NCBI RefSeq assembly: GCF_001577755.1
Contig: NZ_CP010776.1
Location: forward strand, 62,001 to 126,000
Source: Rufibacter sp. DG15C
Lineage (GTDB): Bacteria > Bacteroidota > Bacteroidia > Cytophagales > Hymenobacteraceae
Reading direction: 5' to 3'
DNA length: 64,000 nucleotides
Positions within the stretch are counted from its first letter, which is position 1. Each line of letters opens with the position of its first letter. The translations under genes were made by a program, and so were the position numbers. Below are positions 1-64,000 of this stretch, one piece after another. Under the pieces are notes generated by a model. The model worked only from the letters and a program-made list of their open reading frames with translations, was not told where the DNA came from and searched no databases.

Positions 1-133
1 GCCCATTGCCTACGTGCAGGGTGGCACCAGTTAGCACCGTCGCTTTATTTTGCTTGACGGCGGGCACGGGCACTTGCGCCCAGGCGGTACTGCCTATCAA
101 GAGCGATGCAAAGAGCAAGGCTGTCTTTTTCAT
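1..133 (-). CDS. Secreted amidohydrolase-like protein (5' end only)
   Basis: A minus-strand reading frame starts with ATG at 133-131 and runs off the left edge after 44 codons. It opens with a typical signal peptide (MKKTALLFASLLIGSTAWA) and then a segment ending TLHVGNG, the usual first beta strand of metal-dependent amidohydrolases. It begins 58 bp after the stop of the larger amidohydrolase gene on the same strand, so the two are probably co-transcribed and may act together. Everything beyond the N-terminus is outside the window, so the family is inferred from about 25 mature residues and the neighbour. Confidence 0.6.
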   Translation of the reverse strand, partial: MKKTALLFASLLIGSTAWAQVPVPAVKQNKATVLTGATLHVGNG

Positions 134-191
134 GTTGGTTTTTTTATTGGATACCACAGAGGTTTCTTTCAAATGCATGGGTAGGTCCTCC

Positions 192-3100
192 TTAGTTTTT
201 GTGGTATTCAGATTCATACAAAGTCTCTTGCGCACTGTTGTCTACATCCTCACAATGCAACACCTGAGCGCCACGTCTACCGGCAGCCGGAGCCTGGGTT
301 TTCTCGCCGCGGGCTTTGGCTGCCAGCATTTTCTGGATGATGCGCAGGCGTTCTTTCTCTTGATTGTCCTGTAGGTTCTTGTCCTGCTCTAAATCAAAGT
401 AGGCGATGCCGTCTACAAAGGTTTTCTCAGGACGGGCGTAGATAGACAAGGGGTGCTCGTTCCATAACACCACATCGGCGTCCTTGCCGGGCTTCAAGCT
501 GCCTACCTTGCTGTCAATGTGCAGGAGTTTGGCTGGGTTCAAGGTCACCATTTTCAACGCGTCTTCTTCCGACACGCCACCGTATTTCATCGTCTTGGCG
601 GCCTCCTGGTTCAAGCGGCGGGCCATCTCAGCGTCATCTGAGTTGATGGCTGTGGTCACGCCCACGTTGTGCATGATGGCAGCGTTGTACGGGATGGCGT
701 CTTTCACCTCCATTTTATAGGCCCACCAGTCAGAGAAGGTAGAAGCGCCAGCGCCGTGCTGTTTCATCTTATCTGCTACTTTATAGCCTTCCAGGATGTG
801 CGTGAAGGTGTTCACGTTAAAGCCCATCTGGTCCGCTACCTTCATCATCATGTTGATCTCAGACTGCACATAAGAGTGGCAGGTGATGAAGCGCTTGTCG
901 TTCAGAATTTCTACCAAGGCGTCTAGTTCTAAATCGCGGCGCGGGGCCGATGCTTTCTTCTGAGCCGACTTGGATAGTTTGTTATAGGCGTTCCAGGACT
1001 TTTCATATTCCTTGGCGCGCTGAAAGGCGTCAATCATCACTTGCTCTACGCCCATGCGGGTTTGCGGGAAACGGATGTTGTAGACCGGTGAGCGGTTGGA
1101 CTGCTTCACATTCTCGCCAAGTGCAAACTTGATGAACTGGTCAGCGCCCTGGAACATCAATTTCTCCGGCGCCTGGCCCCAACGCAATTTGATAATGGCG
1201 CTTTGGCCGCCAATAGGATTCGCCGAGCCATGCAACAACTGGGAAGTAGTCACGCCGCCCGCCAACTGACGGTAGATGTTCACCTGCTCATGGTTTACCA
1301 CATCACTCATGCGCACTTCTGAGGTCACAGACTGCGTACCCTCGTTCACACCGTCCAGGGCAATGTGTGAGTGCTCGTCAATGATGCCTGGGGTTACGTG
1401 CTTGCCGGTACCGTCAATGACTTTGGCATCCTTGGCCGAAAGGTTTTTACCCACCTGCGCAATCTTGCCGCCTCTCAGCAACACGTCTGCGTTCTCCAGC
1501 TTGCCTTCTTTCTCATTGGTCCAAAGGGTAGCATTCTTAATTAAAACAGCCTCAGAGCTTGGCATGGCCGTACGTCCAAAATCTGCGAACGGGTACACCA
1601 TGGCACCCATCTCAATTTTCTCAGCGGCTTTTGCGGCAGCTTCTTTCTTGGCCTGAGCCGTGGCAGCCTCCGCTAGTTGCGCAGACCATTTCACGGATTG
1701 CGCATCTGTATTCTGTCCTTCGCCCTGAAAACCTTTACCAGTGCTCCAGCCGCTTAGTCTAATGCTTTCCTTGCCATTCTTGGTAGGCGCAAATGCCAAC
1801 GTTACTTGGTCACCAGATAAGAAAAGAGTGCCTTTGATAGTATCTGTCGCGACGATCTTCACATCTGGCTTTTCGGCGGAGCCGCCAATGATCATTTTGC
1901 GCTCCGGCTGGTTACCAACCTTGAGAGTATAGACTCCTCTATAGTCACTTGGCGTCTCATTGATTCTATAAGACTCGCCTTGCACATAGTTTTCTAAGAG
2001 CACAGCGCTGTTGTCAAACAGGCTAGCCGAGGCTATGACAAAATTGGCCTGCATGCCTTCGCGCAGACTGCCTACATACTTGTCTGCCTTTACTAATTGA
2101 GCTGGTGTTAGGGTAATCGCTTTCAAGGCCTCCTGCTCAGACAAACCATACTGCACGGCTTTGCGCAGGTTAGGCAAGAACTTTGACTTGTCTCTTAGGT
2201 CTGATGAGGTAAAAGCAATCACCACGCCTTCTTTGGCCAGCATGGCCGGGTTGGCCGGCGCCATTTCCCAGTGCTTTAAATCAGGTAAGCTCACACGGCG
2301 GGCCTCATAGGGGTCTTCTACATTGTAAGCATCCGGGAAGTTCAGGCTCACAATGAATGGGGCTTTGGTCGCCTTAATCTCTGGAAGCATCTGGTACTCG
2401 TCCCCGTTGCCTTTAAAGATGTACTGGTAACCAAACTCATCACCCACCTTGTCGGCGCGCACAGCGTTCAACTTGTTAGACACTTCAAAAATCTGGGGAA
2501 GTTTGTTGGCGTCGGTGAAGGCTTTTAAGGACAAATTCTGCTCCTTGTCTGGGTTCTTGGCATTCCATTGGGCATCCAGATACGTCTGGCGCAGCAAGGC
2601 AATGGAGCCCATGATAGAGGAAGGGTACTCTTGGGTAGATGAGCCTTTGTCCAAGGAAAGAGAAGCGGCGGCTCTATCCAGGAGAATCACCTGGTTTTCG
2701 CGTTTGTTGGCCAAAGACACCAAGGACGCGGTGCCACGGGCCACGCCATCCTGGTGAATGGTCAAGACGGCGCCGTAGCCCATCTTGCGCAACTCCTCAG
2801 CGGCTTTGTCATCTACTTTAAATAGTTCGGCGGCGTTGGTCTCTGGACGTATGGCCTGGTTCCAGTTGTAGGCACCGGTTTTCTTGGACTCTGCCTGCGG
2901 CGGGCTGTTAAAACCACCGCCTGCGCGGGTAATGGCTGGTAAACCGTAGCTGGAGAAAGGATCCACAAAACCTGGGTAGATGGTCTTGCCTTTCATGTCT
3001 ACCACGTAGGCGCCCTGCGGCACGGTTACCTTGGTACCCACGGCGGCTACTTTGCCGTCTTTGATGACCAACGTGGCGTTCTCAAGCCTGGTTTGATAGT

Positions 3101-3239
3101 CTACATAAATGGTAGCGTTGGTGAAGGCGCGTAGACCGCTGCGCTCATCATACACTCCATTGCGGGGAAACGTCTCCTGTGCCCGGCTCTGCAGCGACAA
3201 AGCCGCCACCGCCAACACGGAGAGAATTACTTTTTTCAT
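192..3239 (-). CDS. Secreted tandem-domain amidohydrolase
   Basis: This 1015-residue exported protein has an N-terminal signal peptide (about residues 1-20) and two consecutive amidohydrolase-type modules. The C-terminal module has the metal-binding set of the superfamily: an HxH in DEHSHIA (H623, H625), H788 in TCHSY, H814 in THILEG and the aspartate in NSDD (868-869). The N-terminal module keeps the fold-like start (NATIYVD) and the closing SLREGMQANFVIA segment, but at the HxH position it reads VDPFSSYG, so it is probably non-catalytic. Bacteroidota encode many such periplasmic imidazolonepropionase-like or dipeptidase-like enzymes. The substrate cannot be read from sequence. The downstream gene at the window edge appears to be a second amidohydrolase. 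Confidence 0.85.
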   Translation of the reverse strand: MKKVILSVLAVAALSLQSRAQETFPRNGVYDERSGLRAFTNATIYVDYQTRLENATLVIKDGKVAAVGTKVTVPQGAYVVDMKGKTIYPGFVDPFSSYGLPAITRAGGGFNSPPQAESKKTGAYNWNQAIRPETNAAELFKVDDKAAEELRKMGYGAVLTIHQDGVARGTASLVSLANKRENQVILLDRAAASLSLDKGSSTQEYPSSIMGSIALLRQTYLDAQWNAKNPDKEQNLSLKAFTDANKLPQIFEVSNKLNAVRADKVGDEFGYQYIFKGNGDEYQMLPEIKATKAPFIVSLNFPDAYNVEDPYEARRVSLPDLKHWEMAPANPAMLAKEGVVIAFTSSDLRDKSKFLPNLRKAVQYGLSEQEALKAITLTPAQLVKADKYVGSLREGMQANFVIASASLFDNSAVLLENYVQGESYRINETPSDYRGVYTLKVGNQPERKMIIGGSAEKPDVKIVATDTIKGTLFLSGDQVTLAFAPTKNGKESIRLSGWSTGKGFQGEGQNTDAQSVKWSAQLAEAATAQAKKEAAAKAAEKIEMGAMVYPFADFGRTAMPSSEAVLIKNATLWTNEKEGKLENADVLLRGGKIAQVGKNLSAKDAKVIDGTGKHVTPGIIDEHSHIALDGVNEGTQSVTSEVRMSDVVNHEQVNIYRQLAGGVTTSQLLHGSANPIGGQSAIIKLRWGQAPEKLMFQGADQFIKFALGENVKQSNRSPVYNIRFPQTRMGVEQVMIDAFQRAKEYEKSWNAYNKLSKSAQKKASAPRRDLELDALVEILNDKRFITCHSYVQSEINMMMKVADQMGFNVNTFTHILEGYKVADKMKQHGAGASTFSDWWAYKMEVKDAIPYNAAIMHNVGVTTAINSDDAEMARRLNQEAAKTMKYGGVSEEDALKMVTLNPAKLLHIDSKVGSLKPGKDADVVLWNEHPLSIYARPEKTFVDGIAYFDLEQDKNLQDNQEKERLRIIQKMLAAKARGEKTQAPAAGRRGAQVLHCEDVDNSAQETLYESEYHKN

Positions 3240-3338
3240 GGGAAGAGTTTGTGTAGTATGTGGTTAGGTGCGAATGTATTGTAGCAGGGAATCTACTAAA
3301 TATAGAAGGGGCAAAAAAGGAAACCTGTGAAGATTCCT

Positions 3339-3378
3339 GCGTTTTTGACCTATTTTCCTTAAAAGAAGCCAAAAACGA
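3339..3378. repeat. Dispersed palindrome, degenerate copy
   Basis: Left arm GCGTTTTTGACCTATTTTCC is followed by a right arm AGAAGCCAAAAACG. This is an imperfect copy of the family core CGTTTTTGGCCTG...CAGGCCAAAAACG. It lies between two minus-strand genes. Confidence 0.7.
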
Positions 3379-3392
3379 AAACCTTGAAAACA

Positions 3393-3427
3393 AAGAAGCC
3401 CACCTGCTGTTACGCGGTGGGCTTCTT
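3393..3427. terminator. Hairpin terminator after permease gene
   Basis: Twelve-base arms AAGAAGCCCACC / GGTGGGCTTCTT pair across an 11-base loop and are flanked by T-rich sequence on the minus strand. The hairpin starts about 20 bp after the stop of the minus-strand permease gene, where an intrinsic terminator is expected. Confidence 0.75.
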
Positions 3428-3446
3428 TTTACTATTTCAGAAAGCG

Positions 3447-5000
3447 TTATTCCAGGTTGTTTTCCTTACGGATGACGCTGTGTTTCTTACCGTAGAAGAA
3501 GTAAATGGCAATACCAATGGCCATCCAGCCTAACAGTCGGTACCAGGTCTCAATTGGCAAACCGGCCATCATACCCAAACATACCAGAATACCCAAGATT
3601 GGCACCAACGGCACCAAAGGCGTTCTGAACGGACGTGGACGGTCTGGCTCTTTTACGCGCAGGTACCAAACACCGGCACACACAATCACAAAGGCTAGCA
3701 ACGTACCAATAGATACCAAGTGACCTAGTTCTGTTACAGAGAAAGCACCTGCTACAATGGCGCAGATAGTACCCGTTAAGATAGTACTCACGTGAGGCGT
3801 CTTGAAACGTGGGTGCAATCTACCAAAGATTGGAGGCAGCAAACCGTCTTTAGACATGGTGTAGAAGATACGCGGCTGTGACATCAACATCACCAGCATT
3901 ACAGAAGAAAGACCGGCAATGGCACCAATCTTAATCAAGTCACGCAAGAATCTGTAACCAGTTTTCTCAATACCCACGGCAATAGGCTCAGCTACGTTCA
4001 GCTGGCTGTAGTGTACCATGGCGGTCAAGATACCAGATACTAGAATGTACAGGATGGTACAGATCACCAAAGAACCCAAGATACCAATTGGCATGTCTCT
4101 TTGTGGATTTTTAGCTTCCTGGGCAGTAGTAGAAACGGCGTCAAAGCCAATGTAGGCGAAGAAGATAACTCCCGCGGCGCGTACAATACCAGACCAGCCA
4201 TACTCCCCAAAACCACCTTTGTTTTCTGGGATGAACGGCGTCCAGTTAGCGGCAGCCTCGTCTGGGTGACCAAATAACCAGTTAGCACCGGCCATGATGA
4301 ACAAGATCACCACGCCTACTTTAATGATTACAGCTACGTTGTTAAACTTGGCAGACTCGCTCATACCAATCACCAACAGGATGGTTACCAAGGCAATGGC
4401 AATGGCCGCCACTAGGTTAAAGATACCTGTAGCTTGTGGCAAGGTGGCAATGTTAATGCCCTCGGCGGCTAAGGAAGAAGTTAACTGCTCAGTGATAGGC
4501 GTCCAGGCACCGGTTTTGGCAACGTATACCATCTCAATACCAATGGCATTTGACCATTCCGGCGGAATGTTCACGCCAAAGTCACGCAAGAAGGATACCA
4601 CGTATCCAGACCAACCAACGGCCACGGTAGCGGCACCAAATAAGTACTCAAGAATCAAATCCCAGCCAATGATCCAAGCCACAAACTCACCCAGCGTAGC
4701 ATAACCGTAGGTGTAGGCAGATCCGGCAATAGGAATCATGGAAGCAAATTCTGCGTAGCAAAGACCGGCAAACGCACAGCCCAAGCCTGCCAAAATAAAG
4801 GCTAATACAATAGCAGGGCCGGTGTATTCAGCGGCCGCGCTTCCGGTAAGTACAAAAATACCCGTCCCAATGATGGCCCCTACGCCAAGAGCCACCAAGT
4901 TCACTGGCCCTAAGGTGCGTTTTAGACTGTGGGCGCCCTCACTAAAGGCGTCTGCGCTAAGCTTGTCAATTGACTTCCTAGCGAAAAGTTGGTTTGCCAT
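3447..5000 (-). CDS. APC-family amino acid permease
   Basis: A 517-residue inner-membrane protein with about 12 hydrophobic segments. The glycine-rich motif of TM1 (GVGAIIGTGIFVLTG, residues 39-53) is the hallmark of the amino acid-polyamine-organocation superfamily. The length and the AEYTGPAIVLAF and YAEFASMIPIAGSAYTY segments fit the cationic amino acid transporter (CAT/YfnA-like) branch. Expected role: proton-coupled amino acid uptake. The gene stands alone, with a hairpin terminator after the stop and a palindrome-containing divergent gap toward sbcD. Substrate specificity is not determinable here. Confidence 0.88.
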   Translation of the reverse strand: MANQLFARKSIDKLSADAFSEGAHSLKRTLGPVNLVALGVGAIIGTGIFVLTGSAAAEYTGPAIVLAFILAGLGCAFAGLCYAEFASMIPIAGSAYTYGYATLGEFVAWIIGWDLILEYLFGAATVAVGWSGYVVSFLRDFGVNIPPEWSNAIGIEMVYVAKTGAWTPITEQLTSSLAAEGINIATLPQATGIFNLVAAIAIALVTILLVIGMSESAKFNNVAVIIKVGVVILFIMAGANWLFGHPDEAAANWTPFIPENKGGFGEYGWSGIVRAAGVIFFAYIGFDAVSTTAQEAKNPQRDMPIGILGSLVICTILYILVSGILTAMVHYSQLNVAEPIAVGIEKTGYRFLRDLIKIGAIAGLSSVMLVMLMSQPRIFYTMSKDGLLPPIFGRLHPRFKTPHVSTILTGTICAIVAGAFSVTELGHLVSIGTLLAFVIVCAGVWYLRVKEPDRPRPFRTPLVPLVPILGILVCLGMMAGLPIETWYRLLGWMAIGIAIYFFYGKKHSVIRKENNLE

Positions 5001-5131
5001 AAAAGCTTAAAAATTAAAGAAGTGTTTAGTTTGGTTAGTTAATCAAGGGGATTGAAGAGGCTAATATAAGGACAATTTAATAGAACCAACGCAGATAGGT
5101 AGGTTTTTGGGAATTTGTATCCGTATTTTTC

Positions 5132-5175
5132 CCCGCGTTTTCTGCCTGGTTTCTGGAAAACAAGCCAAAAATGCA
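5132..5175. repeat. Dispersed palindrome, degenerate copy
   Basis: GCGTTTTCTGCCTGGTTTCTGG pairs loosely with AAAACAAGCCAAAAATGC. It sits in the divergent gap between the permease and sbcD, so it cannot be a simple transcription terminator for either gene. Confidence 0.65.
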
Positions 5176-5222
5176 AGCTCACTCCAAGGCCGATTGCCCA
5201 CTCATAATTCAGGAGGCTTTTG

Positions 5223-5230
5223 TATCTTCG
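5223..5230 (+). promoter_or_regulatory. Candidate -7 box for sbcD
   Basis: TATCTTCG is a one-mismatch match to the Bacteroidota -7 element TAnnTTTG and lies 35 bp before the sbcD start codon. No clear -33 TTTG was matched, so this is tentative. Confidence 0.3.
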
Positions 5231-5265
5231 GGCTCTTGCACACCACAGAGAAAGACAGCAGCGGC

Positions 5266-6531
5266 ATGATACGGGTACTACACACAGCAGACTGGCATTT
5301 GGGACAACGCTTGGCCAACCATGAGCGGTTAGAAGAGCATCGGGCGTTTTTGACCTGGCTCTGCCAAACCATCTGCGACCAGAAGATAGACCTGCTCCTC
5401 ATTGCCGGCGACATCTTTGACACCGGCTTTCCCAGTAACGCCGCGCTTAAGCTCTACTATGATTTTTTGCGTGAGATAAAAGACACCTGCTGCCGGGATC
5501 TGGTCATCATTGGCGGCAACCATGACTCGGTTTCTACTCTCAACGCCCCCGCCGAACTCCTGCGCCATTACAAGGTGCACGTGGTAGGCGGCGCGCCCGC
5601 CAACTGCCAGGACCAGGTGATTGTCTTGACAGATGATGACGACCAGCCCAAAGCCGTGGTGTGTGCCGTGCCGTTCCTGCGGGACAAAGACGTGCGCCTA
5701 TCGGTGCCCGGCGAGACATCTGAGGAGCGCGAAGCCCGCCTGAAGCAAGGCATCTGCGACCATTATAACCAGTTGGTTCCTTTGGTGCAGCATTTCAAGC
5801 AGCAAGGCATTCCGGTCTTGGCTACCGGCCACCTGTTTGCCGCCGGCGGAAGCGGCTCTGACAGCGAGAAGGAAATCCACGTGGGCAACTTAGGCCAGAT
5901 CTGCGGCGACCAGTTCCCTCAAGAATTTGACTATGTAGCGCTAGGCCATTTGCACCGGCCGCAAATTGTGAACAAGATGCCGCACATCCGGTACAGCGGT
6001 TCTCCCATTCCGTTGAGTTTCTCAGAGATCACGGACAAAAAGCAGGTGGTCATTTTGGAGTTTGAAGGCGCCGAGTTGTCCAGCATCAAAGAACTGCCCA
6101 TTCCCTGCTGGCGCCAACTGGTCCGGTTTAAAGGCACCATTGACGAAGTATTCCCTAAAATCCTGGCTTTTGACAACGGTGACACTGCCTTACCTGCCTG
6201 GGCCGAGGTGCAGTTGCAATACGAGCACAACCTGCATGACCATACCGCGCGCCTGCACGAGGCCTTCGCGCTGCAAGACCAGGTCCAGCTGCTCATGCAC
6301 CGCCCCTTGCGCACCATTGACAGCCAAAGCCTGGACCAACAAGTGGCGCCTGAGCAAGACCTGGCGGACCTGAAACCGAAAGACGTCTTCTTGAAGCGCT
6401 GCGAAGAAGCCATGGAGCAGGACACGTACCAAGACTTGGTTTCTGCCTTTGATGAACTGTTAGAATTAATGCCGCAGTCAGAAGATACGTTAGCGCCTGT
6501 TACTGCCGCCGCAGACAAAGCCCTGCTTTAA
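5266..6531 (+). CDS. sbcD: SbcD-like nuclease subunit of SbcCD
   Basis: The reading frame is open from 5107, but the family begins at the ATG at 5266 (MIRVLHTADWHLG); the earlier codons run through a dispersed palindrome and are very unlikely to be translated. The 421-residue product has the Mre11/SbcD metallophosphoesterase motifs in order: D9 and H11 (ADWHLG), D49 (AGDIFD), GGNHD (83-87), a GH pair in ATGHLF and GHLHRPQ. SbcCD trims hairpins and protein-blocked DNA ends using an ATPase partner, SbcC. Unusually, no sbcC follows: the next gene is a catalase beyond a 416 bp gap. The partner must be encoded elsewhere or be absent. Confidence 0.9.
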   Translation: MIRVLHTADWHLGQRLANHERLEEHRAFLTWLCQTICDQKIDLLLIAGDIFDTGFPSNAALKLYYDFLREIKDTCCRDLVIIGGNHDSVSTLNAPAELLRHYKVHVVGGAPANCQDQVIVLTDDDDQPKAVVCAVPFLRDKDVRLSVPGETSEEREARLKQGICDHYNQLVPLVQHFKQQGIPVLATGHLFAAGGSGSDSEKEIHVGNLGQICGDQFPQEFDYVALGHLHRPQIVNKMPHIRYSGSPIPLSFSEITDKKQVVILEFEGAELSSIKELPIPCWRQLVRFKGTIDEVFPKILAFDNGDTALPAWAEVQLQYEHNLHDHTARLHEAFALQDQVQLLMHRPLRTIDSQSLDQQVAPEQDLADLKPKDVFLKRCEEAMEQDTYQDLVSAFDELLELMPQSEDTLAPVTAAADKALL

Positions 6532-6556
6532 TTTTTAGTTCTCCTTATTTTTCTAA

Positions 6557-6600
6557 AGCCGTTTTTGGCATGTTTTCTAGAAAACATGCCAAAAACGGCT
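6557..6600. repeat. Dispersed palindrome, perfect 44-bp copy
   Basis: A perfect 22+22 bp palindrome with arm AGCCGTTTTTGGCATGTTTTCT and no loop. It is the cleanest member of the dispersed family in this window and follows sbcD by 25 bp. Confidence 0.9.
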
Positions 6601-6721
6601 TTCTGCTTTTAACCATCTGCTGTTTAAAAGAAGCGCAGCCCATTCCTCATTTCTGTAGTTTAACTGCCTCTAAACTGTCTAACCCCTAACCAATTTTATT
6701 TTATTGAAGGACAATTCTTTC

Positions 6722-6752
6722 ATATCATTATAGCCTAAAGCTATAATGATAT
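6722..6752. promoter_or_regulatory. OxyR-like operator upstream of catalase
   Basis: A perfect 13-bp inverted repeat (ATATCATTATAGC, five-base spacer CTAAA, GCTATAATGATAT) contains ATAG-N7-CTAT, the half-site pattern recognised by OxyR. It lies about 195 bp before the catalase start and just upstream of a candidate -33 box, a position that suits an activator of peroxide-inducible transcription. The protein that binds it is inferred, not shown. Confidence 0.5.
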
Positions 6753-6764
6753 CACAATTATCAA

Positions 6765-6796
6765 TTTGATATATAAACTAGAAGCGGACACCTTTA
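6765..6796 (+). promoter_or_regulatory. Candidate catalase promoter
   Basis: TTTG at 6765-6768 and CACCTTTA at 6789-6796 are 20 bases apart, approximating the Bacteroidota pattern TTTG-N19/21-TAnnTTTG with two mismatches in the second box. The remaining 150 bp to the start codon would be leader; nothing else was recognised in it. Confidence 0.3.
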
Positions 6797-6947
6797 TGAA
6801 ATCATAAGGACAAATTTCATGGTCCAGGCTGTTTCTGCGCTTACTATGAAAGAGAATTTAGAGGTAAGCAACTGGAAACGTGACAAATACTCAGAACCTC
6901 TACCTTACCTAAGCGTTAATTAACTATCACTATCATCCACTCATCCT

Positions 6948-8555
6948 ATGGAAAAAGACCAAAATAAGACCAATGGTCAGACTGGCAAAGACCAGGAAGG
7001 CCGTCCTACCCTCACTACGCGTCAAGGTCATCCGGTAACAGACAACCAGAACCTGCGCACCATCGGGAACCGCGGACCAGCCACCCTGGAGAACTACCAC
7101 TTCATTGAAAAGATTTCGCACTTTGACCGGGAGCGCGTGCCAGAGCGCGTAGTGCATGCCCGCGGCGCCGGGGCCCATGGCGTCTTTACCGCCTACGGAA
7201 AAGTGGGTGATGAGCCAATTGCCAAATATACCCGTGCCCGTTTGTTTCAGGAGAAAGGAAAGCAGACGCCGGTGTTTGTACGCTTCTCTACGGTAGGCCA
7301 CGGCGGCCATTCGCCAGAGACCTTGCGTGACCCGCGTGGTTTTGCCGTGAAGTTCTACACCGAAGACGGGAACTGGGACTTGGTAGGCAATAACCTGAAG
7401 ATTTTCTTCATACGGGACGCCATGAAGTTCCCGGACTTGATCCACTCGCAGAAGCCAGACCCGGTGACCAACATCCAGAGCGGCGAGCGTATTTTTGACT
7501 TCATCGCCAGTACGCCAGAGTCCACGCACATGGCCACGTTCCTGTTCTCTCCGTGGGGCATTCCGGCCAACTACCGCCAGATGCAAGGCTCAGGGGTGAA
7601 TACTTATAAGTGGGTGAACGCCGACGGCCAGGCGGTTTTAGTAAAATACCACTGGGAGCCCTTGCAGGGCATCAAAAATTTGACCCAGAAAGAAGCTGAA
7701 GCCATCCAGGCCAAGAACTTCAATCACGCTACGCAAGACTTGTTTGAAGCCATCAAAGAAGGCAACTACCCAGAGTGGGAACTGTGCGTGCAGATCATGT
7801 CTGACGACGATCACCCAGAACTGGACTTCGATCCATTGGATGACACTAAGTTGTGGCCGGTAGACCAATTCCCGTTCCTGCCGGTGGGCAAGATGACCTT
7901 GAACCGTAACCCTGAAAATTACTTCGCAGAAGTGGAACAGGCGGCCTTTGGTACCGGGGTGCTGGTAGACGGTCTGGACTTCTCTGATGACAAGATGTTG
8001 CAGGGACGCACCTTCTCCTACTCAGACACCCAGCGGTACCGCGTGGGCGCCAACTACTTGCAACTGCCTATCAATGCACCTAAAACGCACGTGGCCACCA
8101 ACCAGCGCGACGGGCAGATGGCTTTTAACGTAGATACTCAGCAAGGACAGAATCCGCATGTGAACTATGAGCCGTCTATCCTGGGGGGTGTGAAAGAAGC
8201 ACCTAAAGCTGGCAAGGACTACACCCCGCGTTATGAAGCCAACTTGGTGCGCGCCAAAATTGACCGCACCAATGACTTTAAACAGGCCGGTGACACCTAC
8301 CGCAACTTTGAAGACTGGGAGCGTGATGAATTAATCAGCAACCTGGTATCTACCTTGGCTACCGCTGATAAGCGTATCCAAGATAAGATGATTGAGCACT
8401 TCACGCTGGCAGACGCAGATTACGGCAGACGCGTAGCCGAAGGCCTGGCCAAAACCAAGAAGTCTCCGGAAGACAAAGGCCCTATTGGCGCCACCTCTCC
8501 AGAGGCCGGCGTGCAGGAGGCCAAAGACGTGTCGCATTCCGCAAGACCTTATTAG
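6948..8555 (+). CDS. katA: Monofunctional haem catalase
   Basis: A 535-residue clade-3-type small-subunit catalase that converts hydrogen peroxide to water and oxygen. The distal haem histidine is H70 (RVVHARG), the catalytic asparagine lies in [10 protein letters not shown] (148-149), and the proximal haem ligand is Y358 in the signature [12 protein letters not shown] (354-365). No signal peptide is present, so it is cytoplasmic. It has its own long upstream region with an OxyR-like palindrome and ends in a hairpin terminator. The gene symbol follows the family; which of the possible paralogues this is cannot be told. Confidence 0.95.
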
Positions 8556-8580
8556 TTAATGCGTTTTATAGAGTTTGAGA

Positions 8581-8609
8581 AAAGCCGCTCCTGCTGGGAG
8601 CGGCTTTTC
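8581..8609. terminator. Terminator after catalase
   Basis: Arms AAAAGCCGCTCC and GGAGCGGCTTTT (12 bp) with a five-base loop, followed by TCTGTTTTT. It lies 25 bp after the catalase stop and serves the convergent end with the next minus-strand gene. Confidence 0.85.
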
Positions 8610-8650
8610 TGTTTTTAGGCTGTTTTCCAGAAATCAGGTCAAAAATGGGT
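8609..8650. repeat. Dispersed palindrome, degenerate copy
   Basis: TGTTTTTAGGCTGTTTTCCAG followed by AAATCAGGTCAAAAATGG. It abuts the catalase terminator in a convergent gap. Confidence 0.75.
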
Positions 8651-8905
8651 TTAACAGTCACACGTAAAATCCCGGGCATCATATTTAGAAGAACTGGTTT
8701 GCCCCACGCGCACCAGCTGGTCAAACCTCAGCTTTTCGCCGGTGGCCAGCTCCAGGACCAAGCCACCTTCCTCTTCGTGTAGGTCTTTGATAAGGGCAGT
8801 GACGGTGAGGTATTCATGAATGTCTGTAACGTACTGGATGCGCACAGATTTGCGGGAGTTCAAGGCATCTTCTACCGCGTCTAGCAATGGCAAGTCTTTC
8901 TTCAT
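8651..8905 (-). CDS. Small Rof-like (Sm-fold) protein, tentative
   Basis: An 84-residue soluble protein. Its pattern, an N-terminal helix (LLDAVEDALNSRKSV), then short strands (RIQYV, LTVTALIKDLHEEEGG, LVLELATGEKLRFDQLVRVG), resembles the small Sm-like barrel of Rho-binding antiterminators (Rof) and related modulators. The likeness is in layout only and I cannot name conserved catalytic residues. The C-terminus carries two cysteines (CDC). It is the last of three minus-strand genes, 47 bp after the beta-barrel protein gene. Treat the family call as a hypothesis. Confidence 0.6.
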   Translation of the reverse strand: MKKDLPLLDAVEDALNSRKSVRIQYVTDIHEYLTVTALIKDLHEEEGGLVLELATGEKLRFDQLVRVGQTSSSKYDARDFTCDC

Positions 8906-8952
8906 GGTACTTAAAATCTGATCTACGCTTCTTGTATACGAAGTGCAGCCAT

Positions 8953-9549
8953 CTAACGCAACGCCATTTTCACACCCAAGGCTAGATGGAAGATTTTGCT
9001 CAGGCTTAAATACTTAGGATTCTGGAGGTGAGAGATTACGTACTCGCCGGGTGCACCCACTTCATAATACGCGCTAAACTTCTGCAATTTGGGTACGCGG
9101 GTGAAATCTACCTGGCCGCCGGCAAAGACGTACACGCTCAAGGCTGTGGAGAACCGATAGTAGGAGTTTGGGTATTTGCTCAGGTAGCCTTCCCAGGCAA
9201 AATACTCATCCCCAAACGTGTAGCTCAGCTGTGCTCCGGCAGTAAAGTAGTACCAGTCCAAAGTTTTGATGCGGGCGGGTTTTAGGGGTAGCATGGTGGA
9301 CTTGAGGGCAATCGTAAAGATGGCATCGCCGCCAATGCTCTCGGGCAGATACCCTACAGACAGGTCTGTGTTGAGTTTCCTATTGATAGACTCGCGGCCA
9401 ATACCCACAGAGACAAAGCCAATGTCGCCGGCAAACTGGGCTTTGGCGTAATATGGAGACGGTAGCACATGCACGCTGTCGGGCAAAGACTGCGCTGATC
9501 CGGTAATTAAAATGAATAAGAATAAGCCTAGAAGTAAAGAACGTTTCAT
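8953..9549 (-). CDS. Exported protein, probable outer-membrane barrel
   Basis: A 198-residue protein with a signal peptide (hydrophobic residues 4-17, cleavage near GSAQS) followed by alternating polar/hydrophobic stretches rich in Tyr, Phe and Gly, ending in an aromatic-poor strand (LALGVKMALR). This is the look of a small outer-membrane beta-barrel, but no family was recognised. Its start lies 2 bp after the stop of the metallophosphoesterase gene, so the two are translated from one message and probably work at the same cell surface. Confidence 0.7.
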   Translation of the reverse strand: MKRSLLLGLFLFILITGSAQSLPDSVHVLPSPYYAKAQFAGDIGFVSVGIGRESINRKLNTDLSVGYLPESIGGDAIFTIALKSTMLPLKPARIKTLDWYYFTAGAQLSYTFGDEYFAWEGYLSKYPNSYYRFSTALSVYVFAGGQVDFTRVPKLQKFSAYYEVGAPGEYVISHLQNPKYLSLSKIFHLALGVKMALR

Positions 9550-9551
9550 GC

Positions 9552-10361
9552 TTAAAACGATATCCTTTCCAGGCTATACCCACCTTGCCAGATTTTGAGG
9601 TAGGTGAAGCCGCGGCCTTTGGCGCTGGTGGTCACGTGGTAGAGTACCTCGCCGTCATACTTCTTCTCCGTGTCCCAGCCGTGGCGGTGGCCGTGCAAGC
9701 TCAAGGGTACTTTCTGACTTTGTACCAGGGTCTGGTGGTAAGGCAGTTCCAGCTGCGGGTCAAAGTCACCGTCAAACGGCGGGGCGTGGGAGATCACCAC
9801 GGCCTGTTGCCAGGTCTCCCCGGCCATTGGGCTGAGTTGGCGAGAAAGCCAGTCCAGGTCTGGGACGCGGCCCTGAAAACCGTCTTCGCGGCCGTTGGTG
9901 TCCAGAAACACAAACTTGGTATGGCCATACACGAAGGCATAGTTGAGGTCGCCGTACATTCTTCGGTAGAGCTTGCGGCCGTTGCCCAGCATATCATGAT
10001 TACCAATGACGGTAAGGTAGGGCCATTTCAACTCCTGCATGATGTCATGCACCCACTGGAACTCCTGCGTCATGCCAAAGTCTGAGATATCCCCCAGGTG
10101 CACCACAAAATCAATGTCCTGGAACGTGTTGGCCTTCTGCACAAAATCAACGGTAGCGTCATAAAAACGCTGGGTGTCTCCCATGACAATGAGCTTGAGG
10201 GTATCCTCTGGCGTTTGGGCTTGGAGCTTCTGCAAATTGACGGTGGTGAGGTTTTTCTCATCGTCCTCCAGGATGATCTGGTGCGGGTGGTACTCAAAGA
10301 GGCTTTCACAGGAAGAGAAAACCAGGAAAAGGAAAGGCACTAAAAAGGGGAAGCGTTTCAT
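9552..10361 (-). CDS. Calcineurin-like metallophosphoesterase lipoprotein
   Basis: A 269-residue protein with a lipoprotein signal ending in FSSC, so the mature protein is anchored by Cys18 outside the inner membrane. The dinuclear-metal phosphoesterase motifs are all present in order: MGDTQ, HLGDISD, GNHD, SHAPP and HGHRH. It therefore probably hydrolyses a phosphate ester or diester in the periplasm; the substrate is unknown. It is first in a three-gene minus-strand run with the barrel-like protein and the small Rof-like protein. Confidence 0.88.
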   Translation of the reverse strand: MKRFPFLVPFLFLVFSSCESLFEYHPHQIILEDDEKNLTTVNLQKLQAQTPEDTLKLIVMGDTQRFYDATVDFVQKANTFQDIDFVVHLGDISDFGMTQEFQWVHDIMQELKWPYLTVIGNHDMLGNGRKLYRRMYGDLNYAFVYGHTKFVFLDTNGREDGFQGRVPDLDWLSRQLSPMAGETWQQAVVISHAPPFDGDFDPQLELPYHQTLVQSQKVPLSLHGHRHGWDTEKKYDGEVLYHVTTSAKGRGFTYLKIWQGGYSLERISF

Positions 10362-10569
10362 AGCAGGTTCACAGGGTTGGCGTCAAACGGAAAGAAATCT
10401 GCAAAGCCGTTTCTTTTCTTTTGGCAAGGCGAAGTCCCTGATTGAATGTGAGGTTCCTCCAGGGACTGAGCATTAGACTATTTAGAGCATTATTTTACTT
10501 CTATATAGAGAAAGACAGGTATTCTCTGACTTTCCCCTATGGCGCACTGAACGAGGGATATCTTTTGGA

Positions 10570-10821
10570 TTAGCTGGCTTGGCGCAGAGACTGAACCTCA
10601 ATGATGTGCGCGAAGTCATGGATGGTGAAGACCGGCAGATCATCTGTGATTTCTACGCCGTATTTCTTTTCTACTTCCAGAATGATGTCAACTACATCTA
10701 ACAGCTCTAAGCCATGCTGTTCTAACTGTGGTTTACGCAGTAACTGGAAAGTCTCAATGTGTTTTAGGTCGCTGATCAAGCACGCTACGTCATAGCGTAA
10801 CCTGTTGGTATAGGAGTGCAT
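10570..10821 (-). CDS. Acyl-carrier-protein-like, lacks attachment serine
   Basis: An acidic ~83-residue protein with the four-helix carrier-protein layout. LELLDVVDIILEVEKKYGVEI aligns with helix II of acyl carrier proteins (DSLDTVELVMALEEEFGIEI), but the serine that carries phosphopantetheine is replaced: the DSL triplet reads ELL. It is therefore unlikely to be modified in the usual way and may be a structural or regulatory relative. I chose the internal ATG at 10821 because the product then starts at MHSYTNRL; the frame is open to an ATG at 10851, which would add ten residues. It is a single gene. Confidence 0.65.
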   Translation of the reverse strand: MHSYTNRLRYDVACLISDLKHIETFQLLRKPQLEQHGLELLDVVDIILEVEKKYGVEITDDLPVFTIHDFAHIIEVQSLRQAS

Positions 10822-11006
10822 TTTTATGGATGGGGATTTTAAACGAAACATTGGTTATAAGCCATTCGCCAAAAGGTGATTTTCAATCATTTTCTTCCCT
10901 TTTGATACTGCAAAAATACACCCTAAATAATTGTCTTCATGCATACTACATGATACCCTTTAGTAAACCTAATTGCTAATCCCATCCAATATAACTTGCA
11001 GAAAAA

Positions 11007-11052
11007 CAGCCGTTTCTGACCTATTCCTGAGAAAGTAGGCCAAAAACGGCTG
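11007..11052. repeat. Dispersed palindrome
   Basis: CAGCCGTTTCTGACCTATTC and GTAGGCCAAAAACGGCTG form long arms with a few mismatches. It begins 26 bp downstream of the glutathione peroxidase stop. Confidence 0.85.
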
Positions 11053-11078
11053 TGGTAAGTTTGTGCGTAAAAAGCAGT

Positions 11079-11672
11079 CTATTTTTTAGGCTGGATGGCT
11101 TGCTGTATTTCCTCGCCTAGCGGTGAAATGGCCGGCCCGAAATAATGCGTCAAAACGCCATTCTCATCCAGTAAATACTTGCTAAAATTCCAGTCTGGCT
11201 GATGTTGGTTCCAGCCGTTTTTATTGGGGTCAGAGAGCCAGTTGTACACTGGGTTCTGCCCCTGGGCCTGCACTACCACGCTCTTTTTGGCCAGCGGGAA
11301 CGTGACGCCGTAGTTTACTTGGCAGAACTGCGAGATGGTCTGGTCATCATCCTTTTCCTGCTCCTTAAAGTCATTGGCCGGGAACCCGATCACCACCAGC
11401 TCGTCCTTTTGCTGCTCTTGCAATTTCTGTAGCTCTTCATACTGACCGGTGTAGCCACAGTTAGAGGCCGTGTTTACCAGCAGGATTTTCTTACCCTTCA
11501 ATGCACTAAAATCCAAAGGCTGTCCATTGCTGAGTACGGTGCCCAAGCTATAGAACGGTTGAACGGGCGCTACCTTCTTCTCGTTCTGCAGCACCTGCCC
11601 GTTTTTTGTGCCCTTGCTCAGTTTCATGATGAGCGGGTATAGCAATTTCATGATTTTCTTTCTCATACTCAT
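11079..11672 (-). CDS. Glutathione peroxidase family protein
   Basis: A 197-residue thiol peroxidase. The peroxidatic cysteine is C72 in NTASNCGYTGQYEEL, and the tryptophan-containing signature appears as WNFSKYLL (W161). The second family motif, normally FPCNQFG, reads FPANDFKEQE: the usual glutamine of the catalytic tetrad is Asp and the usual resolving-region Cys is Ala. The enzyme probably uses thioredoxin rather than glutathione, as bacterial members generally do. About 35 N-terminal residues form a basic, hydrophobic stretch that may act as a membrane anchor; no cleavage site is clear. It is flanked on both sides by dispersed palindromes. Confidence 0.88.
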   Translation of the reverse strand: MSMRKKIMKLLYPLIMKLSKGTKNGQVLQNEKKVAPVQPFYSLGTVLSNGQPLDFSALKGKKILLVNTASNCGYTGQYEELQKLQEQQKDELVVIGFPANDFKEQEKDDDQTISQFCQVNYGVTFPLAKKSVVVQAQGQNPVYNWLSDPNKNGWNQHQPDWNFSKYLLDENGVLTHYFGPAISPLGEEIQQAIQPKK

Positions 11673-11716
11673 ATTTGGTTACAACCTTGAAAAGGCCTGA
11701 GAGTTTTAGATGATTT

Positions 11717-11755
11717 TGATTTCTGCCTATTTTCTGGAAAAGAGGCCAAAAAGGA
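11717..11755. repeat. Dispersed palindrome, degenerate copy
   Basis: TGATTTCTGCCTATTTTCTGG then AAAAGAGGCCAAAAAGG. It lies between the MarR stop and the glutathione peroxidase start. Confidence 0.7.
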
Positions 11756-11886
11756 AGCTAACTATTGGGTAGATAAGTTATCAAAATGGTAGCCTTTAAA
11801 ACTAGTCAAGTAGTTGGTTTTGAGAACCAGCCATCAAAGGTAGCTGGTATTTTGTTAAATATTTAACTATATGCGCAAATAACGGA

Positions 11887-12336
11887 TTAGCCGCGCTTAA
11901 CTACTGTATCATGAATGTTCTTGAAGAGTCTAAGGCCTGCTTCTAGTTCTGCTTCTGTGCTACTTTGACCTACCAGCTCGTACATTTCCTCTATCCAAGG
12001 TTGCATCATGGCGGTCAGTTCTTTCCCGGCGGGCGTGAGGGTAATGATCTTGTTGCGGCGGTCTTGCACATCCTCAGTGCGCTGCACCAAGTTACGGCCC
12101 ACCAAGTTGTCAATGAGGTAGGTAAGGCTGGCCTTGTCCTTGATAATGGCATTGGCAATCTCCTGCTGGTTGGCACTCTCCTTCTCCCACAAAAACCGAA
12201 GCACCTGAAACATCTCAAACGTGATGTTGAGGTTGTGGGCCTTGAATTTTTGCCGCATGAACGCCTTTAACACCAATGTCACCTTAGACATCTGTTTTAA
12301 GAAGGCAATGGCATTATCGCGGTGAGAATTTGTCAT
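11887..12336 (-). CDS. MarR-family transcriptional regulator
   Basis: A 149-residue winged-helix regulator. The DNA-binding core runs from ITFEMFQVLRFLWEKES (strand/helix) through NQQEIANAIIKDKASLTYLIDNLVGRNLV (recognition helix) to the wing QDRRNKIITLTPAGKEL, the classic MarR pattern with the DRR turn. The frame is open to 12372, but the preceding residues look like leader, so MTNSHRDN at 12336 is taken as the start. It lies upstream of glutathione peroxidase on the same strand with a palindrome between. Whether it regulates that gene, and its ligand, are unknown. Confidence 0.88.
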   Translation of the reverse strand: MTNSHRDNAIAFLKQMSKVTLVLKAFMRQKFKAHNLNITFEMFQVLRFLWEKESANQQEIANAIIKDKASLTYLIDNLVGRNLVQRTEDVQDRRNKIITLTPAGKELTAMMQPWIEEMYELVGQSSTEAELEAGLRLFKNIHDTVVKRG

Positions 12337-12694
12337 ACAGGTAGAAAGTTGCAACAAAGAAACGGCTGCCACCCCAAAACTTCAAATTCTTGGAGCATAT
12401 TATTATTCACAGGCTAAATTAGACTTTGGCTTCAAACCAAAGTATTGGAGCAAACATGATGGCTGCCTAATTATGTCACTGGAAATGTGGAAGCCTGCGT
12501 TTCCAGGGCCAGCCAAGAAAGCTTAACAGGAGACGAGGTTATTTGTTTTCAGTCTGTTATCTGGAAAACAAGGCAAAAACGCCCGGGAGTTCAAAACTAG
12601 GTTAGCGGCTCATCACTTTCTGATTCCTATATAGGAAACACTCTGCCTGTACCCTCGTTTTTAAGGAGTAAACCTTCATTTTAAATGACAGCAC
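12337..12694. other. Divergent intergenic region
   Basis: This 358-bp gap separates the divergent MarR gene and the small lysine-rich protein gene. It holds one dispersed palindrome (12543-12583). Apart from promoter-like AT-rich stretches near 12390-12420, no other element was recognised. Confidence 0.5.
12543..12583. repeat. Dispersed palindrome, degenerate copy
   Basis: TTGTTTTCAGTCTGTTATCTGG followed by AAAACAAGGCAAAAACGC in a divergent gap. Confidence 0.7.
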
Positions 12695-12967
12695 ATGAAA
12701 AAGATCACAAGTATATGGTTGGCGGCAGCATTTGGCTTTTGCATGATTACTTCTCCGTTAGCTGCCCAAGACACTACCAAAGTACAGGAAACTAATAAAG
12801 AGAAAGCCAAACACGGCACCCACCAAGTAGGCCACGGCACCAAAGAAGTGGGCAAAGGCACCAAAAAGGTGGTGGTTGCCGGCGCCAAAGCCACGGGCAA
12901 GGGAGCTAAAAAAGCCGGAAAAGCCGTCAAAAAGACCGTTAAAAAGGGAGTAGATAAAGTAGATTAA
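12695..12967 (+). CDS. Small exported lysine-rich repeat protein
   Basis: A 90-residue protein with a signal peptide ending near SPLAAQ. The mature part is made of short repeating units of the form G(T/K)K(E/K)VGK-GTKKV and AKKAGKAVKK, almost entirely Gly, Lys, Thr, Val and Ala. It is strongly basic and probably disordered or amphipathic, reminiscent of histone-H1-like tails, but exported. No family was recognised. It ends just before a strong bidirectional terminator. A start at the first ATG after TGACAGCAC is well placed. Confidence 0.75.
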   Translation: MKKITSIWLAAAFGFCMITSPLAAQDTTKVQETNKEKAKHGTHQVGHGTKEVGKGTKKVVVAGAKATGKGAKKAGKAVKKTVKKGVDKVD

Positions 12968-12981
12968 GCTACCTGAGTTAC

Positions 12982-13027
12982 TACAAAGCAGAGGGCCCTG
13001 GTGTTTGCCAGGGCCCTCTGCTTTGTA
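12982..13027. terminator. Bidirectional terminator
   Basis: Perfect 20-bp arms (TACAAAGCAGAGGGCCCTGG) around a six-base loop between the convergent ends of the lysine-rich protein and the CDF transporter. Confidence 0.9.
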
Positions 13028-13034
13028 CAAAGGC

Positions 13035-14003
13035 TTACTTTTCACTATGCTCGTCAGGGAGGGTTATCACCGGCGTGATGACAAACTCATGGATGCGCCA
13101 GCTCAAATCCTCCACCTCTTTCTTCAACTGCTGAATGCGCAGTGGCAGGTTTTCCACCTCGGTGTGGTGGGCCTTTACAAAACCTTCGCCTAGGTAAATG
13201 TGGCCTTCTTCGCGCATTCTAAAGGAGAAGTCCTCTACCCAAGGCTGCTTATGCAGTACGTTCCGGACGTCTTTTAACAATGGGTCATCCTCCTGATCGT
13301 CAACTTTTTTGGGCGTCTGGTCAATGAGGTCATATACGGCCTGTTTCAGGTTGGTGAATCCGTCTTTGAGAATGTCCAGAGAGATAATTAATGCCGCCGT
13401 GGCATCTGCCCACCACCAGCCCATGCCAATGCCCCAGATGCCGCCAATGGCCGCGGCGGCGGTCATCCAGTCGGCTTTGTTCATTTCAGCGTCTGTGTAG
13501 AGGTTTTTCTCATGTAGCTGCTTGGCCAGGGGCAGTTTCATCTTGCCCAAAATATAGGACGGGAACGTTCCCCAGAACATGACCACCATCATCAGGTAGC
13601 CCAGCCAGATCTCCCGCCCGAAGATGACCACAATCCCAATGGTAGGATGTTCCTGCTTAATAAGCGTCATAGCGGAATCTACCATCAAAAATCCCCCCAC
13701 CACAAACAAAGCCACCGCGCTCACCAGGTAGGCAATGCTGGCCACTTTATGGTAACCATACGGAAACTCCTTGTTCGGCTCTTTCTGCACTAATCTAGAG
13801 GCAATTAAAAACGAGATGGAAGGCGTTAAGCTCAAGACATCCTCAAACCAAGCCGTTTTCATGGCCTGGGAACTACCCATGGTAAAAAACACCAAACAGG
13901 CCGTGATGAGGAGGTAGCCAATGGTGATCCACTCCAACTTCTTCGCTTTTTTAAAGACGGGCAGCAATTCTGGCGGGTACTCAAATTTCTCTAGAGTCTT
14001 CAT
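13035..14003 (-). CDS. Cation diffusion facilitator-type transporter
   Basis: A 322-residue membrane protein with about five or six hydrophobic segments and a soluble C-terminal domain. The FPYGYHK loop after TM2 and the paired acidic motif of TM5 (ADATAAL) place it in the CDF family, which exports Zn, Fe, Mn or Co against protons. The usual metal site in TM2 (HxxxD-like) appears altered to SLTPSISF, so metal choice and even activity are uncertain. Its start codon overlaps the stop of the preceding solute-binding lipoprotein by four bases (ATGA), so the two are translationally coupled. Confidence 0.8.
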   Translation of the reverse strand: MKTLEKFEYPPELLPVFKKAKKLEWITIGYLLITACLVFFTMGSSQAMKTAWFEDVLSLTPSISFLIASRLVQKEPNKEFPYGYHKVASIAYLVSAVALFVVGGFLMVDSAMTLIKQEHPTIGIVVIFGREIWLGYLMMVVMFWGTFPSYILGKMKLPLAKQLHEKNLYTDAEMNKADWMTAAAAIGGIWGIGMGWWWADATAALIISLDILKDGFTNLKQAVYDLIDQTPKKVDDQEDDPLLKDVRNVLHKQPWVEDFSFRMREEGHIYLGEGFVKAHHTEVENLPLRIQQLKKEVEDLSWRIHEFVITPVITLPDEHSEK

Positions 14004-14491
14004 GGCTGCAGACGTTTTTCAATGACAGACTTCTGCGAATGCAGATATTTTTCCAGCGAGGTAACCAAGGCGTTTTCGCCTTTGATGACGCAGAAAACGT
14101 GCTTCTTTTTCTCCAGCTCGGCGTAGGGCCTGGTGAAGGAGATGTTCTTCTTCCAGGGGGTGTCATCTGTGATGCCCGCAATGACTACGTGCAGTTGATT
14201 TTCTTCCAGCGCATGCAGTAAATCCTGCTCGGTGTCCTTCTTCCACTCTATCTGCGCGTTGATGGTTTTAGCATAGCCGCGTACCAAGTCAGCCTCCAAA
14301 CCCGAAGGCCCGTTGGCTCCATCCACTACCCATGGCGCATTCTCAGAATAACCTACCACCAAGGTACCACCCGTTACTTTGGTCAAGGTGTCTTCTGGGT
14401 CTTTGGGGTACTGGGTACAGCCTGCCAAAAGCCCGACCAGGCAGATGCACAGGACCAAGGGTAGTTGAAAATATTGCTTCATCACATTCAC
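14000..14491 (-). CDS. Short solute-binding lipoprotein (SBP_bac_3-like)
   Basis: A 163-residue protein with a lipobox (LLAGC, Cys25). The mature part, from GTLVVGYSENAPWVV through GLEADLVRGYAKTINAQIEW and LHVVIAGITDDTPW to SFTRPY, matches lobe 1 of amino-acid-type periplasmic binding proteins. The family usually has about 250 residues with a second lobe; here the protein ends shortly after the hinge, so it is a half-length form. It is coupled by a 4-bp overlap to the CDF transporter gene, not to an ABC permease, which suggests a sensing or metal-capture role. That role is inference. Confidence 0.75.
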   Translation of the reverse strand: MNVMKQYFQLPLVLCICLVGLLAGCTQYPKDPEDTLTKVTGGTLVVGYSENAPWVVDGANGPSGLEADLVRGYAKTINAQIEWKKDTEQDLLHALEENQLHVVIAGITDDTPWKKNISFTRPYAELEKKKHVFCVIKGENALVTSLEKYLHSQKSVIEKRLQP

Positions 14492-14620
14492 ACGTTAAGG
14501 GTAGCCAATGTCCCAGAAATCATAAAGCCGAGGACTTTTTTCAAAACATTTCCTGGAAACCGCTGTTAGTACGCGCCATTACAAGCAATGTTATTTTATG
14601 TCTGATTGCCCTCAACAGAA

Positions 14621-14670
14621 AAGCGCCGTTTTCGGCCTGATATATAGAAATCAGGCCGAAAACGGCGCTT
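14621..14670. repeat. Dispersed palindrome with compensatory changes
   Basis: Arms AAGCGCCGTTTTCGGCCTGAT and ATCAGGCCGAAAACGGCGCTT pair perfectly over 21 bp. The core reads TTTTCGG instead of TTTTTGG, and the other arm carries the matching change, so pairing is conserved. It starts downstream of the copper ATPase stop. Confidence 0.9.
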
Positions 14671-14693
14671 AGTATAAAAGGGTGATTGGGTTG

Positions 14694-17096
14694 TTACAGA
14701 CCGGCTCTTTTGGCGGCAATCTTTACAGAAAGCACGGCAAAGGAAATGACGCTCAAGGTACTTACCGGCATGAGGATGGCAGACACGATTGGTGAGAATT
14801 CGCCCATCACGGCCAGGGTTAAGCCAATGATGTTGTAGACAAAGGACACCCCGAAGGCGGCCAGAATCAAGCGACGGCTAGTTTTAGAGAACTTGAGGAA
14901 TTGTGCCAAGCGTGACAAGTGGTTGGCCTCCAGAATACCGTCACAGGACGGAGAGAAACCGTTCACCTGATCCGTCAAGGCCAAGCCTACGTCGCTTTGG
15001 CGCAAGGCTCCCGCATCGTTCAAACCGTCCCCCACCATAATTGGCGACTGTCCCTTCTGCTTCAACTCCTGGATGAACTCAAGCTTTTGCATGGGGCTCT
15101 GGTTGAACCGCATCTCGGCATGCTCCCCGAAGAAGGCCTGCAAGCGCTCGCGCTCGCTGTCATTATCCCCAGACAAGACGGCCAGCTTTCTGGTCTTGCC
15201 CAATTCCTGCACCAGTTCTTTCAAGCCCGGACGGTACACGTTTTCAAAGACAAAATAACCACGTACATCTTCATTCAATGCCACAAACACGCGTGTTTGC
15301 TTGGTAGGCGTTTCGCTTTTCATGGAATTGGCACCTACCCACACGGCAGAACCAACTTCCACTAAATTATCTGCAATCCTGCCAGAAAGGCCTGCCCCGG
15401 TTTTCTCCATAAAGTCCAGCACGGGCAATGGTGCACCGGTCAAATGCTGGTACAAGCGCTGGCTCAAAGGGTGCGTGGAATGCTTGAGCAGGGAGCGTAC
15501 TTGGCGTTGCTCGTCCTCCGTCAATGCCTCGCCCACGTAGGTGATTTGCGAAGCGCTGGGCTCGGTGAGCGTGCCGGTTTTGTCAAACACGATGGTGTCT
15601 GCTTTGGCCAGGGCTTCTACTACCGCGCTGTTTTTCAGGTAGAATTTATGCTTGCCAAAGATGCGCAAGGTGGCACCCAGCGTAAACGGCGTAGCTAAAG
15701 ACAAGGCACATGGACAGGCAATCACCAGTACTGAGGTAAACGCTTTAATAGCGATGTCTGTGTCTCTGGGAATCCAATAAATAAGTGCGCCAGCGGCAAT
15801 TAAGAGCGTGACGGCCAAGAAGTACTTGCCCACGGCATTGGCGTAGTTCTCTACCGTCTGCGTATCTTCTTTCTTGTAATTGGCGTTGTTCCACAGCTGG
15901 GTAAGGTAGCCTTGCGACACTTCTTTCACTACTTCCAGCTCAATACCTTCGCCCAATTGCCGGCCCCCTGCATAGATGACTTCGCCGGCTTTTCTGCCTA
16001 CCGGCACAGACTCACCGGTCACAAAGCTGTAGTCAATGTTGGCCGTGCCGCGCATGAGCACCGCGTCTGCCGGAATCAATTCCTGGTTGCGCACCAGAAT
16101 GCGCTGGCCTTTTTGCAGTTCTTTCACAGAGATGGGTTGCTCCTGCCCTTCTTCCAGGATCGTGACGGCAATAGGAAAATAAGACGTGTAGTCACGGTCA
16201 AAAGCCAGGGAGTCATAGGTGCGGCGCTGGACGTACTTGCCAATCAGCATGAAGAACACAAGACCGGTAAACGAGTCCAGGTAGCCCGGCCCGCGGTGCG
16301 TGAGGATGTCATACAAGCTCACGCAGAACAAGGACAGCAGGCCAATGGCAATGGGCACGTCCAAGTTAATCATGCGCTGTTGCAGACCTTGCCAAGCACT
16401 GGTGAAAAAGCCTCTGGCGCTGTACACAAACACTGGCAAAGCCAGCGCAATGTTTAGCCACCCGAAGAACTCGCCGTACTCTTTCTGCAAACCGCCAAAG
16501 TATTCTGGAAAGCTCAACAACATCACGTTCCCGAAGCAGAAGCCCGCCAAGCCCAGCTTGTAGTAAATGGAGCGGTCTTTCTTGGGTGCAGGCGCCTCCA
16601 TGTCGGCTAGGGTGATTTGCGGTTCATAGCCAATGTGGGCCATTAGCTCTACTATCTGTGACAGGGACGTGACGGCGTGCTCAAAGGTGATGGCCGCTTC
16701 TTTTCGCAGGAAGTTCACGTGCACGTCTGTGACGCCCGTGTTCAAGCGATTGAGGTTCTCCAGAAGCCAGATGCAGGAACTGCAGTGCATCTGCGGAATA
16801 TGAAACGTGATTTTGCTGACCGTACTGTTCTGGAAATCCAACAATTGTTGCTGCACCTTGACATCGTTCAAATACGCAAAGCGCGCCGACAGCACCGGGT
16901 CTTTGACCGAAATGCCGGGCCGTTCCTCCAGAGAGTAATAGGTACAGAGGTTGTTTTCGGCTAATAAGGTGTATACCACTTTGCATCCTTCGCAGCAGAA
17001 GTCCTTGTCTTCAAAGACGATGGGCGTGCCTTGGCAGTCATCGCCGCAATGGTAGCAGGTGTGGAGGGCGGTCTCTAGATGTGCGGTCTGGAGCAT
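14694..17096 (-). CDS. Copper-type P1B ATPase (CcoI/FixI-like)
   Basis: An ~800-residue heavy-metal-translocating P-type ATPase. Numbered from the alternative start at 17108, it has an N-terminal Cys-rich domain (CYHCGDDC and CCEGC, residues 18-42), an HMA-like MHCSSC (C109, C112), TGES (364-367), the membrane CPC (465-467) and the phosphorylation site DKTGT (509-513). The N-terminal zinc-ribbon plus HMA plan is that of CcoI/FixI, which supply copper to cbb3 oxidase. Start at 17096 is preferred because AGGA lies just upstream of it. Unusually, no ccoS/ccoN genes follow. Confidence 0.88.
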   Translation of the reverse strand: MLQTAHLETALHTCYHCGDDCQGTPIVFEDKDFCCEGCKVVYTLLAENNLCTYYSLEERPGISVKDPVLSARFAYLNDVKVQQQLLDFQNSTVSKITFHIPQMHCSSCIWLLENLNRLNTGVTDVHVNFLRKEAAITFEHAVTSLSQIVELMAHIGYEPQITLADMEAPAPKKDRSIYYKLGLAGFCFGNVMLLSFPEYFGGLQKEYGEFFGWLNIALALPVFVYSARGFFTSAWQGLQQRMINLDVPIAIGLLSLFCVSLYDILTHRGPGYLDSFTGLVFFMLIGKYVQRRTYDSLAFDRDYTSYFPIAVTILEEGQEQPISVKELQKGQRILVRNQELIPADAVLMRGTANIDYSFVTGESVPVGRKAGEVIYAGGRQLGEGIELEVVKEVSQGYLTQLWNNANYKKEDTQTVENYANAVGKYFLAVTLLIAAGALIYWIPRDTDIAIKAFTSVLVIACPCALSLATPFTLGATLRIFGKHKFYLKNSAVVEALAKADTIVFDKTGTLTEPSASQITYVGEALTEDEQRQVRSLLKHSTHPLSQRLYQHLTGAPLPVLDFMEKTGAGLSGRIADNLVEVGSAVWVGANSMKSETPTKQTRVFVALNEDVRGYFVFENVYRPGLKELVQELGKTRKLAVLSGDNDSERERLQAFFGEHAEMRFNQSPMQKLEFIQELKQKGQSPIMVGDGLNDAGALRQSDVGLALTDQVNGFSPSCDGILEANHLSRLAQFLKFSKTSRRLILAAFGVSFVYNIIGLTLAVMGEFSPIVSAILMPVSTLSVISFAVLSVKIAAKRAGL

Positions 17097-17300
17097 AAGT
17101 TTCCTCATTTAAAATTCAACACAAAACTACCGCCCACCAGCCACCATGAACATGATAAATGTCACCTTGCGCTTTGACCTTGCTCATCTGCTTTGCCCGT
17201 TGTTTGCCAGACATTTGTCATGTTGAAAGTACAATAAGGAAGTTCTGCACGTCACGCATAGGGTTCTTGCAAAAGCAATTCTTACGCCTACACAGAATAG

Positions 17301-17344
17301 GAGCGTTTTTGGCCTCATTTGGGGAAATCAGGTCAAAAACGCCC
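17301..17344. repeat. Dispersed palindrome
   Basis: GCGTTTTTGGCCTCATTT and AAATCAGGTCAAAAACGC in the 320-bp divergent gap between the P-type ATPase and the next plus-strand gene. Nothing else was recognised in that gap. Confidence 0.85.
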
Positions 17345-17417
17345 GCCCTTCCTGCCGCCTCTCTGTCTTGCGTCTGACTGGCTTGGTTGTTTTCTATCAC
17401 CGCTAACGTAAACGGTT

Positions 17418-17909
17418 ATGCGCTCTCACACCAGAACCTTCATCCTCATTGCTGCCTGCTTTTTGTGGGCCGGCCTCATCATAGGCATCTCTTTCATAGA
17501 ATCGCCCGCCAAGTTCAACGCGCCCGGCATGACGCTGTCTTTAGGTTTGGGCATAGAAAGACTGGTGTTTAGCTTGGTGAACAAAGTAGAGATTGCCCTC
17601 TGCACCATTCTGCTGGTGGCCATGTGTTTTAACGGTACCACTAAAAGGGAATGGGTACTAGCCGGCGTCTTAACGGGCGTGCTGTTTCTGCAGACCAACT
17701 GGCTGTTGCATACCCTAGACGTGCAGGCCGTAGTCGTTGGCACCGGCCAAAACCCAGAACCCAACAGCTTGCATTCCTTGTATCAGGCGCTGGAGTTTGT
17801 CAAAACGATTCTACTGTTCATCCTCGCTTTTCTGGCGCATAAGCTCACCATCATCCATAAACACGCTGACCGCCTGAAAGCCCACCGGCTACAGGAACTG
17901 GTCTCTTAA
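17418..17909 (+). CDS. Four-helix membrane protein, unknown
   Basis: A 163-residue integral membrane protein with four predicted hydrophobic helices (around 8-25, 55-70, 80-100 and 128-145). The conserved-looking FIESPAKFNAPG loop after TM1 and LHTLD after TM3 recall small DUF-type membrane proteins of Bacteroidota, but I cannot name the family. It is followed 26 bp later by a cupin gene on the same strand and probably shares its transcript. Confidence 0.75.
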   Translation: MRSHTRTFILIAACFLWAGLIIGISFIESPAKFNAPGMTLSLGLGIERLVFSLVNKVEIALCTILLVAMCFNGTTKREWVLAGVLTGVLFLQTNWLLHTLDVQAVVVGTGQNPEPNSLHSLYQALEFVKTILLFILAFLAHKLTIIHKHADRLKAHRLQELVS

Positions 17910-17935
17910 TACCACTCACGCAAAACACTAAAACT

Positions 17936-18265
17936 ATGGCTCCTTCTCACCTACAAGCACAACTGCAACTCCCTGACCTGGCGGGTCAACTGGCATTTTC
18001 TTCAGAGAGATTCCAGAGCAAGATCCTCTCTGACCAGGGATTCCAGAAAGTTATTCTGTTTGCTTTTTCTGAAGGGCAGGAACTGAAGACACACACCACC
18101 CCCATAAATGCGCTGTTGCTGGTGCTGGAAGGCGAATGCTCTTTTACCTTCCCGGAGGAAGGCATGGAAAAAACGCTGAAGCCTGGGCAGATTATTCAGA
18201 TTCCGGCCAAAGTGCCTCATTCTCTAAAAGCGCTTTCTAATTTTAAGATGGTATTGATCAAGTAA
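17936..18265 (+). CDS. Cupin-domain protein
   Basis: A 109-residue single-domain beta-barrel. The central segment, INALLLVLEGECSFTF followed by LKPGQIIQIPAKVPHSLKAL, matches the second cupin motif (G-D-x-x-x-x-P-x-x-x-x-H) with the HS histidine, while motif 1 retains HTTPINALLLVLEG. Small proteins of this type bind a metal or small ligand; no enzymatic role can be assigned. It lies 26 bp after the membrane protein gene and ends at a convergent palindrome. Confidence 0.85.
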   Translation: MAPSHLQAQLQLPDLAGQLAFSSERFQSKILSDQGFQKVILFAFSEGQELKTHTTPINALLLVLEGECSFTFPEEGMEKTLKPGQIIQIPAKVPHSLKALSNFKMVLIK

Positions 18266-18290
18266 AGCAAGAGATTAGCTTACTCTGTTG

Positions 18291-18348
18291 GCCCGTGGTT
18301 CATTTTTGGCTTGTTTTCTATAGAATAGGCCAAAAACGAACCACGGGC
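18291..18348. repeat. Dispersed palindrome, extended arms
   Basis: The family core (TTTTTGGCTTGTTTTC...GAATAGGCCAAAAACG) is extended by gene-specific complementary flanks GCCCGTGGTT / AACCACGGGC, giving a 58-bp hairpin between convergent genes where it could end transcription both ways. Confidence 0.9.
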
Positions 18349-18360
18349 TTTCTCTTTGGC

Positions 18361-19065
18361 TTACGCTTCTGCTATCTCAAATTTGTAGCCCCGCCCATGA
18401 ATAGTAGTGATCTTGACGCTTGAGTCTGGTTGCAGGTATTTGCGCAGGCGCGAAATGAAGACGTCCAGGCTTCGGCCCACAAAATACCCGTCGTCCTGCC
18501 AGAGGCGTTGCAGGATCTCCTCGCGCCGCAACAACTGGTCTGGGTGTTGCACGAAGAGCCGAAGCAGTTCGGCCTCGCGGTCTGTAAGGACGTGCGTTTT
18601 GCCGCCCACGTGCAGCAACAGGTTCTTGAAGTCCAGGGAAGAGGCGCCAAACACATGCGTGTCTGTTGTGGTTGCTGTGCTAGAAGTAGTTTCAGTGGAT
18701 TTACTCGTTCGGCGCAGAATGGCTTTCACTCTGTACACCAATTCCTCCAGCCCGAAGGGTTTGGTCAAGTAGTCATCACAACCCAGTTCAAAACCCTGCA
18801 ACCGGTCTGCCTTGAGCGCCTTGGCCGTCAGAAACATAAACGGCACCTCTATATTCTGCCAGCGTATCTCTTGGGCCAGCGAAAAGCCGTCCAACTTGGG
18901 CAACATCACATCCAGGACGCAGAGGTCAAATTCATTTTGGTTAATCGCTCGTAATCCAGCCTCACCATCGGTGCAAAGTGTGACCGCGTATCCCGCACTT
19001 TCCAGGCTATCCTGTAGCAAAAACCCTAGATTAGGGTCATCTTCTACAATGAGGATGTGGGGCAT
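18361..19065 (-). CDS. OmpR-family response regulator (RprY-like)
   Basis: A 234-residue two-domain regulator. The receiver domain (1-115) has the acidic pair in VEDD, the phosphoacceptor D52 (LDVMLP), T80 and K102 (TKPF). The C-terminal winged helix (about 138-232) contains LTDREAELLRLF and the final RLRKYLQPDSSVKITTIHGRGYKF strand-turn typical of OmpR/PhoB members. A Ser/Thr-rich linker (122-135) joins them. It is followed, in transcription order preceded, by its likely cognate kinase gene 33 bp away. Confidence 0.92.
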   Translation of the reverse strand: MPHILIVEDDPNLGFLLQDSLESAGYAVTLCTDGEAGLRAINQNEFDLCVLDVMLPKLDGFSLAQEIRWQNIEVPFMFLTAKALKADRLQGFELGCDDYLTKPFGLEELVYRVKAILRRTSKSTETTSSTATTTDTHVFGASSLDFKNLLLHVGGKTHVLTDREAELLRLFVQHPDQLLRREEILQRLWQDDGYFVGRSLDVFISRLRKYLQPDSSVKITTIHGRGYKFEIAEA

Positions 19066-19098
19066 TGTGAGAGAAGTTATATAAATGACAAAGTCCAG

Positions 19099-20376
19099 TT
19101 ACCTACAAGGTAACACCAGATTAAAACATGTCCCTTTTTGGTCTGCGCTTTCAACGGACACGTGACCGTGGTGGGCGTCCATGATGGCTTTCACGTAGCT
19201 CAATCCCAGCCCGAAGCCTTTGACATTGTGCACGTTGCCGGTGGGTACGCGGTAGAACTTGTCAAACAGAAACTTCTGGAACTCCTGCTTGATGCCAATC
19301 CCGCTGTCGCGCACGCTAATCAAGATGCCCTGCGCCACATCGCGGGTGCTAATTTCAATATCAGGAGATTGGGGCGAATACTTTTCGGCGTTGTCCAGGA
19401 GGCTATAGAGGGCGTTGGCCACGTGCAGGCTGTCGGCGTGTACCAGCGGTTGGGTGGCTTGCAGGTTGAGCCGTAACTGACCGGCCCGTTGCTGCAGGCG
19501 CGGCGCCAGGTTCTGACTAGTCTCTTGCAGAAGCGCGTGCACGTCTACGGTTTCTTTCTTAAGCACCAGTTCCCGGCTTTCCATGGTGGCCATTTGCAGG
19601 ACGCGTTCTACCTGCGCGCGCAGGCGTTCGTTCTCAGAATAGATCAAGTCATGGTACCGGGAGAGACGGTCCGGAGAAAGCGTTTCGGGGCGTTTGCGCA
19701 ACACCTCGCTGGCCAGGCCAATGTTGGTGATGGGCGTCTGCAACTCATGGGTGAGGTTGTTGATGAAGTCGGTTTTGAGTTCGGCCAGGCGTTTCTCGCG
19801 CAGAATCTGGAACATGGTATACGCAAAGAACAACACCACCAACAGCAAGGCGCCGGTAGAATACCACCAGAACTCCATCTCGCCCAGAATTACCGATGTC
19901 TTATTGGGGAACACCACCGCCATGTTGTACAGCTTAGGCGCCTGCCCCTGTTCATGCCGCACCACCGGAGGCGTAGTGGTGGCTAGTTTCCTTTGCGTGG
20001 CCGGCACGTATTTCCCGAACATCAGGGTATCATCCAAGCTGTTGTATAGGCCAAATTCATAGGCTTCCTGCAGGTTTCGTCGGCCCAGTTCCTGTTGCAA
20101 CAAGCGCTCTGCCTGGACTGGGTCAATGGGTGCGTTGAGCTCAGCGAGGTAATAGTTGGAGGCAATCTGCTGAATAGGCTTTTGCGCCGAGGAAGCACCA
20201 CCCACCGTTGCCAGCAATTGGTCAGAGACGGTGGTGAGCGCCACCTGCACGCGGTGGTTGAAAGCTTTCTCCTCTACGCTGTAAGCCTTGGTGAGCCAGA
20301 CCAGCTGGGCGCTCAGCAGGGCCACCAGCGCAACGCTGGCCAATACCAGAATGATTTGAATTTTGCTTCGGCTCAT
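19099..20376 (-). CDS. Membrane sensor histidine kinase (RprX-like)
   Basis: A 425-residue kinase with two membrane helices (about 7-28 and 173-190) enclosing a periplasmic sensor region. The H-box is NLTHELQTPITNIG (H210), with Gln where Lys or Arg is more usual. The ATP-binding domain has the N-box (LYSLLDNAEKYS), G1 (RDSGIGI) and G2 (GFGLGLSYVK). It autophosphorylates and should pass phosphate to the adjacent OmpR-type regulator, 33 bp downstream on the same strand. The signal sensed is unknown. Confidence 0.92.
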   Translation of the reverse strand: MSRSKIQIILVLASVALVALLSAQLVWLTKAYSVEEKAFNHRVQVALTTVSDQLLATVGGASSAQKPIQQIASNYYLAELNAPIDPVQAERLLQQELGRRNLQEAYEFGLYNSLDDTLMFGKYVPATQRKLATTTPPVVRHEQGQAPKLYNMAVVFPNKTSVILGEMEFWWYSTGALLLVVLFFAYTMFQILREKRLAELKTDFINNLTHELQTPITNIGLASEVLRKRPETLSPDRLSRYHDLIYSENERLRAQVERVLQMATMESRELVLKKETVDVHALLQETSQNLAPRLQQRAGQLRLNLQATQPLVHADSLHVANALYSLLDNAEKYSPQSPDIEISTRDVAQGILISVRDSGIGIKQEFQKFLFDKFYRVPTGNVHNVKGFGLGLSYVKAIMDAHHGHVSVESADQKGTCFNLVLPCR

Positions 20377-20474
20377 GGCTTAAAGGTAACCAATTTCTGG
20401 ATGAGACGCTCCCCGTTAACATCTCATTAACATCATTTTACAATCCATTAACCTAGGTGCATTCCCTGGCGCTC

Positions 20475-20482
20475 TACCTTTG
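20475..20482 (+). promoter_or_regulatory. Candidate -7 box
   Basis: TACCTTTG matches the Bacteroidota -7 element TAnnTTTG exactly, 155 bp before the DUF2723 gene. A matching -33 box was not found, so confidence is low. Confidence 0.3.
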
Positions 20483-20636
20483 CCTAGAAGGTAGTCAGTA
20501 GTGTTGGACAGAATTACAAACAGCTGATTCTGTTTCCCTTTCGAATTCGCTAAGCATTTCAGGCACCTTATACACCCCAACTTTTCAAAGCGATTCAGGC
20601 TGATATCCTTCTAATACTCCTTAACCAGAATAACCT

Positions 20637-23600
20637 ATGCTACTGACCAAACCTGTTTCCCAACATAAAACGATTCCTGGTAAGACTTCCCCTGAAATGC
20701 TCTTCGGGAGAAGGCAGTTTATCCCTTTGCTTCTGGGGATGGTAGTCATTGCGGTCGGATTTATCTGCATGGCATTGGACCCCACGCCGCAGGGCTATGG
20801 TTTGCTGGGCCTCACGCTGGGACCGCTATTGGTAGTTATCGGGTTGATGCTTCCGTTTTTCGGCATTTTCCGGAAAAACAGGCCAAAAACGGAGGGACAG
20901 ATTTTACCAAAGCAACCCGAGGAAGTACAGAATGCCTGGAAATCGTTTCACCGTTGGAACCTGCTGGTAGGTTGGTGCGTGGCGTTGATAGCCTTGACGG
21001 TTTATGTCTTGACCTTGGAGCCTAGCACCAGCTTTTGGGACACGGGTGAGTTTATTGCGGCGGCCTACAAATTGCAGGTACCACATCCGCCGGGGGCGCC
21101 GTTGTTTTTGTTGATTGGCCGGTTGTTTACGCTGTTGAGTTTTGGCAATGTCACCCAGGTGGCCTGGTGCATGAACCTGCTGTCTGCCCTGAGCAGTGCA
21201 GGCACGGTGCTGTTTCTGTTCTGGAGCATCACGCTGTTGGCCAAGCGTCTACTTTCCATTTCTCCAGAAGGACCCACCAGGTCCCAGCAAGTTCTGCTAC
21301 TAGCCAGTGCCACCGTGGGCGCCTTGGGATTTGCGTTCACGGACTCGTTCTGGTTTTCTGCCGTTGAGGCCGAAGTCTACGCCCTCTCCTCCTTCTTCAC
21401 GGCCATCGTCTTCTGGGCCGCCCTCATGTGGCAAGCCAAATCTCATACCCCGCAGGCCGACCGTTGGCTTCTGTTCTTGGCGTATCTGGTAGGCTTGTCC
21501 ATTGGCGTCCACTTGCTCAATCTGGTGGCAATTCCGGCCATTGCCTTGCTGGTCTACCTGCAACGCAACAAACCTACCAAGCGCGGAATTTTGCTTTCCT
21601 TGGTCATCGGTGGAGCCATTGTGCTGGTAGTGATGGAAGGTGTCATTACGGGCTTGCCTACGCTAGCCGGTACCTTTGAGGTCTTCTTTGTCAACAGTTT
21701 GAGTTTGCCGTATGGCAGTGGAGCCGTGTTGTTTCTATTGTTGCTTGCCGGGGCGCTGGTGTACGGACTGCGCTGGGCCAAGCAACATGGCAAAGCGGTT
21801 CTGCATACGTCTTTAGTGGCCTTTATCTTGATTTTGACGGGCTATTCCTCTTACTTGATGGTGCCTATCCGGTCTGGATATAACACGCCCATTGACGAGA
21901 ACAATCCAGAGAACCTACTCAGCTTTGTGAGCTACCTCAAACGCGAGCAGTATGGATCCCGGCCGTTGGTATACGGACCGCAGTTCAATGCCCAAAGCCA
22001 GAGCTATGACAAGACGGGCGTTGTCTATGCGCCCCAAAACGGCAAATATGAAGTAGTAGACACTAAGTTTGAAACTACCTATCTGGCCCAGGACAAAGTT
22101 CTCTTACCACGGCTGTATTCTCCAGAACCTTCGCATCTGCGGGCGTACCAGCAATGGGTGAACGTAGAGGCAGGCCAGAAACCTAGCTTCGGGCAAAATT
22201 TAGCATTTCTCTGGAACTACCAGTTGGGTCACATGTATTGGCGGTACTTCGGGTGGAATTTTGTGGGCCGCGAGCATGATACCCAACACGCCGGCGTGCT
22301 GTGGCCTTGGGAACGAAACCAAGACGTACCCGCTCCGCTTTCGGCCAGCAAGGCCAGAAACCAATTCTATCTGTTGCCCTTGCTCCTAGGCGTTTTTGGC
22401 CTGTTTTTCCAGTTTAAGCGCAAAACCGGGGATGCCTGGACGGTGCTCCTGCTTTTCTTCTTTACAGGCGTGGCCATTGTGCTGTACCTGAACCAACCTC
22501 CCGTAGAGCCACGGGAACGGGACTATACTTTCGCGGGCTCATACTACGCGTTCAGCATCTGGATGGGATTGGGGGTTCTGGCCATCGCCGAAGGCTTAAG
22601 AAAAGTCTTAAAATCAGACATCATAATTGCAGTTTCGGCTACTATTTTGGCGCTGTCGGTACCGGTTATTTTGCTAGCCGAAGGCTGGGACGACCATGAC
22701 CGTTCAGGCCGTTCGCATGCTATGGATAATGCCCGTAACCTGTTAAGTTCTGTAGCGCCCAACGCCATCCTGTTCACCAACGGCGACAATGACACCTTCC
22801 CGCTGTGGTACGCACAAGAAGTGGAAGGCTTTAGGACCGATGTGCGCGTGCTGGTCCTCCCCTACCTCAACACTGACTGGTACATTGAGCAGTTGAAGAA
22901 GCAGATGAACGCGTCTAAGCCGTTGGAAACCACCTTGGAGATGCCGCAATACGCGTTTAGCAACAACAACTATTTACCCTTTGTGGCCAACCCCACCGTG
23001 CAAGAAAGTGGCATGGACTTACGACAGTTTTTGACCCTCCTGCAACAGAACCACCCCGCGTTGCAGGTGCAGGCGCAGGACGGCAGAACGCTAAACACCT
23101 TACCTACCAAGAAACTGCAGTTAGCGGTAGATGCTCAGGCAATCTTGCAGAACCAAACCGTTTCATCTGCGCGCGCCAATCAGGTAGCCCCTGTCATGCA
23201 ATGGGAGTTGCAAACCGAGGCGCTTGAGAAAAAGCATTTGGTCATTTTGGATATTCTGGCTACCAATAACTGGAAGCGGCCCATCTACTTCTCCACATCG
23301 GGCGGCGAAACCTCAGAATTGGGTTTGCAGCCGTTTCTGCAACTAGAAGGCATGGCCTTGCGCGTGGTGCCTGCCCGCAATCCTAATCCGCAGGCCGAAG
23401 CGTATGTTGACAAAGACAGAACTTCTCAAAGCCTTATGCATACGTTTACGTTTACCGGCCTGCAAAACCCAGACAACGTGTATGAGGATAACTTCACCAC
23501 GCAGGTAGTGCCCATTTACCGAAAGAATTTCGCGGAGCTGGCCACGGCTTATCTACAGAACAATGAGCCATTAAAAGCGCGCGCCGTTCTAAAGAAATGC

Positions 23601-23897
23601 CTCACCGCCTTACCAGACCATGGTGCCCCGCACAACTTTGAAAGTGCCTCACTGGTCTTGCCTTTGGCGCAGGCGGGTATGGAGAGAGAATCTGTAAAAT
23701 TGACCCAATTGCTTAGCCGCCGGTTTGACCAGTTGCTTACGTATTACAATACGCAACCGCTATATTATGACCGCGAACGCCAGCTTAACTTGTACGGCCT
23801 TCAGTTGCTGACCCAAGCTGCTTACAGCGCTAAAATGCCGCAGGCCAAGCAACTAGAAGCGCTGTTCAACAAGCATTATCTCTTGCTTAAGAAGTAG
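20637..23897 (+). CDS. DUF2723 (GT117) membrane glycosyltransferase
   Basis: A 1086-residue multi-pass protein of the DUF2723 family, implicated in protein O-glycosylation in Bacteroidota. Hallmarks are WDTGEFIAAAYKLQVPHPPGAPL (about 132-154, catalytic-type acidic motif), EPRERDYTFAGSYYAF and NGDNDTFPLWYAQEVEG; the C-terminal 200 residues are soluble. An N-terminal extension (22-84) with two membrane helices resembles the small DUF3098 protein and is followed by a basic linker. Two dispersed palindromes lie inside this gene, at codons ~72-86 and ~585-598, and are translated in frame. It stands alone and ends before a palindrome. Confidence 0.9.
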   Translation: MLLTKPVSQHKTIPGKTSPEMLFGRRQFIPLLLGMVVIAVGFICMALDPTPQGYGLLGLTLGPLLVVIGLMLPFFGIFRKNRPKTEGQILPKQPEEVQNAWKSFHRWNLLVGWCVALIALTVYVLTLEPSTSFWDTGEFIAAAYKLQVPHPPGAPLFLLIGRLFTLLSFGNVTQVAWCMNLLSALSSAGTVLFLFWSITLLAKRLLSISPEGPTRSQQVLLLASATVGALGFAFTDSFWFSAVEAEVYALSSFFTAIVFWAALMWQAKSHTPQADRWLLFLAYLVGLSIGVHLLNLVAIPAIALLVYLQRNKPTKRGILLSLVIGGAIVLVVMEGVITGLPTLAGTFEVFFVNSLSLPYGSGAVLFLLLLAGALVYGLRWAKQHGKAVLHTSLVAFILILTGYSSYLMVPIRSGYNTPIDENNPENLLSFVSYLKREQYGSRPLVYGPQFNAQSQSYDKTGVVYAPQNGKYEVVDTKFETTYLAQDKVLLPRLYSPEPSHLRAYQQWVNVEAGQKPSFGQNLAFLWNYQLGHMYWRYFGWNFVGREHDTQHAGVLWPWERNQDVPAPLSASKARNQFYLLPLLLGVFGLFFQFKRKTGDAWTVLLLFFFTGVAIVLYLNQPPVEPRERDYTFAGSYYAFSIWMGLGVLAIAEGLRKVLKSDIIIAVSATILALSVPVILLAEGWDDHDRSGRSHAMDNARNLLSSVAPNAILFTNGDNDTFPLWYAQEVEGFRTDVRVLVLPYLNTDWYIEQLKKQMNASKPLETTLEMPQYAFSNNNYLPFVANPTVQESGMDLRQFLTLLQQNHPALQVQAQDGRTLNTLPTKKLQLAVDAQAILQNQTVSSARANQVAPVMQWELQTEALEKKHLVILDILATNNWKRPIYFSTSGGETSELGLQPFLQLEGMALRVVPARNPNPQAEAYVDKDRTSQSLMHTFTFTGLQNPDNVYEDNFTTQVVPIYRKNFAELATAYLQNNEPLKARAVLKKCLTALPDHGAPHNFESASLVLPLAQAGMERESVKLTQLLSRRFDQLLTYYNTQPLYYDRERQLNLYGLQLLTQAAYSAKMPQAKQLEALFNKHYLLLKK
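20850..20894. repeat. Dispersed palindrome inside coding sequence
   Basis: TTCCGTTTTTCGGCATTTTC and GGAAAAACAGGCCAAAAACGG form a clear family copy in frame within the DUF2723 gene. It encodes LPFFGIFRKNRPKTEG at the junction between the N-terminal two-helix segment and the main domain. Confidence 0.85.
22390..22428. repeat. Degenerate palindrome inside coding sequence
   Basis: GCGTTTTTGGCCTGTTTTTCC is a strong left arm; the right arm (TTTAAGCGCAAAACCG) is decayed. It encodes GVFGLFFQFKRKTG at a membrane-helix end of the DUF2723 protein. Confidence 0.6.
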
Positions 23898-23921
23898 TAT
23901 TGGCAACTAATTGGCAAAACA

Positions 23922-23955
23922 TTTTAGGCCTGTTTTCTGGAAAACAGGCCTAAAA
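23922..23955. repeat. Dispersed palindrome, perfect arms
   Basis: Perfect 16-bp arms TTTTAGGCCTGTTTTC / GAAAACAGGCCTAAAA with a two-base centre, 24 bp after the DUF2723 stop in a convergent gap. The T-to-A core change is matched on both arms. Confidence 0.92.
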
Positions 23956-24051
23956 CAAGGTATAGCATTTGGTTAGTGCCTAGCTTGCCCACAAGATTCT
24001 TTCAGGAGGACAAAGGTGGGAAGGACAGTTAGAATGGGGAATCCATAACTC

Positions 24052-24693
24052 TTAAAACGGGATTTCCATGGCTTGCAGCAGTCTTTCTTCTAATTCCAGC
24101 AATTGGCAATAGCCTTTGGAGATGAGGCGCGGACCCTCTGGATGGTCCAGAAAAACGGACGGCAGCGTGTCTACGCCCAAGCTCTGGACGTATTGGAACT
24201 CCTGTTCGGTTTGTCTAAAGATTTCCTCGGTTTCAAAGACGGCCAGAAACAGGTTCTCAGAAATCCCGAAGAGCCGCATAATGTCCACCAGCACTTGGGT
24301 GTTGCTCAGGTCCAGGCCGTCTGCGTAGAAACTGGAGTGCATGGCGCGGAGGACTTCTAAGGTTAGCGCGGGCCGAAGGTGGCGCACCGTTAAAAGCGCG
24401 CGGCAGGCCGGTTCTGTGTCATAGGTAAGTTCTGGCGCCAGAAAGGTTCTGTAGTCAAAGGGCAGCTGTGATTTGGATTGTGCCCGGTGCCAGCCCACCG
24501 CCAGTTTATCGCGTTCCTCGGCGGTGAGGGGCTCTTGCGCGTAGGGCCTGAATCCGCCTACCAGCACTTTTACCGTGAGTCTGCCAAACCAAAGAGCCTG
24601 CAGGCGGCGCACCACGGGCGTGAAGCCGTAGCACCACGCGCACATGGGATCTGTGACATAGAGCAGCACTGGGTTTTCAGGCAAAAGAGGCAT
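24052..24693 (-). CDS. DsbA-family thioredoxin-fold protein
   Basis: A 213-residue cytoplasmic protein (no signal peptide). The redox motif CAWC (C18-C21) follows a first beta strand LLYVTDPM, and TLPSVFLD supplies the cis-proline loop. The arrangement matches the FrnE-like branch of DsbA proteins, which includes 2-hydroxychromene-2-carboxylate isomerase-type folds and predicted thiol oxidoreductases. Its partner is unknown. It is transcribed alone, after a palindrome and a terminator-free gap. Confidence 0.88.
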   Translation of the reverse strand: MPLLPENPVLLYVTDPMCAWCYGFTPVVRRLQALWFGRLTVKVLVGGFRPYAQEPLTAEERDKLAVGWHRAQSKSQLPFDYRTFLAPELTYDTEPACRALLTVRHLRPALTLEVLRAMHSSFYADGLDLSNTQVLVDIMRLFGISENLFLAVFETEEIFRQTEQEFQYVQSLGVDTLPSVFLDHPEGPRLISKGYCQLLELEERLLQAMEIPF

Positions 24694-24788
24694 AGGCCGT
24701 AAAAGATGGTGACTATTCTTTTACCGCGTCAAGCTGCAGAAAGGTTTACTGATTTTGAATTGGAAACCAAACCTGCTTTGCGTGTCCT

Positions 24789-24830
24789 GCCGTTTTTGGC
24801 TCATTTCTGAGAAATTAAGCCAAAAACGGT
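24789..24830. repeat. Dispersed palindrome
   Basis: CCGTTTTTGGCTCATTTC and GAAATTAAGCCAAAAACGG, 18 bp downstream of the helicase stop. Confidence 0.88.
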
Positions 24831-24847
24831 CTCAGCAGCAGCGGTCC

Positions 24848-26113
24848 TTATTTCTTCTTCTTTTTCTTATTGGCGTTAGACACCTTGGGCGCCTTCTTCA
24901 TAGAATTCAATTTCTCCTCATGCTCGCGCATCAAGGCCATCACGTCTGGTTTGGCCTCTGAGGAGAAGTCAATGGTAGCCGAGTAATCGTCTTTGGGGAT
25001 CTCCAGTACTTTGATGGGCTTGCCTAGGAACTTCTCAATCTCGTTCAGAATGGGTTTTTCCTCAGGGCTACAGAACGAAACCGATTTCCCCTTGTGGGTA
25101 CCACGACCGGTACGGCCTACGCGGTGCACGTAGTTTTCGGGCACCTCGGGCAGGTCATAATTGACCACGTATTCTACGCTGGGGATGTCAATGCCACGGG
25201 AGCTCACGTCTGTGGCCACCAGCACCTTTACCTCGCCCTTCTTGAAGCGGTTTAAAGAGGTAAGGCGTTCTTTCTGGTCTTTGTCGCCGTGCAAGGTTTC
25301 GGTGACGATGCCCACGCGTTTCATGGCTTCGTGCACGCGTTCGGCGCGTACTTTGGTACGCACGAAGACCAGAATCTTGCTTCCAGCGTTTTCCTGAACC
25401 ACGCGCTCCAAAAAGAACCGCTTGTCATCCATGCCCACATAGGCCACCGAGTGGTCTACGTTCTTGGCCACCGGGTCCTTAGGCGACACCTGGATGCGGA
25501 TAGGCTTGGACACCAGCGAGTAGGCCAGGTCTTTGATGTATTCATTGATGGTAGCCGAGAAAAACAGCGTCTGGCGCTTGCGGGGCAAGAACTTCATCAG
25601 GTCCCGAATGTCCTTGATAAAGCCCAGGTCCAACATGTGGTCGGCCTCATCCAGGATGAGAATCTCTACGCGCTCCAGTCTGATGTAGCCTTGGCTTACC
25701 AGGTCAAACATGCGGCCGGGCGTGGCCACCAGAATATCAATACCGTCTTCCAGCTTTGCAATCTGAGGTCCTTGCTCCACTCCGCCAAACACAGAAAACG
25801 TCTTCACGCGCGTGTGCTTTCCCAGGGTCTGAAACACCTCCGTTATCTGGATAGCCAGTTCACGCGTGGGCACCATGACCAGGCATTTGATGCCGTCCTC
25901 ACGGGCGTACTGTTTGCGCTCATGCAGCTTGTGTAGCACCGGTATAGCAAAGGCCGCCGTCTTGCCGGTACCCGTTTGGGCAATGGCCAGCACGTCCTCG
26001 CCTTTTAAGATGGGCGGAATGGCTTTGAACTGGATGTCGGTGGGCTTCTTGAAGTCCAGTTTGTCCAGGGCTTTCTTGATGGCGGGATTTATAGAATAAT
26101 CGTCAAATTTCAT
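24848..26113 (-). CDS. DEAD-box ATP-dependent RNA helicase (RhlE-like)
   Basis: A 421-residue two-domain helicase. The Q motif region precedes motif I AQTGTGKT (45-52); further motifs are PTRELAIQI, TPGR, DEAD (155-158), SAT (186-188), and in domain 2 ATDVSSRGIDIPS and HRVGRTGRG. The C-terminus is short and ends in a Lys tail (KKKKKK), which likely aids RNA binding. It unwinds or remodels structured RNA, probably in ribosome assembly or cold growth; the specific target is unknown. Confidence 0.93.
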   Translation of the reverse strand: MKFDDYSINPAIKKALDKLDFKKPTDIQFKAIPPILKGEDVLAIAQTGTGKTAAFAIPVLHKLHERKQYAREDGIKCLVMVPTRELAIQITEVFQTLGKHTRVKTFSVFGGVEQGPQIAKLEDGIDILVATPGRMFDLVSQGYIRLERVEILILDEADHMLDLGFIKDIRDLMKFLPRKRQTLFFSATINEYIKDLAYSLVSKPIRIQVSPKDPVAKNVDHSVAYVGMDDKRFFLERVVQENAGSKILVFVRTKVRAERVHEAMKRVGIVTETLHGDKDQKERLTSLNRFKKGEVKVLVATDVSSRGIDIPSVEYVVNYDLPEVPENYVHRVGRTGRGTHKGKSVSFCSPEEKPILNEIEKFLGKPIKVLEIPKDDYSATIDFSSEAKPDVMALMREHEEKLNSMKKAPKVSNANKKKKKK

Positions 26114-26233
26114 GGGTACACGGGTTTCGGCGGGAGCCGAGGGTGAAAGCGTTTCTCCTTGTACGAAACACCAGCAGAAACTTTTGCAAAGGTGCGATTT
26201 CTTTCTGGCATTTGCAGGAAGAGGTGGGGGAAT

Positions 26234-26271
26234 TGCGTTTTTGGGCTGTTTTGGGAAAAGAGGCTTAAAGT
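26234..26271. repeat. Dispersed palindrome, degenerate copy
   Basis: TGCGTTTTTGGGCTGTTTTGGG followed by AAAAGAGGCTTAAAG in the gap upstream of the helicase. It is the last native repeat before the AT-rich cassette insert. Confidence 0.65.
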
Positions 26272-26427
26272 ATAGCAGGCTTCTACTAGGTGAACTTTGT
26301 AGTTCTTCTGGTTATGTATCTCCGTTTATCTAGCCAACAGTAGGCAGAAAAACGGAAGTTTATTCCATATATTGGGTTGCTAAACAGAATAACTTCGGTT
26401 AGCTTCTAGTTGGGCAAAATTTATAAA

Positions 26428-27027
26428 ATGAAGATGAGAAGATATTTAATGCTATTGATTCTACTTATATTCTGTTCTTGTGAAAGGCAAGTCAAAAACC
26501 CGGTCAAAAAGAGAAGAGAGGCTAAAGTGATAACTGGCACTGGAATTGAAAGATTGGATAATAGATATGGTCTCGAAGAATTTGAATTTGAAACATCACC
26601 TGATGAATATGACAATATAGAGTTAGATGAGGATGCGTCTTCCTATTATTGGAAAACATATAAAAAAATGGGTGGACCTAATTTAGGTTTTTTAACAAGT
26701 GATTCAATATCTTATAACTTTTACGAAGACAAGCTTTATTCAATTGATATTTATGGTCATGCTTATGATGAATATAAGTTTTATAATTCTTTATCTGAAG
26801 TTTATGGTCCCGCTACTTCTAGAGACTTTTCTCAGAATTTAATTTGGGAAGGACAAAGAGTAAGAATGCTTGTTAAAGAAATTAAGCACAATGATGGAAT
26901 TGGTATTTCAAATGATAATAGTGATTATAAAATTGAAATAACAAGTTTAATAATGGATAGACTTTTTGAAAAACAAAAAGAAGAAGCAGAGAAAAGCACA
27001 ACCGAAGGAATGAAAGACATCTTATGA
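26428..27027 (+). CDS. Cassette-borne lipoprotein, unknown function
   Basis: The frame opens at a TTG inside the cassette junction (26410), but the ATG at 26428 gives a proper lipoprotein signal (MKMRRYLMLLILLIFCSC), so it is taken as the start. The 199-residue product is acidic after the lipid-anchored cysteine and contains repeated Tyr/Asp-rich stretches; the pattern YEDKLYSIDIYGHAYDEYKF looks like an antiparallel-sheet domain. No family recognised. The gene is markedly richer in AT-ending codons than the helicase before it. It is followed 13 bp later by the HEPN-like gene within the same cassette. Confidence 0.72.
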   Translation: MKMRRYLMLLILLIFCSCERQVKNPVKKRREAKVITGTGIERLDNRYGLEEFEFETSPDEYDNIELDEDASSYYWKTYKKMGGPNLGFLTSDSISYNFYEDKLYSIDIYGHAYDEYKFYNSLSEVYGPATSRDFSQNLIWEGQRVRMLVKEIKHNDGIGISNDNSDYKIEITSLIMDRLFEKQKEEAEKSTTEGMKDIL

Positions 27028-27040
27028 TTTAAATACAATA

Positions 27041-27601
27041 ATGCATCTAGGAAAACTTGAACCAGAAAAAGTAAAACAAAACATAATTTTATCTTCACTA
27101 TACATAACAGCTTATGATTTATTAGAAGTGGAAATAAAAGAAAACACTAAAACATTTTCAACTTTCCATCTTAAATATTCAAATGAGCCTGATTGGAAGG
27201 AAAAGGCTAAACAAGAATACAAACGAGAAGTCACAAATAAATATCCATTTAAAGATAAACTTAATAAAGTTTACAAAGACGATTATAGGGCTTGTTCACT
27301 TTGGCTTAAAGACATAGGTGCCATCAATTTAAAGGAGGTTAAAACCTTACTAAAAATTAGAACCCATAGGAATGATGTTGTTCATAATCTTCCATCCTTT
27401 ATAGGAGACAATGATAAGCATTTAAATATATCCTTATTCAATGAACTACAAGAGATTTATAAAAAAATTAGAATATTCTGGATTAGAACTAATAGCTTAG
27501 ATTTGAATCCTGAGTTTGACAATGTTGTAATAAAGGACAAAGACATTGAAGCAACATTATTTTGGGATTATATAAAACATTGTATCGAAGTGAAAATATA
27601 A
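27041..27601 (+). CDS. HEPN-like protein in cassette 1
   Basis: A 186-residue, mostly helical, lysine-rich protein. Near residue 105 it has RTHRNDVVHN, which contains the R-x4-H (RNDVVH) signature of HEPN RNase domains; the surrounding LLKIRTHRND helix fits the fourth helix of that fold. HEPN proteins often act as ribonuclease toxins or in abortive phage infection. The family call rests on this motif and the helical context only. Its stop codon lies nine bases before the attC-like site of the same cassette, the normal layout of cassette genes. Confidence 0.65.
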   Translation: MHLGKLEPEKVKQNIILSSLYITAYDLLEVEIKENTKTFSTFHLKYSNEPDWKEKAKQEYKREVTNKYPFKDKLNKVYKDDYRACSLWLKDIGAINLKEVKTLLKIRTHRNDVVHNLPSFIGDNDKHLNISLFNELQEIYKKIRIFWIRTNSLDLNPEFDNVVIKDKDIEATLFWDYIKHCIEVKI

Positions 27602-27609
27602 AAAACATA

Positions 27610-27678
27610 GCCCAACCACGTATATACTCCATACTTCGGCTGACGGCCTCACACGTGACATATACAAGTTCGTTGGCG
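27610..27678. repeat. attC-like site 1
   Basis: A 69-bp imperfect palindrome beginning GCCCAAC and ending GTTGGCG, with inner pairing GTATAT / ATATAC and a central CGGCTGACGGCCTC. The first box complements GTTGGGC at 26409, not its own last box, as expected for a cassette junction. Confidence 0.7.
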
Positions 27679-27690
27679 GTAATTTAAAAG

Positions 27691-28491
27691 ATGGATACAG
27701 CACAGAAATGTTATATGTGTGAAAGGCAAGCGACCTCAAGGGAGCATGTTCCGCCATTATGCCTTTTTCCTGAAATGAAAGATACTAAAGGTATAAATTT
27801 CAGAAAAGACCTAATAACTGTACCTTCCTGCGACTTACATAATTCAAAAAAGTCCGATGATGACGAGTTTCTAATGTTGTCTTTTTCAGGACTAATAAAA
27901 AATAATCCTGTAGGAAGCTTTCACCAACTCACGAAAGCTAATAGAGCGCTTAGAAGGAAAAATAAGGACTTCTTAGAAAAAGAAATTCTGAGAAATCACA
28001 AATACGGGAAAATTCAAACAACAGATGGCAAGTTTAGAATTATTTCATTAGGCAATCCCAACGTTAAGAGATTGTCAAGTTGTTTAAAACATATTGCATA
28101 TGGTCTATTCTATCATGAATTCAAAGAAAGGTTTGATGGTGAGATAAGAATGATTCTAGAATTTATAGAGTACTCTGATGACTATTTCCAAACTTTGAAA
28201 AAATTCCTTAAACGAAAGTGTGAATTGGAAAATGAGTTGAATTTAGATTTAAAGGGAAGTAACCCAGAGGTTTTCTATTATCAATTTCATAAACCCGATG
28301 AGTTTGGGCTAATTGGTTTAAAAATGGTCTTCTATGGTACTGCCGAAGCTTATTTTTCTTTTATGGGGAAAGATTCAAAAGAACCTTTCAACTTAGGGTT
28401 GAAATTAATGGCAGATGGTTTTAATACTGTCATTGAACTTGGTGAAGATAAGTTTGAATTTAATAAAAAAACTCCCGCCAACAACGTGTAA
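27691..28491 (+). CDS. HNH-like zinc-binding protein in cassette 2
   Basis: A 266-residue protein whose first 65 residues form a treble-clef-like HNH module: CYMC, then REHVPPLCLFP (His of the HNH) and VPSCDLHNSKK with the final Cys-x2-His-Asn. This combination is common in HNH nucleases and HNH-fold proteins of defence and mobile loci. The remaining 200 residues are of unknown fold. It begins 13 bp after the attC core GTTGGCG, and its stop lies inside the next attC-like site, both typical for integron cassettes. Confidence 0.72.
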   Translation: MDTAQKCYMCERQATSREHVPPLCLFPEMKDTKGINFRKDLITVPSCDLHNSKKSDDDEFLMLSFSGLIKNNPVGSFHQLTKANRALRRKNKDFLEKEILRNHKYGKIQTTDGKFRIISLGNPNVKRLSSCLKHIAYGLFYHEFKERFDGEIRMILEFIEYSDDYFQTLKKFLKRKCELENELNLDLKGSNPEVFYYQFHKPDEFGLIGLKMVFYGTAEAYFSFMGKDSKEPFNLGLKLMADGFNTVIELGEDKFEFNKKTPANNV

Positions 28492-28542
28492 ACGGCACCT
28501 CCTGCTGACAGTCTCGCCGTCGTTTAAACAAGTACGTAATCA
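28476..28542. repeat. attC-like site 2 (array end)
   Basis: Begins CGCCAAC (complement of GTTGGCG at 27672) and has inner arms GTAAACGGC / GCCGTCGTTTAAAC, sharing CTGAC-G-CTC and ACAAGT-CGT with site 1. Its last box reads GTAATCA rather than GTTRRRY, consistent with junction to chromosomal DNA after G28536. It includes the stop codon of the HNH-like gene. Confidence 0.65.
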
Positions 28543-28623
28543 CCCAAATCATTTAAAGCATATCCTATTCCCTCCTCACTACCACCTCTAACTTTAACCA
28601 AAACCACCTGCCCAAACCCCACC

Positions 28624-28667
28624 TTCCGTTTTCGGGCTGTTTTCCAGAAAACACCCCGAAAACGGAA
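28624..28667. repeat. Dispersed palindrome with compensatory changes
   Basis: TTCCGTTTTCGGGCTGTTTTC and GAAAACACCCCGAAAACGGAA; core T-to-C changes are matched on the other arm. It marks the return to native chromosome after the cassettes. Confidence 0.9.
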
Positions 28668-28748
28668 AACTTTCTACCCATTTTCCCGCCTTGATTTAAA
28701 CCTCTCTCCCACCCTGGTTGTTTCCCTTACAAGAAGATAAACAACCAA

Positions 28749-29423
28749 ATGGAAAATATAGAAAATACCAACATCCCATTAAAAGACACTAGAACCAGAA
28801 TTCTGGAGGCCTTTGTGCACCATGTACTTGAGACAGGCCAGGAGCCAGTGTCGGTTTATAAGTTCGCGCAGAGCTTGGGCATGAGTGAGCAGGAGTTCTA
28901 CACGTTTTACACCTCGTTTCAGGGGGTGAAAGGTGGTGTGTGGGAGTCCATCTTTGAGCAGACTTTGGCAGACATGTACGCGCAACCAGCGTACGCCCAC
29001 TACTCACCCAAAGAGAAGCTCCTCTCCTTCTATTTCACCTGGATTGAGGAACTCAAGAAGAACCGAAGCTATCTGCTGACGCTCTATGAGAAACAACCCG
29101 ATTTTAAGAAGGTCACGCCGCAGGAGGTGCAAAGCTTTAAGCGCCACTTTACGGCCTTCGCCAAAACACTGGTGCAAGAAGGCAAGGAAATCGAGCAGAT
29201 TGTAGACCGCAAGTACGTGTCAGACAAATACCCTGATGCCCTGTGGCTGGAAACCCTGTTCATCTTCCAGTTCTGGCTCAAAGACACCTCGCCGGGCTTT
29301 GAACGCACTGATGCCGCCATTGAGAAATCTGTGAGCTTATTCTTTGACGTGGTAGGCAGAAACGCCGTCGACTCCTTCTTTGACTTCGCCAAATTTCTGT
29401 ACCAGTCTAAAAAATCCTCATGA
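28749..29423 (+). CDS. TetR/AcrR-family regulator
   Basis: A 224-residue helical protein. The N-terminal DNA-binding domain runs from TRTRILEAFVHHVLETG to SVYKFAQSLGMSEQEFYTFYTSFQGVKGGVWE, the TetR helix-turn-helix pattern including the FYxxF segment. The rest is an all-helical ligand or effector domain. Its stop overlaps the start of the UbiB-family gene by four bases (ATGA), so they are translationally coupled; this pairing of a TetR protein and an ABC1 kinase recurs in Bacteroidota. The ligand is unknown. Confidence 0.85.
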   Translation: MENIENTNIPLKDTRTRILEAFVHHVLETGQEPVSVYKFAQSLGMSEQEFYTFYTSFQGVKGGVWESIFEQTLADMYAQPAYAHYSPKEKLLSFYFTWIEELKKNRSYLLTLYEKQPDFKKVTPQEVQSFKRHFTAFAKTLVQEGKEIEQIVDRKYVSDKYPDALWLETLFIFQFWLKDTSPGFERTDAAIEKSVSLFFDVVGRNAVDSFFDFAKFLYQSKKSS

Positions 29424-30739
29424 GCCAGTCCCCCGAAGAGCAAGACCACATTCCCACCTCCAAGGTACAGCGGGCCACCAAGTTTCTGGGGGCCGGGGCC
29501 AAGGTAGGCGGCAATTACATTAAGCACTACGCCAAGAAGATAGTGAACCCCTCGCTTAGCAAAGAGGAACTGCATGAGGACAATGCCCAGGATATCTACA
29601 CCTCGTTGAGCCAGCTGAAAGGCAGCGCCCTCAAGGTGGCCCAGATGATGTCCATGGACAAGACCATGTTGCCCGGTGCCTACCAAGACAAGTTCACCAT
29701 GGCCCAGTACAGCGCGCCGCCGCTGTCGTACCCGTTGGTGGTGCGCACGTTCCAGAAAGCGTTCGGGCGCACACCCGAGGCCATGTTTGACACCTTTTCC
29801 ACTTCGGCAGTCAATGCGGCCTCTATTGGGCAAGTGCACAAGGCCACCAAGAACGGGAAGACCTTTGCCGTGAAGGTGCAGTACCCGGGCGTGGCCGAAA
29901 GCGTGAGCTCAGACCTGAAAATGGTGCGCCCCTTTGCCTACCGCCTCCTCAACATGAACGAGAAGGAGATGGACCATTACATGGACGAGGTAGAGGAGAA
30001 ACTACTGGAGGAGACGGATTACGAGCTGGAGGTGCAACGCTCTATAGAAATAGCCACGGCCTGCCGTCATCTGCCCCATCTTCATTTCCCCAACTACTAT
30101 CCAGAGCTAAGCACTTCGCGCATCATCACCATGGACTGGCTGGAGGGCGCGCACCTGAAAGAATGGCTTCAGACCAACCCAACCCAGGAAGAGCGGAATC
30201 AGATTGGGCAGGCCCTCTGGGACTTTTACCATCACCAGGTGCATAACCTCAAACAGGTGCACGCAGACCCTCATCCTGGCAACTTCATCATTCTACCGGG
30301 CGTGACACTGGGCATCATTGACTTTGGCTGCGTGAAGGTGATACCAGAGGATTTTTACCGCGGATACTTCTCCCTCATCAAAAAGGAGTCTTTGTTGCAG
30401 GAGGCCGAGCTGAACCAAATCTTCTATGACCTGGATTTCATCAGTGACCGCGATTCCTCCGCTGAGCAAGCGTACTTTAAGGGCGTTTTCAAGGAGATAA
30501 TTGCCTTGCTGGGGCGTCCGTTTCACAGCCAGACCTTTGACTTCGCCCAGAACGACTACTTCCAGCAGATTTATACCCTGGGTGACCGCATCTCCAAAGA
30601 CAAGATGTTTAGGCAGTCAAGGCAGGCGCGCGGCTCCCGTCATGGGTTGTTTATTAATAGGACCTATTTTGGTTTGTATAGCCTCTTGAACCAACTGGGT
30701 GCCCACATCACCACCACCAAACCAGACTGGCTGAAATAA
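29420..30739 (+). CDS. ABC1/UbiB-family atypical kinase
   Basis: A 439-residue protein of the ABC1/ADCK/UbiB family. It has the KxGQ-like segment LKGSALKVAQMMSMD (about 57-71), a nucleotide-loop region INAASIGQVHKA, the catalytic-type lysine in AVKVQYPG, HADPHPGNFII and the metal-binding DFG in IIDFGCVK. Members support quinone synthesis or lipid homeostasis as atypical kinases or ATPases. The start overlaps the TetR stop by four bases, so the regulator likely controls this gene. Its own substrate is not determinable. Confidence 0.9.
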   Translation: MSQSPEEQDHIPTSKVQRATKFLGAGAKVGGNYIKHYAKKIVNPSLSKEELHEDNAQDIYTSLSQLKGSALKVAQMMSMDKTMLPGAYQDKFTMAQYSAPPLSYPLVVRTFQKAFGRTPEAMFDTFSTSAVNAASIGQVHKATKNGKTFAVKVQYPGVAESVSSDLKMVRPFAYRLLNMNEKEMDHYMDEVEEKLLEETDYELEVQRSIEIATACRHLPHLHFPNYYPELSTSRIITMDWLEGAHLKEWLQTNPTQEERNQIGQALWDFYHHQVHNLKQVHADPHPGNFIILPGVTLGIIDFGCVKVIPEDFYRGYFSLIKKESLLQEAELNQIFYDLDFISDRDSSAEQAYFKGVFKEIIALLGRPFHSQTFDFAQNDYFQQIYTLGDRISKDKMFRQSRQARGSRHGLFINRTYFGLYSLLNQLGAHITTTKPDWLK

Positions 30740-30764
30740 ATTAAAGCCCCTCTCTGGAATTTCT

Positions 30765-30813
30765 GCCACCAGCCTTGGGATGTACCATTTTTGTACAACC
30801 TAGAGCTGGTGGC
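30765..30813. terminator. Hairpin terminator after ubiB-like gene
   Basis: GCCACCAGC and GCTGGTGGC enclose a nested GTAC / GTAC stem and are followed by TTTTT. It begins 26 bp after the UbiB-family stop. Confidence 0.8.
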
Positions 30814-30897
30814 TTTTTGTTTTCCGCTTGTGTGCACTATACATCTCATCCTCAAAAACCAGGAAATAGCAGATTATGATGGCCTGAGGCCAAATTT

Positions 30898-30936
30898 CAT
30901 TTTTGGCCTAATATCCAGAAAACAGGCCAAAAACAG
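30898..30936. repeat. Dispersed palindrome
   Basis: CATTTTTGGCCTAATATCCAG and AAAACAGGCCAAAAACAG between two plus-strand genes, upstream of the PAS kinase. Confidence 0.85.
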
Positions 30937-31068
30937 ACCTGACCGAAACCCTTACCGCCAGGTAGGGTATAAAAAGACAACCATTGGAGGCGCATCCGTA
31001 TAAACACCATTTGTTTGTCTAACACCACAACAGTTGCCTGAGAGTTTTGCTCATTTTACCCTTATTCC

Positions 31069-32217
31069 ATGTCGCCTAATTTAAATCCACAGGATATTTA
31101 TTCGCAGTTCATCAATCAGGTAACGGACTACGCCATTTTTGCGACGGACAATGACGGCGTTATCACCTTTTGGAATGAGGGTGCGCATAGGCTCAAAGGC
31201 TACACAGAAGATGAGATAATCGGCCAGTTCTTCGGGGTGTTGTTCACCGAAGAAGACAGGGAAAGAGGGCTTCCGGAAGAAGAACTGCGCGTGGCCCGCG
31301 AGAAAGGCGTCTATGAGGGCGAAGGCCCCCGGAGACGCAAGGACGGTTCCCTGTTTCATGCCAAGGTGAGTTTAACCGCCATTTACGGCCCTGACGGCAA
31401 GCAACTGGGCTTTACCAAAGTCACTGGCGACATCACCAAGAAGAAAGAGCTAGAAGAAGAAATCAAACGCCGTAATGAAGACTTGATCCAGCAGAAGGCC
31501 GAGCTGGAGAAGACCAACATTGACCTGGACAACTTCATCTACACGGCCTCGCATGACTTAAAGGCGCCCATTGCCAACATTGAGGGCCTCATAGAAATGC
31601 TGAAGCAGGATTTGACCAACAAAAAGCTTCTGGACGAGTCTTCCACTACCCTTCTCCAGCACGTGAGCATCTCTGTGGAGCGGTTCAAGAAGACCATCAT
31701 GGACCTAACAGAGGTGAGCAAAATCCAGAAGGACTTCAAAGAAAGCCAGAAAAAGGAAAGCATCAACGTTGAGGGCATCTATGAAGAAGTAATGGCCGAC
31801 AGCGGGTTCATGTTCTATGAAAGTCCCTGCCAGGTCACCACAGATTTTAAGGTGAAGGAGATTCTCTTCTCTAGAAAGAACTTCAGGAGCATTCTCTACA
31901 ACCTGCTTAGCAACTCTTTTAAGTACCAGTCGCCTAGCCGGCCATGCAAGATTTTGGTCACCACCTATGAAGAAGGCGAGTATGTCTTGATGTGCGTGAA
32001 AGACAACGGCCTGGGGCTCAGCGATAAAAACCTATCGCACTTGTACACCATGTTCAAACGTTTTCATGACCACGTAGAGGGCACCGGCATTGGACTGTAC
32101 ATTGTTAAGCGCATTGTGGAGAATGAAGGCGGCAGAATTGAGGTGATCACCAAAGAAAACGACGGCACCGAGTTTAAAATCTACTTCAAGAAGGAAGAGG
32201 TGACTGTTCCTGCCTAA
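31069..32217 (+). CDS. PAS-domain sensor histidine kinase
   Basis: A 382-residue soluble kinase. A single PAS domain (about 8-122, with the typical DYAIFATDNDGVITFWNEGA and GYTEDEIIGQ segments) precedes a coiled linker (125-152), a dimerisation/phosphoacceptor helix with ASHDLKAPI (H162) and a HATPase domain ending in GTGIGLYIVKRIVE. It is a cytoplasmic sensor, perhaps of light, redox or a small ligand; no cofactor-binding residue was identified. It is transcribed alone, without a neighbouring response regulator. Confidence 0.9.
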   Translation: MSPNLNPQDIYSQFINQVTDYAIFATDNDGVITFWNEGAHRLKGYTEDEIIGQFFGVLFTEEDRERGLPEEELRVAREKGVYEGEGPRRRKDGSLFHAKVSLTAIYGPDGKQLGFTKVTGDITKKKELEEEIKRRNEDLIQQKAELEKTNIDLDNFIYTASHDLKAPIANIEGLIEMLKQDLTNKKLLDESSTTLLQHVSISVERFKKTIMDLTEVSKIQKDFKESQKKESINVEGIYEEVMADSGFMFYESPCQVTTDFKVKEILFSRKNFRSILYNLLSNSFKYQSPSRPCKILVTTYEEGEYVLMCVKDNGLGLSDKNLSHLYTMFKRFHDHVEGTGIGLYIVKRIVENEGGRIEVITKENDGTEFKIYFKKEEVTVPA

Positions 32218-32314
32218 CTTCTTGTAATCTTCCATCCTTTTACTGCGTTACCGTTGAGCTAAATTGCTTAGGTTAAACTGATTGCCGTATCATTTTAAGG
32301 TTTACCGCCTACTC

Positions 32315-32354
32315 TCAGTTTTGGTCAATTTTCAGGAAAACAAGCTAAAAACGG
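32315..32354. repeat. Dispersed palindrome, degenerate copy
   Basis: CAGTTTTGGTCAATTTTCAGG and AAAACAAGCTAAAAACGG. Its right end abuts the -33 box of the next gene's promoter candidate. Confidence 0.75.
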
Positions 32355-32386
32355 TTTTGTCTGGTCTTTGATAAATTGTATCTTGT
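32355..32386 (+). promoter_or_regulatory. Promoter for the DUF6370-like gene
   Basis: TTTTG at 32355-32359, exactly 19 bases, then TATCTTGT at 32379-32386, fits the Bacteroidota promoter TTTG-N19/21-TAnnTTTG with one mismatch. It lies about 87 bp before the start codon. Confidence 0.5.
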
Positions 32387-32472
32387 TGGGGTACATGAGC
32401 AGCGCGTGAACGCAGCCCCAGACTTGTGACTTTTCCCGTAGCCATCTCTTTTCACTCAATCCCAACCAACAC

Positions 32473-32823
32473 ATGAAACGACTTTTCCTATCTCTTGTGT
32501 GCAGCGTAGGCCTCCTTTCTGCCATGGCGCAAGGCACGGACCCGCAAACTGCTGGCCCAGATAAAAGCAAACCCGTGCAAACGGTAGAGGCTGCTTGTGG
32601 GCAGTGCATGTTCAGTCTAAAAGCCCCCGGTTGCGACCTGGCGGTTAGAATTGATGGCAAATCTTATTTTGTAGACGGCTCAGACATTGACCAGCACGGT
32701 GATGCCCACGCCACTGACGGATTCTGCAACGCCATCAGAAAAGCCGAAGTACAAGGCCAGGTAGTAGACAACCGGTTCAAGGCAACGTATTTTAAGCTGG
32801 CCGCAGCCCCAGACAAAAAATAG
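32473..32823 (+). CDS. Exported DUF6370-like protein
   Basis: A 116-residue protein with a signal peptide ending SAMAQG. The mature part has VEAACGQCMFSLKAPGCDLAVRIDGKSYFVDG with a CGQC pair and two more cysteines (GCDL, GFCN), then HGDAHATDGFCNAIRKAEVQG, the conserved core of the DUF6370 family. Periplasmic or secreted, possibly binding a metal or forming disulfides; function unknown. It is followed 80 bp later by a sulfurtransferase gene on the same strand. Confidence 0.8.
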   Translation: MKRLFLSLVCSVGLLSAMAQGTDPQTAGPDKSKPVQTVEAACGQCMFSLKAPGCDLAVRIDGKSYFVDGSDIDQHGDAHATDGFCNAIRKAEVQGQVVDNRFKATYFKLAAAPDKK

Positions 32824-32902
32824 GTTCTTCCCTGTTGCGCCTTTGCCTTGCGCTGTCAATCTGCGTTTAAGGGAATGTACCGTCCTAACTCACCCACCTA
32901 CT

Positions 32903-33763
32903 ATGAAACCGATCATCTCACCCCAAGACCTAGCCGTTCTGGTAAAAGAGCCTGCCCATCTGGTGCTGGTAGACGCGCGCTCAGGACCCACTGCCATTGA
33001 GAGTTACCAGAAGGAGCATTTAAAAGGTGCGCACTTCGTAGACCTGGAGAATGATCTGGCGCATAAAGGTGCCTCGGCGGCGCAAGGTGGTAGACATCCC
33101 ATGCCCTCGCCCAAGGCCTTCAGCGCCATCATGAACAGGCTGGGCATTACGCCCAACAGCCGGGTGGTGGTGTATGATGATAAAAACGGGGCCAACGCCG
33201 CCGCTCGTTTCTGGTGGATGGTCAAAGCCATGGGCCATGACAAGGTGCACGTGGTGGACGGCGGATTTGCTGCTGCCAAAGCCGCAAGCGTACCCGTGAC
33301 AGATGAAATTGAAAAAGTAGAGTGCACCCATTTTTACACCAACTCAGAATGGCAGCTACCTACCGCCAACATGGAGGAAGTAGCCCACGCCGCCCTGCAC
33401 CCAGATTACATGGTCATTGACGTGCGGGAGCCGGCCCGGTTCAGGGGCGAATTAGAGCCCATTGATGAAGTAGCCGGTCATATTCCGGGCGCGGTCAATT
33501 ATCCTTTCCAAGACAACCTGGACAGCCAGGGAAATTTCTTAAAAGAGGAAGAGCTCAAAGCCAAGTACACTAAAGACTTGCAAGGCAAACCCGCCGACCA
33601 CGTGATTGTGCACTGTGGCTCTGGCGTGACCGCCTGCCATACGCTGTTGGGCATGGCGCAGGCCGGGCTTGAGGTTCCCAAATTGTACGTTGGCTCTTGG
33701 AGCGAATGGTCCAGAAGCGGCAGACCCATTGCCGGACAGGGTGCCACCAAGCAACCCTCTTAA
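32903..33763 (+). CDS. Two-domain sulfurtransferase (rhodanese/SseA-like)
   Basis: A 286-residue protein with two rhodanese domains. The first (1-130) is structural; the second (about 155-280) has the catalytic Cys237 in HCGSGVTACHT, with the CGSGVT loop typical of 3-mercaptopyruvate sulfurtransferases, and the VREPARFRGELEPIDEVAGHIPGA segment that precedes it. It transfers sulfane sulfur to cyanide or thiols. The frame is open from 32843, but MKPIISPQDL at 32903 is the family start, and the earlier codons match intergenic sequence. Confidence 0.92.
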   Translation: MKPIISPQDLAVLVKEPAHLVLVDARSGPTAIESYQKEHLKGAHFVDLENDLAHKGASAAQGGRHPMPSPKAFSAIMNRLGITPNSRVVVYDDKNGANAAARFWWMVKAMGHDKVHVVDGGFAAAKAASVPVTDEIEKVECTHFYTNSEWQLPTANMEEVAHAALHPDYMVIDVREPARFRGELEPIDEVAGHIPGAVNYPFQDNLDSQGNFLKEEELKAKYTKDLQGKPADHVIVHCGSGVTACHTLLGMAQAGLEVPKLYVGSWSEWSRSGRPIAGQGATKQPS

Positions 33764-33789
33764 TTCTCAACTCAGCACACAATTCAACG

Positions 33790-33833
33790 AATCGTTTTTG
33801 GCCTGTTTCCTGGAAAGCACACCAAAAACGATT
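33790..33833. repeat. Dispersed palindrome
   Basis: AATCGTTTTTGGCCTGTTTCC and AAAGCACACCAAAAACGATT, followed by a run of T; placed 26 bp after the sulfurtransferase stop, where it could act as a terminator. Confidence 0.9.
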
Positions 33834-34059
33834 TTTTTTATTTAAGGCTGAGGTAAATGGAAGCCAACCAGTTTTCATTAAATGGTACGGCGCCCATAGC
33901 GACCTCCTTTCCTGCCTACATTTTAAACCTAAAGTACCTGCACTCATACCCAACGGTTGGTAATGTGAATAATTAAAAGTTCAAGGCAGATAGTATGCAG
34001 GATTACTTCTACATTCGCAGGAAATAATACCATATAAGCATTGATTCTGAAGTTACCTT

Positions 34060-35631
34060 ATGATGCAAAAGACCGTCACCTCCCGTCGTGCTCTAATAGA
34101 ATGGTGCGTACTGGGTGCGTTTGTGCTGGCTAAAATGGTGTTGCAGTACTTTTTGGTAGACAGCAGCTATGACCTGCACAGAGATGAGTATTTGCACCTA
34201 GACCAAGCCAACCATTTAGCGTTCGGATACCTGTCTGTGCCGCCATTCACGTCTTGGGTGGCTTTTCTGATTAAAGCATTAGGGAACACTAAATTCTGGG
34301 TGCAGTTCTTTCCGGCCTTGTTTGGGGCGCTCACGTTGGTGACTAGTTGGTGGTCGGTGCAGGAGTTAGGCGGCGGCTGGTATGCGAAAGTACTGGCGGT
34401 TTCTGGCTTACTGTTCTCTACCCTACTGCGCATGAACATGCTGTTTCAGCCTAACTCAGTAGATATTTTGGCTTGGACGCTGGTCTTCTATTTCTTGCTG
34501 AGGTATGTAAACAGACAAAAGAACAAGGACCTTCTTTGGCTGGGTCTGGTGGTTGGCTTTGGCTTACTGAACAAATACAACTTAGTTTTTTTGCTGCTAG
34601 GCTTCATACCTGCGCTGGCACTCACCAAACACCGCGTTCTCTTTACGAAGCCAGTGCTGTATGCGGCGGCGGGACTGGCCTTGCTGGTTTTCCTGCCTAA
34701 TATCTGGTGGCAGTGGAGTCATGGCTGGCCGGTCATTCATCATATGCAGGAACTGGAAGTCACGCAGCTGGTAAACGTAGACAGAGGAGCCTTTTGGCTG
34801 GACCAGCTGCTTTTCTTCTTCGGGAGTTTGTTTTTGGTTGCGGCGGCCTTTGTGGGCTTTGCCTGGCATGCACCTTTAAAGCCCTACCGGTTTGTGGGGC
34901 TGGCGTACCTGTTCACCATGCTGCTCTTCACGTATCTGCGCGCGAAGAGTTATTATGCGGTGGGCTTGTACCCGGTGTTGCTTTGCGCCGGGGCCGTGTA
35001 TTGGGAATATCTGTTCCGCTCCGGCTGGAAACGGTACTTGCGTCCCGTTTGGATAGCCTTGAACTTGCTGCTGTTTCTGCCCCTTGTCAAAGTAGTATTC
35101 CCTATTTTATCTCCTGAGCAAATTCACGCCAACGCGGCGCCTTTCAAGAAATTGAATCTCTTAAAGTGGGAAGACGGCAAGGACCATGACCTGCCTCAGG
35201 ACTTCGCCGATATGCTTGGCTGGCGCGAGTTGACCCGAGACGTGGAAAAAGCCTTTGCGCTGGTGCCAACGGCTGAGCGCGCCAACACCTTGATCATATG
35301 CGACAATTACGGCCAGACAGGCGCCGTCAATTTCTACAAAGCCCAACACATCCCCGCCGCCATCTCCTTTAACGCCGACTATATTTTCTGGTACCCTTCC
35401 AACCTTCAACTACAGAACATTGTGCTGGTCAAAGAACTAGGCGAACAACCTCTTAGAGAAGAGGAAAAACCATTGGTGCAATCTGTGACGGTGATTGACT
35501 CCCTTACTACCCAGTTTGCCCGCGAGCGTGGAACCACCGTGTATTTGCTCAGAGGCATCTCTCCTATTTTGGCGCAGCAGTTGGTAGAACGGGCCCAGGA
35601 ACTGCAACTGGAGTGGAAACATCAACCCTAG
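34060..35631 (+). CDS. GT39/PMT-type membrane glycosyltransferase
   Basis: A 523-residue protein with about nine to ten hydrophobic helices and a C-terminal soluble domain of about 150 residues. The first periplasmic loop has DLHRDEYLHLDQANHLAFGYLSVPP, the Asp-Glu motif of the ArnT/PMT (GT39) superfamily that uses a polyprenyl-phosphate-linked sugar. It probably glycosylates a lipid or protein at the periplasmic face. The DUF2723 gene at 20.6 kb is a more distant functional relative. It is a single gene with a palindrome on each side. Confidence 0.85.
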   Translation: MMQKTVTSRRALIEWCVLGAFVLAKMVLQYFLVDSSYDLHRDEYLHLDQANHLAFGYLSVPPFTSWVAFLIKALGNTKFWVQFFPALFGALTLVTSWWSVQELGGGWYAKVLAVSGLLFSTLLRMNMLFQPNSVDILAWTLVFYFLLRYVNRQKNKDLLWLGLVVGFGLLNKYNLVFLLLGFIPALALTKHRVLFTKPVLYAAAGLALLVFLPNIWWQWSHGWPVIHHMQELEVTQLVNVDRGAFWLDQLLFFFGSLFLVAAAFVGFAWHAPLKPYRFVGLAYLFTMLLFTYLRAKSYYAVGLYPVLLCAGAVYWEYLFRSGWKRYLRPVWIALNLLLFLPLVKVVFPILSPEQIHANAAPFKKLNLLKWEDGKDHDLPQDFADMLGWRELTRDVEKAFALVPTAERANTLIICDNYGQTGAVNFYKAQHIPAAISFNADYIFWYPSNLQLQNIVLVKELGEQPLREEEKPLVQSVTVIDSLTTQFARERGTTVYLLRGISPILAQQLVERAQELQLEWKHQP

Positions 35632-35644
35632 AAAACCAGCAGAC

Positions 35645-35688
35645 TATCGTTTTTGGCTTAATTTCCAGAAAACAGCCTAAAAACGATA
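35645..35688. repeat. Dispersed palindrome
   Basis: TATCGTTTTTGGCTTAATTTC and AAACAGCCTAAAAACGATA, 13 bp after the GT39 stop. Confidence 0.9.
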
Positions 35689-35711
35689 AAGCTACTCAAC
35701 CCATACGAAAC

Positions 35712-35741
35712 AGAAAAGGCCAGCAAATGCTGGCCTTTTCT
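35712..35741. terminator. Convergent terminator
   Basis: Perfect 14-bp arms AGAAAAGGCCAGCA / TGCTGGCCTTTTCT around AA, between the GT39 gene and the DUF4890-like gene. Confidence 0.85.
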
Positions 35742-35766
35742 CACGCACGGGGGATACGCAATATGA

Positions 35767-36240
35767 TTAGCTTTTCTGCAATTGTCTCTGGCCTCTGCCT
35801 GGGCGTTGACCTTTTTTAGCAGCATGCTTTTCTTTCATCTCTTTGCGGTCGGCCTCAAACTGGGCGTACTGCTTTTTAGTCAAGATGCGTTTGATCTCAG
35901 CGTTGTACTGCTCTTGCTTGGCTTTTCTGGCTTGGCGTTGGGCAGGGTCTTTCTGAGTGGCTTCTAGGCGGTTGCTCCGCTGGGCGGCCATCTCATTGGA
36001 CTGCTTCAGGAACAGGGCCTGCAATTTGGCTTGCTGCGACTTATTCAAGTCATATTTCTTGGTCATCATCTGGGTGCGCTTAGCAGCTCTTTCTTCTGGA
36101 GAAATACGCACTCTTTCTTGACCATCCTTGCGTACACGCTGCTCTGAACGTTCTTTTCTTACTTTTTGTGGGGCATCTTGAGCAAACGAGGTTCCGGCAA
36201 ACAGCACTCCCATGGAGAGCATTAAAATCAACTTCTTCAT
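35767..36240 (-). CDS. Exported Spy/DUF4890-like helical protein
   Basis: A 157-residue protein with a signal peptide ending TSFAQD. The mature chain is highly charged (Lys, Arg, Glu, Gln) and predicted to be helical, with the MMTKKYDLNKSQQAKLQALFLKQ segment and ILTKKQYAQFEADRKEM repeat-like element of Spy/CpxP-related and DUF4890 proteins. These act as periplasmic chaperones or stress sensors. The basic composition is notable. Its own 330-bp upstream region contains a small inverted repeat. Confidence 0.8.
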   Translation of the reverse strand: MKKLILMLSMGVLFAGTSFAQDAPQKVRKERSEQRVRKDGQERVRISPEERAAKRTQMMTKKYDLNKSQQAKLQALFLKQSNEMAAQRSNRLEATQKDPAQRQARKAKQEQYNAEIKRILTKKQYAQFEADRKEMKEKHAAKKGQRPGRGQRQLQKS

Positions 36241-36568
36241 CTTAGTTTACTTAGGGGTTAGTTTCTTATTTAAAATTCTTCCTTAAGCGGTAAGATCTTA
36301 AACCGCTTGGTTGACTGTCTATATTCAAACCCTATGCCAAAACCGAAAATCATCAGTTAAATGATTAACTATTTTTTAATAATTATATTATCCTCCCACA
36401 ACAACCGCCCATGAGCCAACCGTAATCATTTAATTTTAAAACACTTACTTGTTTTATAATCTATAAATGAGGGGCGAAAATAAAAGCACTCCCTCTGGAA
36501 AGAAGGAGTGCTTAACAAGATGCGTCTATGGATTATGCGCTCTTAAAAAGAGAATCGCTTTTACACTT
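36241..36568. other. Intergenic region upstream of DUF4890-like gene
   Basis: Holds a hairpin AAGCGGT / ACCGCTT (36285-36308) near the DUF4890-like start, an AT-rich stretch, and the hemA terminator at 36484-36513. Nothing else was recognised. Confidence 0.5.
36484..36513. terminator. Terminator downstream of hemA
   Basis: AAGCACTCC / GGAGTGCTT arms over a 12-base loop, followed on the minus strand by TTTTATTTT, about 56 bp after the hemA stop. Confidence 0.8.
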
Positions 36569-37837
36569 TTACGCTGAAATGGTAGCTGGCTCTAGTTGAA
36601 ACAGAGCGCTTAAGCCTTCTAGCAAAGCTTCAGATTCGCCGCGTTGGCAGGCGGCTTTTAGCTCTAGGGCTGGCATCTTTACAATTTTGTTCAAGATGTT
36701 CTTGGTGATGGTCTCTACCATCTCCTTCTCATTGGCGTTTAGGTTCTTGACGTAACGGGCCAATTCGCGCTGTCTGATTTCCTCCAGACGGTTCTTGAAC
36801 TGTTGCAAAGCTGGGGACATGGCCATTTCTTTGGTCCAGGTCTTGAACTCGTCCATGCTCTCCGCCACAATTTGATTTACTGCTGGGATAGCGGCTAATC
36901 TGATTTCAAGCGCCTCTGTCGCGCGGTTTTTGATGGTGTCAATGTTGTAGACTTCCACGCCATTCAGTTCCTCTAGCGCGGCGTCAATGCTACGGGGCAT
37001 AGACAAGTCCACGAAGAACTTCTGGTTCAAAACGCCTTGCTGCTCTACCACTTCCTTGCTAATGAAAAAGCAATCACCGGGCACCGAAGAAATAACCACG
37101 TCAGCTAAGGCAATCTCTTGCCAAACGTTTTCCCAGTACACAGCGGTGGCGTTGCATTTAGTGGCCAGGTCTACCGCTTTTCTATGAGTCCGGTTGGCAA
37201 TGATGATGTTCTCTACATCAGACTTCTGGAAGTTGTCACACACGTTCGCGCCAATGTCCCCTACCCCAATCATCAACACTCTTGGGTTTACTAAATCCTT
37301 GGTCAGTTCTTCAACCAGTTCTACTGTGGCATAGGATACAGAGGCGGCGCCGTCTCTAAACGCGGTCTCATTGCACACGCGCTTGTTGGTAAAGAAGATG
37401 GTATGGAGCAAGCGGTGCAGGAAAGGACCAGCCATGTTGGCGTCTGCTGCCCACTGGTAGGCATTCTTCACCTGATTCATGATTTGCATATCGCCTACCA
37501 CTTGTGACTCTAAGCCTAAGCCCACGTTGAACAGGTGCTTAACGGCAGCGTCATGATTGGTGATGGAAATGAAATACGGCGCTACTTCTTTGGTGGCTAT
37601 GAAGCCGCGCTCTAGGGCAATCAGCTTGATAAGTTCTGTAGAGTAGTCCTGGTCTGCGGTATAATACACCTCGGTGCGGTTGCAGGTTGAGAGCACCATG
37701 GCCTCTTGGATGGCCGTGAAATCTTTGATCTTGTCCAACAGGTTCTTGCTGGCAATCTCATTTAAAGACACAGCTTCTCTTACCGCTATGGGGGCTTGAT
37801 TATAAGATAACGTCAGGACTTTTAAGGTGCTTTGCAT
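36569..37837 (-). CDS. hemA: Glutamyl-tRNA reductase
   Basis: A 422-residue enzyme that reduces glutamyl-tRNA to glutamate-1-semialdehyde, the first committed step of tetrapyrrole (haem) synthesis in the C5 pathway. The catalytic Cys52 is in VLSTCNRTEVYY, the signature of the family, and the NADPH-binding domain has GVGDIGANVC (around 193-202). The C-terminal helical dimerisation domain is present. Full length for bacteria. Haem supply fits the haem-catalase and FixL-like proteins elsewhere in the window but does not prove a link. Confidence 0.95.
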   Translation of the reverse strand: MQSTLKVLTLSYNQAPIAVREAVSLNEIASKNLLDKIKDFTAIQEAMVLSTCNRTEVYYTADQDYSTELIKLIALERGFIATKEVAPYFISITNHDAAVKHLFNVGLGLESQVVGDMQIMNQVKNAYQWAADANMAGPFLHRLLHTIFFTNKRVCNETAFRDGAASVSYATVELVEELTKDLVNPRVLMIGVGDIGANVCDNFQKSDVENIIIANRTHRKAVDLATKCNATAVYWENVWQEIALADVVISSVPGDCFFISKEVVEQQGVLNQKFFVDLSMPRSIDAALEELNGVEVYNIDTIKNRATEALEIRLAAIPAVNQIVAESMDEFKTWTKEMAMSPALQQFKNRLEEIRQRELARYVKNLNANEKEMVETITKNILNKIVKMPALELKAACQRGESEALLEGLSALFQLEPATISA

Positions 37838-38153
37838 TGCTTTCTCTCAGATTACACTACAAAAGTACCTTAGCTAACCTCCTGAAAACATGACATTGGT
37901 CATTTGTATAGCTGGAATGCCTCAGTTTTAAACGAAAGCGGGCAGGCCGTTTTTGGATTGTTTCCTGAGAAATAGGCCAAAAAAGGAGGATGCAGTTAGG
38001 CAGATTTGCGTTGGGGTTGGGCTATTGGGCTTGTAAGTGATAACACCAACAAGGGCGGCGAGGAAAGTACCAATTAGCTTTTTAAATGAAAAAGACACAA
38101 AATGCAAAATCAAGTCTTACATCTTGTGTCCTATGTCTTGTGTCTGGCAAACT
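37838..38153. other. Intergenic region upstream of hemA
   Basis: Contains the dispersed palindrome at 37945-37987 and a 9-bp direct repeat TCTTGTGTC (38122-38130 and 38136-38144). No gene was supported. Confidence 0.5.
37945..37987. repeat. Dispersed palindrome
   Basis: GGCCGTTTTTGGATTGTTTCC and GAAATAGGCCAAAAAAGG, upstream of hemA. Confidence 0.82.
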
Positions 38154-39215
38154 CTAATTCCGCATGCGGCTTAACTTCTCCAGGTTGAGGAGGATGATTT
38201 TACTACCGCGGGTATCAATTAGTTTTTCGTCTTTGAAGTCTGCCAGAGTACGGATGACGGTTTCTTTAGAGGCGCCCACAATGCTGGCTAAGTCTTCTCT
38301 AGAGATGATGATTTCGGTTTTGCCTTCTACTTCCTGTTGGTACTGTTTCTCTACTAGGAGTAAGGCCTCTGCCACGCGTTTGCGCACCGAATTGTAAGCC
38401 AGTTTTAAGAGACGGTCTTCGCGGTCGGCCAGGTTATCAGAGAGGATTTTGATAAACTTGTTGGCCACATCGCGGTTCTGGTGCAGCAAGGCAAAGAAGT
38501 CTTCCTTGGGAATCACGTACACTTCAGAATCCTCCAGCGCCATGGCAGACTCGCGGTAGGTGCTGTCTTCCAGCAAATCCAGGTAGCCTATAAAATCGCC
38601 GTCTTTGTAGAGGTTGGTGATGTACTCGCGGCCTTCCTCGTTGGACTTGTAGCCTTTCACCTTGCCTTTGTTCAGGAAGAACAATGAGTTAGGGTAACTG
38701 CCTTCCAGAAACAGGTTGTTCTTCTTTTTAAAGAGCGTGACGCGGCGCTTGTCTGAGATGAGGTTGTTAAGCTCCTCAAAGCCTTTGGCCTCTTCTACAA
38801 ACTGCTCCAGGCCTTGGGCGGTCTTCTGGAAATCTGTGCGCAGGATTTCGCTTTTCTTGAGGCGCATCTCTACGGCATCCAGCAGTTCCAGGTCGTCAAA
38901 GGGTTTGGTGAGGTAATCATCAGCTCCCAGGTTCATGCCTTTCCTGAAGTCCTCTTTCTCAGACTTGGCCGTCAAGAAGACAAAGGGAATGCTGGACGTT
39001 TCTGGGTTCTTGCTCAGCATGTGCAGCACGCCGTAACCGTCTAGTTGCGGCATCATGATGTCACAGATGATCAAGTCTGGCTTTTCCTGACGGGCCAGCT
39101 CTACGCCTATTTTTCCGTTTTCCGCCTCAAACACCTGGTAGTTGGCCAGAGAGAGAATCTCGGCGGTGTTTTCTCTAATTTCCTGGTTGTCTTCTATGAG
39201 CAGTATCTTTTTCAT
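38154..39215 (-). CDS. Receiver-CRP fusion transcription regulator
   Basis: A 353-residue regulator joining a CheY-like receiver (1-125; D52 in ICDIMMP, T82, K104) to a cyclic-nucleotide-binding-type beta-roll (about 145-260, LFFLNKGKVKGY...DGDFIGYLDLL) and a CRP-type winged helix (about 285-345, ISREDLASIVGASKETVIRTLADF). Phosphorylation would therefore control a CRP-like DNA-binding module directly. Its start codon lies within a dispersed palindrome, and it is the last gene of the four-gene signalling operon, two bases after the kinase stop. Confidence 0.9.
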   Translation of the reverse strand: MKKILLIEDNQEIRENTAEILSLANYQVFEAENGKIGVELARQEKPDLIICDIMMPQLDGYGVLHMLSKNPETSSIPFVFLTAKSEKEDFRKGMNLGADDYLTKPFDDLELLDAVEMRLKKSEILRTDFQKTAQGLEQFVEEAKGFEELNNLISDKRRVTLFKKKNNLFLEGSYPNSLFFLNKGKVKGYKSNEEGREYITNLYKDGDFIGYLDLLEDSTYRESAMALEDSEVYVIPKEDFFALLHQNRDVANKFIKILSDNLADREDRLLKLAYNSVRKRVAEALLLVEKQYQQEVEGKTEIIISREDLASIVGASKETVIRTLADFKDEKLIDTRGSKIILLNLEKLSRMRN

Positions 39216-39251
39216 TTTTAGGCTGATTTGGGGAAAATAAGCGAAAAACGG
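39213..39251. repeat. Dispersed palindrome forming a gene junction
   Basis: On the minus strand, CGTTTTTCGCTTATTTTCC and AAATCAGCCTAAAAATG. The repeat encodes the last residues of the receiver-kinase (RFSLIFPKSA), its stop codon, and the start codon of the receiver-CRP gene. Confidence 0.75.
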
Positions 39252-40444
39252 GAGCCTTGGTTCAGTTCACTTTCATAATCCATGGTACCGTCCATTACCT
39301 CTACGTAGCGCTTAACAATGTTCAGACCCAGGCCGGTGCCTTGTATGTTGGTAGCATTCTGCGCCCTAAAAAACGGCGTAAACAAATGCACCTGATCGGC
39401 TTTGGGTATGCCAATGCCCTTGTCCTCAACCGTAATGGTCACTTGGGAGCCAGTCACGTCTGTAGTGAACAAAATGGGCTTGCCCTCGCCAGAATATTTA
39501 CTTCCGTTGGAAAGCAAATTGAGCAGAATGTTCTTAAGCAATTGCTTGTCTAGGTGCACCACCGTTTGGTCACCGGTATGCTGATATTGTATCTGCTGGC
39601 CTGGCTTCAAAAGCCCTTGCATGTCTTCTACGGCCTCCTGTGAGAATTCTACCAAGTCAAAGGTGCTAGGCAGGTTATGAACTTTGCCTTCCTCAATGCG
39701 GCTCATGGAAAGGAAATCGTTGAGGATGGTGGTGAGGTTCTGCACGGCAGACTTGATGCGGTCTACGTGCTTCTGGCGCTTGTCATCATCCTCCGTGTTC
39801 TTGTATTTGCCGATCAAGGACGCGGAAGACAACACCGTACTCAAAGGCGTCCTGAACTCATGCGAAGCCGTGGTCACAAACCTGGACTTCAACTCATTCA
39901 GCTCCTTTTCCTTTTGCAGGGCCTTCTGGATGTCTGCCTGGGCCTCATGCAGGATGCGGTTGGTGTTCTCCAGTTTTTGGATGGCTTCTGCTAATTCCTG
40001 CGTACGTGCCTCTACCCTTTCTTCTAGCTCTGAGTTGAGTTTCTGGATTTCCTCCAAGTTCTTGGCATGCTCCAGGCTGTACCTAATGGACCGTTCCAGA
40101 TCAAAGGGATTGAAGGTGCCTTTCACCAGGTAATCTGAGGCGCCCGCCCGCATGGCCTTCTCATCTGTCTCGCGGTCTGTCTGGCCGGTGAGCAAAATAA
40201 ACGGCGCGGTGCAGCCTTCCTCTACGGCTTTGGTGATGAGTTCCAGACCGTCATGCGCGCCCAGAAAGAAATCCACCAGGTACACGTCATACTTGTTCTC
40301 CTTAACCAGCGCCAGCGCTTCTTGGAAAGAACCGGTCCAGTCCAAGGTGTAATGCCTACCCGGAATGTCTTCTATGATGTCTCGGGTAATGATGTAGTCA
40401 TCTTCATCATCATCTACCAACAGGATTCTGGTTTTGTCTTGCAT
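39218..40444 (-). CDS. Receiver-histidine kinase hybrid
   Basis: A 408-residue protein with an N-terminal receiver (1-125; D58 in YLVDFFLG), a long coiled coil (125-185), a dimerisation helix with TTASHEFRTPLS (H195) and a HATPase domain (DKGIGIP and GTGLGLNIVKRYVE). Receiver-first kinases relay signals between other two-component proteins. It is the third gene of the operon; its stop codon is two bases from the start of the receiver-CRP gene, indicating coupled translation. Confidence 0.92.
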   Translation of the reverse strand: MQDKTRILLVDDDEDDYIITRDIIEDIPGRHYTLDWTGSFQEALALVKENKYDVYLVDFFLGAHDGLELITKAVEEGCTAPFILLTGQTDRETDEKAMRAGASDYLVKGTFNPFDLERSIRYSLEHAKNLEEIQKLNSELEERVEARTQELAEAIQKLENTNRILHEAQADIQKALQKEKELNELKSRFVTTASHEFRTPLSTVLSSASLIGKYKNTEDDDKRQKHVDRIKSAVQNLTTILNDFLSMSRIEEGKVHNLPSTFDLVEFSQEAVEDMQGLLKPGQQIQYQHTGDQTVVHLDKQLLKNILLNLLSNGSKYSGEGKPILFTTDVTGSQVTITVEDKGIGIPKADQVHLFTPFFRAQNATNIQGTGLGLNIVKRYVEVMDGTMDYESELNQGSRFSLIFPKSA

Positions 40445-40459
40445 GCAGAAAACGGCTGG

Positions 40460-40909
40460 TTAGGCTTTGGGCAGTTCTACAATCTGGAACCAGTATTTGC
40501 TCAAGGTCTGCATGACGTCTACCAGACCGGCAAAGGTTACCGGCTTGGTAATAAAAGAACTTACGCCCAGGTCATAGGTACGCAGCACGTCTTCCTCGGC
40601 TTTGGAGGTTGTCAAGACCACCACGGGTATCACGCGCAGATGCTCATCAGACTTAATTTCCTTAAGCGCCTCGCGGCCGTCTTTTTTAGGCATGTTCAAA
40701 TCCAGCAAGATGAGGCCCGGCGTGGGGTACTCATTCTTATCTGAGAACCTGCCTTGGTTATGCAGATAATCCATTAATTCTTCGCCGTTCTCTACAAACT
40801 GGATGTTGTTCATGAGGCGGCTTTCATCCAACGCTTCTTTGACCAGCATGCGGTCTTCGGCGTCGTCCTCAGCAATAAGAATTACTATGGGTCTTTTACT
40901 ATGTGACAT
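40460..40909 (-). CDS. Single-domain response regulator (Rcp1-like)
   Basis: A 149-residue receiver alone: AEDDAEDR acidic cluster, D70 in LLDLNMPKKDG, T100 and K121. The family is that of Rcp1-type regulators that commonly serve PAS or phytochrome kinases. With no output domain it likely passes phosphate between the upstream FixL-like kinase and the downstream receiver-kinase. It lies 11 bp after the FixL-like kinase gene. Confidence 0.93.
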   Translation of the reverse strand: MSHSKRPIVILIAEDDAEDRMLVKEALDESRLMNNIQFVENGEELMDYLHNQGRFSDKNEYPTPGLILLDLNMPKKDGREALKEIKSDEHLRVIPVVVLTTSKAEEDVLRTYDLGVSSFITKPVTFAGLVDVMQTLSKYWFQIVELPKA

Positions 40910-40920
40910 AACGTGCGGGT

Positions 40921-42465
40921 TTATTCCTGTAAGTGTTTCTTGGCCAGCGTAATGATAAACTGGGTGCCTTTGCCCGGCTGGCTTCTGGCCGTGATGTCGC
41001 CGCCGTGCCGAATGGCTATTTTACGGCAAATGGCCAGCCCAACGCCTGAGCCTTCGTACTTATGGCCTTCCAGGCGCTGAAAGATATTAAAAATCCGGTC
41101 AAGGTACTTTTCTTCAAAGCCAATGCCATTGTCCTCTACTACAATCTCTACCACCTCGTCGCCGGGCGTAGAGGTTAAATGCGCAGTACGTTGCAGGCTA
41201 GAAGAAGAGATCCTGATGATGGGCTTCTCATTGTCCTTCCTGAACTTGATGGCGTTGCTAATGAGGTTCTGAAAGAGCTGGCGCATCTGGGTAGGCTCTG
41301 CTTCAATCACCGGCAAGGGGAAACGCTCAATCTGGGCATCGGTTTTTTCAATGGTGATTTCCAAGTCAGAGAGTACCTCAGAAAGAATGGCATCCAAGCT
41401 TACTTTCTCAAAACCCTTGGATTTGGTGGTGACCCTAGAAAAGGTAAGCAAGTCATTGATGAGGTTCTGCATGCGCACTGCGGCATTGAGCATGCGGTCC
41501 ACATAGTCCTGCCCCTGCTCACTCAGATTGCCTTTCTCTTTGGACTTGAGCCTGTCCCCAAACGCTTGAATCTTGCGCAGCGGCTCCTGCAAGTCATGTG
41601 AAGACACGTAGGCAAAATCCTGCAGCTCGCGGTTACTACGCTCCAGTTCTGCGGCGTAGCGGCGTAATCTTTCTTCGCTTATCTTTTGCTGGGTGATGTC
41701 ATGGATAAAGCCTGTGTACACCTTGCGGTCGGCTAGTTGCACCTCACTGATGCTCAGAAACAGCGGGAAAACGGTGCCGTCTTTTTTTAAGCCCGAAACC
41801 TCGCGGCCAATGCCAATGATTTTGCGTTTGCCGGTTCTATGGTAATTCTCCATGTAGCCGTCGTGGGCGCTATGGTCGGGCTCGGGCATGAGCATGCTGA
41901 TGTTGCAGCCCAACAGTTCCTCTTCCTGGTAGCCAAACAGCCGCGCCGCCGCGGGGTTCACCATCTCAATGATGCCGTGCATGTCTATGGTGAGGATGCC
42001 GTCTACCGCTACTTGTATAATGGAGTTGATCTTGTTTTCACTCTCCAAGCGAGCGTCTTCGGCCTTTTTCTGCTGGGAGATGTCATGGATTATACCCGTG
42101 AAGATGATTCTGTCCTGTAGTTTCACCTCACTGATGCTCAGCAGAAACGGAAACACGGTGCCGTCCTTCTTGAGGCCTTTGACCTCCCTACCTATGCCAA
42201 TGATTTTGCGTTGCCCCGTGCGCTTGTAATTTTCAATGTACTGGTCATGCGCACTGTGGTCGGGCTCGGGCATGAGCATGCTGATGTTGTTGCCAATCAT
42301 CTCCTCGGGCTGGTACCCGAAGATGGTAGACACCGCCGGATTCACGGATTCTATGCGGCCCCGGGTGTTTATGGTGATGATACCGTCAATGGCGGCGTCA
42401 ATGATGGCCTGCAACCGAGCTTGGTCATCTGGGTTATGAGAGGGAGTCAAATGCGTTTCTTCCAA
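40921..42465 (-). CDS. Double FixL-like PAS histidine kinase
   Basis: A 514-residue kinase with two nearly identical PAS domains (about 12-135 and 140-262). Each repeats the FixL haem-PAS pattern: MPEPDHSAHDxY with a histidine at the FixL ligand position (H73, H201), then KIIGIGREVxGLKKDGTVFP with the FixL-type arginine (R93, R221). A phosphoacceptor helix (VSSHDLQEPL, H290) and a HATPase domain follow. FixL uses haem to sense oxygen; whether these PAS domains hold haem is untested. It heads a four-gene operon. Confidence 0.88.
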   Translation of the reverse strand: MEETHLTPSHNPDDQARLQAIIDAAIDGIITINTRGRIESVNPAVSTIFGYQPEEMIGNNISMLMPEPDHSAHDQYIENYKRTGQRKIIGIGREVKGLKKDGTVFPFLLSISEVKLQDRIIFTGIIHDISQQKKAEDARLESENKINSIIQVAVDGILTIDMHGIIEMVNPAAARLFGYQEEELLGCNISMLMPEPDHSAHDGYMENYHRTGKRKIIGIGREVSGLKKDGTVFPLFLSISEVQLADRKVYTGFIHDITQQKISEERLRRYAAELERSNRELQDFAYVSSHDLQEPLRKIQAFGDRLKSKEKGNLSEQGQDYVDRMLNAAVRMQNLINDLLTFSRVTTKSKGFEKVSLDAILSEVLSDLEITIEKTDAQIERFPLPVIEAEPTQMRQLFQNLISNAIKFRKDNEKPIIRISSSSLQRTAHLTSTPGDEVVEIVVEDNGIGFEEKYLDRIFNIFQRLEGHKYEGSGVGLAICRKIAIRHGGDITARSQPGKGTQFIITLAKKHLQE

Positions 42466-42563
42466 GGCAATGAATTTCTATAAAAGTAGAAACATTCAGG
42501 TAAGGTGCCAATACCAATTCACCATAGCCAACTGGTAATGGCTATACGGATTTTGACAAGGAA

Positions 42564-42604
42564 GGCTTTTTTGGCCTGTTTTCTGGAAAAGAGGCCAAAA
42601 ACGA
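42564..42604. repeat. Dispersed palindrome
   Basis: GGCTTTTTTGGCCTGTTTTC and GAAAAGAGGCCAAAAACG, between the FixL-like kinase start and the membrane-protein gene; last family copy before the AT-rich island. Confidence 0.88.
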
Positions 42605-42718
42605 AAAACTCCTGCCCGTTCTGGTTGTAACAAGGCTATTCTTTTTCAGCATCAAATCCCTGCCTCCAAAATCCCAATAGAAAAGGGTTTAGCAAAACAC
42701 CTTTATTGGCGCCTGGCC

Positions 42719-43126
42719 TTAAGTAAGCATAGCCTTATAATAGGGAATCTCCCAAAATGGCATATACTCTGTCCAGTTGAGAAAGAAGGAGAAAAAGAAG
42801 TGTATCATGGGGGCAGATAGAAAACCCAGAATAAGGTATGACACTGTTTTACGGCTGTTCATCTTTAAGAGAAGAGGTGGCAGCAGCACGTTCATCAGCA
42901 TGGGTACAGGGTAATAAATCCACCAAGGTAAGCCGAAGTTAGCCCCGTACTTTCCAAATAGCATGCCTACCACCACTACCAACAGGGACAGGACAAAAAT
43001 CAATTGAAACTTACGTCTGTAGTCTCTTTGCCCTAAAGTCAGCCAGATGACCCAATGGAACAAAGCCAATGACGCAAGAATCATCCAAGGGAAATGCAAA
43101 TGGAAAGTGTCTTCAATTTCTATCAT
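42719..43126 (-). CDS. Small membrane protein, unknown
   Basis: A 135-residue protein with four hydrophobic helices (about 14-30, 42-58, 68-85 and 97-115). The first loop contains WVIWLTLGQRDYRRK. No family was recognised. It is transcribed divergently from the PAS-only protein gene. Confidence 0.7.
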   Translation of the reverse strand: MIEIEDTFHLHFPWMILASLALFHWVIWLTLGQRDYRRKFQLIFVLSLLVVVVGMLFGKYGANFGLPWWIYYPVPMLMNVLLPPLLLKMNSRKTVSYLILGFLSAPMIHFFFSFFLNWTEYMPFWEIPYYKAMLT

Positions 43127-43441
43127 CTTGCTTTACAGTATAGGTCTCCATACTCTCACTTTTGGCATATGTCTCTTCAATCAAATATTGAATTTATGCT
43201 ATGTAAAGCTACTCTAAATTTGGAGATACTCCCCTTGATAGCCTTCCTCAATATCATCTTCCCCCATTGAGTTATCTAATAAGGCCATCTGATTTTCAGC
43301 GTACCGCTCTATTCACCTGGCCTACAAAATATTTTTCTGGAATCTAGCGTGTGCAAAACATTTCTTACCATTTCAAGTTACATTTGAATCGAGTTAAAAA
43401 AAGCCTGTACACTCATTCTACCTGCATTATATTATTCTACA
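43127..43441. other. Divergent intergenic region
   Basis: A 315-bp AT-rich gap between the membrane-protein gene and the PAS-only gene. No palindrome, promoter box or small gene was recognised. Confidence 0.4.
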
Positions 43442-44683
43442 ATGGATTCTTATAAGCTTTTGGTCAACCTACCAGACACGGTTGTTTTTCTATCACCAGA
43501 CCTAACAGTATTGGATGCTACAGATGACTATCTTAAAGCAACCATGACCACCAGAGAGGAGCTTGTCGGGAAAGTCTTTCTCTCTATGTTCCCAGACAAT
43601 CCCACAGAGCTTGAGTCTATGAACCGGAAACTGGTGCTTGACTCGTTACTGAGGGCCCGTGATACCAAAGCCCCCGACTTCTTACCAACCATTCGGTATG
43701 ACATTCCAAAGCCAGAAACCAAAGGCGGCGGTTTTGAGGTGCGGTACTGGGAGGCCGTTCACAAGCCTGTATTAGACGCAAATGGGAATGTAGAATACCT
43801 TATCCAGAAAACCAGTGATGTGACCCAACGCGAGCGCGCCAAAAAAGCTGCTGAGTTAGAGGAGTTCAAGTACAAGTTTATCATGGATGCGCTGCCACAG
43901 CTCATTTATACCACAGACACGCAAGGCAAGGCTACCTTCTTTAACCAACGCTGGTACAGCTATACAGGCACCACTTTAGACGTTATAGAAAAAGGCAACT
44001 GGCAAGAATTCATTCACCCAGAGGATTTACCTAAATTCCAGGAGAAAACCGCCACAGCCCAACAAAACGGCACCGAGTTCCAGGCAGAGGTCAGGATAAA
44101 AAACAGCCGGGGCGCTTACCGCTGGTTCCTAACGCGCAGCATTCCCATGCGGGATGAGCAGAATGAGATATTACTCTGGGTAGGAAGCTCAGTAGACATC
44201 CATGAGACCCGCCAATTGGTGTTGGAGTTGGAGCAGTCTCATGAGCAAATGGTCCTTCTCTCTGACCAGGTACAGTCTGCCTATAGCAAGACCGAGGCAG
44301 AGCGCAGAATATTGGAGCGCTTGATCATGAAAGCACCCGTGTTCTTCTGCATTCTAAGGGGGCCTGAGCACCGGTATGAGTTGATCAATGAGAAATACCA
44401 AAGCTTAATGCCCAACAAGGACCTGTTAGGAAAATCTGTGGCTGAGGCTTTGCCAGAAGTGGCCGAGCAGGGCTTTGTGAAGATTCTGGACGAGGTGTAC
44501 ACCACAGGGAAGGATTTTGTGGCCGAAGGCATCTCTGTGATGCTGGACCGTTACAACAACGGCCAACCAGAAGAACTGCAACTCACCTTCATCTACCAGG
44601 CCATCTATGATGAGCAGCAGAAAATCACCGGCATCATGGTGTGCGGGTATGATCTAGCGGAAGCAGGGAAGAAATCCTCATAA
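43442..44683 (+). CDS. PAS-repeat sensor protein without kinase
   Basis: A 413-residue soluble protein of three PAS-like domains: residues ~5-133, ~145-270 (PAC end RGAYRWFLTRSIPM...WVGSSVDIHE) and ~300-408, joined by coiled coils. There is no kinase, cyclase or DNA-binding domain, so it must act through a partner. The next gene, 55 bp downstream, encodes a CZB-like protein, a class usually tied to chemotaxis or diguanylate cyclase sensors. The sequence may be the remnant of a larger kinase, but it ends cleanly at a stop. Confidence 0.85.
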   Translation: MDSYKLLVNLPDTVVFLSPDLTVLDATDDYLKATMTTREELVGKVFLSMFPDNPTELESMNRKLVLDSLLRARDTKAPDFLPTIRYDIPKPETKGGGFEVRYWEAVHKPVLDANGNVEYLIQKTSDVTQRERAKKAAELEEFKYKFIMDALPQLIYTTDTQGKATFFNQRWYSYTGTTLDVIEKGNWQEFIHPEDLPKFQEKTATAQQNGTEFQAEVRIKNSRGAYRWFLTRSIPMRDEQNEILLWVGSSVDIHETRQLVLELEQSHEQMVLLSDQVQSAYSKTEAERRILERLIMKAPVFFCILRGPEHRYELINEKYQSLMPNKDLLGKSVAEALPEVAEQGFVKILDEVYTTGKDFVAEGISVMLDRYNNGQPEELQLTFIYQAIYDEQQKITGIMVCGYDLAEAGKKSS

Positions 44684-44738
44684 TTAAAAGCAGCAAGTAG
44701 GTGTCTATACCATCACGCATCCGTTCATACCCAACCCT

Positions 44739-45083
44739 ATGGAGTTAGCTAAACTAGATTTTCAGCAGCTCAGGGTCAAACACATCTTTTTTAAATCAAA
44801 GGTGCGGACCGCTATTTATGGCGGAAGCTATGACAGTGGCTTTTTCCAGCATGGCAACCCCGTCACCCAGTGGTTCAACTCAACAGGCGTCTCCTACTTG
44901 AACGAGCCCGAGATGCAACAGCTCAACAGATTGCACAAATCCTTTTCTGTGCTGGCCGATGCGTTGATAAAGAAGTACCAAAGCGACCAAATTGACCAGG
45001 CCCATGAAGGCCTGGAGGAATTGAATGAAATCTCTGAGAAATTCCTAAGTACCCTTTCTGCGCTGGAAGAGCGGTACGCTTAA
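44739..45083 (+). CDS. CZB-like small sensor protein
   Basis: A 114-residue helical protein. KHIFFKSKVRTAIYGG, then HGNPVTQWFNSTG and LNRLHKSFSVLADAL follow the layout of chemoreceptor zinc-binding (CZB) domains, which place three His and one Cys on a helical bundle. Histidines are kept at the H-x-x-F and LHKSF positions, but the usual Cys of the CxLGxW motif is replaced (NPVTQW), so zinc binding may be lost or altered. It probably pairs with the PAS-only protein upstream. Confidence in the domain is moderate. Confidence 0.65.
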   Translation: MELAKLDFQQLRVKHIFFKSKVRTAIYGGSYDSGFFQHGNPVTQWFNSTGVSYLNEPEMQQLNRLHKSFSVLADALIKKYQSDQIDQAHEGLEELNEISEKFLSTLSALEERYA

Positions 45084-45102
45084 ATCAATTTCAGATCATT
45101 TT

Positions 45103-45150
45103 AAACCAAGAGAGGCTGCCTAATTAAAATTAGGCAGCCTCTCTTGGTTT
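45103..45150. terminator. Terminator after CZB-like gene
   Basis: Perfect 21-bp arms beginning AAACCAAGAGAGGCTGCC around TTAAAA, 19 bp after the stop. Confidence 0.9.
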
Positions 45151-45193
45151 ATTGGGTCTATGATTCTAGAAGTGTTTGCATTAGGTGCAAACA

Positions 45194-45229
45194 AAAAAGC
45201 CTCTCCACATTATTGTGAAGAGGCTTTTT
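45194..45229. terminator. Second hairpin terminator
   Basis: AAAAAGCCTCT and AGAGGCTTTTT around CCACATTATTGTGA, followed by a T run. It marks the edge of the native chromosome next to the putative attachment site. Confidence 0.75.
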
Positions 45230-45239
45230 CAAACTAACC

Positions 45240-45260
45240 GTGATCCCGCTGGGATTCACA
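45240..45260 (-). other. tRNA 3'-end-like attachment site (att)
   Basis: GTGATCCCGCTGGGATTCAC, read on the minus strand, gives AATCCCAGCGGGATCAC: a T-arm 3' strand CCCAG followed by a seven-base acceptor strand CGGGATC and discriminator A. There is no anticodon or D arm, so it is not a tRNA gene. Short tRNA 3' ends next to a tyrosine recombinase are typical attL/attR cores. The intact tRNA was not found in the window. Confidence 0.45.
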
Positions 45261-45322
45261 TCTTATTCTTATACCCTTTTATCTCAGCCTGAACAGGGTT
45301 TTTATCTTCATGTGCCGTAGAT

Positions 45323-45366
45323 GTTACGTAAATTGCAAACTCATTCACCTACATTTGTGACGTAAA
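45323..45366 (+). promoter_or_regulatory. Direct repeat near integrase (possible arm sites)
   Basis: GTTACGTAAA (45323-45332) and GTGACGTAAA (45357-45366) are 34 bp apart immediately upstream of the integrase gene. They could be recombinase arm-binding sites or integrase operators; evidence is sequence similarity only. Confidence 0.35.
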
Positions 45367-45377
45367 CATAACAACCA

Positions 45378-46841
45378 GTGAAAACTTATACCATAAAAGC
45401 TATCATTCAGAAGATCAACACCAAAGGGTTAGCACCCCTATCAGTACAGTATACTTACGATAGGAAGAAAATACTTATACCAGTAGGCGTATCAGTACCG
45501 CCTTCCCACTTTGACGCCAAGAAGGGAATGATGATACCAAGCAAGCCTAACGCAGTCGATATAAACGATCACATAAGAAAGATAGAGAAGGTTATAGCCT
45601 ATGTAGCAAACTGCCTTTCGGAGCCTGTTAGAGAGTCTGTAAAGGAAGGATATTATATCAGGTTAGAAGAAGTCAAGCGAGAGGAAGAAGAGTCTGCTCA
45701 GAAGTTTAAAAAAGAAAAGCTTAATGCTAAGATAAGTGATGTTATAACACACTTTGACTTCACCGATGCAGTAGAAGAGAAGCAAAAGCATTTAGAGGGT
45801 TTGAAGAACGTAAACAAGAAGCTACAGGAGTTCAAAGGCAAAGGACTCTATGAGAATATAGAAGAGCAAGAGCAGTTCATAAAGTACCTCAAGGATTACC
45901 CTAACAAGTTCGACAAGAAGCAAGAGGACTATATCAAAAAAGATAACAAACAAAAAGACCAAATTCAATCTTGGGTTAACATCGTTTTAGAGTTCAGCAA
46001 AGAGACTAAGACTCCTCTCATTTTCTCTGAAATGAATGACGCTTTTTATACCGCCTATGCAGAGTACTTGCTTTATGTGAAGGATTACTACAACAGTACA
46101 TTAGGTACTGCCGTGAATCGTTTCAAGACTTTTCTGAACTATGTGCAGGTACAATATAATGTTGTGGTCAATCAAGCCTATAAAAAGTGGGAAAGGCTGG
46201 AAGATGAACCACCTGTTGTGTATCTGACAGTAGCAGATTTAAATAAGCTATACCATGAGTATAGAGAGTTGCCTGGTATTACACCTGCTAAAAAGAAGCT
46301 GATTGATACTATAGTGTTTCAAAATTTATGCGGATTCAGGTACTCAGATGTCAAAGCTTCTAACTGGACTGTTAAACAGGGTTATTTGATGGGATATCCT
46401 AAAAAACAGTATAAACTGAAAGCAGGCAAGAAGATAAAACCCTATATGATTCCATTTGAGTTAGATGAACGCATCGAAGAAATTCTCAAAAGGTATAAGT
46501 TTAATATGAATCATTACGCTGAGGCAACATTCAACCGAATGATGAAAGACCTAATGAAGGATTTTTTTGAACGCTATGAGCTTTATCAAGAAGAGGTATC
46601 ATACGTTAGATATAAATTCCATTCTCCAGTAAAGTTTAAAGCCCCAATGTATAAGCTCTTTTCTTCGCACAGTTGCAGGAAAGGATTTATCAACAAATGG
46701 GCAGCTATTCTTGGTGATGATGGTATTATGCAAATGTTAGGAAGTTCATCTATGAAGGAATTACAGCGCTATAAAGACAAGTCGCCAGAAAAGTTACTAT
46801 CAGATGTAAGAGCAAAATTATATTCTTATAAGAATGCATGA
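45378..46841 (+). CDS. Tyrosine recombinase / integrase
   Basis: A 487-residue tyrosine recombinase. N-terminal residues 1-100 form an arm-binding-type domain; a long charged helical region (105-200) precedes the core-binding and catalytic domains. Catalytic residues in order: R321 (GFRYSDV), H431 and R434 (SHSCRK) and the nucleophile Y465 (ELQRYKDKS). It should integrate and excise the surrounding element at a tRNA-like site. The stop codon is embedded in a perfect 23-bp inverted repeat. The gene starts 118 bp after the att-like sequence. Confidence 0.93.
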   Translation: MKTYTIKAIIQKINTKGLAPLSVQYTYDRKKILIPVGVSVPPSHFDAKKGMMIPSKPNAVDINDHIRKIEKVIAYVANCLSEPVRESVKEGYYIRLEEVKREEEESAQKFKKEKLNAKISDVITHFDFTDAVEEKQKHLEGLKNVNKKLQEFKGKGLYENIEEQEQFIKYLKDYPNKFDKKQEDYIKKDNKQKDQIQSWVNIVLEFSKETKTPLIFSEMNDAFYTAYAEYLLYVKDYYNSTLGTAVNRFKTFLNYVQVQYNVVVNQAYKKWERLEDEPPVVYLTVADLNKLYHEYRELPGITPAKKKLIDTIVFQNLCGFRYSDVKASNWTVKQGYLMGYPKKQYKLKAGKKIKPYMIPFELDERIEEILKRYKFNMNHYAEATFNRMMKDLMKDFFERYELYQEEVSYVRYKFHSPVKFKAPMYKLFSSHSCRKGFINKWAAILGDDGIMQMLGSSSMKELQRYKDKSPEKLLSDVRAKLYSYKNA

Positions 46842-46886
46842 ATGAAGAGAGGGTAGCCATCAACTACCCTCTCTTCATTCATGCAT
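46834..46886. terminator. 23-bp inverted repeat over integrase stop
   Basis: Perfect arms beginning ATGCATGAATGAAGAGAGGG around a seven-base loop; the integrase TGA (46839-46841) lies in the left arm. Probable terminator. Confidence 0.85.
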
Positions 46887-47075
46887 AATCCGTCATGACA
46901 TTTACCGCAATTCAAAAAAGTCTATTTTACCTATCCTCATTTCAGTGCCAGAATAATGCATCCTTCCCATTATTACATTTAGATTTTTATCCGACATGAT
47001 GATAAACAAACATTATCTATATATTATTTTTTTTATATTGTAAAGTATTTCACGACCTGCTATTCTGCTTAAAAT

Positions 47076-48230
47076 ATGCTATTATCTCAAAGCATTCAAG
47101 ATTTGATCAATAGAAAGACAAGCCGAATATTTTTTGATGATAAATGGATGTCTGTCTATGAGTTGAGTGAAATCTTCGATAGCCTAAGAAAACAGGAGGT
47201 AAAGAACGGACTCAATGAAGCAGAATTCTGCATGAGCGCTAAGAGAGAAAATGCATATAATTATATTGAGCGTTATCTCAAGAGTACCAATTACCCAGAA
47301 AACCTGATAGGTCAAGTTCAATACAGCAGAGAAAATAAGTTATCGTTAGATAGCTGGAAAGAAAACCAGATATATCAGAGAGCATTACTATTTTATGTAG
47401 ATCGATTAACGAAAAGGTTATCGCTTTCAGGTTATGAGCTTACACTCGCTACTGCTCCGATCGAGCATGTGCTACGTCTGGTAATAGATTTTAATGAAAA
47501 TGGTTATGAAACCATAGTGGTACCAAGAAGGCATACCTGGTCGGATGCTAATTTTGACAAATCAAAAATTAAGAAGAAAGCAGATTTCCTTACCATTGGA
47601 GACTATTACTGGGATCAGCTAAAGCCATTGGTTGCTGAATATGATGCCTCTGGCAACTTGCTTGGTTACTATTCCGAGTGCTTGGCATCGCCCATTCACA
47701 GTGCATTTAAGCACATTCCAGATTATTATTCTTCTCCATATAGCAGGGTGTTCGGGTGTTTTAAACCATACCTAATGAAATCACGCTTGATGTCATTGAA
47801 AGTTGTGGATGAATCTTTTTACCCGATGACAATCATAATACCTGAGGTGCAAAAGGTCAGTGCAAACGCAAAGGTAGGCGACACATGCTTTATTCAAGTT
47901 TTGGAAACATATCAAAAGGACGGCTTAATTATTGAATATGGTTCCGCTTCAGATGAAGAAACATCTTTCGAAGAATATTTGCTTTGGCAACTAAACAGAC
48001 ACTCCTTCTTAAAACACGAGCTCAAAAAAAACAGGTATTCATACGAACAAATGATAATTCAAAAAGAAGACCCTTCCTTTTTGGAACTATTAAAACAGTA
48101 TGGTCTTGCGTCTTCTCCACATGAATTAATGTTGCTGAATGAGCGAGAGGGCGAGCAAAACAATGGCATTATCACCAACAAGATTCTTAAGGCACAAAAT
48201 GCATTATTATATTCCAATCAAATAAATTAA
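47076..48230 (+). CDS. Unknown protein, first gene of island operon
   Basis: A 384-residue soluble protein with no recognised domain. It has long helical stretches, a central IPxxHTWSDANFDKSKIKKKADFLTIGDYYWD segment and a C-terminus with a short acidic motif. It is the first of three closely spaced genes (5- and 8-bp gaps) that end in a strong terminator, so the three products probably work together. Codon use is AT-biased like the rest of the island. A role in defence or element maintenance is possible but unproven. Confidence 0.75.
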   Translation: MLLSQSIQDLINRKTSRIFFDDKWMSVYELSEIFDSLRKQEVKNGLNEAEFCMSAKRENAYNYIERYLKSTNYPENLIGQVQYSRENKLSLDSWKENQIYQRALLFYVDRLTKRLSLSGYELTLATAPIEHVLRLVIDFNENGYETIVVPRRHTWSDANFDKSKIKKKADFLTIGDYYWDQLKPLVAEYDASGNLLGYYSECLASPIHSAFKHIPDYYSSPYSRVFGCFKPYLMKSRLMSLKVVDESFYPMTIIIPEVQKVSANAKVGDTCFIQVLETYQKDGLIIEYGSASDEETSFEEYLLWQLNRHSFLKHELKKNRYSYEQMIIQKEDPSFLELLKQYGLASSPHELMLLNEREGEQNNGIITNKILKAQNALLYSNQIN

Positions 48231-48235
48231 AAATT

Positions 48236-48685
48236 ATGGGGATTTTCGATTTCTTGAAATCTGAACCAATTACTTCGCCATATGGCAGGTTGCAGAAAGT
48301 AATGTTTCCTTCAACAAGCCACATTAGATATGAGAATGGTCATGAGGTCATTACACCTGCTACGGATAGTAGTGGACGCCATGTAGGGTGTAAAAGAGGC
48401 GTGAAAATAGAGCCTAATATTCAGGGTGGTGATGGATACACAATTACCATTTACAACATGGATGGTAATCATCCAGATTGGGGGAACAATGTCCAGATGG
48501 CTCCTAAACAAATGAAGATTATTAAAACTGAGGATAATAAAACTACATTACGTGGTTTTGGATCAGATGCATCTGGCTCCTCTTTCGCTGACTATGGAAT
48601 AGTGGTTTTCCATAGTGGTAATGACATCGAAAAGATTAGGCTCCAAATGTTGGATAGAGGTATTGAAATAGAATATTTAAAATAA
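48236..48685 (+). CDS. Unknown protein, second gene of island operon
   Basis: A 149-residue protein that looks beta-rich, with conserved-looking glycines (GYTITIYNMDG, GFGSDASGSSFADYGIVVFHSGND). No signal peptide or membrane helix. It begins five bases after the first operon gene and ends eight before the third. No family recognised; co-translation with its neighbours is the only clue to function. Confidence 0.72.
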   Translation: MGIFDFLKSEPITSPYGRLQKVMFPSTSHIRYENGHEVITPATDSSGRHVGCKRGVKIEPNIQGGDGYTITIYNMDGNHPDWGNNVQMAPKQMKIIKTEDNKTTLRGFGSDASGSSFADYGIVVFHSGNDIEKIRLQMLDRGIEIEYLK

Positions 48686-48693
48686 AAATAATC

Positions 48694-49182
48694 ATGTCCG
48701 ATTTTAATGTGATGAGAGCATCTTTACTTGCCAAAGGCGGGGAGGAAAATATTGCGAATGAAAAGTATAAAGAAGCAGTTGAAAACATTCTTGGATATTT
48801 TCAACTGAGAAACGAATTAGGGCTTAATGAGATAAGTTATCTGGATCAGCCCTGTTATTTCAATCTGGCAGCAGGGTACTTTCACTTGGGAAACCATGCT
48901 CAAGCGCTTTCGTATCTCGACCGTTTTGTGAAAAATGACAACAAGAACATACAAGCGTTGAAATTGCGCATGCAGGTAAATATGGAATTAGATCTTTTGG
49001 GCGATGCCATAAGAGATATTGATATGACATTATTATTAGATCCAAACGATGAAGAATTGCTCATGAACAAAGGCATTTGTTGCATTCGAAATGGAAATGC
49101 AGCAAATGCAAAGGATGCGTTTATAAAGGCTAAAAGCTTGGGAAATAAAGATGCGCAGTTCTATATCGACAAGTATTGCTAA
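48694..49182 (+). CDS. TPR-like protein, third gene of island operon
   Basis: A 162-residue helical-repeat protein. CYFNLAAGYFHLGNHAQALSYLDRFV and EELLMNKGICCIRNGNAANAKDAFIKAKSLG match the TPR spacing (W/L...G...Y...A...F...A...P), with at least three tandem repeats, and LLLDPNDEEL at the usual TPR turn. It is likely a protein-protein adaptor for the two preceding products. It is followed directly by a 12-bp-arm terminator. Confidence 0.78.
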   Translation: MSDFNVMRASLLAKGGEENIANEKYKEAVENILGYFQLRNELGLNEISYLDQPCYFNLAAGYFHLGNHAQALSYLDRFVKNDNKNIQALKLRMQVNMELDLLGDAIRDIDMTLLLDPNDEELLMNKGICCIRNGNAANAKDAFIKAKSLGNKDAQFYIDKYC

Positions 49183-49185
49183 AAT

Positions 49186-49218
49186 AAAAAAAGGCGGGAT
49201 ATCTTTCCGCCTTTTTTT
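49186..49218 (+). terminator. Terminator of three-gene operon
   Basis: AAAAAAAGGCGG / CCGCCTTTTTTT (12-bp arms, nine-base loop), starting four bases after the operon stop; ends in a T run. Confidence 0.9.
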
Positions 49219-49294
49219 ATTTTGTCTTCTTTGCTTGCGATTTACTTACCCTTCTTCCAAATTGGTAGTCCATATTTATAATAGAAACCGATCA

Positions 49295-50053
49295 TTAGGA
49301 AGCTTTGCTATTATTATCTCTTATTTTTACAATCTCTTTTATTAGGTCATCTGAGTTTCTGGATCTTAAAACTACATTTTTTCTAATTTCTTGTAGACTG
49401 CTTCGGTTATTGATATACTCTAACGTATACCCTTCATAATCCTTTGTGTGAATCCAAAGGCTAAGATTTTTATTTACTAATAAATGTTGAGAATTATCAT
49501 ATTGAAATCCATAATCATCAAAGTCTTTTGTAAACATAGTAGCTCGCTTTTTCCTTACGAGAGTCTTTAAGTCTCTAAGAGGTAGCTCGTTCAGTTCTTT
49601 AACATAACTTCTGATGGTTTGTTTTTCTTCCTTCGTAAAAGTATATCCTATCGATCCCATCTTAATCCAGAATAAGTCTCGATCAATTCCCAATCGACTG
49701 TATAGTTTTGAATACTGAAGCTTTGTTAAGTTATTCAGCCTTGGGCTAATTTCACCTTTAAAGGACTTACCTTCAATTACGTCTATTATTTCATCTTTGA
49801 AAAGCTCTCCGTACTTTGGATTTCTACTAATATCGAGAGGTTCTAACTGATACCATTGCTCTTTCCATTTAAAAAAGTAACAAGATGGGAAGGGAAAGCA
49901 AGCACTTGTGCGTACTAAATAGAAGGTAATTATCTCTCCACCGACAGTTTTAAAATCAAAAACTTCGTCTTTGGTATGAGAATCGAAAAATCTATCATCT
50001 TTTTCAGCAAGTTCAATATCCCAATCCTCATTTTGTGTACCTATTATTATCAT
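49295..50053 (-). CDS. Unknown island protein
   Basis: A 252-residue soluble protein without recognised domains. It is charged and mixed alpha/beta; the C-terminal half has YTLEYINNRSSLQEIRK and a helical tail (SDDLIKEIVKIRDNNSK). It is convergent with the three-gene operon and upstream, on the minus strand, is the serine recombinase. No motif suggests an enzyme. Confidence 0.65.
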   Translation of the reverse strand: MIIIGTQNEDWDIELAEKDDRFFDSHTKDEVFDFKTVGGEIITFYLVRTSACFPFPSCYFFKWKEQWYQLEPLDISRNPKYGELFKDEIIDVIEGKSFKGEISPRLNNLTKLQYSKLYSRLGIDRDLFWIKMGSIGYTFTKEEKQTIRSYVKELNELPLRDLKTLVRKKRATMFTKDFDDYGFQYDNSQHLLVNKNLSLWIHTKDYEGYTLEYINNRSSLQEIRKNVVLRSRNSDDLIKEIVKIRDNNSKAS

Positions 50054-50167
50054 TATTAGATTTTGCCAAAAATAAATTTATATTAATTATACTATATGTC
50101 TATTTCGTAGTTGATAGTCTTTTCATTTGCTACGAAATATAAGAACTATTCCTAAATCAGTTGCAAA

Positions 50168-50794
50168 CTATACTGACATACACTCTTTAACCTTACTAAT
50201 AGTAGACATCCCGCATCTACACAGTCTTTTAATTTCCGAGTAGCTCATACCTTGCCCTATGTACTTCTGAATGTCCTTATGTTTAGCCAAAAATTTATTA
50301 TTGCTTTCAATTGTGCCGAACAGCCTGCCAGTGTGTAAGCCTTTACGCTTACGTTCTTGGATGCCACTTTTGATTCGTGCTGAAAGTTGTTCAGACTCAA
50401 GCCTCGCCAAGTCAGAGACAATCGTGACTATAAGTTTGGAGAAAATATCATCAGTAGGAATACCTGCATTTAGTGTAATGTTTAAGTTATGTATATAAAG
50501 CTTTATCCGCTGCTCTTCCAGTTGCTTAAGTAAGGTTAGTGTTTCATGGGTGTTTCTCCCCAAGCGTGAAATTTCGTGTACCATGATAGCTGCAACCTTA
50601 TTTTCTTTTACATACCTCAACATTGCCTGCAGCTGTAGCCGATCTTCCATTTTCTTAGAAAAGCCAGAAATCTTTTCGGAGAAGATTTTTACCACATGGA
50701 AGTTATTAACTTTCTTCAAGTCGTTCACTTGGCGTAACGTTGACTGCTCCTGAGTACTGACCCTTGTATATATAACCGATTCCATATTTTTCAT
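50168..50794 (-). CDS. Serine recombinase (resolvase/invertase family)
   Basis: A 208-residue recombinase. The nucleophile S13 is in YTRVSTQEQS, followed by the arginine cluster region ISRLGRN (about 87) and an E-x-x-x-x-x-R segment SARIKSGIQERKRKGLHTGR; a C-terminal helix-turn-helix (SYSEIKRLCRCGMSTISKVK) binds DNA. Such proteins invert or resolve DNA segments, or mediate element transfer. The frame starts at 50794; an ATG at 50785 is equally possible. It may help maintain or mobilise the island. Confidence 0.93.
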   Translation of the reverse strand: MKNMESVIYTRVSTQEQSTLRQVNDLKKVNNFHVVKIFSEKISGFSKKMEDRLQLQAMLRYVKENKVAAIMVHEISRLGRNTHETLTLLKQLEEQRIKLYIHNLNITLNAGIPTDDIFSKLIVTIVSDLARLESEQLSARIKSGIQERKRKGLHTGRLFGTIESNNKFLAKHKDIQKYIGQGMSYSEIKRLCRCGMSTISKVKECMSV

Positions 50795-50959
50795 TTTAAT
50801 ACTTTCACTCCTAATATAGCAAGTGCTAAATATGGAGTGATTTTAAATATAAAGTTTAAACCTGATTAGTATAAAAGCACGATATAGGAGTAATGATTAA
50901 TTGGGAGCACTAAGCTTTATCATTAACCTTTTTTTCCGTAAAATAAATTCTTCTATCAC

Positions 50960-51814
50960 TTAAATAGTCAGTTTCTCGGTAGCACCCTTATTCTGAACCA
51001 CTTTGTCCAATTCAAGGCTGTTCAGAATCTTCTCTATCTTGTATCTTCTCTTCTCAGCATTAGGCAGACCTTCTTTATATATCTCAAACTGCTCCACCTG
51101 CTGTGCGGAAATTTCAGAGCCTATGAAATGGAGGTTTTTTCTGAGGGCAGCCTTAGCTGTAGTACCCATACCCATAAAAGAATCGAAAACAACTGAAAAA
51201 GGTCCAGGGGCATATATATCAAGCAGTTTCATCGCCAACTCTGAAGAAAAGGTGGCTTTGTTAAGCTGATTTGAATAATCGTTATTGGGTGCCTCAATAA
51301 AGTTGAACAGGTTCTCGTAGTTATGCTGTCCTGTTCTCTTGTCCAATGAGACAACTTTCTTGTTCGTCTTGAAGGTCTTAAGCTCTTTTTTGCGGCAGAA
51401 CACATAGACCGTTTCTGTAATCCTGGTTAACCTGTTAGCTGACTTGTTGTTGGGCATTGCCTTGGGCTTCTTCCAGACTATTGTGTCGGCAACGGTGAAA
51501 GGAGTGTTTCTTATGATATCCGCTACCACCAAATGAATAAGTGCTGGGTTATCAGAGGAATAAGATAGGTTGTACAATACCACTCCGTTCGCTTTCAGTA
51601 TTCGGTGGTAAGCCTTGAATAATTTGATTGTCCATTTGATGTACTCGGTATCTGATTTAGAATCCTTGTATACATCGTACCTGCGGTTATGCTTGTCTGA
51701 TGCGCTGGGTCTACTTGAGTTATAAGGCGGTGAGGTCAAGACCAAGTCCACCTCTTTTTTCATCCTGCTCATCGTAACAAGAGCGTCCTCTATGAAAACT
51801 GTATTTAAAGTCAC
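50960..51814 (-). CDS. Beta-class DNA methyltransferase (orphan)
   Basis: A 284-residue S-adenosylmethionine-dependent DNA methyltransferase. Motif order is catalytic TSPPY (27-31) first and the SAM-binding FDSFMGMGTT (210-219) late, the beta-class arrangement. TSPPY rather than NPPY/DPPY suggests N4-cytosine methylation, though N6-adenine cannot be excluded. No restriction endonuclease is recognisable next to it, so it is an orphan or paired with the 126-residue unknown upstream. The recognition sequence is unknown. Confidence 0.9.
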   Translation of the reverse strand: MTLNTVFIEDALVTMSRMKKEVDLVLTSPPYNSSRPSASDKHNRRYDVYKDSKSDTEYIKWTIKLFKAYHRILKANGVVLYNLSYSSDNPALIHLVVADIIRNTPFTVADTIVWKKPKAMPNNKSANRLTRITETVYVFCRKKELKTFKTNKKVVSLDKRTGQHNYENLFNFIEAPNNDYSNQLNKATFSSELAMKLLDIYAPGPFSVVFDSFMGMGTTAKAALRKNLHFIGSEISAQQVEQFEIYKEGLPNAEKRRYKIEKILNSLELDKVVQNKGATEKLTI

Positions 51815-51894
51815 TATGTTAATGAATTTGTTTACCTGTGAATTTTAGGTTAGGCTTCCGCCTTATTAGATTTAGGTATTGTATAAAGTGACTA

Positions 51895-52275
51895 TTAAGA
51901 GTCTAAAAGATCATCCAGGCTCTGGTCATCCATATCAATCAGCAGTTTCTTTATTTTTTCTTTTCTTACCTCGTTACGCCTGCTTATTGAAGAATCGACA
52001 GTAGCCCTCAGATCATCCGCAATTTCAGATATGGCATTAAGCAAGTTGTTGTATTCAACTGGTAGCATCCTGCCGAAACCCATGATTTTGTTGCGCAGTC
52101 GCCCGACAAGCCTTTTCTCTATCTGCGAATCGCCACCTGCCTCTTTCCATTCGTCAGCAAAAACCCTTTCTGCCAGATACACCTGATTTATGTTGTAGGT
52201 GTCCACTAACCTATAAACACTCGGGTCAATGTTCTTCAAGTTTTGCGCCTTTCCGCTGTCACGCTTTTTCACCAT
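51895..52275 (-). CDS. Unknown protein upstream of methyltransferase
   Basis: A 126-residue, mostly helical charged protein (NQVYLAERVFADEWKEAGG; IEKRLVGRLRNKIMGFGRMLP; a C-terminal acidic tail LIDMDDQSLDDLLDS). No family recognised. It is 80 bp upstream of the methyltransferase on the same strand and may be a regulator or partner. The region to its right (52276-52515) contains an AT-rich promoter-like element but no gene. Confidence 0.6.
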   Translation of the reverse strand: MVKKRDSGKAQNLKNIDPSVYRLVDTYNINQVYLAERVFADEWKEAGGDSQIEKRLVGRLRNKIMGFGRMLPVEYNNLLNAISEIADDLRATVDSSISRRNEVRKEKIKKLLIDMDDQSLDDLLDS

Positions 52276-52363
52276 TATCCAGACAAAGTACCACTCAGGG
52301 AGACATCAAAATATTCATCCAAAAGTGTATGTTATTTCAATAAATTGTATGACATAAATATAC

Positions 52364-52375
52364 ATATAAATAAAA
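52364..52375 (+). promoter_or_regulatory. Recurring AT-rich element, copy 1
   Basis: ATATAAATAAAA, shared with the regions just upstream of the RHH-like gene (52710-52722) and the acidic protein gene (60953-60966). It may be a promoter element specific to the island; here it faces no clear gene. Confidence 0.35.
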
Positions 52376-52515
52376 TAATATACAATTGAGTTCGCTAAAT
52401 TCCACAATGATGTGTGGTTTTAGCAGCAGGTTTTGCTTTTTCAAAGCAACCATCTTTCAGTTAAAGTATTTGGATTGAACTATAGATGCGCCTTCTTAAT
52501 TTGTGCTGTCCTGGC

Positions 52516-52695
52516 TTATTTGTCTTCATCCTGTTTAGCCTCGACCACTATCCCCATCTTTTCTTGCAAAGCCTGAACGGCTTTGTCTATTATGAGCTTT
52601 TTGCTGATTCTCTTATTCAACTTCCTTGCAAGCATCATTTGTATTTCCTGAATCCTAAAGCTTGTCTGCTCGCTCAACCTGTAACTGTGTGTCAT
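52516..52695 (-). CDS. Small RHH-like DNA-binding protein
   Basis: A 59-residue protein easily missed because of its size. MTHSYRLSEQTSFRIQEI forms the short beta strand plus first helix, and LARKLNKRISKKLIIDKAVQALQEKMG the second helix, the ribbon-helix-helix pattern of ParD/CopG-type proteins. AGAGG precedes the ATG, and an AT-rich promoter-like element (TATATAAATAAAATATA) lies just upstream. It could be an antitoxin, plasmid copy-control or transfer regulator. No obvious toxin partner adjoins it. The plus-strand frame over the same bases lacks support. Confidence 0.65.
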   Translation of the reverse strand: MTHSYRLSEQTSFRIQEIQMMLARKLNKRISKKLIIDKAVQALQEKMGIVVEAKQDEDK

Positions 52696-52929
52696 TCCTC
52701 TGATGTATATTTTATTTATATATAAAGTTCAGTAAGCCATAAAAACCACTTTCATACAATTCGACTTTTCGCACCATCTTCCAAACAAAAAGCCACTATC
52801 GCCTCCTGTAATTGCCTCATTGGGTATTTCAATCACTCATGGTGCAAATATTAAAGACAGCCTTTACATCCTGCAGATCTTCTTAAGCAGTTATGAATCT
52901 GATATATAGTTTAAATGAATAAGTGAACT

Positions 52930-53631
52930 ATGATAGTATTAAATAACGAGGTGGTCTTCAAGGGCAATGGGATAACCTTACTTAAGACATATTGCCCAAT
53001 CAGAGAAGTTTATGGATTGCAACTCACCTCGCCCAATGGCACCAAGGAGTTGGTAGCTGATTTTACATATGTGTCAGATTATTTCCCCAATCAAGGGTGC
53101 GCAGCCATTACACTACATGGTGAGCATAAATGGATAGACCTGAGTCTCAACATAAGAGACATGTCGCAGACTGATGAGTTATACTTTAACTGTCTCTACA
53201 AACGCAACTCCAAGTGCAACTGTCTTAGAAACAAAGAAATTCCTGTCTGTACCCTCTGCAAAAACGGCATAATCAGAAACCCTTTGAATGTAAGACGAGA
53301 CGCTTCACAGTCAAATCATGACTTTGACTACGAGACGGCAGCGGCTACCTATAAAATCACATTCCATCCAGAAATGGCTGTATCAATGCGATGCAGGTTT
53401 CTTGTGCAAGAACACAACCTTGTTGATAAGCTTATTGATACAATAGACCACTATGAGACTCAAGACAAAGGTTGCAATGACAGGGAGTTTACCATCTGCA
53501 CCTATGAAGACATCAGTGCTGATTTATGTGACAACTACTTTTTAAGATCTTACAGAGTGGAGGTTAAGGTGATTGATGTAGGTCTTTCAATGGAAGTGAC
53601 ATCAGACAAAATCTATCTTGATTTATTCTAA
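52930..53631 (+). CDS. Unknown island protein with Cys cluster
   Basis: A 233-residue protein of unknown family. It has a zinc-binding-like cysteine cluster CNCLRNKEIPVCTLCKNG (about 97-115) and several additional cysteines, suggesting a metal site or a small zinc ribbon in an otherwise beta-rich protein. It is preceded by the leader AATAAGTGAACTATGA, which also occurs before the polymerase-like gene, hinting at shared control. No neighbour identifies its role. Confidence 0.62.
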   Translation: MIVLNNEVVFKGNGITLLKTYCPIREVYGLQLTSPNGTKELVADFTYVSDYFPNQGCAAITLHGEHKWIDLSLNIRDMSQTDELYFNCLYKRNSKCNCLRNKEIPVCTLCKNGIIRNPLNVRRDASQSNHDFDYETAAATYKITFHPEMAVSMRCRFLVQEHNLVDKLIDTIDHYETQDKGCNDREFTICTYEDISADLCDNYFLRSYRVEVKVIDVGLSMEVTSDKIYLDLF

Positions 53632-53791
53632 CCTAAATCTGGGATTAACAAGAACAATTTAAATAACTCAGTACGTAGCCTCTGTCAATGAGACAACCAT
53701 ATGTTTTATATCTGCCTGGAAAAGTATTTTGAACAACAATCAAAACATTCTTCTTTTCTAATCTATAATAATCACACTAATGATAATTATA

Positions 53792-54325
53792 ATGAAAAAG
53801 GAACAAACCATTACAGAGGAGCATAATAACCTATCCAAACTGTTTGATACCACTTTTTGGGAATCAGAACCAATTTTCTCTAAATCCTATACGCAGGCTA
53901 ACTTGAAACACATTTTCTACAAGGACACAGAACCAAGCAAAACTGATTTCCTTCACTGCCGAGAAAGTGAAAGGATATATAAATTACCTATGGATGAATT
54001 ACTTCTTTTAGGTTGGGAGGAAAATGTAAAATGGACCAGTTCAAGTGTTTGTATAAACTACTATATGCATAAACCCTCGGGAAGCACCTTCATCCTGTGT
54101 TTAGATTATAACACATATTTACCTTTTTTGGACTTATATTCTGACATAGACGAGATTTCAAAACCTCTAATGGCAGAGGAAATTAAGTTTTCCATTGAAG
54201 AACTCTTTCTAAGACTGGAGATGGAGAATCAACAGATAATAGAGACTAAAACATTCAGAGACGAATACAAATACCACATTAGGCAAAAAAAGCTTAATGA
54301 CATTCGGACTTATTACTGCTTCTGA
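53792..54325 (+). CDS. Unknown island protein
   Basis: A 177-residue acidic protein (frame open from 53780; the second Met at 53792 gives MKKEQTITEE). No domain recognised. It has aromatic-rich loops (GWEENVKWTSSSVCINYYMHKPSG) that look like a mixed alpha/beta domain. It lies 160 bp after the Cys-cluster protein on the same strand and ends before a GC-rich hairpin. Confidence 0.6.
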   Translation: MKKEQTITEEHNNLSKLFDTTFWESEPIFSKSYTQANLKHIFYKDTEPSKTDFLHCRESERIYKLPMDELLLLGWEENVKWTSSSVCINYYMHKPSGSTFILCLDYNTYLPFLDLYSDIDEISKPLMAEEIKFSIEELFLRLEMENQQIIETKTFRDEYKYHIRQKKLNDIRTYYCF

Positions 54326-54417
54326 AAAGTACATCTTGAATTATTCAAAAACCAGGGCAGATAGGTGTACACTTAAAAGATACTAACAGACACAGCCTTG
54401 TGACACATGGGAATAAT

Positions 54418-54441
54418 GGGATCCGGCCCAGGCCGGATCCC
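54418..54441. terminator. GC-rich convergent hairpin
   Basis: GGGATCCGGCC CA GGCCGGATCCC, perfect 11-bp arms in an AT-rich setting, between convergent unknown genes. There is no T run, so it may be a bidirectional terminator or a protein site. Confidence 0.55.
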
Positions 54442-54489
54442 ACTAACGGCAAAATAGTTGAGGTGCAGGTAATAAGGATTATATAAATG

Positions 54490-54789
54490 TTATTCAAAGT
54501 ATTTTACAGCAACTAATCCCTGCCCTATCATCTTTGCGACATCCCAGTATTGGGTAAACATGCCTGAACCTGTGGTAATCACGGTTCTCTTTCCTTCTAC
54601 TTTGTTGAATATGTCAAACCGCCAGAACTGGGAAGGTGCGCAGGTCACATACACGTCAATGGAATAGTCTTCGGTGTCCACGGTGCCTATGTTTGACTCA
54701 ACGTTGCTTTCAAGGATGAACTCATCCAAGCCAAGCTCCAAAATCAGAGGCAAATCATCTTTGTAAGGTTTGTTTATCTCATTGAACAT
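54490..54789 (-). CDS. Small unknown acidic protein
   Basis: A 99-residue protein with acidic and aromatic residues and no recognised motif. It is convergent with the preceding gene and divergent from the XRE regulator gene across a 173-bp gap. Confidence 0.55.
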   Translation of the reverse strand: MFNEINKPYKDDLPLILELGLDEFILESNVESNIGTVDTEDYSIDVYVTCAPSQFWRFDIFNKVEGKRTVITTGSGMFTQYWDVAKMIGQGLVAVKYFE

Positions 54790-54962
54790 TAAAATAGGAA
54801 TTTGGGTGCCTCTTGCAAATATACCTTAGCTTATGGGTTTAGCTATAATAGTTAACCCATATAAGATTACACAATTCATAATCCTGCCTCACTACCCAAA
54901 AAAACGAGATATATTATACAATCTTAATACTATATTCGGTCTCTACTTCAACATTCAACTTA

Positions 54963-55160
54963 ATGAACAGAATCAAAGAAGTACTAACCGAAAAAGGCAT
55001 CAAGCAGACCTGGCTTGCCGAGCGAATCGGCAAGAGCTACAACATGGTCAACTCCTATGCCCAGAACAGGCAACAACCTCGGCTTGAGGTGCTGATGGAT
55101 ATAGCTGTGGCATTGGACATTGATGTTAAAGACCTTATAGTATCCAACAAAAAATCATAA
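54963..55160 (+). CDS. XRE-family regulator (C-protein-like)
   Basis: A 65-residue DNA-binding protein consisting only of a Cro/C1-type helix-turn-helix: LTEKGIKQTWLAERIGKSYNMVNSYAQNRQQPRLEVLMDIAVALDIDVKDLI. Small XRE proteins upstream of restriction-modification genes are frequently controller (C) proteins that delay endonuclease expression. Here the Eco57I-like genes start 408 bp further on, in the same orientation, so a controller role is plausible but unproven. Confidence 0.85.
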   Translation: MNRIKEVLTEKGIKQTWLAERIGKSYNMVNSYAQNRQQPRLEVLMDIAVALDIDVKDLIVSNKKS

Positions 55161-55568
55161 TGGAGATTAAGAAACCAGAACTATACAGTAGCTTATGAAA
55201 AGGCTGTGACGAGTTTAGGTGTGGAATGGACGTTTCGTAGCACAAAGACCATGTACTAACCTTGTTGCTTATTAAGCATAAATCTGACAAGTAAACAAGC
55301 AAAACCAATTGGTTGATTGAAACACCAGAAGGTGCCAGTTCCCAAGACAGAGTGTCACTGGAAGGCGACAAAGAGATAGGCTACAAAATACACAAGAAAA
55401 TAATAAGCCACTGGTGATTGTGTCAGCCTAATTCAATGCAGATGATAAGCTTGGCAAGGTAAAAGCATTAAAAGATAATTATAATTTTCTATAAGACTAA
55501 TGTTAATGAATAATGACCATTAACTATGGTAGCACTTTTTTCCAATAAACAAAGTATTTAAGATAACA
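55161..55568. pseudogene. Probable decayed coding sequence
   Basis: This 408-bp gap contains short stretches that still translate well: an open 40-codon frame at 55295-55417 and another directly after the XRE stop (55161-55257, WRLRNQNYTVAYEKAVTSL), interrupted by stops and frameshifts. This looks like one gene that has decayed. A small inverted repeat ACCAT-taact-ATGGT (55516-55530) near the next gene could be an operator for the XRE protein. Confidence 0.4.
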
Positions 55569-58500
55569 ATGGTTGCAAGAAAAGAAAGGTTAAAAGAACT
55601 AATTGACAAATATAAATTATTTAAATCGGAAGGTAGGTTAGATATAACGTCAGAAGAAACAATACGAACATGGATTAATGAGTTACTTATAATATTTGGA
55701 TGGGATGTAAAAGACACATCCCAAATACTTCAAGAGAAGGTCCTTTCTCGAGATGAAAAAGAAAAACTTGTCGGCATTGGATCAACCTATACAAGACCAG
55801 ATTACACTTTTAAGACAGGTGACATAAAACTCACTTTTTTGGATGCTAAAGGTCTAAACGTCGATTTATTCGACAATAAAGATGCGGCATTCCAAATTAA
55901 ATCCTACGGGTGGTCAATCATGGCTCCTTGTGCATATATAACCAATTTTGAAGAATTTGTTATATATGACTGTACTTACATACCTAATAAGGAACAACCT
56001 GCAAACTTTGGGAGAATATACTTTGCATTAGATGAATACTTAGACAATTTCGAAGCTTTAGAATTACATTTATTAAGAAAGAACATTGTATCAGGTTTAT
56101 TAATTGAGAAATATTCTAACACACTAAAAGCAGAGAGTTCAATTAGAAAGCTTTCTCCTGATTTTGAATTCGCTGAACAACTGTCAACTTTCAGGCTTGT
56201 ACTTGCAACAGATATATTAAAACTAAACACGAAGTTATTAAATAGTAATTCTGAGCTACTTTCATATTTAACTCAAGTAATAATTAACAGAATACTGTTT
56301 ATTAGAATATGCGAAGCCAGGAAGATTGAAAAAGACGGTTTACTCTTAGAGTATAAAGATTCTGGGTTTTGGCAAAAGTTCAAAGATTCCTCATATAATA
56401 CATTCTATGACCATTATGATGGTCCTCTGTTTGACAGAATAAAGCTTCTACAAGATATTAATGTATCTGATGATGTATTTACCCACTTAATTGATGCATT
56501 ATACTATCCCTCACCATATAGATTCGATGTCATACAAACCAAATTACTTTCGGACATATACGAGATTTTTTTATCTAAAAAATTAGTTATAGAGGGCAAC
56601 AAGCTTAAAGAGAAGCTAAAGCTCGAGTATATAAAAACAAATGGTGCTGTCAGCACCCCTCAGTATTTGGTAGATGATTTAATAAAAAGGACAATTATAG
56701 GTAAAGAAATTTCATCTTATGGACTTGAAGGCATCTTAAATACCAAAGTATTAGACTTTGCTTGTGGGAGTGGCATATTTATAATCCAGATTTATGAATA
56801 TTTGCAAAACCTATTTATTGAGTGTTACCTAAGGAATCCTGACCCATTATTTGCTAATCTATTCTTTAATGATGGCGCACAAACTACACTTACATTAGAA
56901 GGAAAAAGACAATTAATTTCCAACTGTATTCATGGTATAGATATAGATCCAGAAGCAGTAGAAGTTGCAAGAATGTCATTATCATTGAAAGTAATAGATA
57001 GCTTTGAATTCCATGAGAACTATACTGATATAGGAATCTATGGAAAACAAATCTTAAATAATGTAGGTAGTAATATCAAATGCGGGAATGCTCTGGTTCA
57101 AAATGATATACTATATAGATATCCAAAAATTTCAAGTGATGAGGATCAACTTATAAAAACTAATCCGTTTGACTGGAATAGCCTTGACGGTTTCAAAGGT
57201 ATATTTGACTTAAAAAATGGATTTGATTATATACTTAGCAATCCTCCATATGTAGCCGTAACAACATATAAAGCCGAGTACCCTTTAATGCATCAATACA
57301 TTAAAAGCACTTATGACTCAACAACTAATGGAAAGGTCGATTTGTCGGTTGCGTTTATAGAAAAAGCTATTTCATTATTAAACAGCAAGGGTAAATTAGG
57401 TTTGATAATCCAAAAGCGATTTTTCAAAACTGATTATGGGAAAAAAATCAGAGAATTTATAACCTCTAATAAATTGCTAAATCAAGTAATCGACTTTACA
57501 TCTACTGAAATATTCAAAAATAGAATCACATATATCGCATCAATCATACTCGATAATTCAAAAAAAGACACAATAATTTTTCATAAAGTAGCTATTTCCC
57601 CTAACAAGACAAGAGCGTACTTAGAAAATTTGCCTGTTTATGAAAACAACAGAAAAGATTTTACTGCGATTCCTGCTTTAGCAATAAATAAAAACCCATG
57701 GAATTTTGATGATGAAGAGTTGCTAAAAGTCAATGCAGAATTATTAATTAAGCACGGATCATTTGGCAACTTTGCAAAAGTTCGAGTTGGCATTCAAGTA
57801 TTATGGGATAGAGCATATCATATTAAAGTAAAGACAATTAATGATGATGGAACGTTAACGGGAGACACTCATATAGAGAAAGATATAACTCTCGAAATTG
57901 AAGCATGTCGTCCTTTGCTTGTAAATCAAAGGTTTTATCCATTCTGCCATGATACAACCAATACCTATGTTTTATTCCCTTATGATGTAATTGCAGGCTC
58001 AAGCATTCCGATTGAATTTAAAGATTACAATAAACGGTACCCATTAGCAGGCGGATACCTTCTAAGGAATAAAGCTCTAATCCGCAAATCTGTTGAAACG
58101 TTTGATGATAATGAAACCTGGCATTTGTTTACTCGAGCAAATAACCATCAAAGAACTTATCCGAAAGTTTTACTTCCAATGACTGCGAATGACACTTATG
58201 CGTCTATCACAAAGAATAATTTAAACTATTGTGATAACGCAAATATGTTCTACGCAGATTTACCCAATAAATCAGACGATTACTTATATGGCACAGCAGG
58301 TGTTATAAACTCAACTATATTCTCAGTTTGCGCAAGATTGATTGCTAATCCTCAGCAGAATGGATACTTTAAGTTTAACAAACAATTTTTGGAACCGATA
58401 CCCTTCCCCAAAAAAGAGTTTGACAATAATCCAAATTTAGTTAAAGAAATTGCATTAATAAGCAAAGAAATAGAGGGTATTCAGAATCGTTATTTTTCAT

Positions 58501-58658
58501 CTACTCCACGCCAGAAAATAATTTTAAAAACAAGCTTGGCAGAAAAATGGAATACTCTTGACAATAAAGTATATTTGTTGTACGATTTAAATAAGTCTCA
58601 AAAAGAATTTTTCTTTAAGAGAGGCAGAAATATTGACAGATTACTTATCTTAGATTAG
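55569..58658 (+). CDS. Eco57I-like type IIG restriction-methylase
   Basis: A 1029-residue protein combining nuclease and N6-adenine methyltransferase parts in one chain. The N-terminal PD-(D/E)xK-like site is D78 in RPDYTF with D92-x-K94 (LDAKG), about 14 residues apart. The methyltransferase has motif I DFACGSGIF (396-404) and catalytic NPPY (558-561); the C-terminal ~300 residues are likely target recognition. Length and plan match Eco57I (997 residues). The following gene, one base away, encodes the separate methyltransferase of the pair. Target sequence unknown. Confidence 0.88.
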   Translation: MVARKERLKELIDKYKLFKSEGRLDITSEETIRTWINELLIIFGWDVKDTSQILQEKVLSRDEKEKLVGIGSTYTRPDYTFKTGDIKLTFLDAKGLNVDLFDNKDAAFQIKSYGWSIMAPCAYITNFEEFVIYDCTYIPNKEQPANFGRIYFALDEYLDNFEALELHLLRKNIVSGLLIEKYSNTLKAESSIRKLSPDFEFAEQLSTFRLVLATDILKLNTKLLNSNSELLSYLTQVIINRILFIRICEARKIEKDGLLLEYKDSGFWQKFKDSSYNTFYDHYDGPLFDRIKLLQDINVSDDVFTHLIDALYYPSPYRFDVIQTKLLSDIYEIFLSKKLVIEGNKLKEKLKLEYIKTNGAVSTPQYLVDDLIKRTIIGKEISSYGLEGILNTKVLDFACGSGIFIIQIYEYLQNLFIECYLRNPDPLFANLFFNDGAQTTLTLEGKRQLISNCIHGIDIDPEAVEVARMSLSLKVIDSFEFHENYTDIGIYGKQILNNVGSNIKCGNALVQNDILYRYPKISSDEDQLIKTNPFDWNSLDGFKGIFDLKNGFDYILSNPPYVAVTTYKAEYPLMHQYIKSTYDSTTNGKVDLSVAFIEKAISLLNSKGKLGLIIQKRFFKTDYGKKIREFITSNKLLNQVIDFTSTEIFKNRITYIASIILDNSKKDTIIFHKVAISPNKTRAYLENLPVYENNRKDFTAIPALAINKNPWNFDDEELLKVNAELLIKHGSFGNFAKVRVGIQVLWDRAYHIKVKTINDDGTLTGDTHIEKDITLEIEACRPLLVNQRFYPFCHDTTNTYVLFPYDVIAGSSIPIEFKDYNKRYPLAGGYLLRNKALIRKSVETFDDNETWHLFTRANNHQRTYPKVLLPMTANDTYASITKNNLNYCDNANMFYADLPNKSDDYLYGTAGVINSTIFSVCARLIANPQQNGYFKFNKQFLEPIPFPKKEFDNNPNLVKEIALISKEIEGIQNRYFSSTPRQKIILKTSLAEKWNTLDNKVYLLYDLNKSQKEFFFKRGRNIDRLLILD

Positions 58659-58659
58659 G

Positions 58660-60540
58660 ATGACTCACAAAGAAGTTATTAAGTTTTTACAACCTTTCGC
58701 TGATGATTTACAAATAGTAAATAAAATAATAATTGAAACTTATATTAATTTTAATAAAATTGATATAAAGCATAATAAACTTATACTATCATATATAAGT
58801 GGTAATAGCAAAAAGCTTATATACGATTTTACTGAGCTTGTAAAAGCTAAAAACAAGAAATTTGATTTCGATGACCTAATCCATTTATTTGAAACAACTG
58901 TCCCTGCAAAGGATTTAGTCGTAAACGGAGCAGTCTACACCCCAGATTTTATAAAGAAAAGGTTAGTAAAGGAATCAATTAAAGAGCTTAACATTGATGA
59001 TGTCTTTAATTTGAAATTTGCTGACATCTCTTGTGGCTCAGGAGCATTTTTATATACTGTAGCAGAACAGTTATATCAACTAACAGGAAATAGCTTTGCA
59101 AGCATTTTCGACAGAAATATTTATGGCTTAGACATTTCAGATTATAGTGTAGAAAGAACGAAGGTATTGCTTTCTTTACTTGCTTTGAAAAATGGTGAGG
59201 ACGAAGAAAGCTATAGTTTCAATTTATTTACTGGAAATGCTTTGGATTTCGACTGGAACCATCATGTTTCATATTTTAATGGCTTCGATGCAGTTGTAGG
59301 TAATCCTCCTTATGTCAGAGCTAAACATTTAGATCCAGAGACTAAGAAACATATGTCAAAATGGGAAGTAACAAAATCTGGGAATCCAGATTTGTATATT
59401 CCATTTTTTGAAATAGGATTACAAAATTTAAAACCAGACGGAATACTTAGCTACATTACAGTTAATACCTTTAAACGAAGCGTAAATGCTCGTAGTTTAA
59501 GGGAGTTTTTTAGTGTAAACAGCTTAGATGTTTCTATTTTAGACTTTGGCAATCAACAGATTTTTAAAAACAAATCAACTTATACATGTATCGTATACAT
59601 TAAAAACAAAGTTGATTCTGATATAAAGTATAAAAAGGTAACTGTTGATGAGTTTAAAAAAGACAATGAATTTACATATGATAGAGTTAGTTATAGCATT
59701 TTAGACAATAAAAAAGGTTGGCTTTTAAGTGAACCGAATACGTTAATAAATATTCACAAGATTCAAACAGCAGGAACACCCTTGGGATGTAAGTTTTCAA
59801 TTAAAAATGGTCTTGCCACATTAAGCAATGACGTTTTTATATTTAAACCTGTTAATGAAGATGAAAAATATTATTACCCAACCAACTGCACAAGCATTAA
59901 AATAGAAAAGGCTATTTGTAGAGACATTATAAAGCCTAATCGTCTTAAAAATGAGATAGATTTAATTTCAAATTTGGAAAAAATAATATTTCCTTACTAT
60001 CCAATTGATTTTATAGATAGTAACGGCAATGATAAAGCACCAACGCCTATTGTTTTTGAAGAAAATTACTTTAAAAATACCTTTCCTTGTGCTTATGCTT
60101 ATTTAGAAAAAAATAAGCCACTTCTCTTAAAACGTGATAAAGGTCGTGAGGGAGTTAAATATAAATGGTTTGAATTTGGCAGAACTCAAGCATTAGCAAA
60201 TTTTGGTCGAAAGCTTTTGTTTCCATATATGTCAAACAAGCCTTATTTTGTTTTTACAAATACTACCAATCTCCTTTTCTATGCGGGTTATGCTGCATTT
60301 TCACATTCAGAAAGAGAGTTGCTCATTTTGCAAAAGATTTTAAAATCTAAAGTTTTTTGGTATTACATTCAGAAAACAAGTAAGCCATATACCAATGACT
60401 ATTATGCCTTAGCTAAGAACTATGTGAAAGATTTCTCTATATGTAATTTAAGTATCGAAGAAGAAAACTTTCTTCTTGAGAGCAATAATCCTTATGAGAT
60501 TGATGAATTAATGATGAGAAAATATGATGTAGCTATATAA
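58660..60540 (+). CDS. Partner N6-adenine DNA methyltransferase
   Basis: A 626-residue methyltransferase with motif X-like VYTPDFIKKRLV, motif I ADISCGSGAF (121-130) and catalytic NPPY (215-218), followed by a TaqI/Eco57I-type specificity region. It has no nuclease motif, so it should protect host DNA as the second enzyme of an Eco57I-like system. The start is one base after the stop of the IIG protein. Codon use is strongly AT-biased. Confidence 0.88.
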   Translation: MTHKEVIKFLQPFADDLQIVNKIIIETYINFNKIDIKHNKLILSYISGNSKKLIYDFTELVKAKNKKFDFDDLIHLFETTVPAKDLVVNGAVYTPDFIKKRLVKESIKELNIDDVFNLKFADISCGSGAFLYTVAEQLYQLTGNSFASIFDRNIYGLDISDYSVERTKVLLSLLALKNGEDEESYSFNLFTGNALDFDWNHHVSYFNGFDAVVGNPPYVRAKHLDPETKKHMSKWEVTKSGNPDLYIPFFEIGLQNLKPDGILSYITVNTFKRSVNARSLREFFSVNSLDVSILDFGNQQIFKNKSTYTCIVYIKNKVDSDIKYKKVTVDEFKKDNEFTYDRVSYSILDNKKGWLLSEPNTLINIHKIQTAGTPLGCKFSIKNGLATLSNDVFIFKPVNEDEKYYYPTNCTSIKIEKAICRDIIKPNRLKNEIDLISNLEKIIFPYYPIDFIDSNGNDKAPTPIVFEENYFKNTFPCAYAYLEKNKPLLLKRDKGREGVKYKWFEFGRTQALANFGRKLLFPYMSNKPYFVFTNTTNLLFYAGYAAFSHSERELLILQKILKSKVFWYYIQKTSKPYTNDYYALAKNYVKDFSICNLSIEEENFLLESNNPYEIDELMMRKYDVAI

Positions 60541-60627
60541 TATAGGTGCAGGTTATTATGCATAAGCGTCAAGATATACACAATTGCATTATCAGGTCTG
60601 TTTAAGTACTTGAACTTAAAGTCTATC

Positions 60628-60673
60628 AAACAAAAAGGAGAACCGGCCTGCGGCCGCGTTCTCCTTTTTGTTT
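60628..60673. terminator. Strong bidirectional terminator
   Basis: Arms AAACAAAAAGGAGAAC / GTTCTCCTTTTTGTTT enclose a nested CGGCC / GGCCG stem between convergent genes. Confidence 0.9.
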
Positions 60674-60701
60674 CTAATCTATCCAACGCAGTTAGCTCTT
60701 C

Positions 60702-60938
60702 TTACAAAGTATCATTCTCATCATCGTCCTCAAAGAGATCGTCAATCTTTCCTCTTCTTAGTTTTGGATTTACATAGTCTTTGTGCGTAGGATTCTGCGC
60801 CAGAAATTCTTCGCTAAACCTTTTGTCCTCTGCACACCTATTAGCAAGTACTTCTTTCATTAAGTCAATTGCAGACACTGCCTTCTTCGGACCTTCACTC
60901 TTCTGCGAATTTTCTACGTCCTCTGATTCATCATTCAT
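60702..60938 (-). CDS. Small acidic island protein
   Basis: A 78-residue hydrophilic protein with acidic ends (MNDESEDVENSQ and DDLFEDDDENDTL) around a basic middle. No family recognised. It has its own promoter-like AT element, similar to that of the RHH-like gene, and may be a transfer- or replication-associated accessory protein by analogy with other plasmid-like elements. It is convergent with the methyltransferase gene. Confidence 0.6.
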   Translation of the reverse strand: MNDESEDVENSQKSEGPKKAVSAIDLMKEVLANRCAEDKRFSEEFLAQNPTHKDYVNPKLRRGKIDDLFEDDDENDTL

Positions 60939-61299
60939 CTGATATATTATATTTTTATTTATATATCATGCATTGTAGATTCCATCGATATCTATAACAA
61001 TCATTTCTATTGTCTATTGCCTCATTTTATACAAGTTAATGATATAATAAAGAATAGTTATTATAATTTATATTCATAATATTATTATATGTTTCCTTCT
61101 CGTGCATTGATAATAATTTAATTAGTGTACTAACGTAAGAGAGAATACTATATGATATATAGATTATTCTAAACTGATTAATCAATAAAATAATAAGAAT
61201 TAATAATTATATAATTATATAAAACAAATATTGATTTTGGTGTAGAATGCATAGTTGACTATCAATGATAGGTTAACCCAAAAATCAATAAACCAATAA
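60939..61299. other. Very AT-rich region upstream of polymerase-like gene
   Basis: A 361-bp gap composed almost only of A and T runs, with repeated ATAATAAT-like and TATATA stretches. It contains the AT element at 60953-60966 and the divergent start regions of the acidic protein and the polymerase-like gene. Its composition and place next to a replication-type gene make it a candidate origin; no iteron array was identified. Confidence 0.4.
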
Positions 61300-62856
61300 G
61301 TGAACAATGAAATTGAATTCTATATCCCAAATAATGTAGATATAAGAGAAATATTAAAGAAAGAGAGAAAAGGCAAAAGATACATTGAATGCCAGATAGA
61401 CAAGTACCATTGGTTTCTGGACACCATCTACAAACAAAGTATCCTAAATAAAAAATATGAGTTGGGTGACTTCATTCCTTTACAAAACAAGAAACTGGAA
61501 GAAGTCTTAGGGTCAAGGTATGTGCATCACATCAAAACCATTCTTCCAAAGCATGGAATCATTGAATGTGACCATGATTTCAAAGAAGGCATAAAGAGCC
61601 TGGGGTTTAGGCTTACAAAGGACTATCAGGTTAGGCATTACAGAATATTGAAGGACAGCAACTCTACCTTCATAAAGTCTCTACAGTCAAGGAATATCAC
61701 AGCTATCGCTGAAATGGATGCCATCACCAAATACACCTATAACCAACTGGTTGATTTGGGTATCTACGCAGAAGAGGCTGCACAACATGTGGAGGACTGG
61801 TACACCCAAAATCTAACAGTAGAGAATCCAGTCCTTTTAAAAAAACTGTATAGAAAGAACAAAAAGCGCAGGAAAGCAGAGAGAATAGCAATCAAGAAAG
61901 GATACAATGCGCACTACCCAGACCTCACGTATGAGCAGATGCTCGACTTGATGAGAGACAGCTACCTGTATCAGATTAGGGCTATTAACGAGAAGCTATG
62001 GTTACCGCTTAGAGATGATAAATCTTTCAGAATACATACGTATCTGACAAATTCATGGTCTGAGCTGAGACAGTTCCTTTACCTTAAAAGCAATACAGAC
62101 ACACAGCTTGTTTCGCTTGATTGTAGCAATAGTCAGCCGTTCACTTTGGTTAAGATTCTCTTGGAGCATTGTAAGGGCATCGACCTATATGACAGCCCTC
62201 ATACTGATGTCATCGACTACATAGAATTTGTGACCCAGGGCAAGCTATATCATTTCATGTGCGGTCAGCTTGGCATTACGGATTCAAAAGAAATCCTGAA
62301 GTTCAAAGAGAAGATGTTTGCCAACGTTTTCTACTCGTCAAACAAACATGGGTACTTCACAAAGGAAGCGATAGCTTTTAGAGAGCATTTCCCAACAGTT
62401 TACCAAGTCATCATGCAGGAGAAAAGAGGGTGTTTCAAACAGTTAAGCATCAAAATGCAAAGAGTGGAAACATCAGCGGTGATTGACATCGCTTTGACAA
62501 CCCTCATGGAAAAATACGGTGAATCTGAATGGTTCAGCAGTATCCATGATTCTATCATCTGTTCAGAGGTATTTGAGGCAGAGGTACGTCAGTTGATGCT
62601 TGATGCTTATAATGAGGTAGTGGGTGTGTTTCCCCATATCAAGCCTGCTGAGAAGGTAAACAAGCTGAAACCAAGTGTAACTGTAGAGAGCAGCACTACT
62701 CTACCTGACAATACGCCATTAAACGTGCTTAGGAAGAGGTTTGAGGAACAGTTCGCATCTAAGCAATACAAAGACCAAATCGCTCGCAAAGACTGTCAGG
62801 AGGCTCTTAAATCAAGTACAGGAAAAAAGACTAATGGACTCGGTATTGATTGGTAA
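61300..62856 (+). CDS. Family-A DNA-polymerase-like protein
   Basis: A 518-residue protein starting at GTG 61300 (a TAA sits immediately upstream in frame). The C-terminal half shows the three palm/fingers motifs of family-A polymerases in order: motif A LDCSNSQPFTLV (D274), motif B-like KFKEKMFANVFY (334-345), a QRVETSAVIDIALTTL segment matching the Q-x-x-AAD helix, and motif C IHDSII (415-420). The N-terminal 230 residues are unlike Pol I nuclease domains. It may replicate or prime the element. The call rests on motif order, not on overall identity. Confidence 0.65.
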   Translation: MNNEIEFYIPNNVDIREILKKERKGKRYIECQIDKYHWFLDTIYKQSILNKKYELGDFIPLQNKKLEEVLGSRYVHHIKTILPKHGIIECDHDFKEGIKSLGFRLTKDYQVRHYRILKDSNSTFIKSLQSRNITAIAEMDAITKYTYNQLVDLGIYAEEAAQHVEDWYTQNLTVENPVLLKKLYRKNKKRRKAERIAIKKGYNAHYPDLTYEQMLDLMRDSYLYQIRAINEKLWLPLRDDKSFRIHTYLTNSWSELRQFLYLKSNTDTQLVSLDCSNSQPFTLVKILLEHCKGIDLYDSPHTDVIDYIEFVTQGKLYHFMCGQLGITDSKEILKFKEKMFANVFYSSNKHGYFTKEAIAFREHFPTVYQVIMQEKRGCFKQLSIKMQRVETSAVIDIALTTLMEKYGESEWFSSIHDSIICSEVFEAEVRQLMLDAYNEVVGVFPHIKPAEKVNKLKPSVTVESSTTLPDNTPLNVLRKRFEEQFASKQYKDQIARKDCQEALKSSTGKKTNGLGIDW

Positions 62857-62926
62857 TGTCTTTCTAAATCCAAAGAAGTAATATGTCTTGACCTTTGTGT
62901 TAAGACATGATAGAGTTGTTCGTCCA

Positions 62927-62975
62927 TTTAAACGAAGAGGGTGCTACTATATAAGTAGCACCCTCTTCGTTTAAA
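62927..62975. terminator. Terminator after polymerase-like gene
   Basis: Perfect 22-bp arms beginning TTTAAACGAAGAGGGTGCTA around ATATA, convergent with the 79-residue protein gene. Confidence 0.9.
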
Positions 62976-63027
62976 ATCAATCATGGCAAACAGATTTCAT
63001 ATGGTTTTAGGAGTAAGTCCTCGTGGT

Positions 63028-63267
63028 CTATTCTCCAAAATTCCCTTCCTCGAGGCTCTTCCATAGCCTGTCTTCGATAAAATCCTCTGCTTGGTCAATC
63101 AGCAGCCTGACGTCCTCCATGGGATTGGCTATCTCAGTTCGGAACTGGTCTGACGTCAAAGCGAAGTATAAGCCGAAAGCAATGCGTGGACATTGCTGTT
63201 CGTGTGAAAGACTTCCTATAAAGTCATCAAGGTGTGCATTTACGTCTTCCTCCGTGAATCTTGGCAT
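63028..63267 (-). CDS. Small unknown island protein
   Basis: A 79-residue acidic protein (MPRFTEEDVNAHLDDFIGSL; DVRLLIDQAEDFIEDRLWKSLEEGNFGE) that looks fully helical. No family recognised. Upstream it has ATCTGATATATAG, a 13-bp string also found upstream of the Cys-cluster protein, suggesting a shared island promoter. Confidence 0.6.
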   Translation of the reverse strand: MPRFTEEDVNAHLDDFIGSLSHEQQCPRIAFGLYFALTSDQFRTEIANPMEDVRLLIDQAEDFIEDRLWKSLEEGNFGE

Positions 63268-63471
63268 TTCTCAGTTTTTAACTTTTGGGAGCCAAGCCGC
63301 TCGGCTGATGCTCTGATTCTATATATCAGATACAGTGCTGCCCTTCAAGTAGATTCATTCTAACTCGTCATAAGAATGTAAAGAGAGTTGACGTTCATGG
63401 TCCATAAATTAATGGGATGTTAACATCGGAAAGACTGATGTTTAGCGAACGGGAAACCAGACTATAGACTC

Positions 63472-64000
63472 ATGGCGCAACTACTATCTTTCATTTTGCT
63501 TTTGTTTGTAATAGATGGGCTGGCCGCAAGGCCAGCCGGATGGCTCCAAAAGGAATTGTTGACTGCTAACACTGGTAAAGATGCCGCATATCTAAACCAG
63601 GTAGAGCGTGAGACCCTTATGTACTTGAATCTGGCTCGGCTATATCCGAAACGGTTTGTGGAGTTAGAACTCGCCCATTACTGGGGAAACGACAAGCATG
63701 GAAACTTCCTTACTAACTCATCTTACAAGGAATCACTGATAAAGGAGATGAGTAGTATGCAACCAGTTCAGGCATTTTATCCTGACAGAGTCATGAGTGC
63801 CAGTGCCAGGTGCTTCGCATTAGAGAAAGAGCGGATTGGTGGTAGGACTCATGAACGATTAAGCTGTAAAACTGACCGATTCGCTGAGTGTATTAGTTTT
63901 GGCATGGACAATGGCAGAGAGATTGCTCTACAGCTACTCATCGACCATTTGGTTCCAAGTCTCGGTCATAGGTGGCTTTGCTTAAATAGCGACATCAATA
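63472..64000 (+). CDS. Secreted CAP-domain protein (5' end only)
   Basis: An open frame from ATG 63472 to the window edge (176 codons so far). It has a signal peptide (MAQLLSFILLLFVIDGLA), then LNQVERETLMYLNLARLYPKRF, HERLSC and an unusually clear GHRWLCLN, matching the conserved core of CAP/SCP-like extracellular proteins. A GC-rich hairpin (63518-63537) lies inside the signal-peptide region. Whether the gene belongs to the island or the chromosome beyond it is not clear. Confidence 0.75.
   Translation, partial: MAQLLSFILLLFVIDGLAARPAGWLQKELLTANTGKDAAYLNQVERETLMYLNLARLYPKRFVELELAHYWGNDKHGNFLTNSSYKESLIKEMSSMQPVQAFYPDRVMSASARCFALEKERIGGRTHERLSCKTDRFAECISFGMDNGREIALQLLIDHLVPSLGHRWLCLNSDIN

What the first reader, a model, noticed from the sequence alone, without database searches (positions are those of the whole stretch)
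3339..42604. A dispersed intergenic palindrome family, one copy in nearly every native gap
I count 23 copies of a 35-58 bp palindrome (core CGTTTTTGGCCTG...CAGGCCAAAAACG) between 3.3 and 42.6 kb, about one per 1.7 kb. It lies in convergent, divergent and tandem gaps alike, so it is not simply a terminator. Several copies keep pairing through matched changes in both arms (14621, 23922, 28624), and some arms are lengthened by gene-specific complementary flanks (18291). This argues for selection on structure, as with REP-type or nucleoid-associated elements. No REP-associated transposase (RAYT) gene is visible here.
Basis: partly seen in the sequence, partly recalled or inferred. Interest (0 to 1): 0.88.

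Follow-up and report, generated by a model that had tools for sequence, protein, structure and literature searches.

The report
Rufibacter's dispersed 40-base palindromic DNA tag
A bacterial genus carries an almost symmetric 40-base DNA signature, by estimate well over a thousand times per genome and mostly between genes; it looks like a landmark read on double-stranded DNA by a still unknown protein, and its purpose is open.

Summary
In detail: 23 copies of a dyad-symmetric 38-40 bp motif lie at 3340-42603. The genome is Rufibacter-type. I found 339 copies in 866 kb read, about 1,600 per genome by extrapolation, with few weak ones. All 16 genus genomes held carry it; 84 other-genus genomes have 0-6 matches each.

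The main inference fails. Over 325 copies the arms vary almost independently: no hairpin selection. No Y1 (RAYT-type) transposase was found. Of 158 copies, 152 are at or in the orthologous place in a relative, with no clean empty site; in MutL, CrtI, an NtrC-type regulator and partly MurF-Alr they align without indels. Species have consensus 'dialects' in shared gaps.

This fits a double-stranded site read by a symmetric protein and arisen in place, like DNA-uptake signals (USS/DUS). A minority at gene 3' ends is terminator-like. Protein and role are unknown: no pilus/T2SS ATPase passed the cut-off in 14 genus genomes, so uptake is unproven; chromosome organisation is an equal rival.

The parts
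3340..3377 (.). dyad copy, tandem gap
   Evidence: 31/36 matches; gap classes from predicted genes
5136..5173 (.). dyad copy, divergent gap
   Evidence: 31/36
6560..6597 (.). dyad copy, tandem gap, arms fully complementary out to 6555-6602
   Evidence: 34/36
8610..8647 (.). dyad copy, convergent gap, abutting another inverted repeat 8578-8610
   Evidence: 30/36
11011..11048 (.). dyad copy, tandem gap
   Evidence: 28/36
11717..11754 (.). dyad copy, tandem gap
   Evidence: 29/36
12544..12581 (.). dyad copy, divergent gap
   Evidence: 29/36
14627..14664 (.). dyad copy, tandem gap, matched change at position 7 in both arms
   Evidence: 30/36
17304..17341 (.). dyad copy, divergent gap
   Evidence: 31/36
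18301..18338 (.). dyad copy, convergent gap, stem lengthened to 18291-18348 by gene-specific flanks (terminator-like)
   Evidence: 31/36
20854..20891 (.). dyad copy inside predicted gene 20769-23897 (near its N-terminus; true start uncertain)
   Evidence: 30/36
22391..22428 (.). dyad copy inside gene 20769-23897 (TMEM260-like), degenerate right arm
   Evidence: 26/36
23920..23957 (.). dyad copy, convergent gap
   Evidence: 32/36
24791..24828 (.). dyad copy, tandem gap
   Evidence: 28/36
26236..26273 (.). weakest dyad copy, divergent gap by predicted genes
   Evidence: 23/36
28627..28664 (.). dyad copy, tandem gap
   Evidence: 31/36
30898..30935 (.). dyad copy, tandem gap
   Evidence: 31/36
32316..32353 (.). 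dyad copy, tandem gap
   Evidence: 29/36
33793..33830 (.). dyad copy, tandem gap, with partial outer complementarity 33771-33852
   Evidence: 32/36
35648..35685 (.). dyad copy, convergent gap, beside another inverted repeat 35712-35741
   Evidence: 31/36
37948..37985 (.). dyad copy, tandem gap
   Evidence: 29/36
39213..39250 (.). dyad copy across a gene junction: encodes the C-terminus of 39218-40444(-) and touches the start codon of 38154-39215(-)
   Evidence: 28/36
42566..42603 (.). dyad copy, last one before the low-GC stretch
   Evidence: 34/36

Best explanation
The copies are one genome-wide double-stranded recognition sequence of about 40 bp, with two equal half-sites around a central dinucleotide, read by an unidentified symmetric (dimeric or tetrameric) DNA-binding protein of Rufibacter. 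SHOWN: 339 copies in 866 kb (about 1,600 per genome by extrapolation); full dyads far outnumber lone half-sites, yet the halves vary almost independently; the most constrained bases are in the T/A-tracts (positions 4-6 and 15-16 and their mirrors); copies keep their places over about 20% DNA divergence; several in-gene copies align without indels to relatives that lack the motif, so they arose by point substitution; species use different consensus 'dialects' while gap occupancy is largely shared; in-gene copies lie farther from other copies than random in-gene positions; a minority at gene 3' ends is built into terminator-like stems. INFERRED: that a protein reads the site, that its changing preference shapes the dialects, and that the site spreads because better-matching DNA is favoured (molecular drive), as with uptake signals. 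My best single guess for the job is a self-DNA tag of the USS/DUS type (about 0.35), level with chromosome-organising or topological sites (about 0.35).
For: Independent halves: (half-score correlation -0.003; lone half-sites only slightly above control). Position-specific constraint: (positions 4-6 changed in 0-1% of 123 orthologous copies, positions 13, 14, 19, 20 in 30-38%). Positional conservation: 123 of 158 at the exact orthologous place, 29 in the orthologous interval, 6 absent, those six in loosely aligned intervals; G017 gaps: both 110, own only 2, relative only 7, neither 158. In-place origin: MutL gap-free in 6 of 6 other-genus orthologs (17-21/36 there, 26 in own) and MurF-Alr gap-free in 3 of 6 (13-14/36 there, 30 in own); CrtI gap-free over the element in the two full-length PDB homologs shown, the NtrC-type regulator in the two shown. 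Dialects: (position 7 is T in own and G017, G/A in G012, C/T in G048 and G060; position 13 is C in 91% of G048 half-sites). Excess information, 46-47 bits. Spacing: (in-gene nearest neighbour 1,316 against 723 bp, p = 1.5e-4). Hardly any copies in low-GC stretches. In-place origin, clade types, long-term stability and terminator co-option are described for USS/DUS (passages and sections read: PMC1626085, PMC3630211).
Against: No T2SS/type-IV-pilus ATPase (PF00437) over the cut-off in any of 14 genus genomes, whereas known USS/DUS uptake uses pili (recalled); ComEC and DprA are present, but ComEC was also found in all 6 other-genus genomes searched, so it does not discriminate. No report of competence in Rufibacter appeared in the listings. 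USS/DUS are short and not palindromic, and 65% of H. influenzae USS are in genes; here 34 of 339 are. The excess right after stop codons (16 per kb at 0-10 nt, 6 at 11-40, 0.3-1.6 beyond 100) is more than mere permissiveness predicts. Overall the element is only modestly better conserved against G017 (0.85) than coding (0.82) or other aligned intergenic sequence (0.79); the contrast comes from single positions and from the poorly conserved adjoining bases. Position 7 does covary between arms (z 6.2), and double changes slightly exceed independence (92 against 76). Some in-gene cases do not support or cannot test in-place origin: 3 of 6 MurF-Alr orthologs and the FTHF cyclo-ligase homologs have gaps at the element, and the ComEC copies are not informative. 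No binding protein was found.
Confidence: 0.35

Rival explanations
1. Chromosome-architecture sites: a nucleoid or topology protein binds the dyad at the ends of transcription units about every 2.5 kb, bending the DNA or holding off supercoils, and selection keeps one site per unit.
For: Symmetric site with T/A-tracts about 10.5 bp apart in each half (my reading of the table) and a pyrimidine-purine centre in 240 of 345 own copies; even density along the chromosome (6-12 per 20 kb in 18 of 20 stretches, 5 and 1 in the other two); 52 of 65 convergent gaps of 45-200 bp occupied; in-gene copies lie in stretches far from other copies.
Against: Far more information than about 1,600 sites need (46-47 bits, against about 12, my arithmetic); dialect shifts across the genus; the pyrimidine-purine centre is not kept in G012 (55 of 159); the genus has one strong HU/IHF-family match per genome as other genera do, with weak second matches in 3 of 14, so no genus-wide extra family member. 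Spacing between occupied gaps is not more regular than the null (CV 1.09 against 0.84).
Confidence: 0.35
2. Transcription-end elements: bidirectional terminators, RNA hairpins or protein roadblocks after stop codons.
For: 73 of 326 copy-to-stop distances are 1-9 nt (convergent copies count for both stops); at 3' ends the stem is lengthened by 4 or more gene-specific complementary bases in 17 of 76 convergent, 13 of 82 near-stop tandem and 10 of 92 far tandem copies against about 1 expected each, and 24 of 82 near-stop tandem copies are followed by a T-run against 5 by an A-run; at 61 of 264 element-bearing 3' ends the best terminator call overlaps the element.
Against: Arms hardly covary; 41 copies in divergent gaps and 34 in genes, with stem extension near chance (2 of 41 against 0.5, 0 of 34 against 0.2); at another 61 of 264 element-bearing ends the best terminator call lies apart from the element and at 142 there is none.
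Confidence: 0.12
3. REP- or MITE-like mobile repeats spread by a transposase.
For: Many similar copies with 46-47 bits; few decayed ones; mostly in permissive 3' gaps; a few isolated copies in other genera, one of them near a DDE transposase gene and an integron-like repeat.
Against: No Y1/RAYT transposase in the genome (other transposase classes were not searched genome-wide); 152 of 158 copies at or in the orthologous place and no clean empty site; in-gene copies aligning without indels; shared dialects at old positions.
Confidence: 0.03

Closest known systems
USS of Pasteurellaceae (Haemophilus influenzae and relatives)
   Same: About a thousand or more copies per genome, strong consensus, arisen in place (not insertions), stable over long times, AT-rich flanks, two clade-specific types (passages and section 7 of PMC1626085; passages of PMC7811141)
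   Different: USS core is 9-10 bp, not palindromic, 65% in genes, with uptake preference shown by experiment; here a 40-bp dyad, 34 of 339 in genes, no pilus ATPase found and no uptake data
DUS of Neisseriaceae and its dialects
   Same: Dialects; inverted pairs associated with terminators (passages of PMC3630211)
   Different: DUS is a short single oriented word (recalled); here lone half-sites are only slightly above control and the dyad spacing is fixed
REP/BIME elements with RAYT
   Same: Short palindromic intergenic repeats, many copies, 3'-end bias (recalled)
   Different: No Y1 transposase, almost no arm covariation, not inserted where it could be tested
Sites of IHF/HU-type bending proteins
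   Same: Roughly 35-40 bp, A-tracts, flexible centre (recalled analogy)
   Different: Perfectly symmetric consensus, 46-47 bits, no genus-wide extra family member

Membership tests
REP/RAYT elements | Cognate Y1 (RAYT) transposase in the genome | tested here: not met
   PF01797: 0 matches in own genome; control rings in 5 of 14 known genomes
REP/RAYT elements | Copies arise by insertion | tested here: not met
   no clean empty site among 158 copies; in-gene copies without indels (a few cases)
REP/RAYT elements | Conserved stem-loop (covarying arms) | tested here: not met
   arms nearly independent; position 7 and the outer flanks are exceptions
USS/DUS uptake signals | Very many copies of a strong consensus, specific to a clade | tested here: met
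USS/DUS uptake signals | Arisen by point substitution in pre-existing sequence | tested here: met
   MutL 6 of 6 and MurF-Alr 3 of 6 orthologs gap-free; CrtI, NtrC-type. Not informative: ComEC; FTHF cyclo-ligase has small gaps at the element. Six of 34 in-gene genes or copies examined in alignments.
USS/DUS uptake signals | Clade dialects at shared positions | tested here: met
   well sampled only for own, G017 and G012
USS/DUS uptake signals | Pilus-type uptake machinery | tested here: not met
   PF00437 not over the cut-off in 14 of 14 genus genomes; other pilus parts not searched
USS/DUS uptake signals | Experimental preference in uptake | not testable with these tools
   Needs a competence assay
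Intrinsic terminators | GC stem followed by T-run, at transcript ends only | tested here: not met
   Met by a minority; copies also in divergent gaps and genes
Nucleoid-protein sites (HU/IHF) | Cognate protein bound to the sites | not testable with these tools
   Only the number of PF00216 matches was checked
Rfam RNA families | Match to a curated family | tested here: not met
   0 matches at gathering score in the window

The most novel reading that the evidence does not exclude
Rufibacter has evolved, independently of Pasteurellaceae and Neisseriaceae, a self-DNA tag system: a 40-bp palindromic signal read as a dyad by a symmetric receptor without type IV pili, accumulated in place by molecular drive, with species dialects that would bias genetic exchange.
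Probability: 0.3. Interest if true: 0.92.

Novelty: new variant of a known kind. Interest (0 to 1): 0.76.

Why it matters
Genome-wide sequence tags that accumulate in place and form dialects are, to my knowledge, established only for two proteobacterial families. A third case in Bacteroidota, with a long palindromic site and no pilus ATPase found, would separate what is general (molecular drive, dialects, terminator co-option) from what is particular to type IV pili. If instead the role is chromosome organisation, it would be a large, mapped set of sites with a built-in evolutionary experiment (dialects) for finding the protein. Either way the binding protein can be sought directly with one DNA duplex.

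Tried and rejected
Hairpin selection: not supported. RAYT mobility: not supported. HU/IHF paralog as the reader protein: PF00216 gives one strong match in each of the 14 genus genomes searched, with weak second matches in 3, as in other genera. Regular spacing: the CV between occupied gaps was larger, not smaller, than the null. A related palindrome in sister genus g2: the 13 best long palindromes in 120 kb show no common dyad and several look like ordinary terminators. Viral contigs: 0 exact matches to a 23-base pattern. Plasmid records: no match to one 82-base query, 33771-33852. Per-species PWM refinement on small samples over-fitted; I replaced it by a fixed mixture PWM with position 7 left flat. 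Isolated copies in other genera: I looked at 6 of the 12 other-genus genomes with matches; L197-L201, L203, L205 and L206 hold convincing copies (L204 and L208 are the same places as L197 and L203), L202 and L207 are weak. Around L199 the transposase part matches four genus genomes at 72-75% and an 88-base block with the palindrome matches several at up to 91%, which suggests exchange but was not pursued. ComEC copy 1 lies in an indel-rich region and ComEC copy 2 was not alignable: not counted as support. Gene calls are from my own hexamer-based finder (coding fraction 0.77); it misses some genes in the low-GC stretch and may misplace starts, so gap-class counts are approximate. In one search the random in-gene positions were limited to local GC above 0.45 while the in-gene copies were not, and the test was thought of after seeing the data. 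Papers: PMC3630211 passages; PMC7965970 passages and section 16; PMC1626085 passages and section 7; PMC7811141 passages; all others seen only in search listings. That I saw no report on this Rufibacter family rests on searches of this open-licence library only, and on their listed rows.


Full report
Observation. The window lies at 62001-126000 of a 4.14 Mb single-contig genome. The half-site occurs 78 times with up to 3 mismatches against 23.5 expected, and as a 38-base dyad 23 copies stand clear of background between 3340 and 42603. Scanning 864 kb of the own genome (464 kb contiguous but for a 2 kb gap filled with N, plus 20 evenly spaced 20-kb stretches) with a symmetric PWM gives 339 copies at 16 bits or more; 347 pass 4 bits and 318 pass 30 bits, while one Markov shuffle gives 3 at 4 bits. 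That extrapolates to about 1,600 copies. A 23-base pattern with up to 3 mismatches gives 827 forward and 835 reverse matches in the whole genome and none for the reversed control (one palindrome can count on both strands).

Distribution over organisms. An exact scan of the genome-contig collection with a 24-base pattern returned 39 stretches, all of them in Rufibacter records (records very near the own genome may be left out there). With a covariance model, all 16 genomes of the genus held reach 43-60 matches (60 candidates scored per genome), whereas 12 of 84 genomes of five other genera have 1-6 matches each. In 400 kb taken from those genera (part of it masked) nothing exceeds 3.4 bits with the own PWM. 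I looked closer at 6 of those 12 genomes: five hold one or more convincing isolated copies and one (G001) only a weak match.

Place in the genome. With my own gene finder (674 genes) the 339 copies fall as 174 tandem, 76 convergent, 41 divergent, 34 inside genes and 14 at stretch edges. Convergent gaps of 45-200 bp are occupied in 52 of 65 cases, tandem gaps of 100-400 bp in 115 of 205, divergent gaps of 200-400 bp in 23 of 49. In convergent gaps density is 16 per kb within 10 nt after a stop codon, 6 per kb at 11-40 nt and 0.3 beyond 100; with a start codon on the other side it is 6-16 per kb within 10 nt of the stop and falls off in the same way; within 40 nt of a start and no stop nearby it is 0.3 per kb. 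Density along the chromosome is even, except for 1 copy in a 20-kb low-GC stretch; the low-GC part of the window, 44-64 kb, has none. In-gene copies are farther from other copies than random in-gene positions (median 1,316 against 723 bp, p = 1.5e-4) and commoner in genes above 1.5 kb. This last test was thought of after seeing the data, and its random positions, unlike the copies, were limited to GC above 0.45.

Not a hairpin. For 325 copies, pairing of core positions 4-17 is what shuffled partners give except at position 7 (z 6.2); positions 1-3 and 18 are weakly positive (z 1.3-2.5), the central pair is below expectation (z -5.2), and the outer flanks 0 to -3 show excess complementarity (z 3.7-5.4). 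In tandem copies, G:U-type mismatches over positions 1-18 (189, my sum) do not exceed A:C-type ones (242). The two half-scores are uncorrelated (-0.003), and lone half-sites outside the elements are only slightly above control (33 against 14 at 12 bits, 4 against 1 at 20 bits). In 123 orthologous copies, 205 one-sided changes break and 242 make a pair, against 33 pair-to-pair double changes; 92 double changes of all kinds were seen against 76 expected, a slight excess.

Held in place. G017 (about 80% DNA identity) is collinear with about 413 kb of the own genome, of which 331 kb is in aligned blocks. Of 158 own copies in that span, 123 align with a copy, 29 have one in the orthologous interval and 6 have none; those 6 lie in loosely aligned intervals. 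Of the 20 in-gene copies, 19 align. Identity is 0.84 (intergenic) and 0.89 (in-gene) in the core against 0.67-0.77 in the 20 bases on either side, but 0.78-0.81 further out; over all aligned bases it is 0.85 in elements, 0.82 in coding and 0.79 in other intergenic sequence. The constraint is thus position by position: positions 4-6 change in 0-1%, 15 and 16 in 6-7%, and positions 13, 14, 19 and 20 in 30-38%.

Arisen in place. In MutL the element lies in the conserved segment PFYVLFLEIAPET and aligns without a gap in 6 of 6 orthologs of other genera, which match the consensus at 17-21 of 36 against 26 in the own genome; in MurF-Alr 3 of 6 orthologs are gap-free with 13-14 against 30, and the other three have gaps of 1, 2 and 12 residues. 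MutL is also gap-free over the element in the three PDB homologs shown, CrtI in the two full-length ones and the NtrC-type regulator in the two shown. The copy in FTHF cyclo-ligase lies where homologs have gaps of 2-4 residues, and the two ComEC copies are not informative. This is the kind of test used to show that USS are not insertions (PMC1626085 section 7). It was made on a handful of the 34 in-gene copies.

Dialects. In G012 (orthologs about 76% identical in protein) the consensus reads cGTTTTggGcCTGTTTTc with mostly G or A at position 7, where the own genome has T in 87% of half-sites. In 41 conserved gene pairs, 18 gaps are occupied in both genomes, 17 in neither, 2 in the own only, 4 in G012 only; of 30 half-sites in 15 single-copy pairs, 11 read T to G, 6 T to A and 5 stay T at position 7. 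Over the 14 relatives other than G017, G012 included, the tally is 31 both, 5 own only, 11 relative only, 47 neither. Samples of the 13 relatives besides G012 and G017 are small (2-24 copies), so their dialects are indicative only; G048 stands out with C at position 13 in 91% of half-sites.

Co-option as terminators. Outward gene-specific stem extension of 4 bp or more occurs in 17 of 76 convergent, 13 of 82 near-stop tandem and 10 of 92 far tandem copies (about 1 expected in each), but in 2 of 41 divergent (0.5 expected) and 0 of 34 in-gene copies; T-runs follow 24 of 82 near-stop tandem copies. At 61 of 264 element-bearing 3' ends the best terminator call overlaps the element, at 61 it lies apart, and at 142 there is none. 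DUS inverted pairs are described in a similar role.

What reads it. The site has T/A-tracts about 10.5 bp apart within each half (my reading) and a pyrimidine-purine centre in 240 of 345 own copies, though in only 55 of 159 G012 copies. Information is 46-47 bits, far above the roughly 12 bits that about 1,600 sites in 4 Mb would need (my arithmetic). No HU/IHF-family extra is shared by the genus. ComEC (with two in-gene copies) and DprA are present, but a pilus/T2SS ATPase was not found over the cut-off in 14 of 14 genus genomes. R. columbina, another member of Bacteroidota, was inhibited more by its own DNA than by foreign DNA in a transformation competition, and no signal has been established there. 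The role therefore stays open between a self-DNA tag and chromosome organisation.

Noticed in passing
L199 1455-1550 and 2165-2250 (genome of another genus): An isolated palindrome copy sits in what looks by eye like an integron cassette array (attC-like repeat, core letters recalled), near a DDE transposase gene; an 88-base block with the palindrome recurs in several genus genomes, at up to 91%.
   Followed up: partly
window 44000-64000: Low-GC stretch without any copy of the family; may be horizontally acquired.
   Followed up: no
window 45102-45151, 46834-46886, 62927-62975: Perfect 22-24 bp inverted repeats with a similar AAGAG(A)GG-type core in the low-GC stretch, unlike the main family.
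   Followed up: no
L010 1655-3568: The predicted ComEC gene (PF03772) carries two copies of the motif within its reading frame.
   Followed up: partly
G000 2.66 Mb stretch (L080): 20 kb with GC 0.355 and a single copy, perhaps another acquired island.
   Followed up: no
core position 7 and its mirror: The core pair with by far the clearest arm-to-arm covariation, and also the main dialect position; unexplained.
   Followed up: no
central dinucleotide of the dyad: Non-self-complementary TG/CA is commoner than TA/CG in own and G017 copies, and AG/CT is commonest in G012.
   Followed up: partly
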